Below are positions 1 through 64,000 of a DNA stretch of 64,000 nucleotides, piece after piece. The position numbers were made by a program, and so were the translations under genes. Origin of the DNA: Bryoerythrophyllum caledonicum. Lineage: Eukaryota > Streptophyta > Bryopsida > Pottiales > Pottiaceae. The DNA is taken from assembly GCA_963971425.1 (NCBI GenBank), contig OZ020515.1, forward strand, positions 6,836,291 to 6,900,290, in the 5' to 3' direction. Numbering within the stretch: position 1 is the first letter of the stretch; each line of letters opens with the position of its first letter. The notes below the pieces were generated by a model. The model made no database searches, was not told the DNA's origin, and saw only the letters and a list, made by a program, of their open reading frames with translations.

Positions 1-1985
1 ATATATATATATATATATATTTATATAACATATCGATCCATAATTATTGTATGGTGCATATATGTACAAAATGTATGTATGTATCATTGTATGTTGTATA
101 AATAGATATGAATCGTATGGAGATATAATTGTATGTTTTGTATATATATATATCATCTGTATATGTATAGTTGTATGTTGGATATATATATAATTATATA
201 AAATGTACCGATATATAATTTTTGTATGCTGTATATATGTACAAAATGTATGTATGCATAATTATATGTTGTATAAATAGATATAAACCATATGGAGATG
301 TAATTGTATGTTGCCTATAAATATATAACGTTCGTGTTGTATAAATAGATATAAATGGTATGGAGATGAAATTGTATGCTATATATATATATATAACATG
401 TGTGTATGTATAGTTGTATGTTGGATATATAAATAAATAAATAAAATGTATTGATAGATATTTCTTGAATGTTGTATGTATGTTTGAAATGTATGTATGT
501 ATCATTGTATGTTGTATAAATAGATATAAATTGTATGGAGGTATAATTGTATGTTGTTTATATATATATAACATCTATGTATGTATAGTTGTATGTTGGA
601 TATATATATATAAACATATAAAATGTATCGATATATAATTATTGTATGTTGTATATATGTACAAAATGTATGTATGTATCATTGTATGTTGTATAAATAG
701 ATATAAATCGTATGGAGATATAATCGTATGTTGTATATAAATATGTAACATCTGTGTATGTTTAGTTGTATGTTGGATATATAAATAATTATATAAAATG
801 TATTGATAGATATTTCTTGAATGTTGTATGTATGTTTGAAATGTATGTATGTATCATTGTATGTTGTATAAATAGATATAAATTATATGGAGATATAATT
901 GTATGTTGTTTATATATATAACATCTGTGTATGTATAGTTGTATGTTGGATATATATATATAAAAATACAAAATGTATTGATATATAATTATTGTATGTT
1001 GTATATATGTACAAAATGTATGTATGTATCATTGTATGTTGTATAAATAGATATGAATCGTATGGAGATATAATTATATGTTGTATATAAATATGTAACA
1101 TCTGTGTATGTATTGTTGTATGTTGGATATATATATAAATATAAAGAATCATGTATCGGTATATAATTATTGTATTTTGTATATATGTACAAAATGTATG
1201 TTTGTATCATTGTATGTTGTATAAATAGATATAAATCGTATGGAGATATAATCATATGTTGTATATAAATATGAAACATCTGTGTATGTATAGTTGTATG
1301 TTGGATATATAAATAATTATATAAAATGTATTGATAGATATTTCTTGAATGTTGTATGTATGTTTGAAATGTATGTATGTATCATTGTATGTTGTATAAA
1401 TAGATATAAATCGTATGGAGATATAATTGTATGTTGTTTATATATATAACATCTGTGTATGTATAGTTGTATGTTGGATATATATATATAAACATATAAA
1501 ATGTATCGATATATAATTATTGTATGTTGTATATATGTACAAAATGTATGTATGTATAATTGTATGTTGTATAATTAGATATGAATCGTATGGAGATATA
1601 ATTGTATATTGTATACAAATATGTAACATCTGTGTATGTATAGTTGTATGTTGGATATATAAATAATTATATAAAATGTATTGATATATAATTCATGGAT
1701 GTTGTATGTATGTTTCAAATGTATGTATGTATAATTGTATGTTGTATAAATAGATATGAATGGTATGGAGATGGAATTGTATGTTGTATATATATATAAC
1801 ATTTGTGTATGTATAGTTGTATGTTGGATATATATATATATAAATATATAAAATGTAACGATATATAATTGTTGTATGCTGTATATATGTTTGAAATGTA
1901 TGTATGTATCATTGTATGTTGTATAAATAGATATAAATCATATGGAGATATAATTGTATGTTGTATATATATATATATATAACAT
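1..1985. repeat. AT-rich satellite, about 175-bp monomer, ~11 copies
   Basis: The landmark TTGTATGTTGGATAT recurs near 171, 413, 589, 765, 939, 1115, 1293, 1467, 1643 and 1817, giving spacings of 174-178 bp after one longer first interval. Monomers fall into two variants. One carries a stretch ending GTACAAAATG; the other carries GATAGATATTTCTTG and ends GTTTGAAATG. They partly alternate. Open frames here are low-complexity Tyr/Ile/Thr repeats and are not genes. Confidence 0.93.
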
Positions 1986-2145
1986 TTGTGGTTTTTGGGC
2001 TATTTGATGCATAGTGTTTAGCCTTGGAAGGGGGGAAGTACTTCTAGCTTATTAATTCCCTGTCGGTGGGCATGGTCTTAGTAGTAAAACGAACAGACAC
2101 TTTATTCACGCCGGCCTCCTTCGGAAACCGGCGTTCTTCTTAAGT
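1986..2145. other. unique spacer with small GC-rich hairpin
   Basis: A short non-repetitive stretch separates the satellite from the purine-rich repeat. It contains CGCCGGCC...CCGGCG near 2108-2134, which can form a hairpin. The piece around 2094-2145 (ACGCCGG...GTTCTTCTT) resembles sequence at about 34390-34425 inside the second hAT element. No gene is seen. Confidence 0.5.
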
Positions 2146-2998
2146 TTAAAGTAGAATTAAAAGCAGAAGTTAAAAGTAGAAGTGAAAGGTAGAAGTTAAA
2201 TGTAGATATTAAAAGTGTCAAGTACAAGTTAGAAGTACAAGTCAAAAAGTTATAGTTGGAAGTTAAAGTTTAAAATTAAATTAAAAAGTTGAAGTTAAAA
2301 GTAAAAGTCATAAGTAGTACTTAAAAGTTAAAAAGTTAAAAGTAGAAATTAAAAAGGTAAAACTAGAAATTAAAAGTAGAAATTATAAAGTTAAAAGTGG
2401 AAGGTAAAAAGTAGAAATTAACTAGAAGTAAAAAAGTCAAAGTCAAAAGTCGGAGGTAAAATGTAGAAGGTAAAAATTAAAAAGTAGAAGTTAAAAAGTT
2501 TAAAGTAGAAAATAAAAAGTAAAAAGTAGAAATTAGGTAGACGTTAAAAAGTTAAAGTAAAGGTAAAAAGTAGAAGGTAAAATATAGAAGGTTAAAAGTA
2601 AAAAGTAGAAATTAGATAGAAGTTAAAAAATTAAAGTAAAGGTAAAAAATAGAAGGTAAAAAGTAAAAAGTAGAAATTAGGTAGAAGTTAAAAAATTAAA
2701 GTAAAGGTAAAAAGTAAAAAGTAGAAATTTGGTAGCAGTTAAAAAGTTAAAGTAAAGGTAAAAAGTAGAAGGTATTAAGTAAAAAGTAGAAATTAGGTAG
2801 CAGTTAAAATGTTGAACTTAAAAGTAGAAGGTAAAAAGTAGATGGTAAAAAGTTAAAAAGTAGAAATAAAAAAATTTAAAGTAGAAATTATATAGAAGTT
2901 TAAAAGTTTAAGTGAAAAGTAGAAGGTAAAAAGTAGAAGGTAAAAAGTAGAAGGTAAAATGTAGAAGGTAAAAAGTAGAAGGTATAAATTAAAGTGAG
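2146..2998. repeat. purine-rich, C-depleted minisatellite
   Basis: About 850 bp are built almost only from A, G and T in variants of GTAAAAAGTAGAAG. The marker GTAGAAATT(A/T)G recurs at about 2526, 2605, 2670, 2721 and 2786. The spacings are 79, 65, 51 and 65 bp, differing by steps of 14, so a larger unit is made from a ~14-bp unit. Strand asymmetry is extreme. There is no coding potential. Confidence 0.9.
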
Positions 2999-3830
2999 AA
3001 GTGAGATGTTACTTGAATAATTTGTGAATAACACTAGTATTATACATATTAATTAATGATGTACTTAATGAAGGGCTGAAATTTAACATGCCACTCGAGT
3101 CTAGAAATCCTACGATCGAGACCGAGCTCAAGACGTCGCGTTCAGTCATAAGTACATGAATCATTTCGTCACACACCTCCGCCATCGTGGAGGCGTGCTG
3201 GTTTTTTCCATCATTTCGTACTTCCCTTCTCTCTCTCCTCCCACGCTCTCACCTCCCTCACTCTCTTTTCGCACAGCTTTTCCTCTCTTGAACTATTCTG
3301 AACTAGTTTTTTTTCGCGCTTCTTCTACAAAGGTCTGTTCGTGTGGTGTGAGGTGTGGTCCTGAGGTTTGTTTGTGTGAGTGAGTGGGAGCGCCAGGGAG
3401 AGTTTGTGTGAGGTCGCATTGTTTATGTGAGTTCGTGTTCATTGTGTTACTGTGCATTGTGTGTTCATGTGTGAGGGTTTTAGGCGACAAACGTTTGTTG
3501 GTGTTTTAGGCGCGTTCGTGTGCCGCAATTTTTTAGACACTGTTTGTGCTGGTTGTGTGATTGGAGTGAGCATGAGTGAGTGTATGTGTCTTCTTGTGTG
3601 AGGATTTTAGGTGATTTTTGTTTGTGAGTGTTTTAGGTGAGTGTTAGGTGAGTTTGCGTGTTTAAGCGAGGTCAGGTGGACGTGACTCCTGCTCTAGAAG
3701 ACGAGCGGACGCGTATATCTTTAACCGACGACGATTGGAGCTGGGAAGCTGAGGGAGCAAGTGTAGTCCAGTCTTCTCCAAGTGAACTGCTGCATATTGT
3801 GAGCAGAGGAACACAACAATCATAGCCGGC
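2999..3830. other. upstream region of the ParB-like gene; no gene seen
   Basis: Roughly 3230-3300 is pyrimidine-rich and 3340-3660 is TG-rich on the plus strand. A half-copy of the 18-bp palindrome (ATCCTACGAT) lies at 3107-3116. The open frames on both strands are short and compositionally biased. The stretch probably holds the promoter and 5' leader of the gene starting at 3831, but no TATA box is convincing. Confidence 0.35.
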
Positions 3831-4009
3831 ATGGACGATCCCGAGTGGAATTTCACGTGAGTACCATAAATCCATTGATTTTGTATGTATGTATGGCTTG
3901 TAGTCACACTATTCAATCAGCAAGATATTGTTCATATATAATATTAGAAACCGAATCGATGTTGTTTGCTTGATATATCGTACGGGAATCAGTTTGCTAT
4001 AGGATTTTT

Positions 4010-4560
4010 GCTAACGTCAGTCAAGTTTATGGGGTTTTAAGGTTAATATCACCCGATGTTCTGAAGTTCACATTACAATCTTGCTTGTATTGCAAGTTCA
4101 TATCGTAGCATCCTACAATATCTGCACTGGAGAGGTCAGTTAGATTTGTAGGTTGTTAAGGTTAGTATCGTCTGAAACTCGCAAGTTTATATTACAATCC
4201 ATCGCACTTTGCAAGTTCATATCGTAGGATCGTACGATATCAGCCAAATGGTCAGTCAGGTTTCTGGGTATTTGAGGTAAATATCATCAAAGTTGTATAT
4301 TACATATTACAAACATGCTCTCTTTGCAAGTTCATATCATAGGATCCTACGATATCAGCCGGAAAGGTCAGCTAGGTTTAGGGTATGTTAAGGTTACTGG
4401 GTCCGAAGTAGTTTAGTTCATTTTCCAATCATGCTCTGTTTGCAAGTTCATATTGTAGGATCCTACGATATCAGCCTAAAAGGTCAGTCTTCGCGTGTCA
4501 TCACTCACAATCTATTTGCAAGTTCATATCGTAGGATTCTACGTTAGCAGCCGGAAGACG
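4010..4560. repeat. ~117-bp tandem repeat in intron 1, one palindrome per unit
   Basis: GCAAGTTCATAT recurs at 4092, 4211, 4326, 4442 and about 4518 (spacings 119, 115, 116, 76). Each time it is followed at once by a copy of the ATCGTAGGATCCTACGAT palindrome. Most units also share GGTCAGT and a TTAAGGTTA-like stretch. Flanking sequence in the units has diverged more than the palindrome. Confidence 0.85.
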
Positions 4561-4836
4561 TTGTTATTTCTGGTATCATAAGATGATATGGTCGTTTGCT
4601 ATCGCAGGATCCTACGATGGTGTGGTTGGCCAAGCCATCGTTGGATCCTACGTTATGTCCCTGTGCAAACTGAATAATCCATCGTAGGATCCTACGATGA
4701 CACCTTCATCATGAATGATTTTTATAGGAGGGTGATCAGAAATGTGCAAGGTTGCATCGTGCCTTTTGATATTGTAGGATGCTAAGATCTCTAGTCCCGG
4801 ATCTCACTGCCCATTGCCATCGTAGGATCCTACGAT
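4102..4836. repeat. array of ten 18-bp palindromes (parS-sized)
   Basis: Copies of ATCGTAGGATCCTACGAT lie at 4102, 4221, 4336, 4452, 4528, 4601, 4637, 4681, 4771 and 4819 (18 bp each). Those at 4681 and 4819 are perfect; the others differ at one to four positions. The first five belong to the ~117-bp tandem units, while the last five sit in unrelated flanks, so the palindrome itself is the conserved unit. A role as a protein-binding site or an RNA hairpin is inference. Confidence 0.9.
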
Positions 4837-5465
4837 CTCTGGACCTGGATCTAAGTCATTAAACTGCGCACTGGTAAGGAGGCAATTTGTTGCAATACCT
4901 AATTCTTCGTCTTTCACTGTGTAGGGAAAATTTTAAGGAGGTGGATGAAGTCGATGAGGACTGGCGTCGAGTTAACGTGATCGACTACGTTTCGCTTGCA
5001 ATTTGTGAGGTGAATCGACCTCTCCATACACACACCCAAGTGTTGCAATACTACCTGGCGGAGAACTTCATTGAATGGGGTCTACAATGGACTATCGCGC
5101 CGTTGAAGGAAGCTCTGGTTGTGCCCATAATATGCCTCACGAATCCAGCAGCCATTGCAGGGGAGTTGTTCACGTGTTCAACAAAGAACCTGGAGGTTCT
5201 CGACATTGCGCTCGTTGGCGCGAACATGATGATCGTAGTGATCGAGGAGGACGTTCTTAGTGCTGGCTATAAGCGGGTGTATGCACTGATTGTGAAGACG
5301 GAGTCGTTAGCCCCGAGACTAAACGAATGTGTCAAAGACTACGGCATGACAGTTCTTTCGCAGAACATGAAGCCAAACATAATCATCCGCGGCTGGAAGG
5401 AGCTGAAGAGTCACCGGGACCGCTACAACAGAGACTTGGTGAAGCCTGTAGCGCCTTCTCCATAG

Positions 5466-6269
5466 ATGAAGAAGAAGAGGAGCAGTTCCGCGTTGGCGAA
5501 GACAGATACATGGAAGAATACGAAGAAGACTCGAGGTAACAAGGAGGACCAAATGACATTGGAGGAAGCCGTTGCATTAACGAGCAAGAAGGTGTACTCG
5601 GCGAGCCCGGAGTCTATCCTGAGAGTGAAGCAACTGTACGAGGCAAATTTTCGTGATGTGCACGTCTTCGGGACAAAGCCAACCAAGATTTCGGGATCGT
5701 CGAAGGAGGACCTTTTTGTCGACATCGACCGCCTCCATTGCGCACCGCCTGGGACTGTTGTTTATCGATCCCTCATAAAGGTTCGGGTCCTAGAGCTCCT
5801 TCAACAGCTGAGAACAAACCCCTTCCAGCTTGCGTTGCAGCATATCTATATCATGCCGGTGATGGGCCAATCCCGTGTGAGGGATGAAGATTACGAGGAC
5901 ATTCCACATAACATGTACAGGTATTTCGAGCACAAGCCGACCTGGGCTGACATCACGAATGACACGCACTATGTCATCATTAGAGGGCAGCATAGTGTTG
6001 TTGCGCATAGGATCCTGATCGGCGAAGGGGGATTGAGTGACGAGGCGAAAGAGGATGCGACAAAATTCCAAGTTACAATTCTCTGGGAGGATCCTCAGAA
6101 GAAGTGGGAGATGATGCAGCTGTACTCCAGAGTACTTAACCAAGACCTTGATGGTTCCAAGGCAGAGAGCAATTACATTCCGTGCTGTAAGATTGCTCGA
6201 AAAACTTGGGTTGAAATGAGATGTCCTGAGAAAGCAAGGAAAGGGCAGCCGGAACATGCAAACTTTGAT
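5466..6269 (+). pseudogene. ParB/sulfiredoxin-like domain protein, exon 2 continued
   Basis: This stretch is in frame with the upstream exon after TAG 5463. A Lys-rich start is followed by a segment laid out like a ParB N-terminal domain. A strand (DLFVDIDRLHCAPP) is followed by a helix (VRVLELLQQLR), a strand ending in IYIMPV, the signature YVIIRGQHSVVAHRIL (ParB box II form, GxxRxxA with His-Ser in place of the Arg pair), a strand (FQVTILWED) and a helix ending in an Asn-containing YSRVLNQD. In prokaryotes this fold binds or cuts nucleic acid, is a CTPase in chromosome segregation, and is often fused to DNA methyltransferases in mobile elements. The exon ends at a GTGAGT donor at 6270. The assignment rests on motif order only; an HHsearch against ParB/Srx profiles would decide it. 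Confidence 0.55.
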
Positions 6270-6308
6270 GTGAGTATTCTTTTCCTTCCGCATTCACCAT
6301 TATGCAGT

Positions 6309-6373
6309 ATTATAGGATCCTATGATAGTACTTAGTTTTTTTACTGTGTAACTGTCTCGTAGGATCCTACGAT
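6309..6373. repeat. two palindrome copies in the intron after the ParB-like exon
   Basis: The intron 6270-6404 (or 6413) contains ATTATAGGATCCTATGAT at 6309-6326, whose two changes nearest the core compensate each other and keep it symmetric, and a copy with one end mismatch at 6356-6373. Paired changes fit selection on symmetry or on a hairpin. Confidence 0.85.
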
Positions 6374-6404
6374 GAAGTTAACACTGTTGGTACTTTTTGT
6401 TCAG

Positions 6405-7160
6405 TTATTTCAGTCAAAACTCTCGACAATCATGCCCGGGAAGAAGGCGAAGGATGACGCGGCGACGTGTATTCCTAATTACCCTCTACTCTTCGTTCTA
6501 GAGGATATCTTCATCATGTAGGAGACGTCGAGACGATTGAGTAGCGATGGATGAGCGGATTCCTCCCTGATCCGTGGAATAGGACGTCAAGCTTGGTCGG
6601 CCTTGAAGACAAAGACATGGAGCAAGATAACGCCGGGACATTGCAACACGAACGAGTGAAGCAGCGTCAAATGACCTCCAAATCATTAATGCCGAATGAT
6701 TTACAGCCCTTGTACTATCTCTCGGAGAGTGACAACATGGTCATCGCAAGGAAAGTCATCGACAAGGAAATCTCCGTGAAATCGACGAAGGCGTCAAAGA
6801 TTCCTGCCACGGTGACTTCGCTTGAATCTGCTTGTAAGCAACAGAAGAGGAAGAAAATTCTAAAGAACGAATTCATGCATGTCATGTATAATGTGCCGCT
6901 GAGATCTAAGAAGCTAAAGGGACTCCCCTACACTGAGGCCGAGAGGGATGAAGGAGCAACAAAATACAAGATTACGGACGACGTTGTGGAGACTTGGTTT
7001 CACATGGTGAACAAGGATCCTGGCGGCGAGAAGTTCTTTCTATGTCGCGAGCAACTGAATGCATCTTCTAAGGACAAAGATCGGATCGAAATCCTAGACA
7101 CGCTATTCAAGCACCAGAAGACGGTCTCGGAGGATAGCGCGCAGGAATTGGAACTTGGCT
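6405..7160 (+). pseudogene. ParB-like gene, next exon, cut by the hAT insertion
   Basis: The exon starts at an acceptor at 6404 or 6413, both in frame. It reads through PGKKAKDD to a TAG at 6519-6521 and shifts frame before about 6551. It then runs open to 7160, where the hAT element begins. The 6551-7160 segment is Lys/Glu-rich with no domain I recognise; a basic patch (KQQKRKKILK) could bind nucleic acid or act as a nuclear signal. The exon resumes in frame at 21209 after the element: left GSGL... reads off the end of the host sequence, and after removal of one target copy the frame passes from ELELGS into SSATDFENQY. That match shows the gene was whole before insertion. Confidence 0.6.
7153..7160. 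repeat. left 8-bp target-site duplication of hAT element 1
   Basis: ACTTGGCT directly precedes the CAGGGTTG terminus and is repeated at 21209-21216 after the right terminus. Eight bases is the hAT superfamily length. Confidence 0.93.
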
Positions 7161-7330
7161 CAGGGTTGTCATAACAGACGAGTTGAGGTGATCGGACGGG
7201 ACAACCGGACGGGCGGCACGGACGGACGGTTCGGACGGATTGCCCGAAGAGTGCCCAATAATTTTTTGCAAGTAAGAATTTTTTACTGTGATCGCCATGT
7301 CACATACGGACGTGTCACGCCACCGTGGCA

Positions 7331-7440
7331 CTAGGGCGGGGACGTCTCCATGAGGGGCGGGGACGTCTACGCCCCAGGGGCGGAGACGCCTCTCCTGGGA
7401 CGGGGACATCCCCACCCCTCATGTAGGCGTTCACGCCCCT
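7331..7440. repeat. subterminal GC-rich GACGTC palindromes (hAT left end)
   Basis: Several copies of GGGGCGGNGACGTC(T/C)CC lie about 170 bp inside the left terminus. Similar clusters recur at 11511-11596, 13007-13114, 16785-16913, 19120-19148 and 20863-21014 in this element and near both ends of the second element. hAT transposases are known to bind short subterminal repeats, which is one possible role. Confidence 0.8.
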
Positions 7441-7656
7441 GCATCATTGAGCGGAGAGGCCTTAATGTCTGGAAGCAAAATATGTTTATTACATTAAAAA
7501 GTTTCACGATAAAATAAGAATTCCCTAATCTCATACTTCCAAACGAAGTAACATCTTGTAGTTATCTAAGAAACCTTTTTCTCTCCTAGCTTCTTCTATG
7601 AATTATCACAACTCTCTTGATTTCGCATACATATATGTAGTTACTTCTCTTGTCCT

Positions 7657-10600
7657 TTAATTATTCAAACGGCCCGATCTACGCACTCCTTCGGTGGACG
7701 GGCCACCCATAACCGCATCTCGAAGGATGATATCATCATCATCTGGTGCCTCATCGCAATCTTGACGGTTGTCATCATTAGCTCCTTCACCGCTCTCATC
7801 TCAGAATTCTCCATTGCTACCATCCGTAGTCCAAAAGCCCTCTATTTCAGAGTTGTCATTGCGAAGCTCTACGACTGTTTCACCATCGCAACGCGAGCGT
7901 CTGAATCTCTTTTGTCGATGTGCGTGACGATCATCGCCGTCGGAGTTTATGGTTGGGCCGTTGGTAGGACGAATCGCTCGATTCGGAACAACAAATGCCG
8001 GAGTTGTTGAAGAGCGTCCTGAAACATACATGTCCAAAAACGGTTGTACAACCACGTTCGGATCTCGTGCCCCTATTCCTAGGAGGAGACGTCTACGATG
8101 CCTTGAGGAGGATGCTTCGCCGTTGTTTCTTCCTTCACGGCCTCTAGCCGCTCCACGACCTCTAGACCCTCCACGAGCATTAGTCCTTGCACTCGGTTGT
8201 ATATATTGACCCATTGGATGAAGAAGCATCCTTGTAGCGGCCAAAGGAAGTCTGCCATTTCTGGTAGTAGTAGCGGAAGTGTTTAGACCCATCCCCTCAA
8301 CGCCTACACTTCGTTGAAAAGGTCCATCCATGGCATTCGCCGTTCTAGGAGAAGAGGAATTCCGGGAAGGCGGCGTTGGTACATTCTGGTCATTGATAAC
8401 CATAGGCAACACCACAACCGGAGATGGTTGTGGCTCAAGGTCCTCTGTGAATGCAAAAGCATCATCGGATCTACATATTCCGGGTCAAAACGCTTTTGCT
8501 GATTAACAACCCTTTCATTTCTTCGAGTTGTCCCTACAATTGTTGTCTTTACAACATTTGCGTTAGAGTCTCATTGAACGACTCCAGTGCTATGAAATGA
8601 TGCACCCATTCCAATAGGGCTCTCTTGGCCATACCGGTTTTCAACCGGTGCTTGGTTGTTTGGAGTCGCAGTATTTACTACGTTCTCTCCCGCTCCGTTG
8701 TTGTCGCCATTTCCATTTCCACCACCATAGTCTGATGGAGAATTGTCCTCTTTGCGAACATTCTCGACATTGCCCCCCCCCCGTTTCAGGCTCTTCAAGG
8801 TTAGTCACATTTGGGATGTCGCTCTCTGAGGAAGTAGACAAAGGTTGCACTTCATGAATGCCCTCATTTTGAGGAAGATGAGGCAAAGGACTGCGACGAG
8901 GACTTTGATTCCAAGGTCCCCAACGACTTTGATTCTAAGGTCTCCAACGACCTTGAGCCAATTCTTCTTCCACATCGTCATCATCTCCGTAATAGTTTCT
9001 CGTTTCCTCAAGATGATCGGCGCCTTCCGCCCAAAGATTAGGGTGTCCACGGTACTCCAGCGGAGTGCGAGGAGCTGCCATATTGTGCTCCTCCTCTTCC
9101 TCGGCTATCAACACATCAAATTCACAATTAGGTTCACCCACCGGGACCGGCCCCAGGGGATCTGTGTCGGAATCCTCCGAGTGAATATTCACATCGTACC
9201 ATCGAACGGGATCGGCCAGTGGTCTTTGTTGAAGGCATCGGCTATTGATATAAATATACACCTATGACGCAGCCTTTTCTGCCGCTCATCGATTTCGGCT
9301 CTTGTTGTGGACAAACGAGTACATACTCCAATTTCGTTCGCAAGAGCTAGCTGAACACGTAAGGGCTAGAATACAAACAGCTATTTTAGACAATGCCTTA
9401 TCTGCGATCCTCGCCCACCATTGGTGGAGTTGAAGCTTTGTCTGGCGGATGTCTGATGCCTCGGTAGGGCCATATGGTCATGTGCCCTCCTCGTACTGTG
9501 TTAACTCATATTGGACGTCCTCATATGAGACTTCCAATACCTCCATCATTTTGCGAACAACCCGATTCAATGCTCTTTGTGCGATTCCGTCAGCCCTAAA
9601 CGCCACATTATCCTTGAGGTACGGATTCAACAGAGCCCCGGCGTAGTGAACATCGGTGAAAACCATTTGCCACCAGGCATCAAAAGATTGTTCAAGAGTG
9701 GATGCTATGTCAGCTCGTAGAGTAAAGGGTGACTCTCTCAAAGAGTACACGTGTTCTTGCAAATTATGCATCACGAGCCACGCACAACCCATGGCTGGTT
9801 CGCGGCCATCAAACACTCGCAATGCCTTCAAAACATCCCCAGTCATGTGCACGTAATTCTGACATCGTTGCCAAAAGGCCACATCTTCGATGGTGAGCAC
9901 CACATTACGCGCTGCGGTTGCTGCTTGCTCTCCATTTTGTTTGTTCCGTAGGGTTGCAAAGTAGTTTACAACACGGGGGTGGTCTTTCAACTGCTCCAAC
10001 ACTCCTTTGAGTCTCACCAATCGATCCAACATAAGGAAGTTACAAGCAAAGCGGGTTTCAGTGGGCACTACAATATGCAGGTTTGGACTCAACTCACGAA
10101 GTGTCCCCATTGTCGAATGATGGTTTCTAATATATTTGCACAATTTCTTTGCCCTCTCTATTAAATCTTTAAATTCTTGGACCTTCGCCCAATCTTCCAA
10201 CATGAGATTCAATGCATGTGCCATGCACCCCTTCTTGTGAATGTGCGGGTATGTGAGAATAATATCATCCATCGCTCCAAGCATGTTGGGAGCATTGTCT
10301 GTACAAATCTGTGTCACATTCTTAGAACCCACCTTCTCAATGTAAACTTTCACTTGGTCCGCTATTTACCGCATGGACTTCTTCTCACCACTGGTGTCTA
10401 TGCTTCCCAAGAATACGTCACCAGTGGAGCACGACATCATTAAATTCATGAGGGGCCTCCGATGGACATCATCCCAACCATCCGTGCATATCGACACCCC
10501 ATAATTCTTGATTGCAAAATCAACTTTGGCTTCAATCTCTTTCTCAATTTGCAACCTCTTAGGTTCAATCAATCTAGTCCTCAACTGGTGATATGTAGGA

Positions 10601-11214
10601 GGAGTGTACTCAAACTTTGCCACAGATGTCGCCCTCACTGCATCGATGAATGCTTGATTTCGCGCCACATCAAAAGGCACATTCGCTTGATAGAAAAAAG
10701 TTGCCCACTTCTCATCAAGTTCTTTCCTCTTTGCAATGTTAAAAGCATCAAGCATCCGTTGTTGATGTAGTTGCCCAGATCTAGTGGAATTCGAGGCGGT
10801 AAGACCAACTGACACATGTTCGCGGTCGTTTCCTTCAGAGAGATTAGGCACTCCTTCCTGAGGCCCACTTGTTACCCCACCCGCCACATTATTTTGAGCG
10901 TCGGATTGGCTTGAAGTGTCAATAGTTGGTGCCCTCGATGGACCACTCGGGCCTGAATCTCCGCCATACATGTCCCCGCCCGTCATTCGTTGCGGAATAA
11001 TGTTTCCACAATTGGCAAATCGACTTCGCACATAGGGAGGTAGGCTACGACAAATCGACCTCTCTGACTTGGCGCCGTATCCAAAGTGAGCGAACGCACG
11101 CTCATGTTTGTAGCTAAAAGTATAGTTACAGAAAACACAACTCACTTTGCCTCCGTTGTCACCAAAATTGTACCAAGGTTCCCATTCTTTTGTTTGCTTC
11201 CTTTGACTTCCCAT
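7657..11214 (-). pseudogene. hAT transposase (BED finger, DUF659, hAT dimerisation), with several nonsense codons
   Basis: The start is ATG at 11214 (MGSQRKQTKEW). Residues ~23-45 form a BED-type finger (CVFC plus later His). A DUF659-like core follows (CTDGWDDV, CTDNAPNML, KKGCMAHALNLML). The C-terminal dimerisation region is SSCERNWSMYSFVHNKSRNR. The same frame runs from 11214 to about 8790 without an indel but with stops at 10363 (TAA), 9478 (TGA), 9286 (TGA), 9262 (TAG) and 8935 (TAG). A G10 run at 8777-8786 marks a frameshift, a further TGA lies at 8571, and another frameshift follows. The tail (8415 to 7657) is Arg/Gly-rich (GGSRGRGAARGRE), then acidic, and ends GRLNN. A TATAAAAG box lies at 11479-11472, about 260 bp upstream. 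The long acidic/RGG tail is unusual for hAT transposases. Confidence 0.85.
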
Positions 11215-11471
11215 TGCATTCACGGCTTATGCCAAATAATGTGCAAGTCCCGTCTAAGCCAAAATTCGGGGCTAGTTATAGTATAGAATCAGGTGAAAAT
11301 GTGAGGTCTGATAGTGCTGGTGCATTGCTTGAACCAATTTTTACATCACCTCAGCCGCACACCAGTGCCGCCTGCCACCCAAGTAGACTCGCAACGAGCT
11401 CAAACTAAATTGAGGTCCAAGAGATAGAGGCCAAGGTGACAAGCGTGAGGACAATCGGCCCTCCCCGAACC

Positions 11472-11596
11472 TTTTATACAGGAGCCAAGAACGGGTGGGA
11501 CCTGACGTGCCAAGGGCGGGGACGTCTCCGCCCCACCAGGGCAGGGCGGAGACGTCCCCGCCCTTACTTGGACATGGGCTGGGACGTCTCCCCAAC
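11472..11596 (-). promoter_or_regulatory. putative promoter of the hAT transposase
   Basis: On the minus strand a GC-rich GACGTC palindrome cluster (11596-11511) is followed by TATAAAAG (11479-11472) about 260 bp before the transposase ATG. The plus-strand kinase-like gene has the same order. Promoter function is inferred from position. Confidence 0.5.
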
Positions 11597-11599
11597 CCA

Positions 11600-12195
11600 A
11601 GAGAAGGAGGCCTTTTGGGCATTTTGGGTGCTTAGGCACTCTTCCTCTCCATGAAGAGGGTGGAGGTTTTAATATAGGGTACCTTATTTTTGGTTCCGAC
11701 AAGATTGCGACGCAGTTAAAATAAGAAGCAGGTTATGTCTACGAAGGAAGGCTTTCGGGAAAGTACTACTTTTGTCCTTTGACCGCATGCTCTCCAATAA
11801 TGAACACCTTTATTAGCTCCCTTTTAGATCAAGTAGTGAATAGCATGGGAGCTATGCAAGTCCCCATCCATAACGGGTAGTATAAGCCTCTAGTAGAATG
11901 TAATGTGCAAGTTCTCTAAATAAATAATTTAAACACAATTGCCCCACAAAAGATTAGGAATGTACCACATACCATTAAAGCAAAAAAATAAACCAAGTAG
12001 TGAATAGCATGGGAGCTATGCAAGTCCCCATCCATAACGGGTAGTATAAGCCTCTAGTAGAATGTAATGTGCAAGTTCGCTAAATAAATTGTACCATTAC
12101 AAACAAAAAGGATAGTTAAAATCATATAATGTTTAGAGCAAAAGTATTGTTCATAAAATTGATTTGCTACGTCCTAAACCTTTAAATACTCCTAG
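11600..12195. other. non-coding spacer of hAT 1 with a ~95-bp direct repeat
   Basis: A block from about 11829 to 11925 (AAGTAGTGAATAGCATGGG ... GTGCAAGTTC) recurs nearly unchanged at about 11993-12090, and a shorter decayed copy lies near 13842. GGTTCCGACAAGAT near 11691 recurs at 13250 and, in the second hAT element, near 34479 and inverted near 32057. No gene is seen. Confidence 0.6.
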
Positions 12196-12859
12196 TCAAT
12201 AGTAACGTTGGTGAAGGGCTCGTTCGGTCCTCCTCAACCTACCACGTGCTTGGGCCTTTTCGCTCGCGACTTGGACGTGGGTTCCGTCGGAGTCATCATC
12301 TGAACTTGACGTGTTAGTATCATAGCTAGGTGTGTCGTCCATCACAGTCATGAACTTGCCCAATCCACCTTCCGGATACTTGCGCCATCCCATTGGAATT
12401 ATTCCATTTTCAAGGCGAGGAATTTTTACCTTCCCGAATCCCCGGCATCGACTTCAAAGTGGACCAATCCACTATCTTGCCCAACTTCACCTCCGCATGA
12501 ACACCCTGCGCAATGAAGAGATTTACTTCGTTGCGTTTGACAAATGAGACGTCATACAACACTTGGTAAACTTCGATGCATCGGTTTTTAAACGCCTCAT
12601 CGATGCAATGTTTCAAGTTTGCCTTGTGGAAGCGCCGGTGATAGTTGTGTCGCGCCTCTGGGAAAGCCTTGTCGATGTGACACCACTCGATGTAGTTCGC
12701 GCAATCATCAAAACTCCATGGCTCCACTACGTCCTCCCAACCTCGAAAAGCCAACTTCTCGGGATTATGAAGAACGTGCAACCGCTTCCGATGGGCGTTC
12801 TCCGCTCTTGCACGGGTCTTGTCTCGCTCCTCCTTGGCCAATTGTCCGGATGAAGACAT
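12196..12859 (-). pseudogene. truncated paralogue of the N-terminal part of the RING cargo gene
   Basis: From ATG 12859 the protein (MSSSGQLAKEERDK ...) runs about 150 residues and then shifts frame near 12400. It continues as an acidic Ser/Asp-rich tail with a final Arg-rich segment ending LHQRYY. It is clearly related to residues 1-220 of the gene at 16594. Shared blocks are RKRLHVL, AFKGWE/AFRGWE, EPWSF, NRCIEVYQVL and KRNEVNLF. No known family is recognised. The region is rich in Trp, His and Arg and might bind nucleic acid. It lacks the coiled coil and RING that follow in the longer copy, so it looks like a partial duplication inside the transposon. Confidence 0.6.
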
Positions 12860-13006
12860 GGTGTGCACGTGTGAATGCAAAATTCTGGCGTGGATGGATG
12901 AATGAGACCTCGCACAACGCCTACATCCAGCTCAATGAAGAGATGGTGGATAGGAGTATGCGAGGCGGGGACAAATGAGGTCCCCCTCCATTCAAATAGT
13001 AATCTG

Positions 13007-13114
13007 GTAGGGGCGGAGACGTCCCCGCCATTGCCTCTGTAGGGGCGGAGACGTCCCCGACCCTGCCTCTGTAGGGGCGGAGACGTCTCCGCCCCACCAG
13101 GGCAGGGGCGGGGA
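13007..13114. repeat. GC-rich GACGTC palindrome cluster
   Basis: Four to five tandem-like copies of GGGGCGGAGACGTCCCC lie about 150 bp upstream of the minus-strand gene starting at 12859, matching the promoter-side position of the other clusters. Frames that read Ser-Pro-Pro repeats here are translations of this repeat. Confidence 0.85.
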
Positions 13115-13389
13115 CGTTTGCTTGTAAATGGGGGGGGTTCGTCCCCACAAAACTTTCCAAGGAGGTGTTGAGGCCACTCTTGCTTGGCCGAGGCACTCCT
13201 CATCTCCATGAGGCGGGTGCACAATTAAATATGGGGTGATTTATTTTTGGTTCCGACAAGATCCTAATGCACTTAAAATAACATGCAGATTATGTCTTTC
13301 CCTAGTTCTAGGGAGGAAGGCGAAATGGAAAGTACAACTTTTGTACTTTGACGGCATGCTCTCTAATAAGGAACACCTTTATTAGCTCC

Positions 13390-13950
13390 CTATTAGTTTT
13401 GGAGCAAACATAAGAGTGTAGAAAATTATTTCCTTCCAAATTTAAAAAAAAATCCTTGTCTTTAGTGGAAAATAACGCTTCAACTCAAGTCAAAGATTTT
13501 CACATATTGCCAAAAATATAATGGGCAAGGTACCAAAAACAAAAACGTCTCACCACATAAAACTTAGAGATTTTAACTTTTTATACTTTTGATTTTTTCC
13601 ACAACAATATGTGGTGTAGACCTTCATATTGACCATAAATATACATCAATCTAAAACATATCAAGTATCTAAAAACTAAAACGTTACTTGCCCATTTTTT
13701 AGCTTCCACTACTAGCATAGTTGACTTCAATAAGGTACACCCTTTTTCTACCTCTAACAATTGGTGTATAAGGAACTAACATCATCCTAAACTACCATTA
13801 GTAATGGATTTAGGCCTTATCTAGTGCAAAAATTTGATACCAAGTAGTGAATAGCATGAGAGCTATGCAAGCCTTTCAATCCGTGTGGTTAAAATTTATG
13901 AAATTTTGTGGGGACATTAACAAAGAAGTATTTATTGTGATCCTACGGTT
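13390..13950 (-). repeat. diverged inverted copy of the 27.7-kb / 45.6-kb dispersed repeat
   Basis: Read on the minus strand this block follows the order of 27750-28330. Shared pieces are GATCC(T)ACGG/CCGTAGGATC, the AAATTTCATAA block, the ACAAGG-TCTAAAT block, the TGTTAGTTCC block, TTTGACTTGAG and CACTAAAGACAAG. It lies between two cargo genes of hAT 1, so the smaller repeat was probably carried or inserted there. The rest of 13115-14308 shows no gene. Confidence 0.55.
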
Positions 13951-14308
13951 AGATGTAGAAATAAAAATGTTTTGTCTCCATTCTTAGGCATTATACTATA
14001 GCCGGGCAATTTTGAAGTGTTTTTGGTGCAAAAATGCCTTGGTCCTTTAGGGATTAAAAATGTTTGGAGGTTTAAAACTTGGTCCACACCATTTTTTTTT
14101 ATACAAACGCACAAATCCTTATGAGGCTTAAGTACATCCATAATCACACGGATTAACACCACTTTTATCAAGTAGAATGTAGACACTACTATTCATATTT
14201 TTTTTAGTATCCATAATGTAATACGAAAATGGGAAAATACATTAAACGCTAAAAGATGAAGCATTGTAAGAAAATTGTCTCTTGGCACCGCAAAAATAAA
14301 AAATACAC

Positions 14309-16594
14309 CTAGTCAATATTCATCGGGCTATTAGTAGTGCCACTCGCCCCTGTCTCGTTGTCGTGTGCCCCTACGTGCATAGGGAGGTCTTCATCTGAGC
14401 CCAATACAAGTCTACGAGACGCCGATTGTGTTCTCTTCGCTGGTCCATCTTCATCCAACACGGCCCTTAGGATTTGGGATTGCATGAGCTGGTCGAGCGC
14501 TTGCCGTGTCCCTGGACTGTGCACATCGAGCAAGAAGTCGATTCCGTCATTTCGGAAAATTTCTTTCCACTGTGATTCCGATAATTGTCTTAGTTCTTGC
14601 GGGTCCGGTTGGTCAACGTTGTGAGAAATGCAATCCCCATTGTCGTCTGTGATGCGAACTCCGTCAACGGCCCACAACCATTGGCGTGGATGAGGTCCGA
14701 AACAAAATTGCTCCCCGTTCTCGTCCCAATGGCCATTAAAGCATTGGTAGAAGAAATTTTGTTTTCCTTAACCGTATTTGTCCTCTAACGGGATCAAATT
14801 CTTGCACACCCGGACAATGTGCTCCGGGTCCCTTTCCCAACGCCACTCATTTGAGAGGTGCATCATATCCAACGAGTGCATCTTCAGTTTCCAGCTCCAC
14901 ACCAAATCCTTTCCCCACATATGTGATTGATCATGAGCGTTCGTCACATTGAACTCCCAATGCGGGGGCATGTATGGAACTAATCCAAAAAGTTCGTACA
15001 ATCGCTTGTGAAAAGGGGCCTTGCACAATGAGCACCGCCGGCGTACAACCATCAAGCTAATCAAGCAAAATGGATGGTACAAGTGCTCACAAGTGCCTAG
15101 ATGCATCCCACCTTCTGGACCAAATGGGTTTAGACAAATTGAGCAAGTCGTACCGTCGGATACGAAGCTCGAAGGTTGTGGACACAATAACATGGGTTTG
15201 CTCCGATGATCGAGGGTAGATGAAACCTCCTTTTTGAAATCCCATTTGTAACGGGACCAATCGATGGTTGTTTGCCCACCAGCGGTTTTCACCATCGCCA
15301 TTTCATCCATTCTGAAAAGATCATCTACGAGGGCCCATGATGTCAAACCAAACACCCTCTCCTGGTTGTTTTTGGTATAGTTGTTGTCGATTTTTTAGAA
15401 TTCCGCCACCAATTGTCGGGACCGATCGATCGTGAAGACGTAGGCCAACTTCCATTAACAGTAATGTTCTACCAACACATCCAAGCAACTTTGTAGTCTT
15501 AAATTCTCTTCAAGTGCTTTAGCGAGCTCTTTGCTGCCGTCACCCCCCGCACCCTCTTCTTTGTTGACCATAGCTTTGTCTACGTTGGTAGGGGCCTCAT
15601 CAAACGACAATGAATCGTCTTGGGTTGACACGTGTACAAGCCCTTCCTCCTCCCGTCGTGGATTCCGATCTTCTGTGGTCATTATACTAGCTTAAAGGGC
15701 AAGTCGGAGCTCCTCCATATCACGTCGTAGCTGGTCAATAACAATGTTTTTATCATTAACTTCAACTCTCAACTTGCGAACCTCATCGCGCAATGATAAT
15801 AGTTCTGCTGTCTTCCCTTCCAATTGGTTCAGCAAGGTTTGGATAGTATTGGCAAAAATAGCACCACTAGAGGCTTCTAACGTTCGATCAACAACCGCGG
15901 TGGATTATACCTGAGCCCCAACTTCATTAACAGTATCGTTAACGACTACGTTAACCGTTTGTTCCGCCCTCCTTCGTTTGGTGCGCGCTTGTGTCCTTTG
16001 GCTCCTTGTGATTGGAACGTGGGATCCGTCAGAGTCTATATCCGTGTTTGAGGGATCGGTCTCGTACGTGTCCACCGGTTCAGTCTTCGCCATCGATTTG
16101 CCCAATCCGCCTTCTAGATACCTCCGTGTCCCCATTGGAATCAATCCATTCGCCGGAGAAGGAACTCTTATGCTATCTCCCATGGCTTTCAAGGTGGACA
16201 AATCCACCCTCTTGTCCAACTTTACCTCCAAATGGACACCTCGCGCAAGGAAGAGATTTACTTCATTACGTTTGATATAAGGGATGTCGAACAAGACCTG
16301 GTATACTTCAATGCACCGATTTTTGAACGCCTCGTTGGTGCACTTCCATAAATTTGCCTTGTGAAAGCGTCGGTGATAATTGTGTCGCTCCTCCGGGAAA
16401 GCCTTGTCGATATGGCACCACTCAATGAAGTTTGCGCAATCCTCGAAACTCCATGGTTCCGGAACTTCTTCCCAACCTTTAAAAGCCAATTTAACGGGAT
16501 TCCGAAGCACATGCAACCTCTTCCGCTGCTTGTTTCCCGATCGTAGTCGACTCTTGTCTCGTTCTTCTTTATTCATTTTTACCGGCGTGGCCAT
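14309..16594 (-). pseudogene. cargo gene: unknown N-domain, coiled coil and RING-H2 finger; five in-frame TAA
   Basis: One frame runs 762 codons from ATG 16594 with no indel. The order is an unknown basic domain (1-~170, RKRLHVL ... RNEVNLF), an acidic Ser/Asp tail with a basic patch, a coiled coil (around 15860-15700, LLNQLEGKTAELLSLRDEV and LRRDMEELRL), an acidic linker, then a RING-H2 at 15145-15023 (CSIC ... C-E-H-L-Y-H-P-F-C ... CSLC), and a C-terminal Trp-rich domain. Internal stops are all TAA, at 15905, 15692, 15455, 15395 and 14768. RING-H2 proteins are usually E3 ubiquitin ligases; here that would be transposon cargo. Alternatively the two halves may have been separate genes, since an ATG lies at 15682. 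The GC-palindrome cluster lies upstream at 16785-16913. Confidence 0.65.
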
Positions 16595-16784
16595 GGATGG
16601 GGAAAATTTGAATAATGTATGTGATGCGAATGGATGAAGTCCTCACACGACGCCCACAACCAACTCAATTAAGAGGTGGATGAAGAGGGAGTATGTGAGG
16701 CGAGGACAATTAGGGATGTGCACGATATTATATTGCCGATAGACGAAGCACTGGTCTAGGGTCCCCGGGCAAGGGCGGGGACGT

Positions 16785-16934
16785 CTCCGCGGCATGGGCG
16801 GGGACGTCTCCGCCCCCTACTGGGTAGAGGCGGAGACGTCCCCGCCCCTACTAGGGCAGGGGCGGAGACGTCCCCGCCCTGCCAAGTTAGGGCGGGGACG
16901 TCTTCGCCAAAAGAACCCTACTCCATATAAATAG
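16785..16934. promoter_or_regulatory. putative bidirectional promoter: GC palindromes plus TATA box
   Basis: Five GC-rich GACGTC palindromes (16785-16913) lie between the minus-strand RING gene (ATG 16594) and the plus-strand kinase-like gene (ATG 17123). TATAAATAG at 16926-16934 would serve the plus-strand gene, leaving a leader of about 160 bp. Function is inferred from arrangement. Confidence 0.55.
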
Positions 16935-17122
16935 GGGACATTTTGTCCTTATTCTCTCCCAAGTCCACTCCCTAGGCCTCACGTGTCAGTTCGCTTTGCG
17001 GCTTGAAAGTGAGTTTGGTGGGTGATCGGGTTTGGCCCATTTATTGTACCCAGACTCTTTGCGGTTTTTTTCAAAACCATCAACTTGGAATTTCGACCAC
17101 GGTAGGGAGTTGACAATCACAT

Positions 17123-18710
17123 ATGGCGGGAGAAGGAAGTAGGTCGATGGAGAAGCGCCCAGTATTTAAGGACTTGAATGATGTTGATGAGACGGTTCTT
17201 CCGTCCACCAACACGGAGTTGACTTCGGGATCATTGAATCCGTCGTCATCGAGCGGGAAGAGGCGGAAGAAGTCACCAAATCCGGACATGCCCCCGCACG
17301 AATACATGGTTGAATGTAGAGGGATTGCCGTCGAGTTTTACAACCGCCGGACGAGAGGGGCGTTGACGAGGAGCTATCTGAACCACAACGAAGAGGGATA
17401 CCACAAGTTGACGGTTGACATGCGACACGAATTAATGTCAAACCTTGATAAATCTGAGAAATTTAATAATTTCTCAGATTATTGGTTGCATTCGGAGTGG
17501 TTGGATACACAAGTGATCGCACTGACCACCAATATCATTGCGAACTGGTGTTACGTCACGGGGAAGAAGGAGGATGAGAGCACCTAGAACCTGGAGGAGT
17601 GCGCACTAGTGGCGAAGTTGAGGATGATCCAGGGCTTCGTTCAACAATACTCTTCTTCCCGTAAGAAGAAACCAGCTCCTTGGAAAGCGACTATTGAGGA
17701 GCAAATTTAGGCTCACTACGTTGGTAGAACTTTCAAGTGGCTTGAAAGTTGAGCTAAACTGATTCCAATGCCAGGGTAGAGCGCGGTGGGTGGCTATGGG
17801 GCTGTACGGAAGGTGATGATAACCAAATTAGAAAACATTCCAAGTTGGATTTACTTCGCCGGAAAGACTCTGACCAACACCAACGAGAGGGAGAAGCACC
17901 GAAACATCATCAACGAGGGTGGAGGGTGGAGGGTGTCTGGTAGTGCATCCAGGGATCATTAGACTTGCGTACATCCACCCAAAAACTATGGAAGGGTATA
18001 CGCTCTGGTGGAATGGGGGATCTCTCCAGAGTTTTTGGTCCAACTTTGACTTGAAAGTGGACGAAGCATTGCCGTTTGAACGGATTGAGATGCATCCGAA
18101 TATCGGGTTGTCGATCCAAGAGCTTCGGTGGGTTAAAACTTACCGCCAAAATCGAATGAACCTTGCGCTATCGTTGCTTGCCATTGTGGGGAAATGCCAC
18201 GACGCGAATTATATACACAATGACATCTCTTCATCGAATGTTTTGCTCCACTTTGATGAGTGGAAACCGGATACGCTGTACATCGGAATTTGCGATTGGG
18301 GGCTTTCTAGTTGGGTTGTGGAGAATGAGCCATCAAGGTATGGTTATCAATTCAAGGAGGAGCTTCAACAAAAGAGAGAGCGGCGACGGTTTGTGGCACC
18401 AGAACTGTTCTATGTTTTTGGGCCGCGGAACTCCACCAACTCGCTTGAAGTCAGGCAACGGTCACACTTCTACTCCAAGGCAGCAGATGCATTTACGGTG
18501 GATTGGATTTGTGAATTTTTTTGGAAAGAAGATTGAGACACTTCGTATTTCACCAGCAAAAACACGGAGCAATATGTAAACCTAAAGCTAAAATTTACAG
18601 CGTTGCAAAAACAACTGCTCGAAGAAGGGTCTTCTGTGCCAGATGTTTTAGACACATTAATGAAACCCCCCCACAACTGGACTATGCCTCTATGTTGTTA
18701 CCGACAATAG
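17123..18710 (+). pseudogene. protein-kinase-like cargo gene of hAT 1
   Basis: ATG 17123 follows a TATA box. The first ~155 residues are unrelated to kinases. The kinase-like part begins near 17780 with a glycine-rich loop (GGYGAVRKV), a Lys strand (FAGKTL), HPGIIRL, a catalytic-loop form HNDISSSNVLL (Asp kept, HRD Arg replaced), CDWG in place of DFG, and APELF. A C-terminal segment reaches TAG 18708. Stops lie at 17585 (TAG), 17708 (TAG), 17750 (TGA), 17777 (TAG) and 18534 (TGA). One frameshift near 17915 falls in a repeated GGAGGGT run, probably slippage. The altered HRD and DFG suggest a divergent or inactive kinase even before decay. Its presence in a DNA transposon is unusual. Confidence 0.7.
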
Positions 18711-20862
18711 TTTTTTGTTGATTAGCTGCATTAGTTTCGCATGTGGTGGTTAAATAGGCAATACGGCATCTTCGTAGAAGAATATGTGTACTTGGCAATT
18801 GCCATACGTTATATTTTAATCAATATTGGATACGTCCAAATCTCAAATTTTCAATCCGAGATTTGCATTTGTTCAAGCACAAATAATTATTGATACACTA
18901 TTGATACACTAAATGTGCACAAGTGAAAGAAATAAATTTATTATTTTTACAAAAATTGATACATAGTGTAGTAAATGGCAATTAGTGTCGGATTATGTCA
19001 CTACACTAGGTGCCTCATTTGCAATTGGTGTATGGGTTCACATTTAGTGTATACTACAGGAAACATAAATTTTAGTTTACCAACATAGTGTGAATAGTTA
19101 AGCACTATTAACTAACTCATGAAGGGGCGGAGAGGTCCCCGCCCCTTTATGGGCAGGTGTAGAGCCAAAATGACAAAAATAGATTTTTTCCGAAAATTAA
19201 GTGTAAAAAGGGTTGTAGATATATGAAGAATTAAAAAAATAATGATTAAGTCTACACTAAGTAGTTAATTAAGTGGAAAATACCTATTCATATCCAAGAA
19301 ATAGGAAATAATGGGAAAAGGGTTGAACTCACACCCTTTGGGTAGGGTGTACCTTTTCATGAATGGATATGAAGAGATGTGAAGATTTAGTGGAATTAAT
19401 CTTAATGGTTAATAATAGGGAAAATCTCTTGCCAAGAGGTATACCTCTTGGATGTTGAGTAGAATAACTAGCTTGAATTTTTAGCATTCTTGGCCATTAC
19501 CTCGAGTGAAGACGGAGTGAGCCCTAGCTTGTGAATGGAAGCTAGTTTGAGAGATCTTATGGTTGTAAGACTCTTTTTTATTAACCAAGTATTGTTAATT
19601 ACTTGTGTTGTGTTGAATGGTGATTGTAATTATGTGTGATTGCATTATAATAAGTCTTGATAGTGAGTCAAGTACTATGCATAAATGCAATACATTTGAA
19701 CTTCATATAATAGATTAGAGCAATACTCTAATCATTGTTAATTGATTATGTGACATATTGTACTTTATAATTAAATCATAATTAAATATGTGGAATTAAT
19801 GTATCATTGAATTGTTCAATGTGATTGAATGAACCATGCATAAATACCTTTAAGTTGATGTGATAGTAATTAGAGGTATGCATGGAAATGATGGAGAGTC
19901 ATCATGAGAATTAGAATGTTATTTAACCATTGGACGGGAAATCTTAAGTTGGAGTCTTAAGACAGGAAGTGCTGATTCAGTCTAGAATGCACGTATTAGA
20001 TAAATCTTTATAAAAGCGTGAGTTTAGCATGTATTGCTACAGTCTTAAGGAATTGGACATTTTAAGTGATGTAGATCTTAAGTCTTTAAGCATTCCTTAA
20101 GCGGACGCAGATACAATCAGTATTCTTAAGACAAAGTGTGAATCTTCAAGAGAGGATTTCTTAAGGAATTGATACCTTTAAGGAGCGTCCTTAAGTATTT
20201 AGAGTCTATAGAGATAGGACAATCCAATGGTAGTCAGTTTTCTTACAGCTGAGTGTTAAATCTTAAAGAAGACGAGCATGAGTGTAAATGTCGTCTTAAG
20301 ACCTTAAGAAATAAGAGGTAGTTCTTAAGAATAGAGCGCGGGAAGTGCCTGTCTTAAGATTACTTGTAACTTATGTGTGTTTTGTGAAACTAACACTTGT
20401 TTTAAGAACGTATCCGCACGGGCCGAGTGGACGGACGTGTAAAGAGGAGCGTTTACAACTTTATTGCATGAGGTAATAATTGGTTTATAAAAGAACTTAA
20501 TTAAGGAACCAATGCATTGAGTTTAATGGAATCTTCCATTAGCCCAGCGTGGCATAGGTCTAGGAGTTGGGACACAAGCACAATTTTAAAAGGACTAATG
20601 TACCTTCATTAGGCACGAGAGATCCTTGGGTTTTAACTTTATATATATGTACCCCATAAGAGTGATGCTAACAACCCTGCTCCCCTTAAAAATGACACTT
20701 AAACCTTAAATATTCAATTAAAAGACAATTTAACCAAACATTTAGAATCATATTACTTAAAACTAGGCGTATGATCATCCCCTAGAGCGAATCCTAATGA
20801 CATTTGTGTATAAGTGTGTAAGCTTGGGTGTTTTCTTGAAGTGGTAAATTTCCGTGTAACAG
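18711..20862. other. non-coding right part of hAT 1
   Basis: No gene is seen. The stretch is AT-rich, with one GC palindrome pair at 19120-19148 and a dense group of CTTAAG sites at 19943-20358. Simple inverted AT-rich words are common around 19700-19900. The stretch may contain an older solo LTR or another inserted element, but I found no clear ends. Confidence 0.4.
19943..20358. repeat. cluster of twelve CTTAAG hexamers
   Basis: CTTAAG occurs at 19943, 19956, 20044, 20077, 20096, 20125, 20160, 20190, 20295, 20303, 20324 and 20353, with more TTAAG half-words between. About 0.1 would be expected by chance in 416 bp. Flanking bases are not conserved, so this is not a simple tandem repeat. Confidence 0.85.
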
Positions 20863-21014
20863 CAGGGGCGGGGACGTCCCCGCCCCATATAGGCAGGGGC
20901 GGGGACGTCTCCGCCCCTGCCTGTGTGGGGGTGGAGACGTCCCCGCCCCATACGGGAGAGGGGCGGAGACGTCTCCGCCCCTACTCAAGTTGGGCGGGGA
21001 CGTCTCAGTCCCAC
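20863..21014. repeat. subterminal GC-rich GACGTC palindromes (hAT right end)
   Basis: Five to six copies of GGGGCGGGGACGTC(C/T)CC lie about 200 bp inside the right terminus, mirroring the cluster at 7331-7440. The outer 190 bp (21019-21208) match, inverted, the left end of the second hAT element. Confidence 0.85.
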
Positions 21015-21208
21015 CTCCCTCTTGCCATTAGTCCCCGATTCTACTCAAACTTGACCCTCTCCTACGTGGCAGCTATGTGGTGCCAACATGGCTGCCACGT
21101 CGCCTGTTTTTTACCTAGCGGATAAGTCAACCCTCAGTTGACTGTATCGGATGGGCGAAAGCTCTACCGGACGGGCGTACCGGACGTCCGTCTAGTATGA
21201 CAACCCTG

Positions 21209-21905
21209 ACTTGGCTCATCTTCCGCGACGGACTTCGAGAATCAGTACAAGGTGTTGTACATGAACAAAAGGAAGGACAACACGAAGAAGACTATTGATC
21301 TGGAAGGCGACACTATGAACTCTTGGATGAAGGCCGACTCACAGGTGGTTATTGTCTACTGCTTTGTCAATCGGAAGGACAAAGGTATCGCACACTACTC
21401 CAGTGCAGAGCAATTGAATGAAACGATGCAGGCTATGGAATGTAGAGATAGTAGCCACTTCAGACGGGCCCAATACTTGGGAGTGTTCATTACCAACTGG
21501 GAGGGCATGGTGGACGTTGCGAATATCGTATTCGAGAGAGGGTCTGTGATTAAGCAGCAGCGACCTTGGCACGTCCTTCCGACGTTATATATGACGTTGG
21601 GCATCGAGTGCTTCACGCAACAGCCATCTCCGGAGGCTACATGTCCATTGTATTTCAAACTCTTGTTCGGGAACAAAGCGAAACATGATTTAAAAGCCTG
21701 CTTCACCAACGCCTTCCGCATTGATATGCCGTTTACTAGTGTGGTTAATGCAGCAGACTTTTCTAATGCTTCCCGTCAGTGGGACCAACCCACTTATGCG
21801 AATTTCAATCTTGATGCGGTCTCTTCGATTTTGGGTACATTGGAAGCCTCCAAATACGTACTGATCAACGTCGGCGGCGGTTCAAGCATCACCTAGATTG
21901 GTCTG
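21209..21905 (+). pseudogene. ParB-like gene, exon resumed after the hAT insertion
   Basis: After the target duplication (21209-21216) the reading frame resumes as SSATDFENQYKVLYMNKRKD and runs to TAG 21894, then IGL and a GTAAGT donor at 21906. The protein is globular, Trp- and Phe-containing, and ends KYVLINVGGGSSIT-stop-IGL. Joined to the next exon (TKGAQVLEVVHSKSEVKKAL) this has the spacing of methyltransferase motif I and the following acidic strand (GxGSxxxxxxxxxGxxxxxxE). A ParB domain followed by an N6-adenine methyltransferase is a known prokaryotic mobile-element fusion. The catalytic DPPY is not seen, so this is a suggestion only. Confidence 0.5.
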
Positions 21906-21999
21906 GTAAGTCTATCATAGGATCCTACGATCATTGAACTTCATGTCTTTGCAGTGCACTGCCTCATTCGTACCTTGTACTTAAAGAATGTCTTTGTAG

Positions 22000-22726
22000 A
22001 CGAAAGGAGCACAAGTCTTGGAAGTTGTTCACTCCAAGAGCGAGGTGAAGAAAGCACTAGAGACTTCCAGCAAGATCTACGACACTAGTCGAATGCTAGC
22101 TCTGGCACTACCCGGGCAAGAACCTTCGACATCCCGGAAGAAGTAGCAGAAGGGGAAGGATAGGCAACCGGATTCGTCGAGCGATGACACGACGGAGGAT
22201 GAAGTTGTGGAGCTGGACAGCTCTGACTCGGATGGTGACGATGACGATGACGAGGACAATGGCAATGGCGACGAGAAGGAAGGGGATGGTGATTGGGGAG
22301 GTCATCAGGGGAGAGAAGACGTTGCGGCGGAGGACGAGGACTCGAATTCTAGTAGAGATGCTCCTCCTCCTCAGGAAACGCCTTCTGAGGAAGATGTTCC
22401 TCCTCCTAGGGCAACAAGAAGTACTGCGAGGCCTAAGAAACGGGTCAAACGGTCGAAAGCGAGCGCCATGCCTCTGACTGGGTCAATAAGCGGGAAAGCG
22501 TCCAAGCAATCAGGCAAGAAAGCTCAGACCGAAAAGGGGATGAAGGAGTCCGCGGCCAAGCAAGTGTCTAAGGTAGCTCGGCCTCCTAAGCGGAAGCCGG
22601 AGTCCGTCCCCAAGCAAGCAATCAAGGAAGATTAGGTTGGTAAGCAGGAGGCCACTGCTAAGCAAGCAGTCAAGGATGCCCACACGAGTAAGCGTAAGAA
22701 GGATTTGTTCGGCCCAAGCCAAGTAT
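22000..22726 (+). pseudogene. ParB-like gene, 3' exon with acidic then basic tail
   Basis: The exon starts after TTTGTAG at 21999, in phase 0. It completes the motif-I-like segment, then has TAG at 22144. A strongly acidic Asp/Glu tract follows (around 22205-22330), then Pro/Ser-rich and finally Lys/Ala-rich repeats of the form AKQxxK up to TGA 22724, with a further TAG at 22633. The charge-segregated tail is like chromatin or histone-binding tails, which is inference. The 22727-23038 stretch after it holds the palindrome at 22935 and an acceptor before 23039. Confidence 0.5.
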
Positions 22727-23038
22727 GACCTAGAGGCTTTCTCCGAACTCTGTTAGCAGGCACATTTTTGGATTGGCCGTTTTTGAACTTTTGTTACCAG
22801 ATAGATTTGTAAATAATTATACCATGGGCTTGTGACCTGTTATTCAATGCATAATATTCTTTTCTAGTATTCTTCATTTTCCACAATGAGTGTTATAGAA
22901 TTTCACAACATTGTAATCGGACTTTCCTCTAGGTATCGTAGGATCCTACGAGGGTCTTCGGATTGTAAGAATCTGCGAACTCTTCCATTCTCAAGTTTGA
23001 TGTTTAATATCCTCTGTATTCCATTCTTTTGTGGACGC

Positions 23039-23731
23039 AGTTGACAATGGACTACCCGGATCTACCCTTGGACGTGCAGCCTGCGAGAGACACATGCGTT
23101 GTGTTACCTCCTATAGATTCAACAGTGAATGAACCCTATGTTGTCGAGGATCAAGGTGTCCTTGACATTTCTGCTAAGGTTGTAAATCAGGGAAATGTGG
23201 AGAGTTCGCGCAGGGAGGAGGTCTCTCAGAGTAGAACACACGGTACTGATGACGGAGATGTGACTCCTCTTCAACGTCAGGCTCAGATAATAGATCAGGA
23301 AGAAGGTCTCATGGACGGGCGAGGGATTCCAGAGGAGATTCGTGCTGAGTCTCTCCCTAGTTCTGGGAAGCAAACCATGTCAGCTGTTGAGTCCCGCTCT
23401 TCTTTGGGGCATTCGACGACGGTGGATGACTCTGCGGCTTGGGCATCGGACAGCGGCGCCGTTATATCCGATGCGGATGTATTAGCTAGCTTAGCTGCGG
23501 TTGTCTCCACAATGGAGACCGTCGATATTATTGCTTCGACGATTGCACGAGAGGTTCTTGTTGGCTTGTTGGAAGAGGCGAGTTAGGAAATACTGCCATT
23601 GAGCCCTGTGAAGCAGACTTCGACATTGACTATAGAGGAGAAGTTTGGCGACGTCCCTCAGACTTCCGTCCAAGACCAAGAGGCTTGGAGCTCCTCTAAA
23701 GCTAATTTCCGTCGCGACCAAGGACCACAAG
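23039..23731 (+). pseudogene. Ser/Asp-rich segment upstream of the FCP1-like module
   Basis: The exon follows GTGGACGCAG at 23038; the first ATG is 23047 (MDYPDLPLDVQPARD). About 180 residues of polar, low-complexity sequence reach TAG 23584 and continue in frame as EILPLSPVKQTS until about 23731, where a GTATAC donor is possible. No domain is recognised. It may be the disordered N-terminus of the following phosphatase-like module or the tail of the ParB-like gene. Confidence 0.4.
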
Positions 23732-23920
23732 GTATACCTCTTCCCTCCGCTAATTCATGTAAAACTCAGGTCTTGATCGTAGGGTCCTACGATATTTGGA
23801 TCCTCATCATAGGGTCCTATGATCCTCCCGTCCTCAAGTATCATTTATCCCAGCAGCGTCCTTGTTCCTAACCACTATGTCTTCTGTAAACGTACTCTGT
23901 ATTCCAGTGTCTTACGTGCA

Positions 23921-24612
23921 GAGGAACTGTTGCAGGAAACGTAGGTGCGGACATTGTAAAGACATCGCCCCTAATCAAAAAGGTGAGATTGCCTCGATAT
24001 ACCGACATCTTGGACTTTAACGGATTTCTGGTTCACAGGAAGGATAATAATAGATAGAGTATCCCTAGACCCGATAGTGCACAGTTTCTGAACACCCTGA
24101 ATGATCTGGCTACTATTGTGGTATGGAGCTGCGCCGTCGAGAGAAACGTGCGTAAGATGCTGGAGAAAGTCCTCGGTTCTGATATCATGGAGGGCATAGT
24201 AATCATGACACAAAATCATACAACAAGATCCTCTTTTCCGAGAGAGGAGAATAGAGATAAGCCCTACCAGCTTAAGGACATTTAGAAAATCCCTACAATA
24301 GTTGATCACGCAGACCTGGACATGACATTACTCATCGACGACAGCGCTGAGAAGAACCTTTTGAACGATGAGTTCAGTGCGGTTCACCCTGAACCTTGGA
24401 CATGTGACGTGAACCACAAGTTCCTCATTGACATCATGCTTCCGTGGTTAGGAAGGATGTTTAATTCCGGCCTTTCCGTGATTCAATATGTTCGTAATAA
24501 TTCCCTTCCCAGATGTCCGTCTTCTACCATCTTTAGGACTTCAAAATTAGCACAAAATATAGTATTTGGGTGTTCACGGTCATGGGACTCGAGAAAGAAG
24601 ACATTTGTTTGA
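23921..24612 (+). pseudogene. FCP1-like (HAD, NLI-interacting-factor) phosphatase domain, module A
   Basis: The exon begins after CTTACGTGCAG and reads in one frame to TGA 24610 with TAG at 24055 and 24283. FCP1-type motifs appear in order: the nucleophile strand TDILDFNGFLV (DxN form of the DxD motif), RP near 24065, a helix and strand ending VVWSCAVERN (motif II, WSS-like), KPYQLKDI, and MTLLIDDSAEKN (motif III, DDS). Plant FCP1-homology proteins of this kind (DLNG start) are related to CTD phosphatases. A poly(A)-signal-like AATAAATA lies near 24690. The lower-case order of motifs is convincing, while activity is doubtful given the stops. Confidence 0.6.
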
Positions 24613-24830
24613 CCACTCATTCCTGTGGATGGTGTTTGAAGTTTGAGTTTCTGTTGGACTCAACAATTTGTAAGAAACCTTTTTGTATGTAAATAAATAT
24701 TTTTTCACTATCATCTACTCAATGTCAATTTCCATTCTCTTGTGCATCGTAGGATCCTGCGGTTATCCAACTCGTTGTAGCAGTTGGTTTTGATATTGCT
24801 TACAAATGTTTTCATTCTGTATGCGCACAG

Positions 24831-25475
24831 CGTCCCCCCGAGACCTCAAGGAAAGTAATCGTTTTGTCAGTGAACGGATTGCTTTGCTTCGAACAATACA
24901 AGAATGCCACCCCACGACGTTTCAAGCGTGAGAACGTTATCGTGCGGCCTGGTCTCCTTGAGTTCTTCACAATACTTCTTAGGTACTTCGAAGTTGGTAT
25001 ATGGTCATCTATGAATTTACCCCGCTTGAAGAAGGTTCTCAATTTTCTTCTACCAGAGGGCATCAGGTCACGACTTTTTTTTTTGTGTGGACGAAAGTAC
25101 TGTTCTAAGCCCGAGATGTATCCATACTGCGACAAGAATATATTCAGATTATCAGCTGACCAGAAGACGAAGCACATTTGCCTCCCTGGTCAAGTAATGA
25201 TGGTTGATGACCAACCAATGCGGCATGTCTTCAGCGGAAACTTTTTTTGTTACTTTCCGATGCCTTGGCTAGGAGAAATGACTATACCCAACGCGGTCGG
25301 TGTTATACCAAACATTACGACAACACTGATTCCATTTATCCTCCTGCTGAGATCTTACGCATCGGTGAATCAGTATCTCATGGGGTACCCAATGGACGGA
25401 AAGTTCCCTTGTAGATTGTTAGAAGGTTGGCACTATGACCGTGTTCTATACGGTCATGCTTATGAGAATCCATAA
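24831..25475 (+). pseudogene. FCP1-like domain, module B, catalytic Asp lost
   Basis: The exon begins after ATGCGCACAG and runs open for 215 codons to TAA 25473. Motifs are KVIVLSVNGLLC (Asp-to-Ser change at the nucleophile position of DLNG), VIVRPGLLEF, FEVGIWSSMN, KPEMYPYCDKN, VMMVDDQP and FFCYFPMPW. It parallels module A domain by domain, so the two look like a tandem duplication. Because the nucleophile is missing while the frame is intact, this copy could be a pseudo-phosphatase rather than plain debris. The short frame 25435-25620 overlaps it and is not separately supported. Confidence 0.6.
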
Positions 25476-25620
25476 CATTGTGATTGATTTTGAAGCCAGT
25501 GGTATGTTCCCAATTTATTATGTGAATAAAAATGGTGACTTACATGTTTATGCCTTCCATGTCCCTGACTATCTCGACGGTTATTACTACTTATATTCAG
25601 ACCATCATGTTCTTTTGTAG

Positions 25621-26335
25621 ATTGGCAGCCTAAACAATCGTAGGATCCTACGGTCGTAAGCCTCTATCAATGTCTCAAATCTTCTCAGCACATATTCGTA
25701 TATGTTTACTAATCCAAGTGCTTTCATGATTTGTATCGTAGGATCTTACTGTGTATGCCACGTATTCTGGTTTGCCACATCATACAACGTCGTTTGATGC
25801 TATTTTAAACATTGTGATACAATTTCATATAGTATGAAGAGCAATTCATAGCAAAAGAAAAAATTTGTAGTCCTATTTCTTTGTTTATAGTTTAACATCG
25901 TACTATCCTACGATCTGCAGTCCATATTGATTTTTGACCCTAAGTCCGGATATCCTCAAATAGTCCAAATTTAGTTAAATGTGGCATACAAGATATTTTT
26001 AGGAATTACTAAACTTGAAAGGGGGTACAATGTGACTCTAAAATTTCTTCTAAACCTAAGTTTAGAATTATCCCAAACAAGAATTAAATGATAAAAGAAA
26101 TAGGCCCACCTATAGAATCTTGTTTGCTTCCTCCTCCACCAACCAACCAAAGTGTTAAAAACTGTCTTTTCAAATTTTCATTAAACTCCCCATTTTTAGT
26201 GAATTTCCGTGGATAAGACAAAATATCAATTAGAAATAGCAAATTGCCATTGAACCCTAGGATACACTAGTAATGTCAATCATTACACCATATTGATGCA
26301 TGAAATTCTCCTCATTTATCTACACTTAAAATAAA
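25621..26335. other. no gene seen; three palindromes
   Basis: This AT-rich stretch contains the last palindrome copies (25637, 25735, 25897) and nothing else I can interpret. It marks the downstream edge of the ParB/FCP1 region. Confidence 0.5.
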
Positions 26336-26558
26336 CTACACTAAAGATCACATTTAGTGTAATGCTCAGTAAATGACTTGTAAATGTGATAAGTTTTTAC
26401 TTTAAGTGAATATTTTTACCAACTATGTTTATAATGATCCTCTTATTTGAATACTATAGAGAATTGTGCTCTTGGTAAAAATTGGCATCAAGAGTAAAAA
26501 CTTATCGCATTTACAAGTCATTTACTGAGCATTACACTAAATGTGATCTTTAGTGTAG
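26336..26558. mobile_element. fold-back MITE (Tc1/mariner-like, TA target), copy 1
   Basis: The 223-bp block is a near-complete inverted repeat whose arms begin TACACTAAAGATCACATTTA and whose ends lie on TA dinucleotides. The loop holds GATCCTCTTATTTGAATACT. A second copy in the opposite orientation lies at 28762-28982. There is no coding sequence, and a Stowaway-type origin is inferred from the TA target. Confidence 0.8.
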
Positions 26559-27227
26559 TTCCTGAAGTGTGACACTGTGACCTCAAAAGTGGTAGTCCGT
26601 AGTGTAGTTTCACCCTTGAACGTAATTACGTAGCGTGCTATGACCCATTAGAGAATTTTTGTCGAACATTTTCTTAGAATATTTCTTGAGCTTATATGGA
26701 CTGCGTAGCGACCCTGGCTCGCTAAACTGGCGCGGAGGTCATCGTATTGAACGAGGAGGTCATTGTTTTCAACAAGGAAGCCTTAAAATCAGCGAGGAGG
26801 TGTTGTAATCGGCGATGAGGGCGTTGTATTTTTTGTCATGATTGACCCAACCGAATACCGTGAGTTTTCGATGAGCTCTGAGTCGATTGGAAGCTCCGAG
26901 CCAGCCTTGCAAACCGCTACGACTTTCCAATGACAAATGCAACTCTTTGTATGGTACTATTGTGTCAAAGGTTGAATTTAATGATAATCGGTAGCGGATA
27001 TATATTGACTTTGAGGAGGAGTCTGCAAGTTGAAGCACTCACAAGCATCATGCCATGTGTAGAACCGCAGTACTAAGATATTCAGATCAATAACATTACG
27101 AGAAGTCGTTGCCTGAGTACTTCCACTGCTATTTGAGTGCATCCTTGGCTTCTATATTGATTCTTTCTGCTTTGTTCTATTTTGTAATTCATACTATGAT
27201 GTGTTACACGTGCACATTAGACATTAA
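26559..27227. other. no gene supported
   Basis: An 89-codon minus-strand frame (27038-26769) has no recognisable domain and no neighbours that support it. GAGGAGGTC-like words repeat loosely near 26730-26820. Nothing else is seen. Confidence 0.4.
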
Positions 27228-28591
27228 CCCCTAAGGTACCGTGACAATTTTACACCAGGAACACTTCAAAATTAATGGATTCTAACGTCAAAATACCTTA
27301 AACCGACACTTTAGTGATTTTGTGTTTCTAAAGTTGAGATTTAATTGCAAAAAAAATATGCTTGGGTAGAGAAATAAGGTTCTGATTTGTGAGAGAAAAA
27401 AAATTTGAAAACAACGTTGTAGATTGTGAGAAAAAAGAAAGAAAGTGGGTTTCCTCCAATCAACCCTAAGCGACCAGGTTTAGAGACAAAACCAAACCTT
27501 TAAAGCACATTAAACCGTCACCTCTATCCCACCAAACCGCCAGCTCCATCCAGCTCCATCCTTGCATTCATTGGTGGGCTTGGAATAGACTTGGAATATT
27601 TCTGACAGAAATTATGACAAAAAAGAGAGGAAGAAATCCGGTTCTGACGAGGTCTGCAGGGTCGCTTCAGGGTTGAGTGTCGGTTTAAGGTATTTTGACG
27701 TTAGTGCAATGAATAAAGAAGGTAACAAAAACTTTGATTTTTAGTTCTGACCGTAGGATCTCAATAAAGGCTTATTAAGTAATACATGTTCAAAATTTCA
27801 TAAACTTTGACCTCACGGATTAAAAGATTATAGTGTTTTTAGTCAAGCAAATGGTTCATTTTCTTCCCTGCGTTTAGTGGATCAGCAGACCTTGACTTCA
27901 GTTGGTGTCAAAAAATTTCACTACACAAGGTCTAAATCTATTACCATCTTGTTAAGCATGATGTTAGCTCCTAACACACCAATTTTTAAAGGTAGAGATG
28001 GGGTGTAGCATATTCAAAACAAGTGTGCAAGGAGTGGAGGCTCGAAATTTGATAATTCACACTTTAATTTTTTTTTAACTTAATATGTTTTCGATTGATA
28101 ATCCAAATGGTTAATAAGAAGGTTTACATTACATATTGTTGTGGAAAAAATAAAAAGTGAAAAATATAAAGATACCTAGGTTTTATGTGGAAAAGAAGAA
28201 GATTTTTTGGTTCCTTGCCCGACAATGAGTGACAATGTGTGAAAATGTTTGACTTGGGTTGGTATGCTATTTTTCACTAAAGACAAGAACTTTCTTTTGA
28301 CAATATGAAGGGAAATAATATTACTTGCAAGTATTGAAAATCTCACTTTCAATAGAGTGTCCTATCCAAAGTTTTTGGAGGTGCCCGAGGTGCCCGCCCT
28401 CCCCATTTAAAATTCAAAACCCTATAACTTTTTCATCAAATGTCCAATTTAGGACAAAATCGTTTTCCCACTAAGGTCTTGGTAATGTCTTTCTATAGTA
28501 AAATTTTCAAAGAAGAATGTTGGAAATTGACACCATAGGAACCTGACCGAACTTTCTAAAAGCCCATTTTTGACACTTGGTACCTTAGGGG
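27228..28591. mobile_element. TTAA-flanked non-autonomous element (piggyBac-like)
   Basis: CCCCTAAGGTACC at 27228 is repeated inverted at the right end (GGTACCTTAGGGG, to 28591), and TTAA flanks both sides (27224-27227 and 28592-28595). TTAA targets and CCC-starting inverted repeats are piggyBac features. The 1,364-bp element has no transposase. It contains a nested MITE at 27282-27704. Related sequence occurs at 45568-46437 and, diverged, at 13390-13950. Confidence 0.7.
27282..27704. mobile_element. nested MITE with perfect 28-bp inverted repeats
   Basis: CTAACGTCAAAATACC (first 16 of 28 bases) at 27282-27309 is matched exactly, inverted, at 27677-27704. The related copy at 45568 begins right after the position of this insert, which supports its being a separate insertion. 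No clear target duplication is seen. Confidence 0.7.
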
Positions 28592-28606
28592 TTAACAACG
28601 CCCAGG

Positions 28607-28735
28607 CATGGACATTTAACTTCCAGGCATAGACATTTAACTTCCAGGCATGGACATTTAACTTCCAGGCATGGACTTTCAACTTCCAGGCATAGACTTT
28701 TAACTTCTAGGCATGGACTTTATTAACCCCCAGGC
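28607..28735. repeat. 22-bp minisatellite, six to seven units
   Basis: Units of the form CCAGGCATGGACATTTAACTT repeat with small changes. A frame on the minus strand reading HAWKLNV repeats is this satellite in translation. The last unit and its flank (28694-28762) recur at 29359-29428, bracketing the MITE and the block between. Confidence 0.85.
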
Positions 28736-28761
28736 ATGGACCAGTGCAAAACCTGGAAGAC

Positions 28762-28982
28762 TACACTAAACATCGCATTTAGTGTAGCCCCCAGTAAATG
28801 ACTTGTAAATGCTATAAGTTTTTACTCTTGATGCCAATTTTTACCAAGAGCACAACTCCCTACAGTATTCAAATAAGAGGATCATCATAAATATAGTTGG
28901 TAAAAATATTCACTTAAAGTAAAAACTTATAGCATTTACAAGTCATTTACTGGGCGCTACACTAAATGCAATGTTTAGTGTA
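28762..28982. mobile_element. fold-back MITE (Tc1/mariner-like, TA target), copy 2
   Basis: Same family as 26336-26558 but inverted: the loop reads from the opposite strand. Arms begin TACACTAAACATCGCATTTA. TA lies at both ends. Confidence 0.8.
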
Positions 28983-29059
28983 CCAGACAATATGATAGCC
29001 CATCGAGGTTGTTGGACGGTAGCAAACCATCCTTGTTCGCGGCGCGGACAGGACATCCC

Positions 29060-29290
29060 TACGCTCGGACTTACCCGAGGTGGGCCCCGTCTTAATTGCA
29101 TGGGCTCATTTTTCTGGCCCTCCCATTTTGGGGGGATCAGAGGCTTTTTTTGGCTTTTTTTTAACGAAATTGGGGCCTGTGGCCCCAATTTAGTCTGTAG
29201 GTCCCCCTTTGGCTAAATTTAGGGCCCTATCCAAAAACAAAATAGGGGCCAGGTTTTGGCCCCACCACCTCCTCCCCTACCTGATAAGTT
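29060..29290. repeat. dispersed GC-rich repeat, inverted copy at 62272-62500
   Basis: GGGGCCAGGTTTTGGCCCC, AGGGCCCTATCCAAAAAC and GGTGGGCCCC occur in the same order, inverted, at 62272-62500. Frames in both copies are shadows of the repeat. The type of element is unknown. Confidence 0.7.
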
Positions 29291-29446
29291 TGAGCGTGGG
29301 GGTTTCCTATCAAATCGTTCGATAATGACGAATATGGAAATTATATATCAGGCATGAACTTTTAACTTCCAGTCATGGACTTTATTAACCCCCAGACATG
29401 GCCAGCGCAAAACCTGGAAGACTACAAGACAGTCTACTTCCAATTT

Positions 29447-30517
29447 TTTTTTTTTTTTTTTTTTTGACACAAGCAAAGAAAAACTTTACTGCAAAGAGAG
29501 AAGGGAGAAACAGAAGGCCGGGCAGCCCCGCCAAGTCCGGCGAGACCGGGTAAGCGCCCAAGCCGCAATTAGAAGTTAGTGGGGGGATTAGAACTAGAAT
29601 TAACACTAAGAGACCTAGGGAGAGAGTGCCAATGAGGCTTCTTATCCACCCAGGAGGCGAGAATGTCGTTGCAACACCACAGCTCTTTAAACCTCCTAGA
29701 GAACATCGTGCTCTTCTCAGGCGCTTGGGAGCTTCTAGACTGGGCCCTGATCCAGGCCGCACGCCCGTAGTCCACCAAACTAAGCCAAACTTTAGCTCTG
29801 AGCTTCTGCTTGGACCACTTACTCTCGTTGAAAACAACATCGTTCCTTTCACTCCACAAGAGCCACATGATGATGCCTCTCAGGAGGAGCCATATCCTGC
29901 TAACCGGAGAGTATCTTTTTGCAATCCTGTGACCAAAAATCCCTTGCTTCCAAGTTAACGCAAGCCCTTGCGGCAACTCCTCATCTCTCTGAGTAGCCAC
30001 GTTACTGTTGATGATGACCGAGACCACCTCACTATTAGAAGCACCAGAGGACTCGCTGGAAGACGGGGGGACTTCATGCACAATGGTGCTCAGCACGTTA
30101 CTTTTCCGTCTGGGCACTCCTTTCCTTCGCCGCCACCAGCGACTTCTCATGATGTCGGCACTATTCTTGGAGTATCGCCTTTGTTGTCTGACGACGTTCT
30201 GAGGAATCAGGCGCGTCAGCAAGTTGGCACTCCAAGTCCATATCGATTTGGCCGACTCGCATTCCCAAAACCTGTGGAGGGCAGTTTCCGGAGTCCCAAG
30301 CTCGCAGACAGGACAATTCACGTCAATAGAAGCATGAGCCTTTTTTCTCCAGACATTCACAGCGATGGCTTTGTGCCAAATGGCCCAGATCAGCCCAGCT
30401 TCCTTCTCTGCCCTCTCAGAATCCCAAACGTTGAGCCATTTGAGTTTGTAAGCCGCCGGAAGGATCCCCCTCCATTTGTTCTCAACGATCGGGGGGACAA
30501 GGTTTTTACTCCGCAGG
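29447..30517 (-). mobile_element. 5'-truncated LINE (L1-type) with 16-bp target duplication
   Basis: AGTCTACTTCCAATTT occurs at 29431-29446 and again at 30518-30533. Just inside the left copy is a run of about twenty T, the poly(A) tail of a minus-strand element. The insert is 1.07 kb and carries only the 3' end of an ORF2-type protein. The exact long duplication suggests a fairly recent insertion. Confidence 0.9.
29569..30517 (-). pseudogene. LINE ORF2 C-terminal fragment with zf-RVT domain
   Basis: The frame enters from the truncated edge (LKWLNVWDSE ... LIWAIWHKAIAVNVWRKK) and continues to a stop at 29569. CPVCELGTPETALHRFWEC is the reverse-transcriptase zinc-binding domain (CxxC ... HxxxxC) found at the end of plant L1-type ORF2 proteins. 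A Trp-rich segment (IWLLLRGIIMWLLWSERN) follows, as in the family. The reverse transcriptase and endonuclease are absent through 5' truncation. There is no internal stop in this stretch. The plus-strand frame at 29968-30642 is its shadow. Confidence 0.85.
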
Positions 30518-30533
30518 AGTCTACTTCCAATTT

Positions 30534-31387
30534 CGTTTCAAAGCCAAAAACGCTGAAAGCGTGCAGCAAACAATTAATTTTTTATATAACTTTCCCAAGG
30601 ACTCTGTACTCTATTGATTTAAAGGAATCTGTACTCTATTGAACTATAACTGCCAAGTTGAACTTTTTGCAAATGTCACTGTACGAACCTCATCTAATGT
30701 TATATAAGATGATGTGGTAAAATTTATGTGATTTTTAACTGCACGGATTGAAACATAGTTGCAAATTATCAAAGTGAAAAAATTTGTCTTCCAACGGAAT
30801 GATTGGTCCTTTAGGGTTAACCCTTAAACATTAGTCAAAAACTGTATATATAGGCATGTATTTTACTCCATGGAATACAAAAATGAATTAAAGTTTAGGA
30901 AGAAATACACCTTCAAAATGAAGAAATTTCAATTAATATCTTTCACTTGGAGGTTATTTCAATATCTTAACCTTATCATGTTTGAGTACGACGCCATACA
31001 TGGACTTTCAACTTCCATGACTTTGTGGTCACCAATAGGGCCAGACACATGAAGCCCAACCCGCAGTCCCATGGCATTAAAAGAAATTGGCGGGCCCCAC
31101 CCGCATGCACAGAATTTGCCCCCACCCGCATGTGGCTGCGCACATGCAATGCACACCAGGGCACTTAATTACCCCCACCGCAACTTATTCCTCCAATCAA
31201 TGTGAACGGGTTTTTTTTAATCACTTTCTTTCCAACAGTACGGCCATGGGGAATGCACCTCCGGCACTTTCGAGCTTTGAAAGCGGAGGTGGCTCCATTA
31301 TCCTTGTGCTTCATGTGTCCATAGTCTTATACTCTTCAAGCTCTAGTTCTTTGTGTGAAGGTTGCGGGGAGGGGAGTTTTTGGGTGG
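30534..31387. other. no gene seen
   Basis: AT-rich to 30960, then a C-rich piece with ACCCGCATG repeated at about 31090-31135. A stray copy of the minisatellite word (CATGGACTTTCAACTTCC) lies near 31000. Open frames are short and unsupported. Confidence 0.4.
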
Positions 31388-31639
31388 CCTTCACGCAGGG
31401 TTGTCATACTGGACGGACGTCCGGTTTGCCCGTCCGGTAGAGCTCTCGCCCGTCCGGTACAGTCAACATAGGGTTGACTTACCCGCAAGGTAAAAAACAG
31501 GCGACGAGGCAACCACATATGAACTAAAGTGCTGCCACGTAGGATTTAAACTAAAAAAAATGAATACTTGACAATATAAAATGGTATAATAGACGCAAAG
31601 ACGTGTCCGCCTTTAAATGGTAGGGGCGGAGACGTCCCC

Positions 31640-34600
31640 GCCACTCCCGCCCAATTTTGGAATCAGGATCTTTGAGAGGCCATATCTCACTCAAAAATAG
31701 TCCAAATTAAGCATTTGATATGTTTTTTGGCATCTATGCAAAAATTTAGATGTCAATATTCACCTCAAACGCTTGATTTGGACTATTTTTGAGTGAGGTA
31801 TGCCCATTTAAACATTCTGACTCCAAATTTAGGCGGGGAAGGGCGGGGACGTTAGGGGCGGAGACGTGAGGGCGAGGACTCAACCCTTTGAAGGTTGTAG
31901 CGGAACAAAGTTGAGCAAACTCCATTCTTGCCTTGGCAAAGGCCTTCCTCCTTCCCATGCGTTGGAGAAACGATATTTTGATGTAAATCTAGTTTTCCTT
32001 CCTACTACTAAGGAAGGTCATAATTGCGGTGATGATTGAGGAATGCCTAGATCTTGTCGGAACCAAATATAGTGGCTATTTGCTTTAAATGGTGCCATTG
32101 GAATTGCGATGATGAATAAGAAGAAGAAGAACTACGGTCTTATAATGGAACCGGCATGATTGTAGTGTTCATTCATTCTCTTCACTACGTATATGGCCAC
32201 GGGACATAGGCTAGTGTGTATAGAACAACTTCCCCTTCTCGAGGATAAACACTTTACTACTGTAAGTGCTTCTCTACACTAATTGCATTAGAGACATCCG
32301 ACATTTGATCTCCCCCAAGGACTTTGTGGGTTCCCATACAATGGAGCCATGGGACCCTCTATCATAATTGGGTGGACTATGTGGTACTTGAATTAGAATG
32401 TTGTATTACGCTATAAACAACATATTCTTTTTGACGTTTTTAAAGAAGGTAATATTCTTTGCACAAGTAAAACCTCATTTATTATCGACGGACAAATACC
32501 ATTGAGCAATGTAGTGTTATATGTGAAGATGTGTTCTTAAATGACTCATCTTAAGGTCATATTCAAATTTATGAAGCATAATTTCAAATCATCCAATGTT
32601 CATATATGCCTTGTGTAACAACCCTTTAACTTTACTTTACAAAGGAATTATGCAACTTAACTTTACAAAGGAATTATTTAAACATGCAATGAGAGAGAAA
32701 TATATAAATCCTCAAACATAAGGGGTAGTGTAAACTTCTAACCACGGAGGACATGTACAAGTTACCCAACAATAAAATGTTGCATGAGTGCCCCACAATA
32801 AATGCCCCCTTTTCATCCATTGAGAAATAGAGAGAACCTAAATCAGTAGAATCTACCATTCAAATTTTGTACCTAATTTTTCCATGATATTTTGTATGTA
32901 CCGATTACATAGTTCATTGACATTATATCTAATTATATATTACTTTTAACCATATTTCACACTTTGAAAGCAATGTATGTTACATGTGATGATTGAGGAA
33001 TGCCTAGATCTTGTCGGAACCAAATATAGCGGCTATTTGCTTTAAATGGTGCAATTGGACTTGCGAAGATGAAGAAGAGGAAGAAGAAGAAGTACGGTCT
33101 TATAATGGAACCGGCGTGAATGTAGTGTTTGTTCATTCTCTTCACTAAGCATATGGCCATCGGACATAGGCTAGTGTGTATAGAACTACTTCCCCTTCTC
33201 GAGGATAAACACTTTTCTACTCTAAGTGCTTCTCTACACTAATTGCATTAGAGACAACCGACATTTGATCTCCCCCAAGGACTTTGTGGGTTCCCATACA
33301 ACGGAGCCGTGGGACCCTCTACCATAATTGGCTGGACTATGGTGGTACTTGAATTAGAATGTTGTATTACGCTATAAACAACAAAGTATTTTCTTTGTTG
33401 TAAAAATATATTTTAACCCAAGTAAAGCAGGTTTACACTTTTTGGGGAAGTTGGGAAAAAAAGAGTAATCTAAAGGGCCATTGGCAAAAACTGTAGAAAC
33501 TACATATGATAAAGAAATAGGGGCAAATCTATTCACTTAGGATAAATTTTATAATGAAAGTACATGTAACATACATTGCTTTCAAAGTGTGAAATATGGT
33601 TAAAAGTAATATATAATTAGATATAATGTCAATGAACTATGTAATCGGTACATACAAAATATCATGGAAAAATTAGGTACAAAATTTGAATGGTAGATTC
33701 TACTGATTTAGGTTCTCTCTATTTCTCAATGGATGAAAAGGGGGCATTTATTGTGGGGCACTCATGCAACATTTTATTGTTGGGTAACTTGTACATGTCC
33801 TCCGTGGTTAGAAGTTTACACTCCCCTTATGTTTGAGGATTTATATATTTCTCTCTCATTGCATGTTTAAATAATTCCTTTGTAAAGTTAAGTTGCATAA
33901 TTCCTTTGTAAAGTAAAGTTAAAGGGTTGTTACACAAGGCATATATGAACATTGGATGATTTGAAATTATGCTTCATAAATTTGAATATGACGTTAAGAT
34001 GAGTCATTTAAGAACACATCTTCACATTAAAACTACATTGCTCAATGGTATTTGTCCGTCGATAATAAAGGAGATTTCACTTGTGCAAAGAATATTACCT
34101 TCTTTGAAAATGTCAAAAAGAATTTGTTGTTTATAGCGTAATACAACATTCTAATTCAAGTACCACCATAGTCCACCCGATTATGGTGGGAGGTCCCACG
34201 GCCTCGTTGTATGGGGACCCACAAAGCCCTTGGGGGAGATGACATGTCGGTTATCTTTAATGTAATTAGGGTAGGGAAGCACTTAGTGTAGAAAAGTGTT
34301 TACCCTCGAGAGGGGGAAATAGTTCTATACACACTAGCCTATGTCCCGTGGCCGTATGCTTAGTGAAGAGCATGAACAAATACTACATTCACGCCGGTCC
34401 CATTGGAAGACCGTAGTTCTTCTTCTTCTCCTAATTCAAGTCCAATAGAATCATTTAGAGCAAAGAGCCGCTATATTTGGTTCCGACAAGATCTTTGCAT
34501 TCCTCAATCATCACGGCAATCATGTCATTCCCTAGAAGTTGGAGGGAAAACAAAATTTACATTAAAAATATCGTTTCTCCAACGCATGGGAAGGAGGAAG

Positions 34601-34910
34601 GCCTTTGCCAAGGCGAGAATGGAGTTTGCCCAACTTTGTTCCGCTACAACCTTCAAAGGGTTGAGTCCTCGCCCTCACGTCTCCGCCCCTAAAGTCCCCT
34701 CCCCTTCCCTGCCTAAATTTGGAGTCAGAATGTTTGAATGGGCATAACTCACTCATAAATAGCCCAAATCAAGCATTTGAGGTGTGTTGTGGCATCTAAA
34801 TTTTTCGTAGATGCCAAAAAACATATCAAACGCTTAATTTGGACTATTTTTGAGTGAGATATGGCCTCTCAAAGATCCTGATTCCAAAATTGGGCGGGAG
34901 GGGCAGTGAC
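31640..34910. repeat. ~1.3-kb inverted repeat inside hAT 2
   Basis: Left arm words such as AAGGCCTTCCTCCTTCCCATG (near 31940) and TTTCACACTTTGAAAGC (near 32955) recur inverted at about 34585 and 33580. A block from the left arm (32010-32420) is repeated directly at about 32985-33390 before the spacer. Transcripts across it would form long double-stranded RNA. The small frames at 34403-34747 and 31746-31958 are the same sequence on the two arms. Confidence 0.85.
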
Positions 34911-35235
34911 GTCTCCACCCGTGCCATATAGGGGTGGGGACGTCTCCGCCCCTACCATTCAGGGGCGGAGACGTCCCCGCCCCTAACGTCCCCGCCAAAA
35001 TTTGGAGTCAAAATGTTTGAATGGGCATAACTCACTCAAAAATAGTCCAAATTAAGCATTCGAGGTGTGTTTTGACATTTAAATTTTGCGTAGATGCCAA
35101 AAAACATATCACACGCTTAATTTGGACGATTTTTGAGTGAGTTATGGCCTTTCAAAGATCCTGATTTCAAAATTAGGCGGGGAGGGGCGGTGATGTCTCC
35201 GCCCTTGCCATTTAGGGGCGGAGACGTCCCCGCCC
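34893..35235. repeat. GC-rich GACGTC palindromes near the right end of hAT 2
   Basis: Copies of the same GC-rich palindrome as in element 1 lie at about 34893-34996 and 35185-35235, with others at 31616-31652, 31836-31880 and 34663-34705. They alternate with a ~180-bp block (GAGTGAGATATGGCCTCTCA and relatives) present in both orientations. Confidence 0.8.
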
Positions 35236-35423
35236 TAGTGCCACGGTGGCGTGTCACGTCCGTATGTGACGTGGCGATCACAGTCAAAATTTCTTACTTA
35301 CAAACAATTACTGGGCACTCTGGGCAATCTGATCGAACCGTCCGTCCGTGCCGTCCGGACCGCCCATCCGGTGGTCCCGTCTGATCACCTCAACCCGTCT
35401 GTTATGACAACCCTGCCTTCACG

Positions 35424-37521
35424 TGGTTACGGTATGTATTTTTGCTCTCACGTTTTTGCAAAGTTGTAGTACATGCCATTGAGAATGTATGAAGTTTATT
35501 TCGTGGATTGTTTTATATTGTTATTAGACATTTTAAATGGTTTATAGTATTTAGGGTTTTGAGTCAATTTCTTGGGCATTTTTCAAAATGTAAGTACACT
35601 GTACGTGACAATGGACTCTACTTTCAATGGTGTGGTAGTGCTTGCGTGGATGCTCATGTCTATGACATTGGACAATTCTATGAGTTTTAAGTCCAAAGCA
35701 CTAACACTAAAATTTTTATTTGGTATATTTTTTTCAAGTTGACAGTGTAAATAGGGTCAAATATCACATAGTTTAATAAATTACTTAAAGATGTGAATGG
35801 ATAAGGCTGTGAGATCTGAAAGGAGATTCAAATAGACAAATTAAGCCAAAGTGACCTTTAGTTAGCACCTGTTCAGTTGAGATAGTAGAAGACATGACCA
35901 CTTGACTTTGAGCCTTTGAGCCTTGAGAGAATGAACCCAACACTCCACAACATTAGAATTTTTTGTTATCCTGAGTGTGAGAGTCAAATAGACTACTTGT
36001 GTGAATTATCTTAGAAAATGATAGACTGTTGCAACTCTGATGGATGTTCAAGTCAATTTGACAATGTATATTTCCCGTAAATAAAATAAAATAAAGCATC
36101 AATTTGAATAATCTGTTTGTAAACAATGTCGAATTGACAATAGAGAGCACAAGTTCAACTGTAGTTGGTCTATTAGATAAAATCAGAACAAGTGAATGTA
36201 GATTGAAGTGTAATAGAAGTGGTATAATGTCTATTTGACCAAATCAGACATGGAACATTGCATTGTGTCAAGCATGCATCATGCATCCATATCATTGTTA
36301 CTAGTCTAATTGACTCAACAGTGTCAGAGAGCAACATCAGACGATTAGAGCCACGGTCTATTTGACATGGAAACTCCAAAGTCGAGTGGAAGTTCGGCAG
36401 TGGATATATTTTGAGCCCAATAGACAACAGGAACTGAGAGAATATATTTAAACCACTGTGATTAATAATTGTGCATAATAAATTAACCGGTTAATCAAAT
36501 AATTCATTTGTATAATAAAAATGCATTAATTGAGTGGCATAAATTAGAATTGTCTAATTTATAAATTATACTATGAGTCTGGATGAGGGATCATAGTGAG
36601 AGTGATGAGATTAATTTAATTATTAAATGTGACATTATTGGATTTGGTAAATTAGGCTCGCTACCTAAGTTACATAAGAATTTGGTGAATGGAATTTTAA
36701 AGGAATGCAATAAGTCTTAGACTGATTATTACAACACAATGGGTGTATGAAGAGGATAATGTTAAATTAATTTCTTGGATTCTAAGAGTCAAATAATTAT
36801 TAAGGGATCACCCTTAGTAAATAATGTTAGAATATTAAAAGAGAATATTAAACCCATAGAATAATTGAGGGAATTATAAATGTCATTGTAGTAAATCAAA
36901 AAAGCCACATTATGTAAATCTATAAATTGTCCCAATAATTAATAGTGAGTAATAAATGAAGAAGTGAGTAAGGAAATTGGAAAAAGGGTCATTTAAGATA
37001 AATGATTTATAATGGCGAGATGGAGTTTTATTTAATGGAGCGATTGGGAGTTTGCTTGAGATAAGTAGAACCATCTTTCCATGATTTATGCATCATTGCA
37101 CGACACAAGTAGATAGCATTGTATGCTTAGTAAGTAGCCTAAGAATAATTAATGAATTGCATTCATTTCATGGTTACAGTCTACTTGACAAAACTATTGT
37201 CTATTTGACGAGGCTATTACCGCCTGGGGTTGATGCACCCTTGTTACTGTCAATTTGAATTCCCTTTACCGGCAAGTTCTTGGAAATACATTAAAGAGTG
37301 AGTTTAGATAAACTTAGAAATAGCTTTGGGTTTTGTTTTGGAGGAATACCTTGTGCCCTAAAATAATAAAACATATTCTTTGTAATTTACACGTGACCTT
37401 TAGTTACAACGAAACGCTAAACAAAAAGACCTTTTCCCGAACCAATTTTATTATGTAGCTTGGGGTTAGATAGACAAATCTTAAATTTTACTCTACAAAA
37501 GCACGAACGGTTCTAGAGACC
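35424..37521. other. no gene seen; GTCTATTTGAC motif cluster
   Basis: AT-rich sequence holds about eight copies of GTC(T/A)A(T/A)TTGAC or its reverse at 35982, 36052, 36229, 36304, 36356, 37179, 37199 and a partial copy at 37248. In character it resembles the CTTAAG-rich stretch in hAT 1. It may be part of an unrecognised element. Short frames at 35508-35690 and 35953-36427 are unsupported. Confidence 0.4.
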
Positions 37522-38704
37522 GTGAAGATTGTCCCCTTTTTATGGTTAATTGCAACAAGAAAGGATTATGATGATAGAATGTGGTGGGTGGAGCCTAGAC
37601 AAGAGACTCATTGGGAAATTGTAGAACTGATTGTTTGGCAAGCATCTGAGGAAATGTATGATAGAAAATACAAAAAGTTCTATAGAATGAATCCGGAAGC
37701 ATTCGACCATTTAGTTGATATGTTGACATCTTATTTGAGATCGCGGTTCTTAAATCCTGTAAGACCTCAGCTGCAGATTAGGAAAACTTGTTGCAGTTGT
37801 TCTCTACAGACTTGTGCATGGATATTCTCATTACCACATTGTTGATCGTCTTAAAGTTGGAGCGACTACTGTTCGTAAGTACGTAGACATAGTTTGTGAC
37901 ATCCTTTCTGATAAAAACAAGTTGTTCGCTCGATGTATTCGCATATCTACAGGGGATCATTTGCAAGGCATTATCGATGAATTTCATAACATCACGGGAT
38001 TACCAAACATATGTGGTGCAATTGATGGCACACACATTCCTCTTGCCGATAGACCAAGTAGAAGAGTGACCCTAGCTCAAAGTGACTTCTTTAACAGGAA
38101 GAAGTTCCATTCTATTGTTTTGCAAGGATTTTGCGATGCAAACAAGGTCTTCTCGAATGTTTATGCAGGTCAGCGTGGAGGTGTATAGGATGGAGGGCAG
38201 TTTAAAGTCTCCAGTTTATACAAGGACTTGAGGAACCGTGCCATTTTGCAGATCCCTGTTGTGGATGTTCGAGACAGGTTGTACACTCCGTATTTGATTG
38301 GTGATTTTGCTTATCCTATCAGGATCTATTTGCAAAAGAACTACAAGTCGCCCCAAGATGAAGACAAAAAAAGGTTCAACAAATCTATGAACTCAAGAAG
38401 GGTGGTGATAGAGAATGCGTTTGATTCTTTACAAAATAGATGGCATCTGTTTAAATTTTTTAATTCTAGAGTTGATAGAGCAGCTAGAGTAATTGTTGTT
38501 TGTTGTTGGTTACACAACTATTGTGAGGAGTAGGGTATGCCTGAGCCTATTGATTTTGGAGTTAGTTGCAGAGATGGAGAGTTGCAGGGATTTGGAAATG
38601 ATAGACTTCCAGTATTTCGCGAGGGAGACAGAGCCAAAGCAGCGGGAGAAGTTTTAAGAGATAAACTCTTTGAACAATGGCTCATCCACAATCTCAAAAA
38701 TTAG
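37522..38704 (+). pseudogene. PIF/Harbinger (HARBI1-like) transposase, broken
   Basis: The N-terminal part (WWVEPRQETHWEIVEL ... FYRMNPEAFDHLVDML) is followed by a frameshift near 37785. Then comes the DDE core: GAIDGTHIPL (first Asp), a GGV-stop-DGGQF segment where the second Asp region lies, LIGDFAYP, and RVVIENAFDSLQNRW (Glu). CCWLHNYCEE precedes the C-terminus. Stops lie at 38186 (TAG) and 38531 (TAG), and the final stop is near 38702. The first in-frame ATG is unclear because the frame opens on GTG at 37522. A Myb/SANT-like gene, the usual partner in PIF elements, lies at 45339 on the other strand. I could not identify the element ends. Confidence 0.85.
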
Positions 38705-39276
38705 TCTTCATATTTGTTTGCAATCTTTATATATGAAAGATGTTCTTTTGTATTTTTTGTGAATTTTTCTCCATTCATAATGTGAGGTGAATGTATGTGT
38801 ATTGTTATTGTTACTAGTCAATGTTTCTTTATACCAATCATTGTAATCATGAGAGATATTTGGTACGTATGTTTCTATTCTTTATTCTTTATTGTTTTTG
38901 ATAATGTTTCAATTTAATGTAATGGATTAAGTAACTATATAAATCCTTTAAGATCCAACAATCCACTTGGGGGTTCGGTAAAGTTATCATGGTGTTTTTT
39001 TATAACATACATCTTCAAAATCATTACATCGTCGTCTACATATAATTTTTCCCTTCATACGACGTTTACTGAACAATTTATATGGTTGTGATTTTGAAAT
39101 GGAGAAAGCGGTCACATTAGGCAATTGATTTTTTTTTCTCTATTATTTTCTTTACTTCAAATAATAGAATTATTGTTTCTTCATATTATCATTGCAATAG
39201 AACAAATGGTTTTTGAAGTGTATTTGTTGTAAAAATACCTTGGGCCTTTAGGTTTTATTAACCATAGTTGCTTCTG
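38705..39276. other. no gene seen; left flank of the Tc1-like element
   Basis: AT-rich trailer of the Harbinger-like gene. TTTTGAAGTGTATTTGTTG near 39213 resembles sequence near 14010 in hAT 1. The stretch ends at the TA target of the Tc1-like element. Confidence 0.4.
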
Positions 39277-40218
39277 TACAGTAGGGTGACATTCAAATTG
39301 GCGTTTGGGCAATTCCAGGGATGGTGTCCCACACTGCTGCCAACTTTGACGCCCTCCACAGGGCTGAAAAATTGTTCTTTTACCCTGAAATTTTGGGAAC
39401 AGCATCACCTCTATGTTAAAAACATGCATACCAAATTTCAAGTCCAGAGGACATATAAAACAAAAGATATTAAAAACTAACCACCATGGGGTAGCTGTGA
39501 GAAAAGTTTCTCAACCGCCAACTTTGACACCATCCCAAGGATTGAGGAAATTTTTTTTGCCCATGGAATTTTTGGAGTGAGAACACCTTTATGTTGATTA
39601 CATGTGTGGAAATTTTCAAGTCCAAAAAATGCACAAAAAAAATCACATCCCAAATCTACCAACATGTGTAATTGTGAGAAAAAAAGGGAAAAACCATTTT
39701 ACTACTTCCAACTTTGACACCCTCCCTAGGATTGAGGGTTTGTTATTTCAACATGAAATTTTTGACACATGGTAACCTTTATGTTGATAACATGTGGGAA
39801 AATTTTCAAGGCCAAAAAATGTATTCAAAAGAAGATATTCAAAATCTACTAACATGGGGGTTAGTTGTGAGAAAAGTTTCACAGCAGCCCACTTTGACAC
39901 CCTCCCAAGAATTCAAAAAAATTTATTTGTCCATGAAATTTTGGGTATGAAGTCACCTTCACGTCAAATACAAGTGTGGAAAATTTCAAAATCCAAAAGA
40001 TTTACACAAAAAAACATATACCAAGTCTACCAACATGTATTGTTGTGACAAACAAAGGGGAAAGTTTACCACTACTTCCAACTTCAACACCCTTCCTAGG
40101 ATTGAGTTTTTGTTGATACATAATGAAATTTTGGCCACAAGATCATCTCTATAGTGGTAACATATGAGATAGATTTCAAAGCCAAAAGATGTATATACAA
40201 AAAAAAATTATTCCATAT

Positions 40219-41226
40219 CTACCAACGTGTATGTCCTCCATTAGCATCAATCACCGCTTGTAACCTTGAGGGCATAGAATGACATAGTTGAAGGAGCTTT
40301 GTACCACTAACCAAATTCCACTCTTTTTCAAGAACTACCTTCATCACTTCTATGTTTCTAGGGCATTCCTTGCCATGTTGCACAACATCTTTTAGCATCC
40401 TCCAAACATTCTCAATTGGATTGAGATCGGGAGAGTTTGCAGGCCAATTGAGCTTTTCGAGTTGGTGGGTTTGTCTCCATTCTTCACATGTTTTGCTACA
40501 ATGAACAGGTGCACCATCTTCCATTAGCACTCCTTCTGGAAGTCTACTCAAGAAATGAATCAATTCGCCATCGTAGACCACTTCAACAAAATCTTTAGCA
40601 GAACGTTGAGTTTTTGGCATAAAGACAAGTTGTGACTTTTGTCCTCCAGCAAATGTACCCCAAATCATCAAAGATGTCCGTCCACTTTTAAAAGTAGAAA
40701 CTATACAATTTGATGAATAACGCTCATATGCACTTCTCCAAACATGAATTTGCCGAGAACTTTTTCCAATCTCAAAAGTAGATTCATCTGTCCAAACAAT
40801 ACGCTGCCACTCTTTTGGACTCCATCCATGGTACTTCTGAGCAAAAGCTAACCGTTGAGACATGTAATGGGATGTCAAGAAAGGTTTTTTGACTGCAATT
40901 TGACTAAAAATACCACTTTTATGTAATACCCTTTGAATAGTACGTCTACACACTTGAGTACGGCACATATTAGTAATCTCTGAGACCGAGGAACGACGAT
41001 GAGTTTTTGCATAACGCACAATATTATTCACATCTCTCTCACTAAGTTTTTTAGCGTGACTTCCACTGCAAGGTTTGCGCTTATAAGTTCCATCTTCTTT
41101 AAACGTTTTTACTAACCTCTGAACTATTCTAACAGAAACTCCAGTACTGGCTGCAATTTGAACTCCTGTATTTCCTCCCTCACTCAAACCTATAATGCGA
41201 GCACAGATTTCATCTGAAACTGCCAT
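40219..41226 (-). CDS. Tc1-like DD34E transposase, intact
   Basis: 335 codons run from ATG 41226 to a stop at 40219, just inside the left terminal repeat. The N-terminal ~110 residues form two helix-turn-helix units (IAASTGVSVRIVQRLVKTF; RRSSVSEITN). The catalytic triad is WTDES (first Asp), LMEDGAPVH (second Asp) and PDLNPIENVW (Glu), with 34 residues between the second Asp and the Glu, hence DD34E. Length and motifs match the family (about 340 residues). It cuts and joins element ends at TA sites. There are no stops or frameshifts, unlike every other transposase here, so it could be functional. No promoter was identified. Horizontal arrival is possible but unproven. Confidence 0.95.
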   Translation of the reverse strand: MAVSDEICARIIGLSEGGNTGVQIAASTGVSVRIVQRLVKTFKEDGTYKRKPCSGSHAKKLSERDVNNIVRYAKTHRRSSVSEITNMCRTQVCRRTIQRVLHKSGIFSQIAVKKPFLTSHYMSQRLAFAQKYHGWSPKEWQRIVWTDESTFEIGKSSRQIHVWRSAYERYSSNCIVSTFKSGRTSLMIWGTFAGGQKSQLVFMPKTQRSAKDFVEVVYDGELIHFLSRLPEGVLMEDGAPVHCSKTCEEWRQTHQLEKLNWPANSPDLNPIENVWRMLKDVVQHGKECPRNIEVMKVVLEKEWNLVSGTKLLQLCHSMPSRLQAVIDANGGHTRW

Positions 41227-41559
41227 TGTAGACTATTTTTTATGATGTTGATACAATACTAAATGCTCTTCAATAAGTAATCAATATAACACTCAACCTA
41301 TGACAATTGGATTATATAATTCAGTAAACACAAAGGACTCAGCTTATGGCATGTGCACTAAATAAATCAATCAACAACATAACACTCACATTGGCATGTG
41401 CATTAGGTGATAACCATGGCATGTGCATTAGATGATAACCATGGCATGTGCATCAATTGAGTGAACCAAAAAATACTCTTGGACATACTCATGCCACATG
41501 TGATTCGTCAACACTCAGTAAACTAGTCAACAACACTCAACAAAAAAAAAATATATATC

Positions 41560-41772
41560 CACTCAATAAATCAGCCCATATGTGATATGCCCACTCAATG
41601 GATCAGCCCATATGTGATATGCCCACTCAATGGATCAACCCATATGTGATTTGTCTACTCAATCAGTCAACAACACTCAGCCCATATCTAATATGTCCAC
41701 TCAATACCATCTCAACATTCACTCTCAATACCATCTCAACATTCACTCTCAATACCATCTCAACATTCACTC
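41560..41772. repeat. short tandem repeats inside the Tc1-like element
   Basis: CCCATATGTGATATGCCCACTCAATGGATCAG-type units repeat from about 41575 to 41700, followed by three copies of a 24-bp unit (AATACCATCTCAACATTCAC...) at 41703, 41727 and 41751. They fill the space between the transposase start and the right arm. Confidence 0.8.
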
Positions 41773-43017
41773 TATTACAAATCACATGACAAAATACACA
41801 CAACATTTCCTTTACATAGTGCTCAACAGATATTTGGAGGAGAAAACTCGTCATACGTGCATAATGCACACCAAACCTTATGACAAGTGGATTCTTCTAC
41901 ACAAAACAACTCTGCAATTCTACATGTAGATTTCATTGATCTTTTCAAGATGCATTTATGTTTGGTAGCTTAGTCACATGAATAAAATCAATGAAGAGTA
42001 CGAGGTGTCAAAGATAATTTGACATTCTCAATATGCCCCTTCAATATAGTTTCTCATTGTTACAAACATTGGTAGATATGGAATAATTTTTTTTTGTATA
42101 TACATCTTTTGGCTTTGAAATCTATCTCATATGTTACCACTATAGAGATGATCTTGTGGCCAAAATTTCATTATGTATCAACAAAAACTCAATCCTAGGA
42201 AGGGTGTTGAAGTTGGAAGTAGTGGTAAACTTTCCCCTTTGTTTGTCACAACAATACATGTTGGTAGACTTGGTATATGTTTTTTTGTGTAAATCTTTTG
42301 GATTTTGAAATTTTCCACACTTGTATTTGACGTGAAGGTGACTTCATACCCAAAATTTCATGGACAAATAAATTTTTTTGAATTCTTGGGAGGGTGTCAA
42401 AGTGGGCTGCTGTGAAACTTTTCTCACAACTAACCCCCATGTTAGTAGATTTTGAATATCTTCTTTTGAATACATTTTTTGGCCTTGAAAATTTTCCCAC
42501 ATGTTATCAACATAAAGGTTACCATGTGTCAAAAATTTCATGTTGAAATAACAAACCCTCAATCCTAGGGAGGGTGTCAAAGTTGGAAGTAGTAAAATGG
42601 TTTTTCCCTTTTTTTCTCACAATTACACATGTTGGTAGATTTGGGATGTGATTTTTTTTGTGCATTTTTTGGACTTGAAAATTTCCACACATGTAATCAA
42701 CATAAAGGTGTTCTCACTCCAAAAATTCCATGGGCAAAAAAAATTTCCTCAATCCTTGGGATGGTGTCAAAGTTGGCGGTTGAGAAACTTTTCTCACAGC
42801 TACCCCATGGTGGTTAGTTTTTAATATCTTTTGTTTTATATGTCCTCTGGACTTGAAATTTGGTATGCATGTTTTTAACATAGAGGTGATGCTGTTCCCA
42901 AAATTTCAGGGTAAAAGAACAATTTTTCAGCCCTGTGGAGGGCGTCAAAGTTGGCAGCAGTGTGGGACACCATCCCTGGAATTGCCCAAACGCCAATTTG
43001 AATGTCACCCTACTGTA

Positions 43018-44933
43018 CAAAAATAATATGATTTCCACAATGTATTTTATAGGCTCCGCTTCCTTCCTATTTGCCAATTCCAAAACAATAAAGGAGGATA
43101 GAGACAAATACTTACTTATATTGAATTGATAATTTGGTTTTTAGGACTTCACAATGTATAAAATCTTGGACTTTCAATTTATTTAATAACCAAGTGAATA
43201 GGAATAAAAAAATAATGGTGTAAAATTTCATTATTTTTCAGATGAAAAACGTCCAAAACTATTAATTTACCTTTTTGAAATTCATTATTGTAATAAAAAA
43301 ACCTCTTTTTTATCCATGTTAAACTTAGCTTTCTTTATATTGTTTACTGTGCAATTTGTGAACTAAAATTTGTGGAATAAACCATTTTATAAACCCTTAA
43401 GGGATAACCTCTCCTTAGGGAGGTGATTTTGATATTGGGCGGATTCATAAAATTTGGGAGAAAATACTTTTTCAAATACACTTTCGTAGTAGATTGTCCT
43501 TAGTGAGAGCTTTGTGGAGGTATTTTTTTTGGGATTTTTGGATTTTTGGCTTGAAATCAGTACCCCTCTGAATACAGAATGGGGACTTCAAGGGGCTCTA
43601 AGTTTGTGTTAGAAGTTTGTTCTGACATTCAGATTTTTCAAACATTTAAATAATATACCTTCTTTAAAGATGGAAAAAATCTTCTCTTTACTATAAAAAA
43701 ACCATTTGAACCGAAGTAAAAAATTTCGCCCTTTTTTGGGCAAGGTACAACAAAACTTTTTCTTTTCCTCATAACACTTACAAATCTTCATGTTTCTCAC
43801 TTTTTAATATGCTAAACCTTCTATCTTCTTTTACATTGGTGTCAAATGACTTTATCATGATCAAGATGATGATGTGGAGTTTAGACATTGTGTAGTGCAA
43901 AACATTGACATCTATTGAAGTAAAAGTCTGTCTATTCCGTCACTGCAAGTCTATTAGTGGAATACAATGGACTTGGATCCATAAAACACAACAATGCACC
44001 TGGATCCACAAAACAGAGTTGAACAGTTGCTTCCACTAATGGAATTGATTAGTTAATCAATTGAATGCACAGTTGGAATTAATCAGTGATCAGTTGGGAA
44101 TAATCATCCACAATAGGAATTAAATGGGAAGGAATTTTCTAGGACACAAAACCTGTGGAGCATAAGCAGAATTAGAAAGAAAATGACAGAGCAACAACAA
44201 CTAGCCCATCATCGCATCTTTGATGTGGACATGATTTAGACATGGTCTACACATGATTTGGACATGATCTAGACAGTTATTGTACACACCAAGTTCAATT
44301 TAAATCCACTTTGAATTAATAAACAACTTAGCAAAGTTCAGAAGTTGCAATAAACATGAGACCAAACATTGAAATCAAAGAAACCCTACCATGAAGTACT
44401 TATGGTAAATCTGAAGATGAGCCTTTGCCCTTGAAAGCATCTGCAAAGAATGGAGCCATTTGAAGTTGCCCTTGCAACAACATCTATCTACCTTGCTTTT
44501 CACTCTCTAAATTATCCCTGGATACTTGAATAATACCCTCAGAGAACTTACCGATTGCAGCAACAATTGCTTGATCACCGACACTTGCTTGATCACCGGC
44601 ACTTCTCCGCACTCTTGTTGATGAGCCCGCTGACATGTGGTTGTTTGGCAGCTCTCGATCGCGGTAATAATGGAGTGTTCGAAGTGCCGGCTGAAGAGGT
44701 CACAGTTCGTGGAGAATCCAAATCTTCATCCGATAGGTGAATGGTCTCCTCATGCGTTGTGTGCGTCCCCTGGTCCACACCACCAGGCATACCTGAACAA
44801 CAAATATTGTCATTTAAGACACCCCTCGAGAATTGAGAAACACATAATTAGATTTTGAAGGGAAATAATATAAATTGTAAAAAATACCAAAATCATGAAG
44901 GTTAAAAAACATAAAATGATGAACAATATAGAA
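43018..44933. other. no gene supported between Tc1-like element and Myb/SANT gene
   Basis: AT-rich spacer. ATGATTTGGACATGATCTAGACA-like words repeat near 44210-44280, and CTTGATCACCG(A/G)CACTT is duplicated at 44570-44600. Short frames near 44555-44858 have no recognised domain. The region is probably the body of the Harbinger-like element, but I cannot prove it. Confidence 0.35.
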
Positions 44934-44936
44934 TCA

Positions 44937-45339
44937 TTTTACCTCGAATTTTGGCGGTTCCCCTGAGCATGTCGTCAAAAGTCTCGTACCACGGCCACTT
45001 CGATGGTGCAGCTCCTGTTGCATCTTGCTTCTCCTTCTCAACTTTGTACTTAAGTCGCATTCGCTCGTATTTGTCTCTACATTGTTTCCAAGTTCATTCA
45101 GGCACCACATGAAATTGCTCATTCATCTTTCTCGCAAACACATTCCAGTGACTCTCCTTAAAAGGCTTGCGATCACTCTCCCAATACTTCTCAAACAACA
45201 TGCTCAAGAAGAAATGTACACTCTCATCTAACCATTCTCTATAAGACTTTTTCTTCACAAGACTCTCCTCTTGAGTCACTTGAGAAGAGTTGTCTTCAAG
45301 CAAAAGATTCAAAATCCCACCAATAGGGAATGATGCCAT
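44937..45339 (-). pseudogene. Myb/SANT-like DNA-binding protein (PIF/Harbinger ORF1 type)
   Basis: ATG 45339 opens MASFPIGGILNLL. A Myb/SANT-like domain spans residues ~35-115: SYREWLDESVHFFLSMLFEKYW, HWNVFARKMNEQF, an in-frame TGA at 45094-45096, then TWKQCRDKYERMRLKYKVEKEK and KWPWYETFDDML. In PIF/Harbinger elements this protein cooperates with the transposase to bind the ends and bring it to the nucleus. Its orientation opposite to the transposase at 37.5 kb is usual for such two-gene elements. The extent downstream of 44937 is unclear. Confidence 0.7.
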
Positions 45340-45567
45340 GTCTACAGAGGTTCACAACCCAAAACCCTAGCGCATAGAGCCGCATAGAGAGCTGCACAGA
45401 GAAAGAGAGAGAAAGGACCGTCTATACCTGTGTTGTAGCGGTACTAGGAGATGAGTAAATAAAGTTACCAGTAAAGTGGCGAAAAGCCACTTCAAAACCA
45501 GGCGCATGAGGCCCTACGGGCTGTTATCGGGCCCCCACCACTTCAAAACTGGTTGTTTTAGTGCAAT
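45340..45567. other. upstream flank of the Myb/SANT-like gene
   Basis: Contains CGCATAGAG(CC) repeats and a small hairpin (GGCCCTACGGGC; GGGCCC). No gene is seen. The presumed Harbinger right end should lie here, but a matching inverted end near 37.5 kb was not found. Confidence 0.35.
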
Positions 45568-46437
45568 GAGTAAGGACAAAACAAACAACTTTTACTTCAA
45601 GTTTAAATCGTAGGATCTCAATTAAGACTTATTAAGTAACTTACATTAAAAATTCATAAAGTTTGACCACACGGATTGACATATTATAGTATTTGAAGTA
45701 GTAAAAGGGTCCATTTTCTTCCCTGCGTTTAGAGGATCAGTAGACTTTGACTTCACTTGGTGTCAAAGTTTTGCACTACACAAGGTCTAAATTCATTACC
45801 ATAATGTTAAGCATGATTTTATGTCCTTGTACTCCAATTTTTAGAGGTAGAAAAAGGATGTAACATATTCAAAAATTGTGGGAGGAGTGGAGGTTCAAAA
45901 ATTGCCAATTTGCGTTATAATTTTTTGTGAACTTAGCATGTTTTAGAATGAGAATCCAAATGGTCAATAAGAAGGTTTACACCACGTTATGCTACGGAAA
46001 TAATAAAATAAAATAAAATATGATGATATCGAATTTTTATGTGAAAAATAAGTTTTTTTTTATACCTTGCCTCACAATGTGCAATAATGTGTGAAAATGT
46101 TTGACTTGGATTTTTTATGCCTTTTTCAACTACAGACAAGAGATATTTTTTGAAAATATGAAAGGAAATAATGTTATTAGAAAATTTCACATTCAATAGA
46201 GTGTCCTAGCAAAAGTTTTTGGAGTTGCCCAAGTTGCCCACTCTCCCCATTAGAACTTCAAAACTCTATAACTTTTTCATTAAATGTCAGATTCAGGAAA
46301 AAAATTGGACTGGCACAAAGCTTTTAGTAATGTCCATCTATATTAAAAATTTCAAAGAAAGCTATTACAAAATGACACCATAGGAACCTGCCTGAACCTT
46401 CTAGAGTCCCTCGAGGGGACTGTTGGAAATTTAGGGG
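45568..46437. repeat. left-truncated relative of the TTAA element at 27.2-28.6 kb
   Basis: From TAGTGCAATGA(G/A)TAA onward the sequence follows 27702-28591 with many small changes, and ends TTTAGGGG before TTAA (46438-46441). The left end is missing. The shared core includes CTTCCCTGCGTTTAG and GGTGTCAAA. Confidence 0.75.
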
Positions 46438-46441
46438 TTAA

Positions 46442-47417
46442 TTGTTTTGGAAATGCTTCATGTCTCCAATACTTCTAAAAAAATGGTGTATGAGAAACAA
46501 ACATCACATAATTTGTAATGGGATAAAATTTTGAACTTTTGTAATGCAAAAACTAGTCATCTTTTGTCTGTACCAAGTTAGATTTGTAAATATTGGAACA
46601 TGTCATCTCCCATTAAAGTATGTAGAATCAAATAGAAAATTGCTAAAGTGATGCAATCCAATTCTGATCACCTACCCGAATATGCTATGTAGAGTATGCA
46701 TGTAATGGTGAAGTCAACCCATAACCGCTCAAAAAATCTCAAAATGTTAGTCACTAAAAGTAGTAAATGGCAACATTGGGTCATGAGGTGTGCAATTTTT
46801 GGTTACACCACCCACACGAGCTCCTCATTGGTGGCCTTGCCTCAAAAGTCTTAAAAAGGGGGTGCGGAATTGGATCATGCATGTTAGTTATGCATGGCAA
46901 AGGAGGGCACAAAATCCAACCCACCTCATAACAAGTACTACATACTCTACAACACAACTATAGACTTTAGTGGTTTTTGGGCTTCTAAATTCTAAATCAA
47001 TTCCAAATTTTAGAAAATAAATTTGATAAATGTTTGTAGAGTTTCATTCCTAATTCCGCATGTTTCTACATAATTTCTTTTGACATCCATTGTCATTGGA
47101 GACCCCAACTGGCTTGAGTTCTCAGAATTGGGTCGCTCCACATTACACAACACATACTACAAACACAGATTAAATACACCAAATTCCATGGCCAAATACA
47201 CGTGAAAAGCATGCAAGACAAAATTAGGCCAAAGCAAAGACAGCCCAGTATATTGTGCGATAAAAATTTGAGAAGGTGGTGGCAGATGAAATCCGTTACT
47301 CCTGAAGTTTGCGCTGAACAAAGAAGCACACTCTAAGATAATACAACTACTAATTAGCCTAAGCAAAAATTTCCTACACTGAAGTAATCCAAACCGGTTA
47401 CCTCCGGTCTGAACCGG
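46442..47417. other. no gene seen; downstream flank of NOG1
   Basis: AT-rich intergenic DNA; presumably the proximal part includes the NOG1 3' UTR (minus strand). A minus-strand frame at 47093-47366 has no recognisable domain. Confidence 0.4.
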
Positions 47418-47431
47418 TTACCTCCGGTCTG
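47392..47431. repeat. 20-bp tandem duplication across the NOG1 stop codon
   Basis: GAACCGGTTACCTCCGGTCT-type units lie at 47392-47411 and 47412-47431. On the minus strand each contains the codons for the last Asp-Arg-Arg and the TAA. The first unit read is the true end; the second lies in the 3' UTR. Confidence 0.85.
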
Positions 47432-50025
47432 TTTTTCCAGTGCCCCGTTTACCGGAGAACAAATGCTTCGGCTTCTTGTTGTAATGCACACGATCTGCCT
47501 CTCCCTTCCTCGCATCCTTATTCCTGTCCTTCACCGCATTCTTACCGATCTGCATCGCCTTAACCTTTTGGGCACTGTCCTTGAATCCTTCACCTGCATC
47601 AATCCAAGTAGAATCGTGTTAAAGAACAATGAAATGACCGCAACATCACAAAGAATATAAGGATTGACACGACTATGAAGTCAAGACCTGAGTACCTATT
47701 GCAAGCAGATGACTACATCCGCAGAGAGAAATATTACCTGGAAGTGCTTCCTTGTGTGGCCGGGACAATGAACGAGTTCGCAAACGCATTCTCTTGTTAG
47801 CTTGCTCATCCACTTCCATGCTATCTCCACCTGCACCTTCAGATCTGTCTCTCTTCCGGCTCCTCGTTCCAGCAGCGGACCTACTCCTTGCTCTGTTTAC
47901 TGCAGCAGTGGGGTCTAAGCCCAAGCTTGAGAGATGCCTGCCCATCCTACTCGTGTTGAATTGTCGTTCCACATCGTGCCTTCTAGGCACCACTGGCTTG
48001 TTGTCGGCAGTTTTCTTCTTTGCTCTGTGCTCAGCCAACATGAGTTTCTTCTTGCGCCGGATTGCTGCAAGAGACTCAGCCTCCTCAGGTGTCAAGTCCT
48101 GTTTTGAAGGACATCCAAGGCGGTTAGAAGTGTGACGTAAGAACAAGGTAGCTGATAAATAAGCGGAAAATTACAAGAATGCCCTTCCGAACAGACTGAC
48201 CTGATCACTCATCTCCTCGTCCTCATCCATTCCCTCCGCTGCCGCTGCACGCTCATCCTCCTCCTTCTCCAACTCATCCAGCCTTTGGAGGATGTCCGCA
48301 TCTACGAAGTCAGCAATGTTGTGCCCATCCATGATCTCAGGAACGATGTCATCCTTCCAGTCCGGATCCATCAGCAAGTAGTGTTTGTGCAAGTTCGCCG
48401 AGTACACTCCTGTCATAACACAACATGAAAATTCGCTTATCAGTTATTGAAAGTGAACTCAGTTGTGCATCTTTTCAACTGATACTAGACATTATCCAAC
48501 CAATCACCAATATTAAACGCAACTCACCTGCACCACCGTTCTCGTTCTCCAGATCCTTCTCAAGTTTCCTCTTGTTCTCGGCCGCCTTGTTCTCAGCCGC
48601 CCTCGCTTCAAGGACTCCCTGAGGAATGACAGGAGGACGTTCCTTCTGATCCCGAAGTTTGGGCATAGCCACGTGAATCCGGTTCAGACAATCATTGATC
48701 TTCTTCGATTTCATCTTTATCTCCACCCGCATCTGGAGGAGCTTCTCACATGCAGCATTCTTAACGGCGATAATGCCCTCCTCGGTCATGGTACTCATTG
48801 GCAACATACAATTCTCCTCATCGGGCGGGGCACCATCGACAAGACCTGCTCCGGCCTTCGCAGCTTCCTTCCTCATTTCCTCGATGAGCTTCTTATCAGA
48901 CTCAGGAAGGGTCTCAAATGGTTGCAGGTCGGTTTTGTTGCAGGCGATAATGACAGGCTTATTGGCGAAGAGAGCTCTGATAGAATGAAATAGCGCAGAT
49001 TGCTGAGCGATGGTGTAGCCACAGTTTCCAGATAAGTCGACCACGAAGAGAACTGCCGCTCTGAGATAAGCAAGAGCGGTGATACTCAACATCTCGATAG
49101 TATTGCACTCCTCCAAAGGATGGTCCAAAATACCGGGAGTATCAATCACCTGCACGATATCAATGAACTCAGTTTCAGGCGCGCTCGCACAAACAAACAA
49201 GTCCCACTTTAAAAGAAACCAAACAAACAAACCAAGCGACGAAATCGAAAGCTAAGTATGAAGAGTTGCACACCTGCCACCGCATGTACTTATAATCGGT
49301 GTGACCAACAAACAGAGACTTGGTGGTGAACGCATAAGGCTGCACGTCTACATCAGCGCGTGTAATTTTGTTGATGAAACTGCTCTTGCCAACATTAGGG
49401 TAACCGCAAATCAAGATCGTTCGCGTGTTGGGGTCGATCGAGGGCAACCTCGACATGTGCTGCCTGACCTGTTCGAGGTAAGCCAAACTAGGGCTCACAC
49501 GCTTCATCACAGTGCACATCCTCCCCAGAGCTGCTTTCTTCAAGTTCTTGCACCTGCATGGACCTCACGATCAAAATAACATCCCGAACCCTAAAACCCT
49601 AAACCCGCTGCACTTGCAACAAAACCCAAAGACAGCGACCACGGCACCGACCTGTAGAGCGAGTCGCCATATTTCAACAAGCGGACGTAATCCTTGGCAA
49701 TCTTCTCGATCAAGTTGCGAGCGGTGTTGAGCTGCCCGAGCGCAAGCTTGTAGTGGTCCTTGTCGTACAGATGGTTGAGCAGCTCCCCGTAGAAAGGATG
49801 GATGTCGTCGAGGCGTGGGAAGTCCTCGAGAATGGTAGAGATCTTCTCGTGGAAATTCGTCTGCGTGTATTTCACCTTCCGCATGTAAAACTGGCGAATT
49901 CGGTTGATGGCATACCCCTTGTGCACCACCGTCGGCGTCTGCCGCTGCGTCCGCGACAAGATGATGTCCACGAACTCCTTGCCCGACGGCACCACCGTAA
50001 TCCGCTTGAAATTGTAGAGCACCAT
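47418..50025 (-). CDS. NOG1: nucleolar GTP-binding protein 1 (NOG1), six exons, intact
   Basis: Exons (minus) are 50025-49652, 49553-49274, 49149-48528, 48409-48201, 48098-47738 and 47593-47418, all with GT-AG introns and matching phases. The total is 2,022 nt, or 673 residues, as in plant NOG1 (about 670). NOG1 is an essential Obg-family GTPase needed for 60S ribosomal subunit maturation in the nucleolus. The N-terminal helical region ([18 protein letters not shown]) is followed by G1 [11 protein letters not shown]3 [13 protein letters not shown]4 NKTD and GAGVYSANL. The C-terminus is Lys/Arg-rich and ends [17 protein letters not shown] telo-box-like AAACCCTAAA lies in intron 1. No internal stop occurs. 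A 20-bp duplication repeats the end of the gene, stop codon included, just downstream. Confidence 0.97.
49594..49603 (-). promoter_or_regulatory. telo-box-like motif in NOG1 intron 1
   Basis: AAACCCTAAA sits in the row AACCCTAAAACCCTAAACCC at 49587-49606, near the 3' end of intron 1. Telo-boxes are common in plant promoters and leaders of ribosome-biogenesis genes. Here it is intronic, so a role is only suggested. Confidence 0.45.
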
Positions 50026-50332
50026 GGCTGCGGGCAGCTCTCAAACCCCCTCCTTAAACCCTACGAAAACCTCTCCAAAAAACGAAACCCCAAACAAACC
50101 ACAAGAACCCAAAACCCAACCACACCCTGAACTTGGAACACGAAGGCTAGTCCTGCCAGGCGCTCATTCTCGACTTGTCCTCCGTGCCTTCGACCTGCAG
50201 TTGCGCGAACCGTGAAATCAACTTCTCGTAAACGACGCAGGTACGGTGGTCATACTCTCTGTTGTGAGTATGTAGCATGAATTCTAAATCCTGAATCTGA
50301 AGCTTAAACCCAGTCATAGGCTTGTAGTGTAA

Positions 50333-50785
50333 GAGCACCTCCACCAGGGACTCTGCCCTGGGTTTTGGCCCTGAACCCTGCCCCGTGGTTGGGCTGCAGG
50401 GCGCCTAGCCAGGTTTCCAGGCCAGATAACCCTGCCCCGTGGTTGGGCTGCAGGGCCCCAGGTTATCTGGCCTGGAAACCTGGCTCTCATAATAAAAGCC
50501 CTGTTGTGGGTCCATGCAAAAACGCGTGAGTGAATAGATTGTCAGTGGTAGCCACTCCCATAGCCATTGTTGCTCCACCACGTGCTCGAACCAAATTGGT
50601 GGCCTAGCCCCGGTGAAATTTTCAGTCCCCCGCCATATTCTCTCCTTTTCCAGGCTTGCTCCCAACTCCCTCCATCCCGCCTGACCCGTTTGGCGGCCCC
50701 GACGAGCGCACTGGGGGAGCACCTTCCTCCAGACCCACCAAACCTGACAAGTCTGCCGGGATGGGAGCCTGCGGTGGAGGTGCTC
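50333..50785. mobile_element. PIF/Harbinger-type MITE with TAA target duplication
   Basis: GAGCACCTCCACC at 50333 is matched inverted at the right end (GGTGGAGGTGCTC, to 50785), and TAA flanks both sides (50330-50332, 50786-50788). The related sequence at 56122-56150 reads straight through GTAGTGTAAACCCT without the insert, acting as an empty-site copy. Inside are a second inverted repeat (CAGGTTTCCAGGCCAG) and two direct copies of CCCTGCCCCGTGGTTGGGC. Confidence 0.88.
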
Positions 50786-50837
50786 TAAACCCTGGACCTT
50801 GAACCGTGAATCTTAACCTTAAACCCTGAACCCTGAC

Positions 50838-51219
50838 TGTTAAGAGACGTGAAGCAAACAAACCACATGAACAATAAGAATGAACTGTCTCTCTGAGCCC
50901 AGGCCTTGGTTTATTTATCTCGAGGCATTAATGCCTCGGGAATAACGGTAGGTTCAATTAGATGTGAGTTAACTGCTGGTAGCTTGTGGTTAATGCCTCA
51001 GGATTAATGGTAGCTCGTGGTTAATGCCTCGGGATTAACGGAAGCTCGTGGTTAATGCCTCGGGATTAACGGTAGCTGGTGGTTAATGCCTCGGGATTAA
51101 CGGTAGCTAGTGGTTAACTACGTGTTAACTTGAAGGTCTACCTAATCTGGGTAGGTGAGCTGAATGCTCCTAATTAAGAACCCCAGAGTGAATAGATGTA
51201 CATTCATCCTATTTTAACA
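50838..51219 (-). repeat. copia 3' LTR (382 bp) with four 31-bp units
   Basis: Contains four tandem units of GGTTAATGCCTCGGGATTAA(C)GG-type sequence. The other LTR has one, and three extra units of 31 bp account exactly for the 93-bp length difference. Confidence 0.92.
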
Positions 51220-51285
51220 CTCCTCCTCGAACGATGATCTTCCTCATTAAAAAAACTTCAAAAATATGAAGGAAAAAGAGTAAAG

Positions 51286-54200
51286 TCATCGTTCGGAATC
51301 TAATTCACTCAGGGTTCTCATACCTGCTGCTGTGATTAACTTCCAGTGTTGGGGAGCGGGTAATGTTTTTGTCAAAACGTCGGCAATGTTGTCAGCCGAT
51401 GGGATCTTCTTGACCTGAATCTGATTAGTTTCGGTGAGGTCTTGTGTGTAACCAAAGATGTGGGGGCTGATGTGTTTGACACGGTTAGCCTTGATAAATC
51501 CCGAAGACACTTGCTCAATACACGCTACGTTGTCTTTGAATATGATGGTTGCGTTGTTTCTAGGTGGGAGTCCGCTCATCTGAAGAATAGCTTCTTGCAT
51601 GGTGCGCAACCATACTGCCCTGCGTGATGCTTCGTGGAAGGCAAGCAGCTCGGCGTGGTTGGTGGAGGTGGCGGTGACCGTTTGCTTAGTTGATCGCCAT
51701 GATATCGGTGCACCATTCTTGATGAAGATATAACCAGTCTGGGACTTGCTGGACAAGGGATCGGTCTTGAATCCAGAGTCGGCTTATTTGACTATGTCAC
51801 TTGGTGCTTGTTTTCGGTAGTGAAGTCCGAAATCCTCTATCCCGCGGAGGTATCGGAGGAGGTGCTTGATGCTTTGCCAATGTCGGGCCGTGGGCTTCTG
51901 GCTGTGATGTGTAAGTACACTGACTGCGAACGAGATGTCCGGCCTCGTGTTGGTGGCGAGGTATAGTAGGGCTCCGACGGCTGCTAGGTACTGGGATTTA
52001 TCAAGTTCCTCCTCGTTGTCTTCGGCTGGTCGATATGGATCTTCTTCGGTGCGACTCTTGCCGATCATGGAGGCCGACAGCGCGTTGGCATTCTCCATGT
52101 TGAATGCACATAACATCTTCTTGACGTAGGTTTGTTGATGTAGAAGCAAGCTGTCGTCTTCGAAGTGTTTGATCTGTAGATCCAAGCAGTAGGATGTACG
52201 ACCTAATACTTTCATCTCGAATTTTTAGATTAGTAATGTTTCTACGTATTTACTTAACGTTGATGTCCCTATCGAGTAGAGATCATCAACGTATACTGCG
52301 AGGATCACAAAACCAGTATCGTCCTTGAGGATGAATACACAGGGTAGGGCTGAGTGGGTTGTGAATCCTCAGGTAAGTAGAAAGGACTTTAGGTGGTGAT
52401 ACAAGCACGGCCAGCTTGTTTTAAGCCATAAAGGGCCTTGTGGATTCTCAATCCAGCAAGCTTCCCAGGTTGGGTAGAGGTATCACCTGGTAGGAAGTTT
52501 GGTGGAGGTTTAATGTCAATCTGGGTGTCTAGGTCACCGTATAGATATGCTGTAATGACGTCTAATAGATGGATTTCGAGGGTTAGCTGGACTGCTATGC
52601 TTAGAAGGTAACGAAAAGATGTATTGTCCAATACGGAGGAGTAACTTTGCTCAAAATCTATCCCTAGTTTCTGTGTGTACCCTTGGGCTACTAGCCTGAC
52701 CTTAAATCTAAGGACTTTACCATGCTCATCTCGTTTGCGGGTAAATATCAGTTTGTGCCCTATGGGTTTGGTTGTGAGGTTGGTCACTAGGGGTCCAAAA
52801 ACTTCACGTTTTCTAAGGGATTTGTATTCGTTTTGTAAGGCTTTCTCCCACTGTGGCCAATCTGTGCTCTTCTTGGCCTGGTCTAGTGTGGTTGGGTCAG
52901 TCTTGGGGTGGATGAGAAATGATTGAAAATCGTCCCACGGAATTTCTGCAGTCGGCTCTGATGGGTTGTAATGCATGTGCATGGCTGCACGTGCTCGGGG
53001 GGTCGAGTTCGTTTTTCGTTTCTTGGCTGGGGTCACTGGGACCGGGTTACCTTAACCAGGTACGGGACTTCTAACGATCCGGGGTCCCGAGTGGGATCCA
53101 TCAGGGATGTTCTCGGCCACGTTCTGTAGGTTAATTAATTTTCTAATCTTAGTTTCAGCTAGAGGATTCCGTGGGTCTGGGTTTAGGGTCAAGGTTTTTA
53201 AATCCTTGAAGTTCAGGGCTTTGCAGGTGGCTAGATTTGGGGTGCCCGGGAATTTTTTTTGCTGTAAACTTGCAGTTCTAAAATCTAGCCTTATAAATAT
53301 CGTCACTCTTGGGGAGTTTGTATCGAATGATACTTGGGGAGTCATATCCAAGATATATGGCTCTAGTTCTGTGGGGTGTTAAGGTCTTTTGTTTTGGGTC
53401 AAATACGGGGACCCATACTTTGCAGCCAAAGGTGCGTAAGTGGGCGATATGGGGTGTTCTACCGGATGCTAGTTCGAGCGGGGTTTGGGTTTGTAGAAGC
53501 ATAGGTCTGAGCCTAAGTAATACAACGGCGTGTAAAACAGCATGACCCCACAAGGTGGGCGGTAAGTTCGCATGAAATAAAAGAGGTCTAACTATGAGCT
53601 GAATCTTTTTGATATATGCTTCTGCTAGACCGTTATGGGCATGTTCATACGGAACCGAATAAGTTAATTCTATCCTGGACGCTACACAGAAATCTTCAAA
53701 GGCTTGGGATTTGAATTCTAAAGCGTTATCCATTCTAAGATAACAAATCTGATTGTTAGGGAAGTGGTTCCGGAATCTAATAAGCATTGCTAAGGTTTTA
53801 GGGAAGACCATATTTCGGGTTGTAAGCAATGAAACCTCAGCATGTCTCCCAGATGCATCAACAAGCACAAAGAAGTATTTAAACTGACCGGATTGAGGAG
53901 TGATGGGGCCGCACCAATCGCCATGGAGGAGGTGTAAGACGGCTGACATCTCTATCCGGAGCTTCCACCTCGACGGCTGTCTTATTAGCTTCCCTTGTAT
54001 GCATGCGAGGCACTCATCCACGTGCTATGCGTCGTTGATGCACATGTCGTGGCCTGTGAGTTGAGGGATCATCTTCCTCATCATCATCGTTTCCGGATGG
54101 CCTAGCCGGCGGTGCCACAGGTCGGCCTTGCTGGTGGTGGCTAGGAACAATGATATCATGCCCCTTAGGGGTAGGCGCTGATGACATGCTCCAAGGCATC

Positions 54201-55661
54201 CATCGGCCTCTTCCTCACCTTTGCAGGGGGGCTCCACTTGCTTGATAGCAAGCTCGTAAAGGCCGTTGGCTCCCGCGTGTGCCGTGGTGAAGATTGTCGG
54301 CCCTCGCCTGAGCTCGAGCACCTGTTCATTGTCCTCACGCACAGTAGAGACGTGGATATTGTTGGCCCATAAGTCATGATAGCTGATCAGGCTACGTGGG
54401 GCGTCTGGGGCATACATAGCCTGCGCACAAGTGAGGGGGGCTCCCCGGGCAAAACAATCGATGTCCGGCCCTCACGGAACTTGAAGTTCCTCGTGCCTGC
54501 TATTGTGACTATGTCACAACTTTGCCACGGTTCGTTTCGAGTTTTGAACTCGAAGTACGATGGGTCTTGTAAAATGGTGTGAGTAGAGGCGCTGTCTAGC
54601 AAGGCAATTTTGGCTGTGCTGACTGGCGCTACTCGCTGGACCATATAGTTTTTTGGATCTAGCTCACTGAGTGTGAGGGAGGGTGCATCGAGGATGTGTG
54701 TTTCCCTCTTGCCCTCCTTCAGTGACTCCAACTCTTTATACATCTCACAGATATATTGGGAGGCACGACATTCCTTGGCGTAATGACCGAGGCGACCACA
54801 TTTATGACACGTACCTTTGAGTGTCTTAGTGGGTGACTGAGAAGATCTTTCGTTTTTGGATTTATATTCATACCTCAGGTTTCGGAGATTCGGATTCCAC
54901 TCTTGCTTCGGCTTCCAATTGCCCTTCGGTTTTCGGCGTGGTGCATCAGAAATGTGTGACTCCCGGCTGCCGTGGCCTTGTGCTGGCTTGAAATTGTGTG
55001 TTTTTGCCGGGTTCGATGTCTGCGGTTGACGCTGTATTTCGCTGGTATGGATCTCCTTGGCCGGGCGCGATTCGGCGTTCTTCAGTAGCAGTTGCTATTG
55101 CTTCTCAGCCAAGAGCATGTAAGATATGAGTTCGGCATGCGCTGTAAACCTCATGTTGCGGTATTGCTGGGCTAAGATCGCGTATGCAGGTGGAAACGTC
55201 GACAGCGTCTTGTCAATCAGCTCGGTGTCTGCTACTGTGTTGTCGCAAAGTCGGAGTTGTGCAACGATTCTGTGGAGCTCCGAGTTGAATGCAAGAAAGT
55301 TGGGGAAGTCCATGACACTGAGAGCGATCCACTCGCTACGGGATTGAGGTAAAAATATGGTCTCCTCGTGTTTGAATCGGGCCTCCAAAGCTGTCCACAG
55401 TGCAGCGGGGTCTTCTTTCTGGATATATTGCTGTCAAAGTGAAGGATCAAGGTGACGTCAAAGGAGAAGAAGTATCTCCCATTTGTATGTAGCTGGAATC
55501 TCCTCTTCGGGTTCTGGGTTTAATGTGACGTCTAGTTCCTCAACGCATAAGTATGTCCGCATGTCTATGTTCCAGCCTAAGTAGTTCGATCCATCGGGTT
55601 CTAAAGGTTCAAAGATGAGAGGCTGTATGCGGCTATCGCGGGGTGGGCGATGTGCCGCCAT
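51286..55661 (-). pseudogene. copia gag-pol remnant
   Basis: Gag begins at ATG 55661 (MAAHRPPRDSR) and shows a UBN2-like segment (55388-55095) and a CCHC knuckle near 54810-54769 (CHKCGRLGHYAKEC). Protease DSASTHTIL lies near 54600. Integrase has LWHRRLGHP in the leader, then HGDWCGP, RMDNALEF and NGLAEA as the DDE core. Reverse transcriptase has VRLVAQGYTQ, LYGLKQAGRA and YVDDLYS near 52295. RNase H ends at 51286 (SKSQTGYIF ... DVLTKTLP). Stops or shifts interrupt it near 54014, 53040, 52405-52340, 52230 and 51784. Integrase and RNase H motifs are otherwise well kept. It cannot make a full polyprotein. Confidence 0.9.
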
Positions 55662-55829
55662 AGCTATAACCTCTATGATTTCTACAACAGGTTCAGCTTC
55701 GGGCGTCTCTGTCTATAAAGTTGGCTGCCTAAAAAATAAAAATAAAACTTCATGTATGTCTACACCAGCGGAGGATGATGAAGAGAGCATAGAAAAACTA
55801 GAAGGACATGAGCGAAGGTGCTGATAACG

Positions 55830-56118
55830 TGTTAAGAGACGTGGAGCAAACAAACCAGATGAACAACAAGAATGAATTGTCTCTGTGAGCACAGGCCTTG
55901 GTTTATTTATCTCGAGACATTAATGCCTCGGGATTAATAGTAGGTTCAGTTAGTTGTGAGGTAGCTGCTGGTAGCTGGTGGTTAATGCCTCGGGATTAAC
56001 GGTAGCTGGTGGTTAATTGCGTGTTAACTAGGAGGTCTACCTAATCCGGGTAGGTGAGCTGAATGCTCCTGATTAAGAACCCCATAGCGAATGGATGTAC
56101 ATTCATCCTGTTTTAACA
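55830..56118 (-). repeat. copia 5' LTR (289 bp)
   Basis: Ends TGTTAAGAG ... TTTTAACA as in the other LTR, with one 31-bp unit only. The 5' flank of the element (from 56119) begins ATAGGCTTGTAGTGTAA, a repeat of the sequence at 50316-50332. Confidence 0.92.
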
Positions 56119-56169
56119 ATAGGCTTGTAGTGTAAACCCTCGACCTTGAACCGTGAATCTTTACCTTAA

Positions 56170-57011
56170 CCCCTAAAGTCGAAAGCCCTCAAAACTCCCA
56201 AAAACCCTCAAAACTGCCCTCTTTCAATGCAAGGTGAAAATTTTTAACTTTTGACAAATTTTCGAGTATGTAACCGTAAGATCTAGTACCTAACTTGTAC
56301 ATGTACATGCATACCGAATCTTAGATTCAAACTCCTCACCATTTGTGAGATCGTAATGTTCAAAGTTGAAAAAAAAGATTTTTACCTTGTTGTAGAATGG
56401 AAAACTAATGTTTTGGGGGCCAAAAAAACCATTTTTGAAAGGAAATTTGACATGAGGCTCTTCAAATTCTTGTTCCTATGTGAGTAAGGAATATGTCCAT
56501 GTAATTTTTACCCTCATAGGACCTATAAAACCTAAAGAAATGCTTAATTTTTCACATGGAGGTATGCTGAAATACAAATACAAATGCCCATTTTCAACAA
56601 TTAAAAAGGCATGTGAACAGTTATCGGATTGAAAATCCAAACGGTGAGATCATGCTTTACTACCTCTTTTACATGTAAGAAAATTAAAGTTCGAAAAAAA
56701 GTAAAATCTCATTTTTTGGTGAATTTTTGAAGTTACTGCGATCTAATTGATTTTGGGCAGATTTTGAGAATAAATGAGCATATACCGCAGTTTTGGGCAG
56801 ATTTCAGCATGCCCTAACAGTGTTTTCAAACTTTGACCGTGAATATCTCCTAAACTATGAGGAATTTTGAAGCATGAATGGTGTCATTTTAAAGGTATGG
56901 GAAAACTCTACAACCTGAAAAAAGTTGTAACTTCATATGATCTAAATTTAGTAACTGAGAGCCTGACCAGAGTCAGATCGACCACACTCTGGTCGATTTC
57001 GACTTTAGGGG
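56170..57011. mobile_element. TTAA-flanked element (piggyBac-like MITE)
   Basis: CCCCTAAAGTCGAAA at 56170 is matched inverted at the right end (TTTCGACTTTAGGGG, to 57011). TTAA lies at 56166-56169 and 57012-57015. Joining the flanks gives GAATCTTTACCTTAAACCCTG, which is exactly the unit of the neighbouring 40-bp array, so the pre-insertion site is confirmed. There is no coding sequence. Confidence 0.85.
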
Positions 57012-57020
57012 TTAAACCCT

Positions 57021-57120
57021 GAACCCTGACCTTAAACCGTGAATCTTTACCTTAAACCCTGAACCCTGACCTTAAACCGTGAATCTTTACCTTAAACCCT
57101 GAACCCTGACCTTAAACCCT
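57021..57120. repeat. 40-bp tandem array with telomere-like words
   Basis: GAACCCTGACCTTAAACCGT plus GAATCTTTACCTTAAACCCT form a 40-bp unit at 57021-57060 and 57061-57100, with a partial third. Pieces of the same array survive at 50790-50837 and 56145-56169, so one array was split by the copia and TTAA elements. Confidence 0.88.
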
Positions 57121-57450
57121 GAGCCCTAATGGAGATGTGTATGACTTTTACAGTATCATGCTTGTGTGGATGCATTGGTCCTCTCCCAAATCCGTGGGAT
57201 ACACTCTAAGACCGTGCCTAGAAACCAAAGGTTGGACCCCGAAAAAAAGAGGTCCGCTAGAGCCACAGTCCTCTCGCCAAAGCACCGCCACGCCAACGCC
57301 ATCAATCTTACGAGTATGGGACAGCAGCAGCAGTGAGGGAATTTGGGATATGCTGCTTCGTGATCCGCGAAGTCCCACCATCTGCAACCGGAATTCCACC
57401 TCATTTGTTTACACGACTGCGCCATGATCATGTAGCTTCGAGTTTAGCAC

Positions 57451-60400
57451 ATGTTGCGAGGCGTGAGGATGGATTGCGGGGCGGTCATGGCGTCGGCTCT
57501 GCCGCGTCTCTGTGCCCATTGGCACGGTCCTCGACGCGTGCTGCCGCGAAGTCTCTCGTCTCCGTCGAGGCGCCTGGCGTTTGTCGCGAAGCCGGGGAGC
57601 TTCGGTTCGTCGCCATCGCTGCTGCATCTGTGAGCTCCCTCACCCTAGTTTGCAGCTGCATTCACTTATTCTGCCTAGAAATCGTCCTATTGCATGAACA
57701 ATCGCGAACCTTTTTCTGATCGTTCTATCTTGGTTGTTGATTCTTGGTTCTCAGGAGGGTTCGTGGAGGGAGTAGAGTAAGGTGTTCGGTTTCTGGCGAT
57801 GCCTCTCCACCTGAGGGCTCCAATGGGTCAGGTGGGAGTGCGAAATGGAGATTTCCAGTTTTGGTGGCGGTCGGAGTCGTTGGCGTTTTGGCCATTGCTG
57901 TGGCGGTTTCGGGCGGCAGGAATCACTTGATGGCTGATCATCGAAGGGAGCTGATTGCGGATTTGACAACGTCTCCGTCCTCTTTGCAAGCCGCGGAGCA
58001 ATTCTCTGTGAACTGGCTCGGGCGGAAATTCACCCTTAGTGCAAGATCTCCAGGGTAAGCGCACCTTTGGCCTTTGTCAGTCTTGTGAATAATCATTTAT
58101 TTCATATATCTGATCCTTAAAGGAAATAGTGAGAGAGAAAATTAGAAGATGTGGAGAAGGGCCCTACTAGAAACTAGAAACTCTGGAGTGCCACTTGCAA
58201 CCTGTAAAATAGTCCTATTTGTGACTGCATTCCATGGTGTATTGTTTTTGTATCTAACTAGTGGAACTAAGTGGAGTTGGCCAAATTTAATCAATTTTCT
58301 CGTTTCGCTTCACTTCTTCTCCTTGCGCTTCTTTTTCGTTTCCTCAGGTAAGAGTGCTTTTGTAGCTGGTCACATTTCTAGATTGAAGATGGTTACGAGC
58401 CTTGGTTAGTTCCTGCACCTCCAGATGAACCTTTGATTTGTGTAGAGGCTCATTGATCACGCTTGTCGCTCACCAGCCACCTCTGGATTAGGGTTATGGA
58501 GAGGAATCCCGTTCCTTCCACTAATTACCTCAGAAATAGCACCTTAGATTCGCGATCAAACTTCCTTCCCGGAAATGCCGAGTATAGTCCTTATCGTCTG
58601 CCAATATTGAGCCAGAATTAGGTTAGTTCGCAGTCTTCGAGGGCGATCTTGAAATCCAAGGAACGCCTCTCTCTCTAATTAACTGTAACTGACAATCACC
58701 ATGTATGGCCACCATTAAGAATGGTGGAGGTTTATCCAGCCACTGAATGTCATGTGGTTTGTGCATTGCAGATACATGTATTTTTTGTTGCTGATGGCGG
58801 CCGGTTTCGGTCTGTTTGTGAGTGAGGAGGCATTGAATGTTTGGGTGCGTCTCTCCTGCTGGTACAACATGAAGATCACCCTTCATCTCCTATGCATGAG
58901 CCATTCAGTTTGAAATGATTAGCTGACCTTTCTGTTGTGGTGTTGTGTTCCTGGTAAAAGCAAGGTTTTTGTGTTTCTTGGTTGCCACTGAAGCATAATT
59001 ATGGATAAAATGTTTCTGCAGATAGGTGGGACTTTGGGACGCTTGTTAATATGGGATCAGTCGCGAGATGCCTTCCTGTCGTCAATATCAGCGAATCTAC
59101 CATACATTGCCTCAACCACTCTATGGGTGTACTGGTACTAGTCTCTTGTATGTTGCAGTTGGACCATTTGCAAGTGACCTTGAATGTGGAAATATTTTGA
59201 GTATGAGAGAATCCAAAAGAATTTCCTTCTGAGTCCGAAGCCGTGGGCAAATCTAACAGTGGTCTTTCTTGTGTACTCAGGGGAGTTTGCATCAGTGATA
59301 TGGTGCCCTTCTATGCAGGCAGACAAGCTGCCAAATCTGGAACTGGAAACTTGATTCGTGAGAAAGTACAAACCTAGTCTTTATGACATTAGACTGAATT
59401 GTCAATGTTTATTGTAGCGGGGATTAAGTTGCTCATTTTTTGAGGTTAAACTTGTCAAGGATTTTCAATTGAGTCTTTGTGTCATGTGCAGCTGGGGGTG
59501 AGTCAGGAGAAGTTTGACCAAATAAAAGCCAATGTGCAGCGACATGGCAATTTGATTGGAATCGGTTAGTCCTTGCCCCTTCCATTTCTTTACACGTTTA
59601 TTGCGATTAATGGCTGATCTTTCCTCTGAACGTTTCGGTTGGAAACTTTGTGCAGTTGAGCGGTTTTCATTGGGAGTGCGCAACCCCACCTCATTTCTCG
59701 CTGGATTTGTGGTATGCGCTTCTCAGTCTCTCCTCTTCGAAATTCAGCCTTTGAGAGCACGCTGCACATTCATTTGCATACATTCCTAACTCATAGGATT
59801 TAGGAATTTTCAAGAATTTTTTGGAAATCGGCGTAATGATATCAGTTGCGAACATGTTTATCCATTGTCTAGGGTATCAAGCCAACAAATTTCTTTGGTG
59901 GAGTTTGTGTTGGTGGTCTCATCACGCTGCCATTACAGGTATTGACTGCAAATATCTTCAACATACTTCAATCTCTAGATCCAAATCATAGCGATACATT
60001 CAAAAAGTGCTGCACTGTTATCAGTATTAAGGACGAAATTGCACTACTTGTCGGCACTAGATATGGCATTCAGTGCGTCAACTTATCTAAAGTCACTGAC
60101 ACAAAATAGTGTTGCTCACAGAAACTAGTGTTAGTTACAACATTGCATGTGAAATCAGGTTTTGGGAGATGCATATAGCGTCACTAGCAATATATCATGG
60201 TAACCGACTCTTAAAAAGTCAACCTTATTTAGAGTGTGCAACACTAGTTGCCATGGTTAGTGTACTTGTTGTACACTGTTAGTACTTGATCTAGCTGCTG
60301 GAAATGGTTAATATGCGAACCAATTCACAAGTGGTTGATCATTGACTTGAACATACGTAGAATTTTTCTTGTCTAGTGTAACCTTATGGTTTGTGAACAT

Positions 60401-60758
60401 GAATATCAACAGATGGGCGTAGGGCTAATTCTTCGTGACCGTCCTGTAGCTGCATTAGCCGGAGTGGCTGCAGTTGTGGTACACACCCTGTTCTTACTTC
60501 TCTATGCTGCTTCAAGTTTTTTACCTTACTGCTCTTTGAATTAGCCGAATGGTCTAATTATCAATTATTGACATTGTGGTAAGCTTTATGGCTTCTTTGA
60601 GCAATACAGTCTGATGATTAGTGAGTTTTCTTCCCGCACTGATAGGTGTTGATTGCGTTTTGGTTCAGGGCATCTGGACACTCCTCCCTTACTTTGCAGC
60701 AGGGATTGGTTCAATCATGTACATTGCACGCCGACAATCTTCCGAATCTGTTAAGTGA
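57451..60758 (+). CDS. DedA/VTT-like membrane protein, probably plastid-targeted, ten exons
   Basis: Exons are 57451-57629, 57755-58054, 58772-58844, 59022-59134, 59281-59365, 59492-59564, 59656-59711, 59873-59938, 60413-60478 and 60669-60758, with GT-AG borders and phases that agree, giving 366 residues. Alternative starts are 57469 and 57487. The N-terminus is Ser/Arg/Ala-rich with VRCSVSG, a typical chloroplast transit cleavage context. A membrane segment (VLVAVGVVGVLAIAVAV) is followed by DedA-like features: FGLFVSEEALNVW, SDMVPFYAGRQAAKSG, and a basic helix then RFSLGVRNPTSFLAGFVGI. The matching DedA pattern is GDxxxYxxGRxxG ... RFxPGxRxxxxxxAG. DedA proteins are lipid or ion transport-related membrane proteins. 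No stop interrupts it. The family call is from motifs only; the gene model is stronger than the name. Confidence 0.75.
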
Positions 60759-61238
60759 GCTAGCATTTAGTTTGAGGACTTTTCATCCACTTATGCCCCC
60801 TTTACACCCAAAGGTTTGTGCCACTTCCATGCAAGGCAGTACCTCCACTAAGTACAAAATACCCTGAATGCGTTCATACCTGGAAAATTGAGAAGAAGAT
60901 TTTTTGGAATGACTTGGTAGGAAATGGTGGTGGCAGGGAGCGAGAGGTTCGCACAAGGAGATCAAAGATAGTAACAATGAATGAAAAGAAAGAGTCATGG
61001 GTTGTTATGAAGCCGTCTGTTCACACACAAGGTTGTCGTCAATTGAGAGCTGCAAAATTTTAAGGTTGGCCAAGCTGTGAATCGTTGCGGATTGTCTCCA
61101 CTAATGACTTGATGTCACCTTCAACCTCACACTCCCGTCACTTGTTGTCATGCATGTCTCTTGTTGTTGTTGTCTCCTCTCACCTTGCATCGTGTCTCTT
61201 TTTCTTCTCCCCTGCCCTACACACATCTTTTGTTGCTT
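60759..61238. other. 3' flank of the DedA-like gene; no gene seen
   Basis: Probably 3' UTR followed by intergenic DNA. A CT/TTG-rich stretch (TTGTTGTTGTTG) lies near 61140-61240. Short frames in 60783-61063 are unsupported. Confidence 0.4.
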
Positions 61239-61650
61239 CTAGGTGTTGTTGATCATTGAAGGTGTTTCCGATTGTTGAAGGTGTTTTGTGAAGTCTACAT
61301 CGCTTGGGCACTCCACCATGCCCACCTGGTCAATGTGGTATAGCATCACGATGTGGCTGTCGCTATAGCGGAAGTTGTAGTGGTTGGGATTGTCCACGCG
61401 CACGTCGGTCGTAAGCGAGTTGTTCAGAATGGTAGCAAGCTCCGCCTGGTCCAGGTTAACCGACACATTCTGCAGCTTCACATTCTCAGTGTCACCTTTG
61501 GATCGCAAAACTTGAAAATTGTCTAGCTTAGTGCCACTGCCACCATCGCGAGCGCCACCAGCACCAACACGCACACGCACACGCTGCGGCACACCCTACA
61601 CTTGTGCCGCTTGTAGTAGGGCACCCGACATATGTGATGAGAAGTAAGTA
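61239..61650 (-). pseudogene. LEA2/NHL (NDR1/HIN1-like) protein remnant
   Basis: On the minus strand a basic segment and hydrophobic helix (KRHKCRVC ... VLVLVALAMVAVAL, near 61645-61550) shift frame into KLDNFQVLRSKGD, then VNLDQAELATILNN, VRVDNPNHYNFRYSDSHIVMLY and VGMVECPS, ending by 61239. A membrane helix followed by an NPN-x-Y-x-Y-like strand block is the layout of NHL/LEA2 proteins, which are membrane-anchored stress and defence proteins. The frameshift and missing C-terminal half indicate a pseudogene. The match is by pattern only. Confidence 0.5.
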
Positions 61651-62271
61651 CTGCTCTCTCTTGCTCACATGTTTTGCTTTCAATTCTAATGTAGATCTGT
61701 GAGTTTTTTAGTGCATTATAACTGGATATGAGGTTTTCTCTGAAAGAAAAGGTAGGGTTTCATGGCAAGTGTAGATCTGTAATATATTTCATTCCGATCT
61801 GAAGTTTTTTTTGCTTCATATGAAAGCTAGGGTTTTATTTCAAGAGTTTGATTGTATGTTATTTGGATCGCAGATCTTTTATTTTGACCTTTGAGTAGAA
61901 TGCGGGATTAAGGAATCGTAGGCTGGTTCATAAAGTGGACCCTTTCTCTTCCTCAAAGAAGTCGAATATTGTTCCTCCTGCCTCAAACAACTTGCAGCAC
62001 AAGGAAGCAACAAGTCAGTCTACTCTTGATGGCTTGTGAAAATGCATCACTTGCATAGAAGTGAACTCCGTATTTGGTCATAAAGAAGGTGCGTTAACTG
62101 GACATATCCGGTTCTATGCTTTTGTGCTTCGACAGCTTCTGTGCTATTGGACAAACCCTGTCTGCATCAACGCCATACATGCCTAAAAGTTAATGCTGGT
62201 AGATCTGCTGGGTATCTAGTTCAATGGTAAGCTTTCAAGGCCAGGAAGAATTGACCCCCTTGCTCGTTCTT
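61651..62271. other. no gene seen
   Basis: AT-rich sequence with repeated AGGGTTT(C/T)AT and GTAGATCTGTAA/GA words near 61690-61880. No supported frame. Confidence 0.4.
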
Positions 62272-62500
62272 ACTTGAGGAGGCCACGAGGTGGTGGGGCC
62301 AAGCCTAGCCCCTATTTTGTTTTTGGATGGGGCCCTATTTATAGCAAGAGAGGATCCTCAAGGATAAACAATGACCGTTGGCCCCAAATTTGTCCCAAAA
62401 AATCCAAAAAAAGCCTCTGGACCCCCCAAAATAAGAGGGCTAGAAAAATGACCCCACGAAATGAAGATGGGGCCCACCTTGGATAAGGACGAGTGAGGGG
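62272..62500. repeat. dispersed GC-rich repeat, inverted copy of 29060-29290
   Basis: GGTGGTGGGGCCAAG, TTTTGTTTTTGGAT and GGGCCCTA align with the inverted sequence at 29060-29290. The frames here on both strands are translations of the repeat. Confidence 0.7.
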
Positions 62501-62634
62501 GTCAATTCTCCCTGGCCAACTTTCAACCTGCATGGTACGCAGTTTCACCACTGCCATCACAACGTTCCGTGCTTGTTTGTGTGCTTATGTGCTTCTAACT
62601 AATGAGAACTACACTATCTTGCAGGAATAATCTC

Positions 62635-62780
62635 GAGTGTGGAGATTTTTCAAAAAATACTTTTGAGGTGCTGTGGAGATTCTTCAATAAAAAACACTTC
62701 TGAGGTGTTGGAGTGTGGAGATTCTTCAGCAACAAGTATTTGTGAGCTTCTAGAGTGTGTGGATTCTTCTGCAACAAGGT
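62635..62780. repeat. ~46-bp tandem repeat, about three units
   Basis: GTGTGGAGATTCTTCA(G/A) followed by CAACAAGTA or AAAACACTTCTGAGGTG recurs with changes. The minus-strand frame at 62595-62928 reads HSRSSQILVAEES repeats and is not supported as a gene. Confidence 0.7.
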
Positions 62781-63449
62781 AAATTAAAAGAGATGTTTCA
62801 AAAGCTGCTTGAGCGACTTTTTTTACAAAAGAAGTACAAGCTAGTAGAGAACTTACCTTGGGAGTTGCTTGTCGCAGACTTGAATTGGAGCTAGCCATCT
62901 TGGAAGGATTTTGTTGTAGCAACAACACATATTAAACACAACCAACACAAATATAACACTACCAACACAAAAGAGAGAAAAACAACACAAATGTAATACT
63001 ACCCATACAAGTGAAATCAGATGTGGACACTCTTGTATACAAAGTGTCTTTGTTTTGGTGTAGGATATTTGTAGGAGTTTGGCGGGCATCAATTCTGCCC
63101 ATGCAAAATATTCCATGTACAAGTGGTACTTAATTGCAAAGTCACCTTGCACGTCCAAACCTCCGTTGTCTCCATCATTATGTTTCTATTTCAAGCAGAT
63201 TTTGCACTCCCTATCACACCCAATTGTATCCTATCATTCCTCAAATTGCATGCATTTGTGCATTGATTTTGGGCATTAGGTTAGGCTTGAAGCATCATTT
63301 TTGCAGTCGTGCTTATATTTGTGGCTTGGACTGGTATTGTATGGTATGGCTTCAGTTTGTCAGGGCACCTCAATCTCTGTATGACCTCATTCTGTTTGTA
63401 ATGTTGGTGTGCATGACTTGAAATGCCTAATGCAAGCTAATTTTTAACA
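62781..63449. other. no gene seen
   Basis: CAACACAAAT(A/G)TAATACTAC-like words repeat at 62935-63005. ATGCATTTGTGCATTGATTTTGGGCAT near 63250 recurs near 63857. Short frames are unsupported. Confidence 0.4.
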
Positions 63450-63885
63450 AACACATGAGACCACTATGAGAGGCCCTTGGATCCAAGGCACACTGGGAGG
63501 GGTCAATGGTACGTTTTCATTCTTTAAAATGCATGCATGTTGAAGTTGTGATTATGGTTTGCAACTTTGCATGAGGTGAAGTTTCTCAAGTTTCATACTA
63601 AAAGTTGATATTTTAAAAACACTTGAGACCCCTTTGAGAGGCCCTCAAAAACGAGGCACACTTGGAGAGGTTAATGGTTCTCTTTCATTCTTTTAAATCC
63701 ATGCATGTTGACGTTGTGATTATGGTTTGCATGACTTGAAGTTGCTGAAGTTTCACATTGTAAGCTGATATACTAAAAACACTTGAGACGCATATGAGAG
63801 GCCCTTGGATCCGAGGCACACCAAGAGGGATCAATGGTACTTTTCCATTCCTCATTATGCATGCATTTGTCCATTTTTTTGAGCA
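63450..63885. repeat. ~165-bp tandem repeat, about 2.6 copies
   Basis: ACAC(A/T)TGAGAC...GAGAGGCCCT recurs at about 63451, 63618 and 63779 (spacings ~167 and ~161). Each unit also has GAGGCACAC and GCATGCATGTTGA(A/C)GTTGTG. The third copy is incomplete and diverges after about 63870. Confidence 0.85.
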
Positions 63886-64000
63886 TGAGGTCGGGCTTGA
63901 GTTGAAAATGATGTTGCCTTGCTTCCTTAAAAACGTCGTGTTCCTTGTTGAGCCGCCTCGGAATGTGCATCTCCTTGTCTGTGATCATTGCTTACTGATG

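Follow-up and report, generated by a model that had tools for sequence, protein, structure and literature searches.

Within the 64-kb window, the whole stretch of DNA that was analysed, a gene split by a large hAT element (gene 1) is followed by a second gene (gene 2); this stretch carries two FCP1/SCP-type (NIF) domains, NIF-A and NIF-B, and copies of an 18-bp palindrome, ATCGTAGGATCCTACGAT, in its non-coding segments. The exon/intron model was drawn by hand. The features are as follows; no strand is given for the palindromes.

3831..3856, + strand: first coding exon of gene 1 in the hand model, with a GTGAGT donor
4102, 4221, 4336, 4452, 4528, 4601, 4637, 4681, 4771, 4819 (4102..4836): ten palindromes of 18 bp each in intron 1, from the mismatch scan and a tandem-repeat unit
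4925..6269, + strand: gene 1 exon 2, hand model, with frame shifts near 5460 and 5535 (by eye)
5544-6269, + strand: 3′ part of exon 2, the segment called ParB-like, in open frame 5466-6335
6309-6326, 6356-6373: two palindromes in a 135-bp intron, mismatch scan and hand exon model
6405..7160, + strand: gene 1 exon 3, left part, hand model, with a sub-cut-off homeodomain-like match
7161..21208, - strand: hAT inserted in gene 1 exon 3, with 8-bp target duplication ACTTGGCT and terminal inverted repeat (TIR) CAGGGTTGTCATA
21217..21905, + strand: gene 1 exon 3, right part, after the second target-duplication copy, from the hand model and the hAT duplication
21914..21931: palindrome beginning 8 bp inside a 94-bp intron, mismatch scan and hand exon model
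22000..22729, + strand: gene 1 exon 4, hand model, an acidic and then lysine-rich tail with two in-frame stops before its end
22935..22952: palindrome in the spacer of genes 1 and 2 (provisional boundaries), mismatch scan
23047..23731, + strand: gene 2 first exon, one in-frame stop, no Pfam match in 23041-23586
23776, 23806 (23776..23823): two palindromes in a gene 2 intron, mismatch scan and hand exon model
23936..24513, + strand: NIF-A domain (FCP1-homology, LDFNG), two in-frame stops, PF03031 at E 3.3e-10
24746..24763: palindrome on the 5′ side of NIF-B, 67 bp ahead of that exon's splice acceptor, from the scan, with a compatible peptide in relatives P0001, P0002, P0013, and P0020
24831..25475, + strand: NIF-B exon, PF03031, with LSVNG replacing the catalytic DxDxT
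25637, 25735, 25897 (25637..25914): three palindromes 3′ of NIF-B, mismatch scan

Twenty sites with at most three mismatches to ATCGTAGGATCCTACGAT were detected in the window (two with no mismatch, nine with one, five with two, and four with three), compared to 0.01 expected by chance from 100 shuffles, and columns 2, 10, and 13 of their alignment are invariant. They fall as 10, 2, and 8 copies at 4102-4836, 6309-6373, and 21914-25914, in agreement with the roughly 20 symmetric copies described in the initial annotation, with only two of them exact. The claim that none lie elsewhere in the 64 kb or inside the 14-kb hAT also held, as a scan allowing up to five mismatches recovered no further site in the window and none within the element. 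Within the 64-kb window, restriction of the palindrome to one gene stretch is supported. Five of the ten intron 1 copies are carried on one repeat unit: a 116-bp tandem array at 4065-4488 holds four (4102, 4221, 4336, and 4452), and the copy at 4528 shares the same unit. Because of this sharing, and because the copies at 4771 and 4819 have partly similar flanks (19 of 30 flanking bases in common), the independent palindromes number about 15. Of the 15 copies that lie off the repeat unit, 13 have no more than 16 of 30 flanking bases in common with any other copy; conservation of the 18 bp, with flanks mostly not kept, is supported.

None of the 20 palindromes is exonic in the hand-drawn model (5,496 exon bases and 2,532 non-coding bases), as had been proposed, and all ten outside intron 1 are in non-coding sequence (binomial 1.8e-7). 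Their reported presence in every intron or spacer stood for the six non-coding segments that follow intron 1, each of which has at least one copy, but the chance probability of this is 0.135 and the occupancy alone is not surprising.

The hAT elements provide a comparison within the same window. The insertion splitting the region was confirmed by its target duplication and TIR, and all 19 window sites of a second palindrome, of 22 bp, lie inside two hAT copies (14 of the 19 in the element at 7161..21208); thus, element-private palindromes occur in this genome. Both hATs, which have subterminal repeats, resemble the candidate cassette of gene 1 and the two NIF-domain regions in that a multi-copy palindrome is confined to the element, within the window, but TIRs and 8-bp duplications are present in both hATs, and a DUF659 frame in the larger one, whereas the cassette shows none of these. 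Comparison of 2951-4100 with 25451-29000 revealed no cassette TIRs, as inverted matches did not exceed 16 bp, though the true ends may lie outside these intervals, and no transposase model matched the cassette exons, scanned in pieces that include a minor part of exon 4. An Rfam scan of the window at gathering scores gave 0 matches. The present cassette copy is a pseudogene.

The two NIF domains were the only matches to pass curated cut-offs in the exons scanned, with PF03031 scores of 40.3 bits for NIF-A and 30.2 bits for NIF-B (cut-off 21.8). The catalytic motif of NIF phosphatases is DxDxT, or DxDx(T/V). Both aspartates are replaced in NIF-B and in all 18 relatives that fully cover the motif, which reads SVNG in 15 of these and FGNG, SLNG, or LVNG in the others; the remaining five of the 23 relatives were excluded from this count, as P0005, P0006, and P0007 begin within the motif and P0012 and P0019 stop short of it. 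NIF-A (LDFNG) retains the first aspartate only. A structural model of NIF-B (pLDDT 59.5) aligned with CTDNEP1, TIM50, and SCP1 at a TM of about 0.5. The locus shares with FCP1/SCP/TIM50-type proteins two PF03031 domains and, for NIF-B, this level of fold similarity, but differs in the loss of one or both DxDxT aspartates, and NIF-B is apparently a conserved, catalytically dead domain. Neither NIF-B alone nor its profile found a match in a PDB sequence search, and viral contigs contained no NIF-B relatives.

Some NIF-B relatives seem to keep the palindrome before the same exon. A palindrome-compatible peptide lies just 5′ of the NIF-B exon in 4 of the 23 proteins, from two lineages (P0001, P0002, P0013, and P0020), and the best four of 12,401 position-frames in the 23 proteins are all immediately upstream of this exon; compatibility was read from protein read-through, and the peptide had been spotted by eye ahead of the test. 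Shuffles matched or beat the peptide in 0 of 2000 cases for P0002, 0 of 2000 for P0020, and 7 of 2000 for P0001. In five of the eight upstream stretches shuffled (P0003, P0010, P0014, P0021, and P0023) a convincing site was absent, the best having 4-7 mismatches, and for P0010 60 of 2000 shuffles were as good. The NIF-B relatives include sets that are 88-94% identical, some with shortened frames, on contigs of differing length, and may represent one genome or several assemblies. From the upstream peptides, the DNA of the four relatives that encode them is predicted to hold the site.

The exon 2 segment had been described as laid out like a ParB N-terminal domain. Its open frame at 5466-6335 is real, but none of the ParB models in Pfam, NCBIfam, and PHROGs matched it; the likeness of GQHSVVAHRIL to the ParB/Srx box is a motif read by eye, and ParB identity is unproven. 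PF02195 (ParB N-terminal domain) was not listed for the segment up to E 10, and among controls this model matched R751 KorB at 1e-12 and missed N15 ParB, so that a diverged ParB would escape this search. No ParB/KorB/SopB helix-turn-helix was found by Pfam in the exons scanned (with a minor part of exon 4), using models of which KorB and N15 ParB each match one. With a KorB profile (31 rows from 52 loci, the 21 omitted being mostly near-identical), the segment was unreported by hmmsearch, and 87 of 100 shuffles scored at or above it by hhalign; because the N15 ParB control also failed, this comparison has no power either way. Relatives of the ParB-like exon were not found, including among the viral contigs searched, and a PDB sequence search gave nothing better than E 0.63. 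Structure prediction, which the initial annotation had proposed for recognising a ParB/Srx fold, was uninformative, as the single-sequence model reached a pLDDT of 36.1 and a pTM of 0.26 and was left out of fold searches.

ParB proteins of parS-reading systems act as CTP-dependent clamps that spread from the site. The locus resembles ParB-parS (ParB/RepB/Spo0J, KorB) in having, close to a gene, a cluster of palindromes of comparable size and, by eye, the box-like motif, but differs in the absence of a ParB_N, HTH_ParB, or KorB domain by profile, in the absence of a partner ParA-type NTPase among the scanned exons (part of the frames), and in that it is a eukaryotic gene whose introns carry the sites. 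The homeodomain-like match in exon 3 (frame 6551-7174, residues 129-151; E 0.004, 17 bits) is below its cut-off of 22.9, and no DNA-binding domain exceeded cut-off in the exons scanned, which include a minor part of exon 4. The right half of exon 3 together with exon 4 was also considered, by eye, as a class-beta N6/N4 DNA methyltransferase, and this was rejected: hmmscan gave no such family, a viral YhdJ-like profile (20 of 29 viral frames, the 29 drawn from 50 loci) scored 0.0 bits, with 133 of 500 shuffles (489 reported) equal or better and three held-out true members at 122-152, and hhalign gave 12.1 compared to 21.7 for the best of 60 shuffles. A literature search by sequence strings returned nothing related, judged by titles.

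We tentatively favour, at somewhat less than even chances, a reading in which the palindromes are candidate binding sites of a symmetric-dimer protein, through which the cassette would recognise itself by way of its introns and spacers. It is rather unlikely that they instead bind a host transcription or chromatin factor controlling this gene family, with no self-recognition by a cassette product; the intron 1 and intergenic sites do resemble intronic regulatory sites, and the lack of an above-cut-off DNA-binding domain in the scanned exons also favours this, but the rest of the 64 kb has no copy, including around the host gene NOG1 (48475-49230), itself a small sample of one. The unrelated flanks, empty exons, and closely spaced copies would also be expected of tiny selfish inserts, or products of palindrome-making repair, that survive only outside exons. 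This origin is distinctly unlikely given that the flanks have no apparent target duplications (by eye), that all other non-coding DNA of the window lacks a copy, and that the site is apparently retained before the NIF-B exon in diverged relatives.

The same empty remainder of the window, and the apparent linkage of palindrome and NIF-B in relatives, make it quite improbable that the motif is a repeat found generally in introns or intergenic DNA of the source genome and clustered here by accident; other collections are little informative on this point, with no exact palindrome in genome_contigs and one in viral_contigs (L001), inside a 470-aa frame and taken as chance. It is very improbable that the sites act at the RNA level, forming 7-bp hairpins with a GAUC loop that affect splicing or RNA processing. 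Most sites are intronic, and a compensated pair (G-C to A-U) occurs in 6309 and 23806, but covariation does not stand out clearly from shuffled controls: 90.5% of cells are paired compared to 89.6% after shuffling, a level reached in 110 of 500 shuffles; for cells changed on both sides and for the covariation score the corresponding counts are 62 and 68 of 500. Moreover, 10 of 31 changes are of the CpG-decay type and three sites lie past the NIF-B stop.

Under the favoured binding-site reading, a symmetric dimeric protein would bind the 18-bp palindrome, and a cassette that is repeated, and may be mobile, would retain copies in its introns and spacers; this cassette consists of gene 1, whose fold was not recognised, and two NIF-domain regions. 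The binding protein may be encoded by the cassette, with gene 1 a candidate through its ParB-like or homeodomain-like stretch, and binding could lead to recognition of the cassette's own DNA for mobilisation, copy control, or silencing. The fuller proposal, a mobile eukaryotic cassette with its own dimeric binder (ParB/Srx-like or homeodomain-like), the palindrome as its address label, and catalytically dead FCP1-type domains, which together would make up a self-recognition, partition, or silencing system of a kind not described before, is unlikely as a whole.

If the palindrome does serve a repeated cassette as its address label, it would open a direct way to learn how a eukaryotic element without a recognised transposase tells its own DNA apart, and would supply a defined bait for isolating the protein that binds it. 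The NIF domain nearby, conserved and apparently without catalytic activity, raises the question of whether such a cassette acts on RNA polymerase II or on chromatin.

The 18-bp palindrome occurs at 20 sites in the window at up to three mismatches, against 0.01 expected, and raising the limit to five added none across the 64 kb; the initial annotation, which had counted about 20 copies in three intervals and found no full copy elsewhere, was accurate in both respects. Its further claim that the copies avoid exons also stands on our hand-drawn exons of gene 1 and gene 2, with none in 5,496 exon bases and all in 2,532 non-coding bases. The surrounding features are as follows.

3831-22729: gene 1, four coding exons interrupted by a hAT transposon (hand model)
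4102-4836, 6309-6373 and 21914-25914: palindrome clusters (scan of the window at up to three mismatches)
7161-21208: large hAT, 14,048 bp, inside gene 1, with duplication ACTTGGCT
From 23047: gene 2, an intron with GTATAC donor and TTGCAG acceptor, then a NIF domain
23936-24513: NIF-A domain (PF03031, E 3.3e-10)
24831-25475: NIF-B domain, after a CACAG acceptor (PF03031, E 4.3e-7)
31396-35415: second hAT copy, terminal inverted repeat (TIR) identical to that of the large hAT, with duplication CCTTCACG

All three introns of gene 1 have donor and acceptor signals, and the present copy is a pseudogene because it carries frame shifts near 5460, 5535 and 6545 (placed by eye) and in-frame stops. NIF-A and NIF-B are two neighbouring domains; a donor matching the CACAG acceptor of the NIF-B exon was looked for and not found.

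Two palindromes are exact, nine have one mismatch, five have two and four have three. Of the 31 substitutions, ten are C-to-T or G-to-A changes at the two CpGs of the site, the pattern expected from methylation decay. The site found between 4102 and 25914 has GGATCC as its core, with GATC at the centre. Five copies in intron 1 lie on a common repeat unit, four inside a 116-bp tandem array and the fifth with the same unit outside it. Among the other 15, the flanks of 13 have at most 16 of 30 bases in common with any other copy (the copies at 4771 and 4819 share 19 of 30); thus, outside the tandem array, the conserved unit is the 18 bp and not a larger repeat.

Relatives of NIF-B numbered 13 in an initial search and 23 with a profile (P0001-P0023). 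Some are open frames that apparently cross the boundary between the intron and the NIF-B exon, and P0001, P0002 and P0003 have Q then R where the window has CAG, then CGT. The peptide RRILR was spotted by eye; afterwards we scanned all 23 proteins, position by position in each frame, for the fewest base changes letting any codon choice spell the palindrome. The lowest four of 12,401 position-frames, in P0002 (0 changes), P0013 (0), P0020 (1) and P0001 (2), all sit directly upstream of the NIF-B exon. Residue shuffles of this stretch, run for P0002, P0020 and P0001, were equally good in 0/2000, 0/2000 and 7/2000 cases, respectively. The compatible relatives represent two lineages, since P0002, P0013 and P0020 are 88.7-91.4% identical to one another. 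The peptide lies 15 residues from the exon in P0001, P0002 and P0020, and the corresponding gap in the window is 67 bp. The upstream stretches of P0003, P0010, P0014, P0021 and P0023 held no convincing compatible site, the best being P0010 with 4 changes (60/2000 shuffles equally good). Judged from protein sequences rather than DNA, the palindrome is thus apparently retained in diverged NIF-B relatives.

The catalytic DxDxT motif of NIF domains, with its two aspartates, is fully covered in 18 of the 23 relatives, 15 reading SVNG and the others FGNG, SLNG and LVNG. None of the 18 has an aspartate at either place, and both are also replaced in the window's NIF-B, so that the conserved domain seems catalytically dead. 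A NIF-B structure model built from 18 sequences (pLDDT 59.5) resembles CTDNEP1, TIM50 and SCP1 with TM-scores of about 0.5. Pairwise identity reaches 88-94% among several relatives, some of which have shortened frames, and these are assigned to contigs that differ in length; if the sets belong to one genome, they look like a repeated, decaying family.

The initial annotation had also proposed a ParB-like domain in gene 1. Exon 5466-6335 matched no ParB profile model, had no relatives in a search of 5.8 billion proteins with a threshold of E 0.001, and gave an uninformative model in the structure prediction suggested for checking the fold. As a control, PF02195 matched R751 KorB and missed phage N15 ParB, so a diverged ParB is compatible with the negative result; a comparison with a KorB profile, in which the N15 ParB control also failed, lacked power. 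In the exons scanned (most of exon 4 excepted), the sole hint of a DNA-binding fold is that exon 3 has a homeodomain-like match, with E 0.004 and under the curated cut-off.

The two hAT copies offer a parallel. A 22-bp palindrome, GGGGCGGAGACGTCTCCGCCCC, has 19 copies in the window at up to three mismatches, 14 in the large hAT (7354-20981) and five in the second (31623-35236), and none outside them; this genome therefore contains at least one type of mobile element with a multi-copy palindrome of its own. The blocks lie both near the hAT ends and internally. Subterminal repeats are known in hAT transposons, and we read these copies as putative transposase sites. The large hAT may carry captured genes, given two related ORFs (12410-12880 and 15905-16594, minus strand; 300 nt at 80% identity) and, by eye, kinase-like (17919-18536) and RING-like (14768-15355) frames. 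Elsewhere, 26334-28982 is an element with 223-nt terminal inverted repeats (91%), whose arms are in turn inverted repeats of 86-89 nt, and 39453-42841 has a Tc1/mariner-type transposase ORF (40219-41226) between two blocks, each of about two 370-bp repeats.

The 18-bp sites are symmetric, non-coding, spread through one cassette (gene 1, NIF-A and NIF-B) and apparently retained in diverged relatives, and are therefore best explained as predicted docking sites for a dimeric DNA-binding protein. Action as an RNA hairpin is disfavoured. The sites may instead bind a host factor, or the palindrome may itself be selfish. It may also be a genome-wide motif. Around the one recognised exon of the host gene NOG1 (48475-49230, minus strand; PF06858) no copy was found at up to five mismatches.

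The literature searched contained neither the 18-mer nor any combination of NIF, transposable elements and palindromes; shorter palindrome strings occurred in a few papers whose titles look unrelated, and nothing fitting appeared on ParB domains in eukaryotic elements. Binding-site arrays private to one element are of a known kind; within the scope of this search, an array placed in introns and spacers throughout a cassette that bears NIF domains and lacks a recognised transposase is a new form of it. We infer, from the parallel with the hAT copies and because NIF-B resembles a repeat family, that the docking protein would be encoded by the cassette itself and that docking would serve its mobilisation, copy control or silencing.
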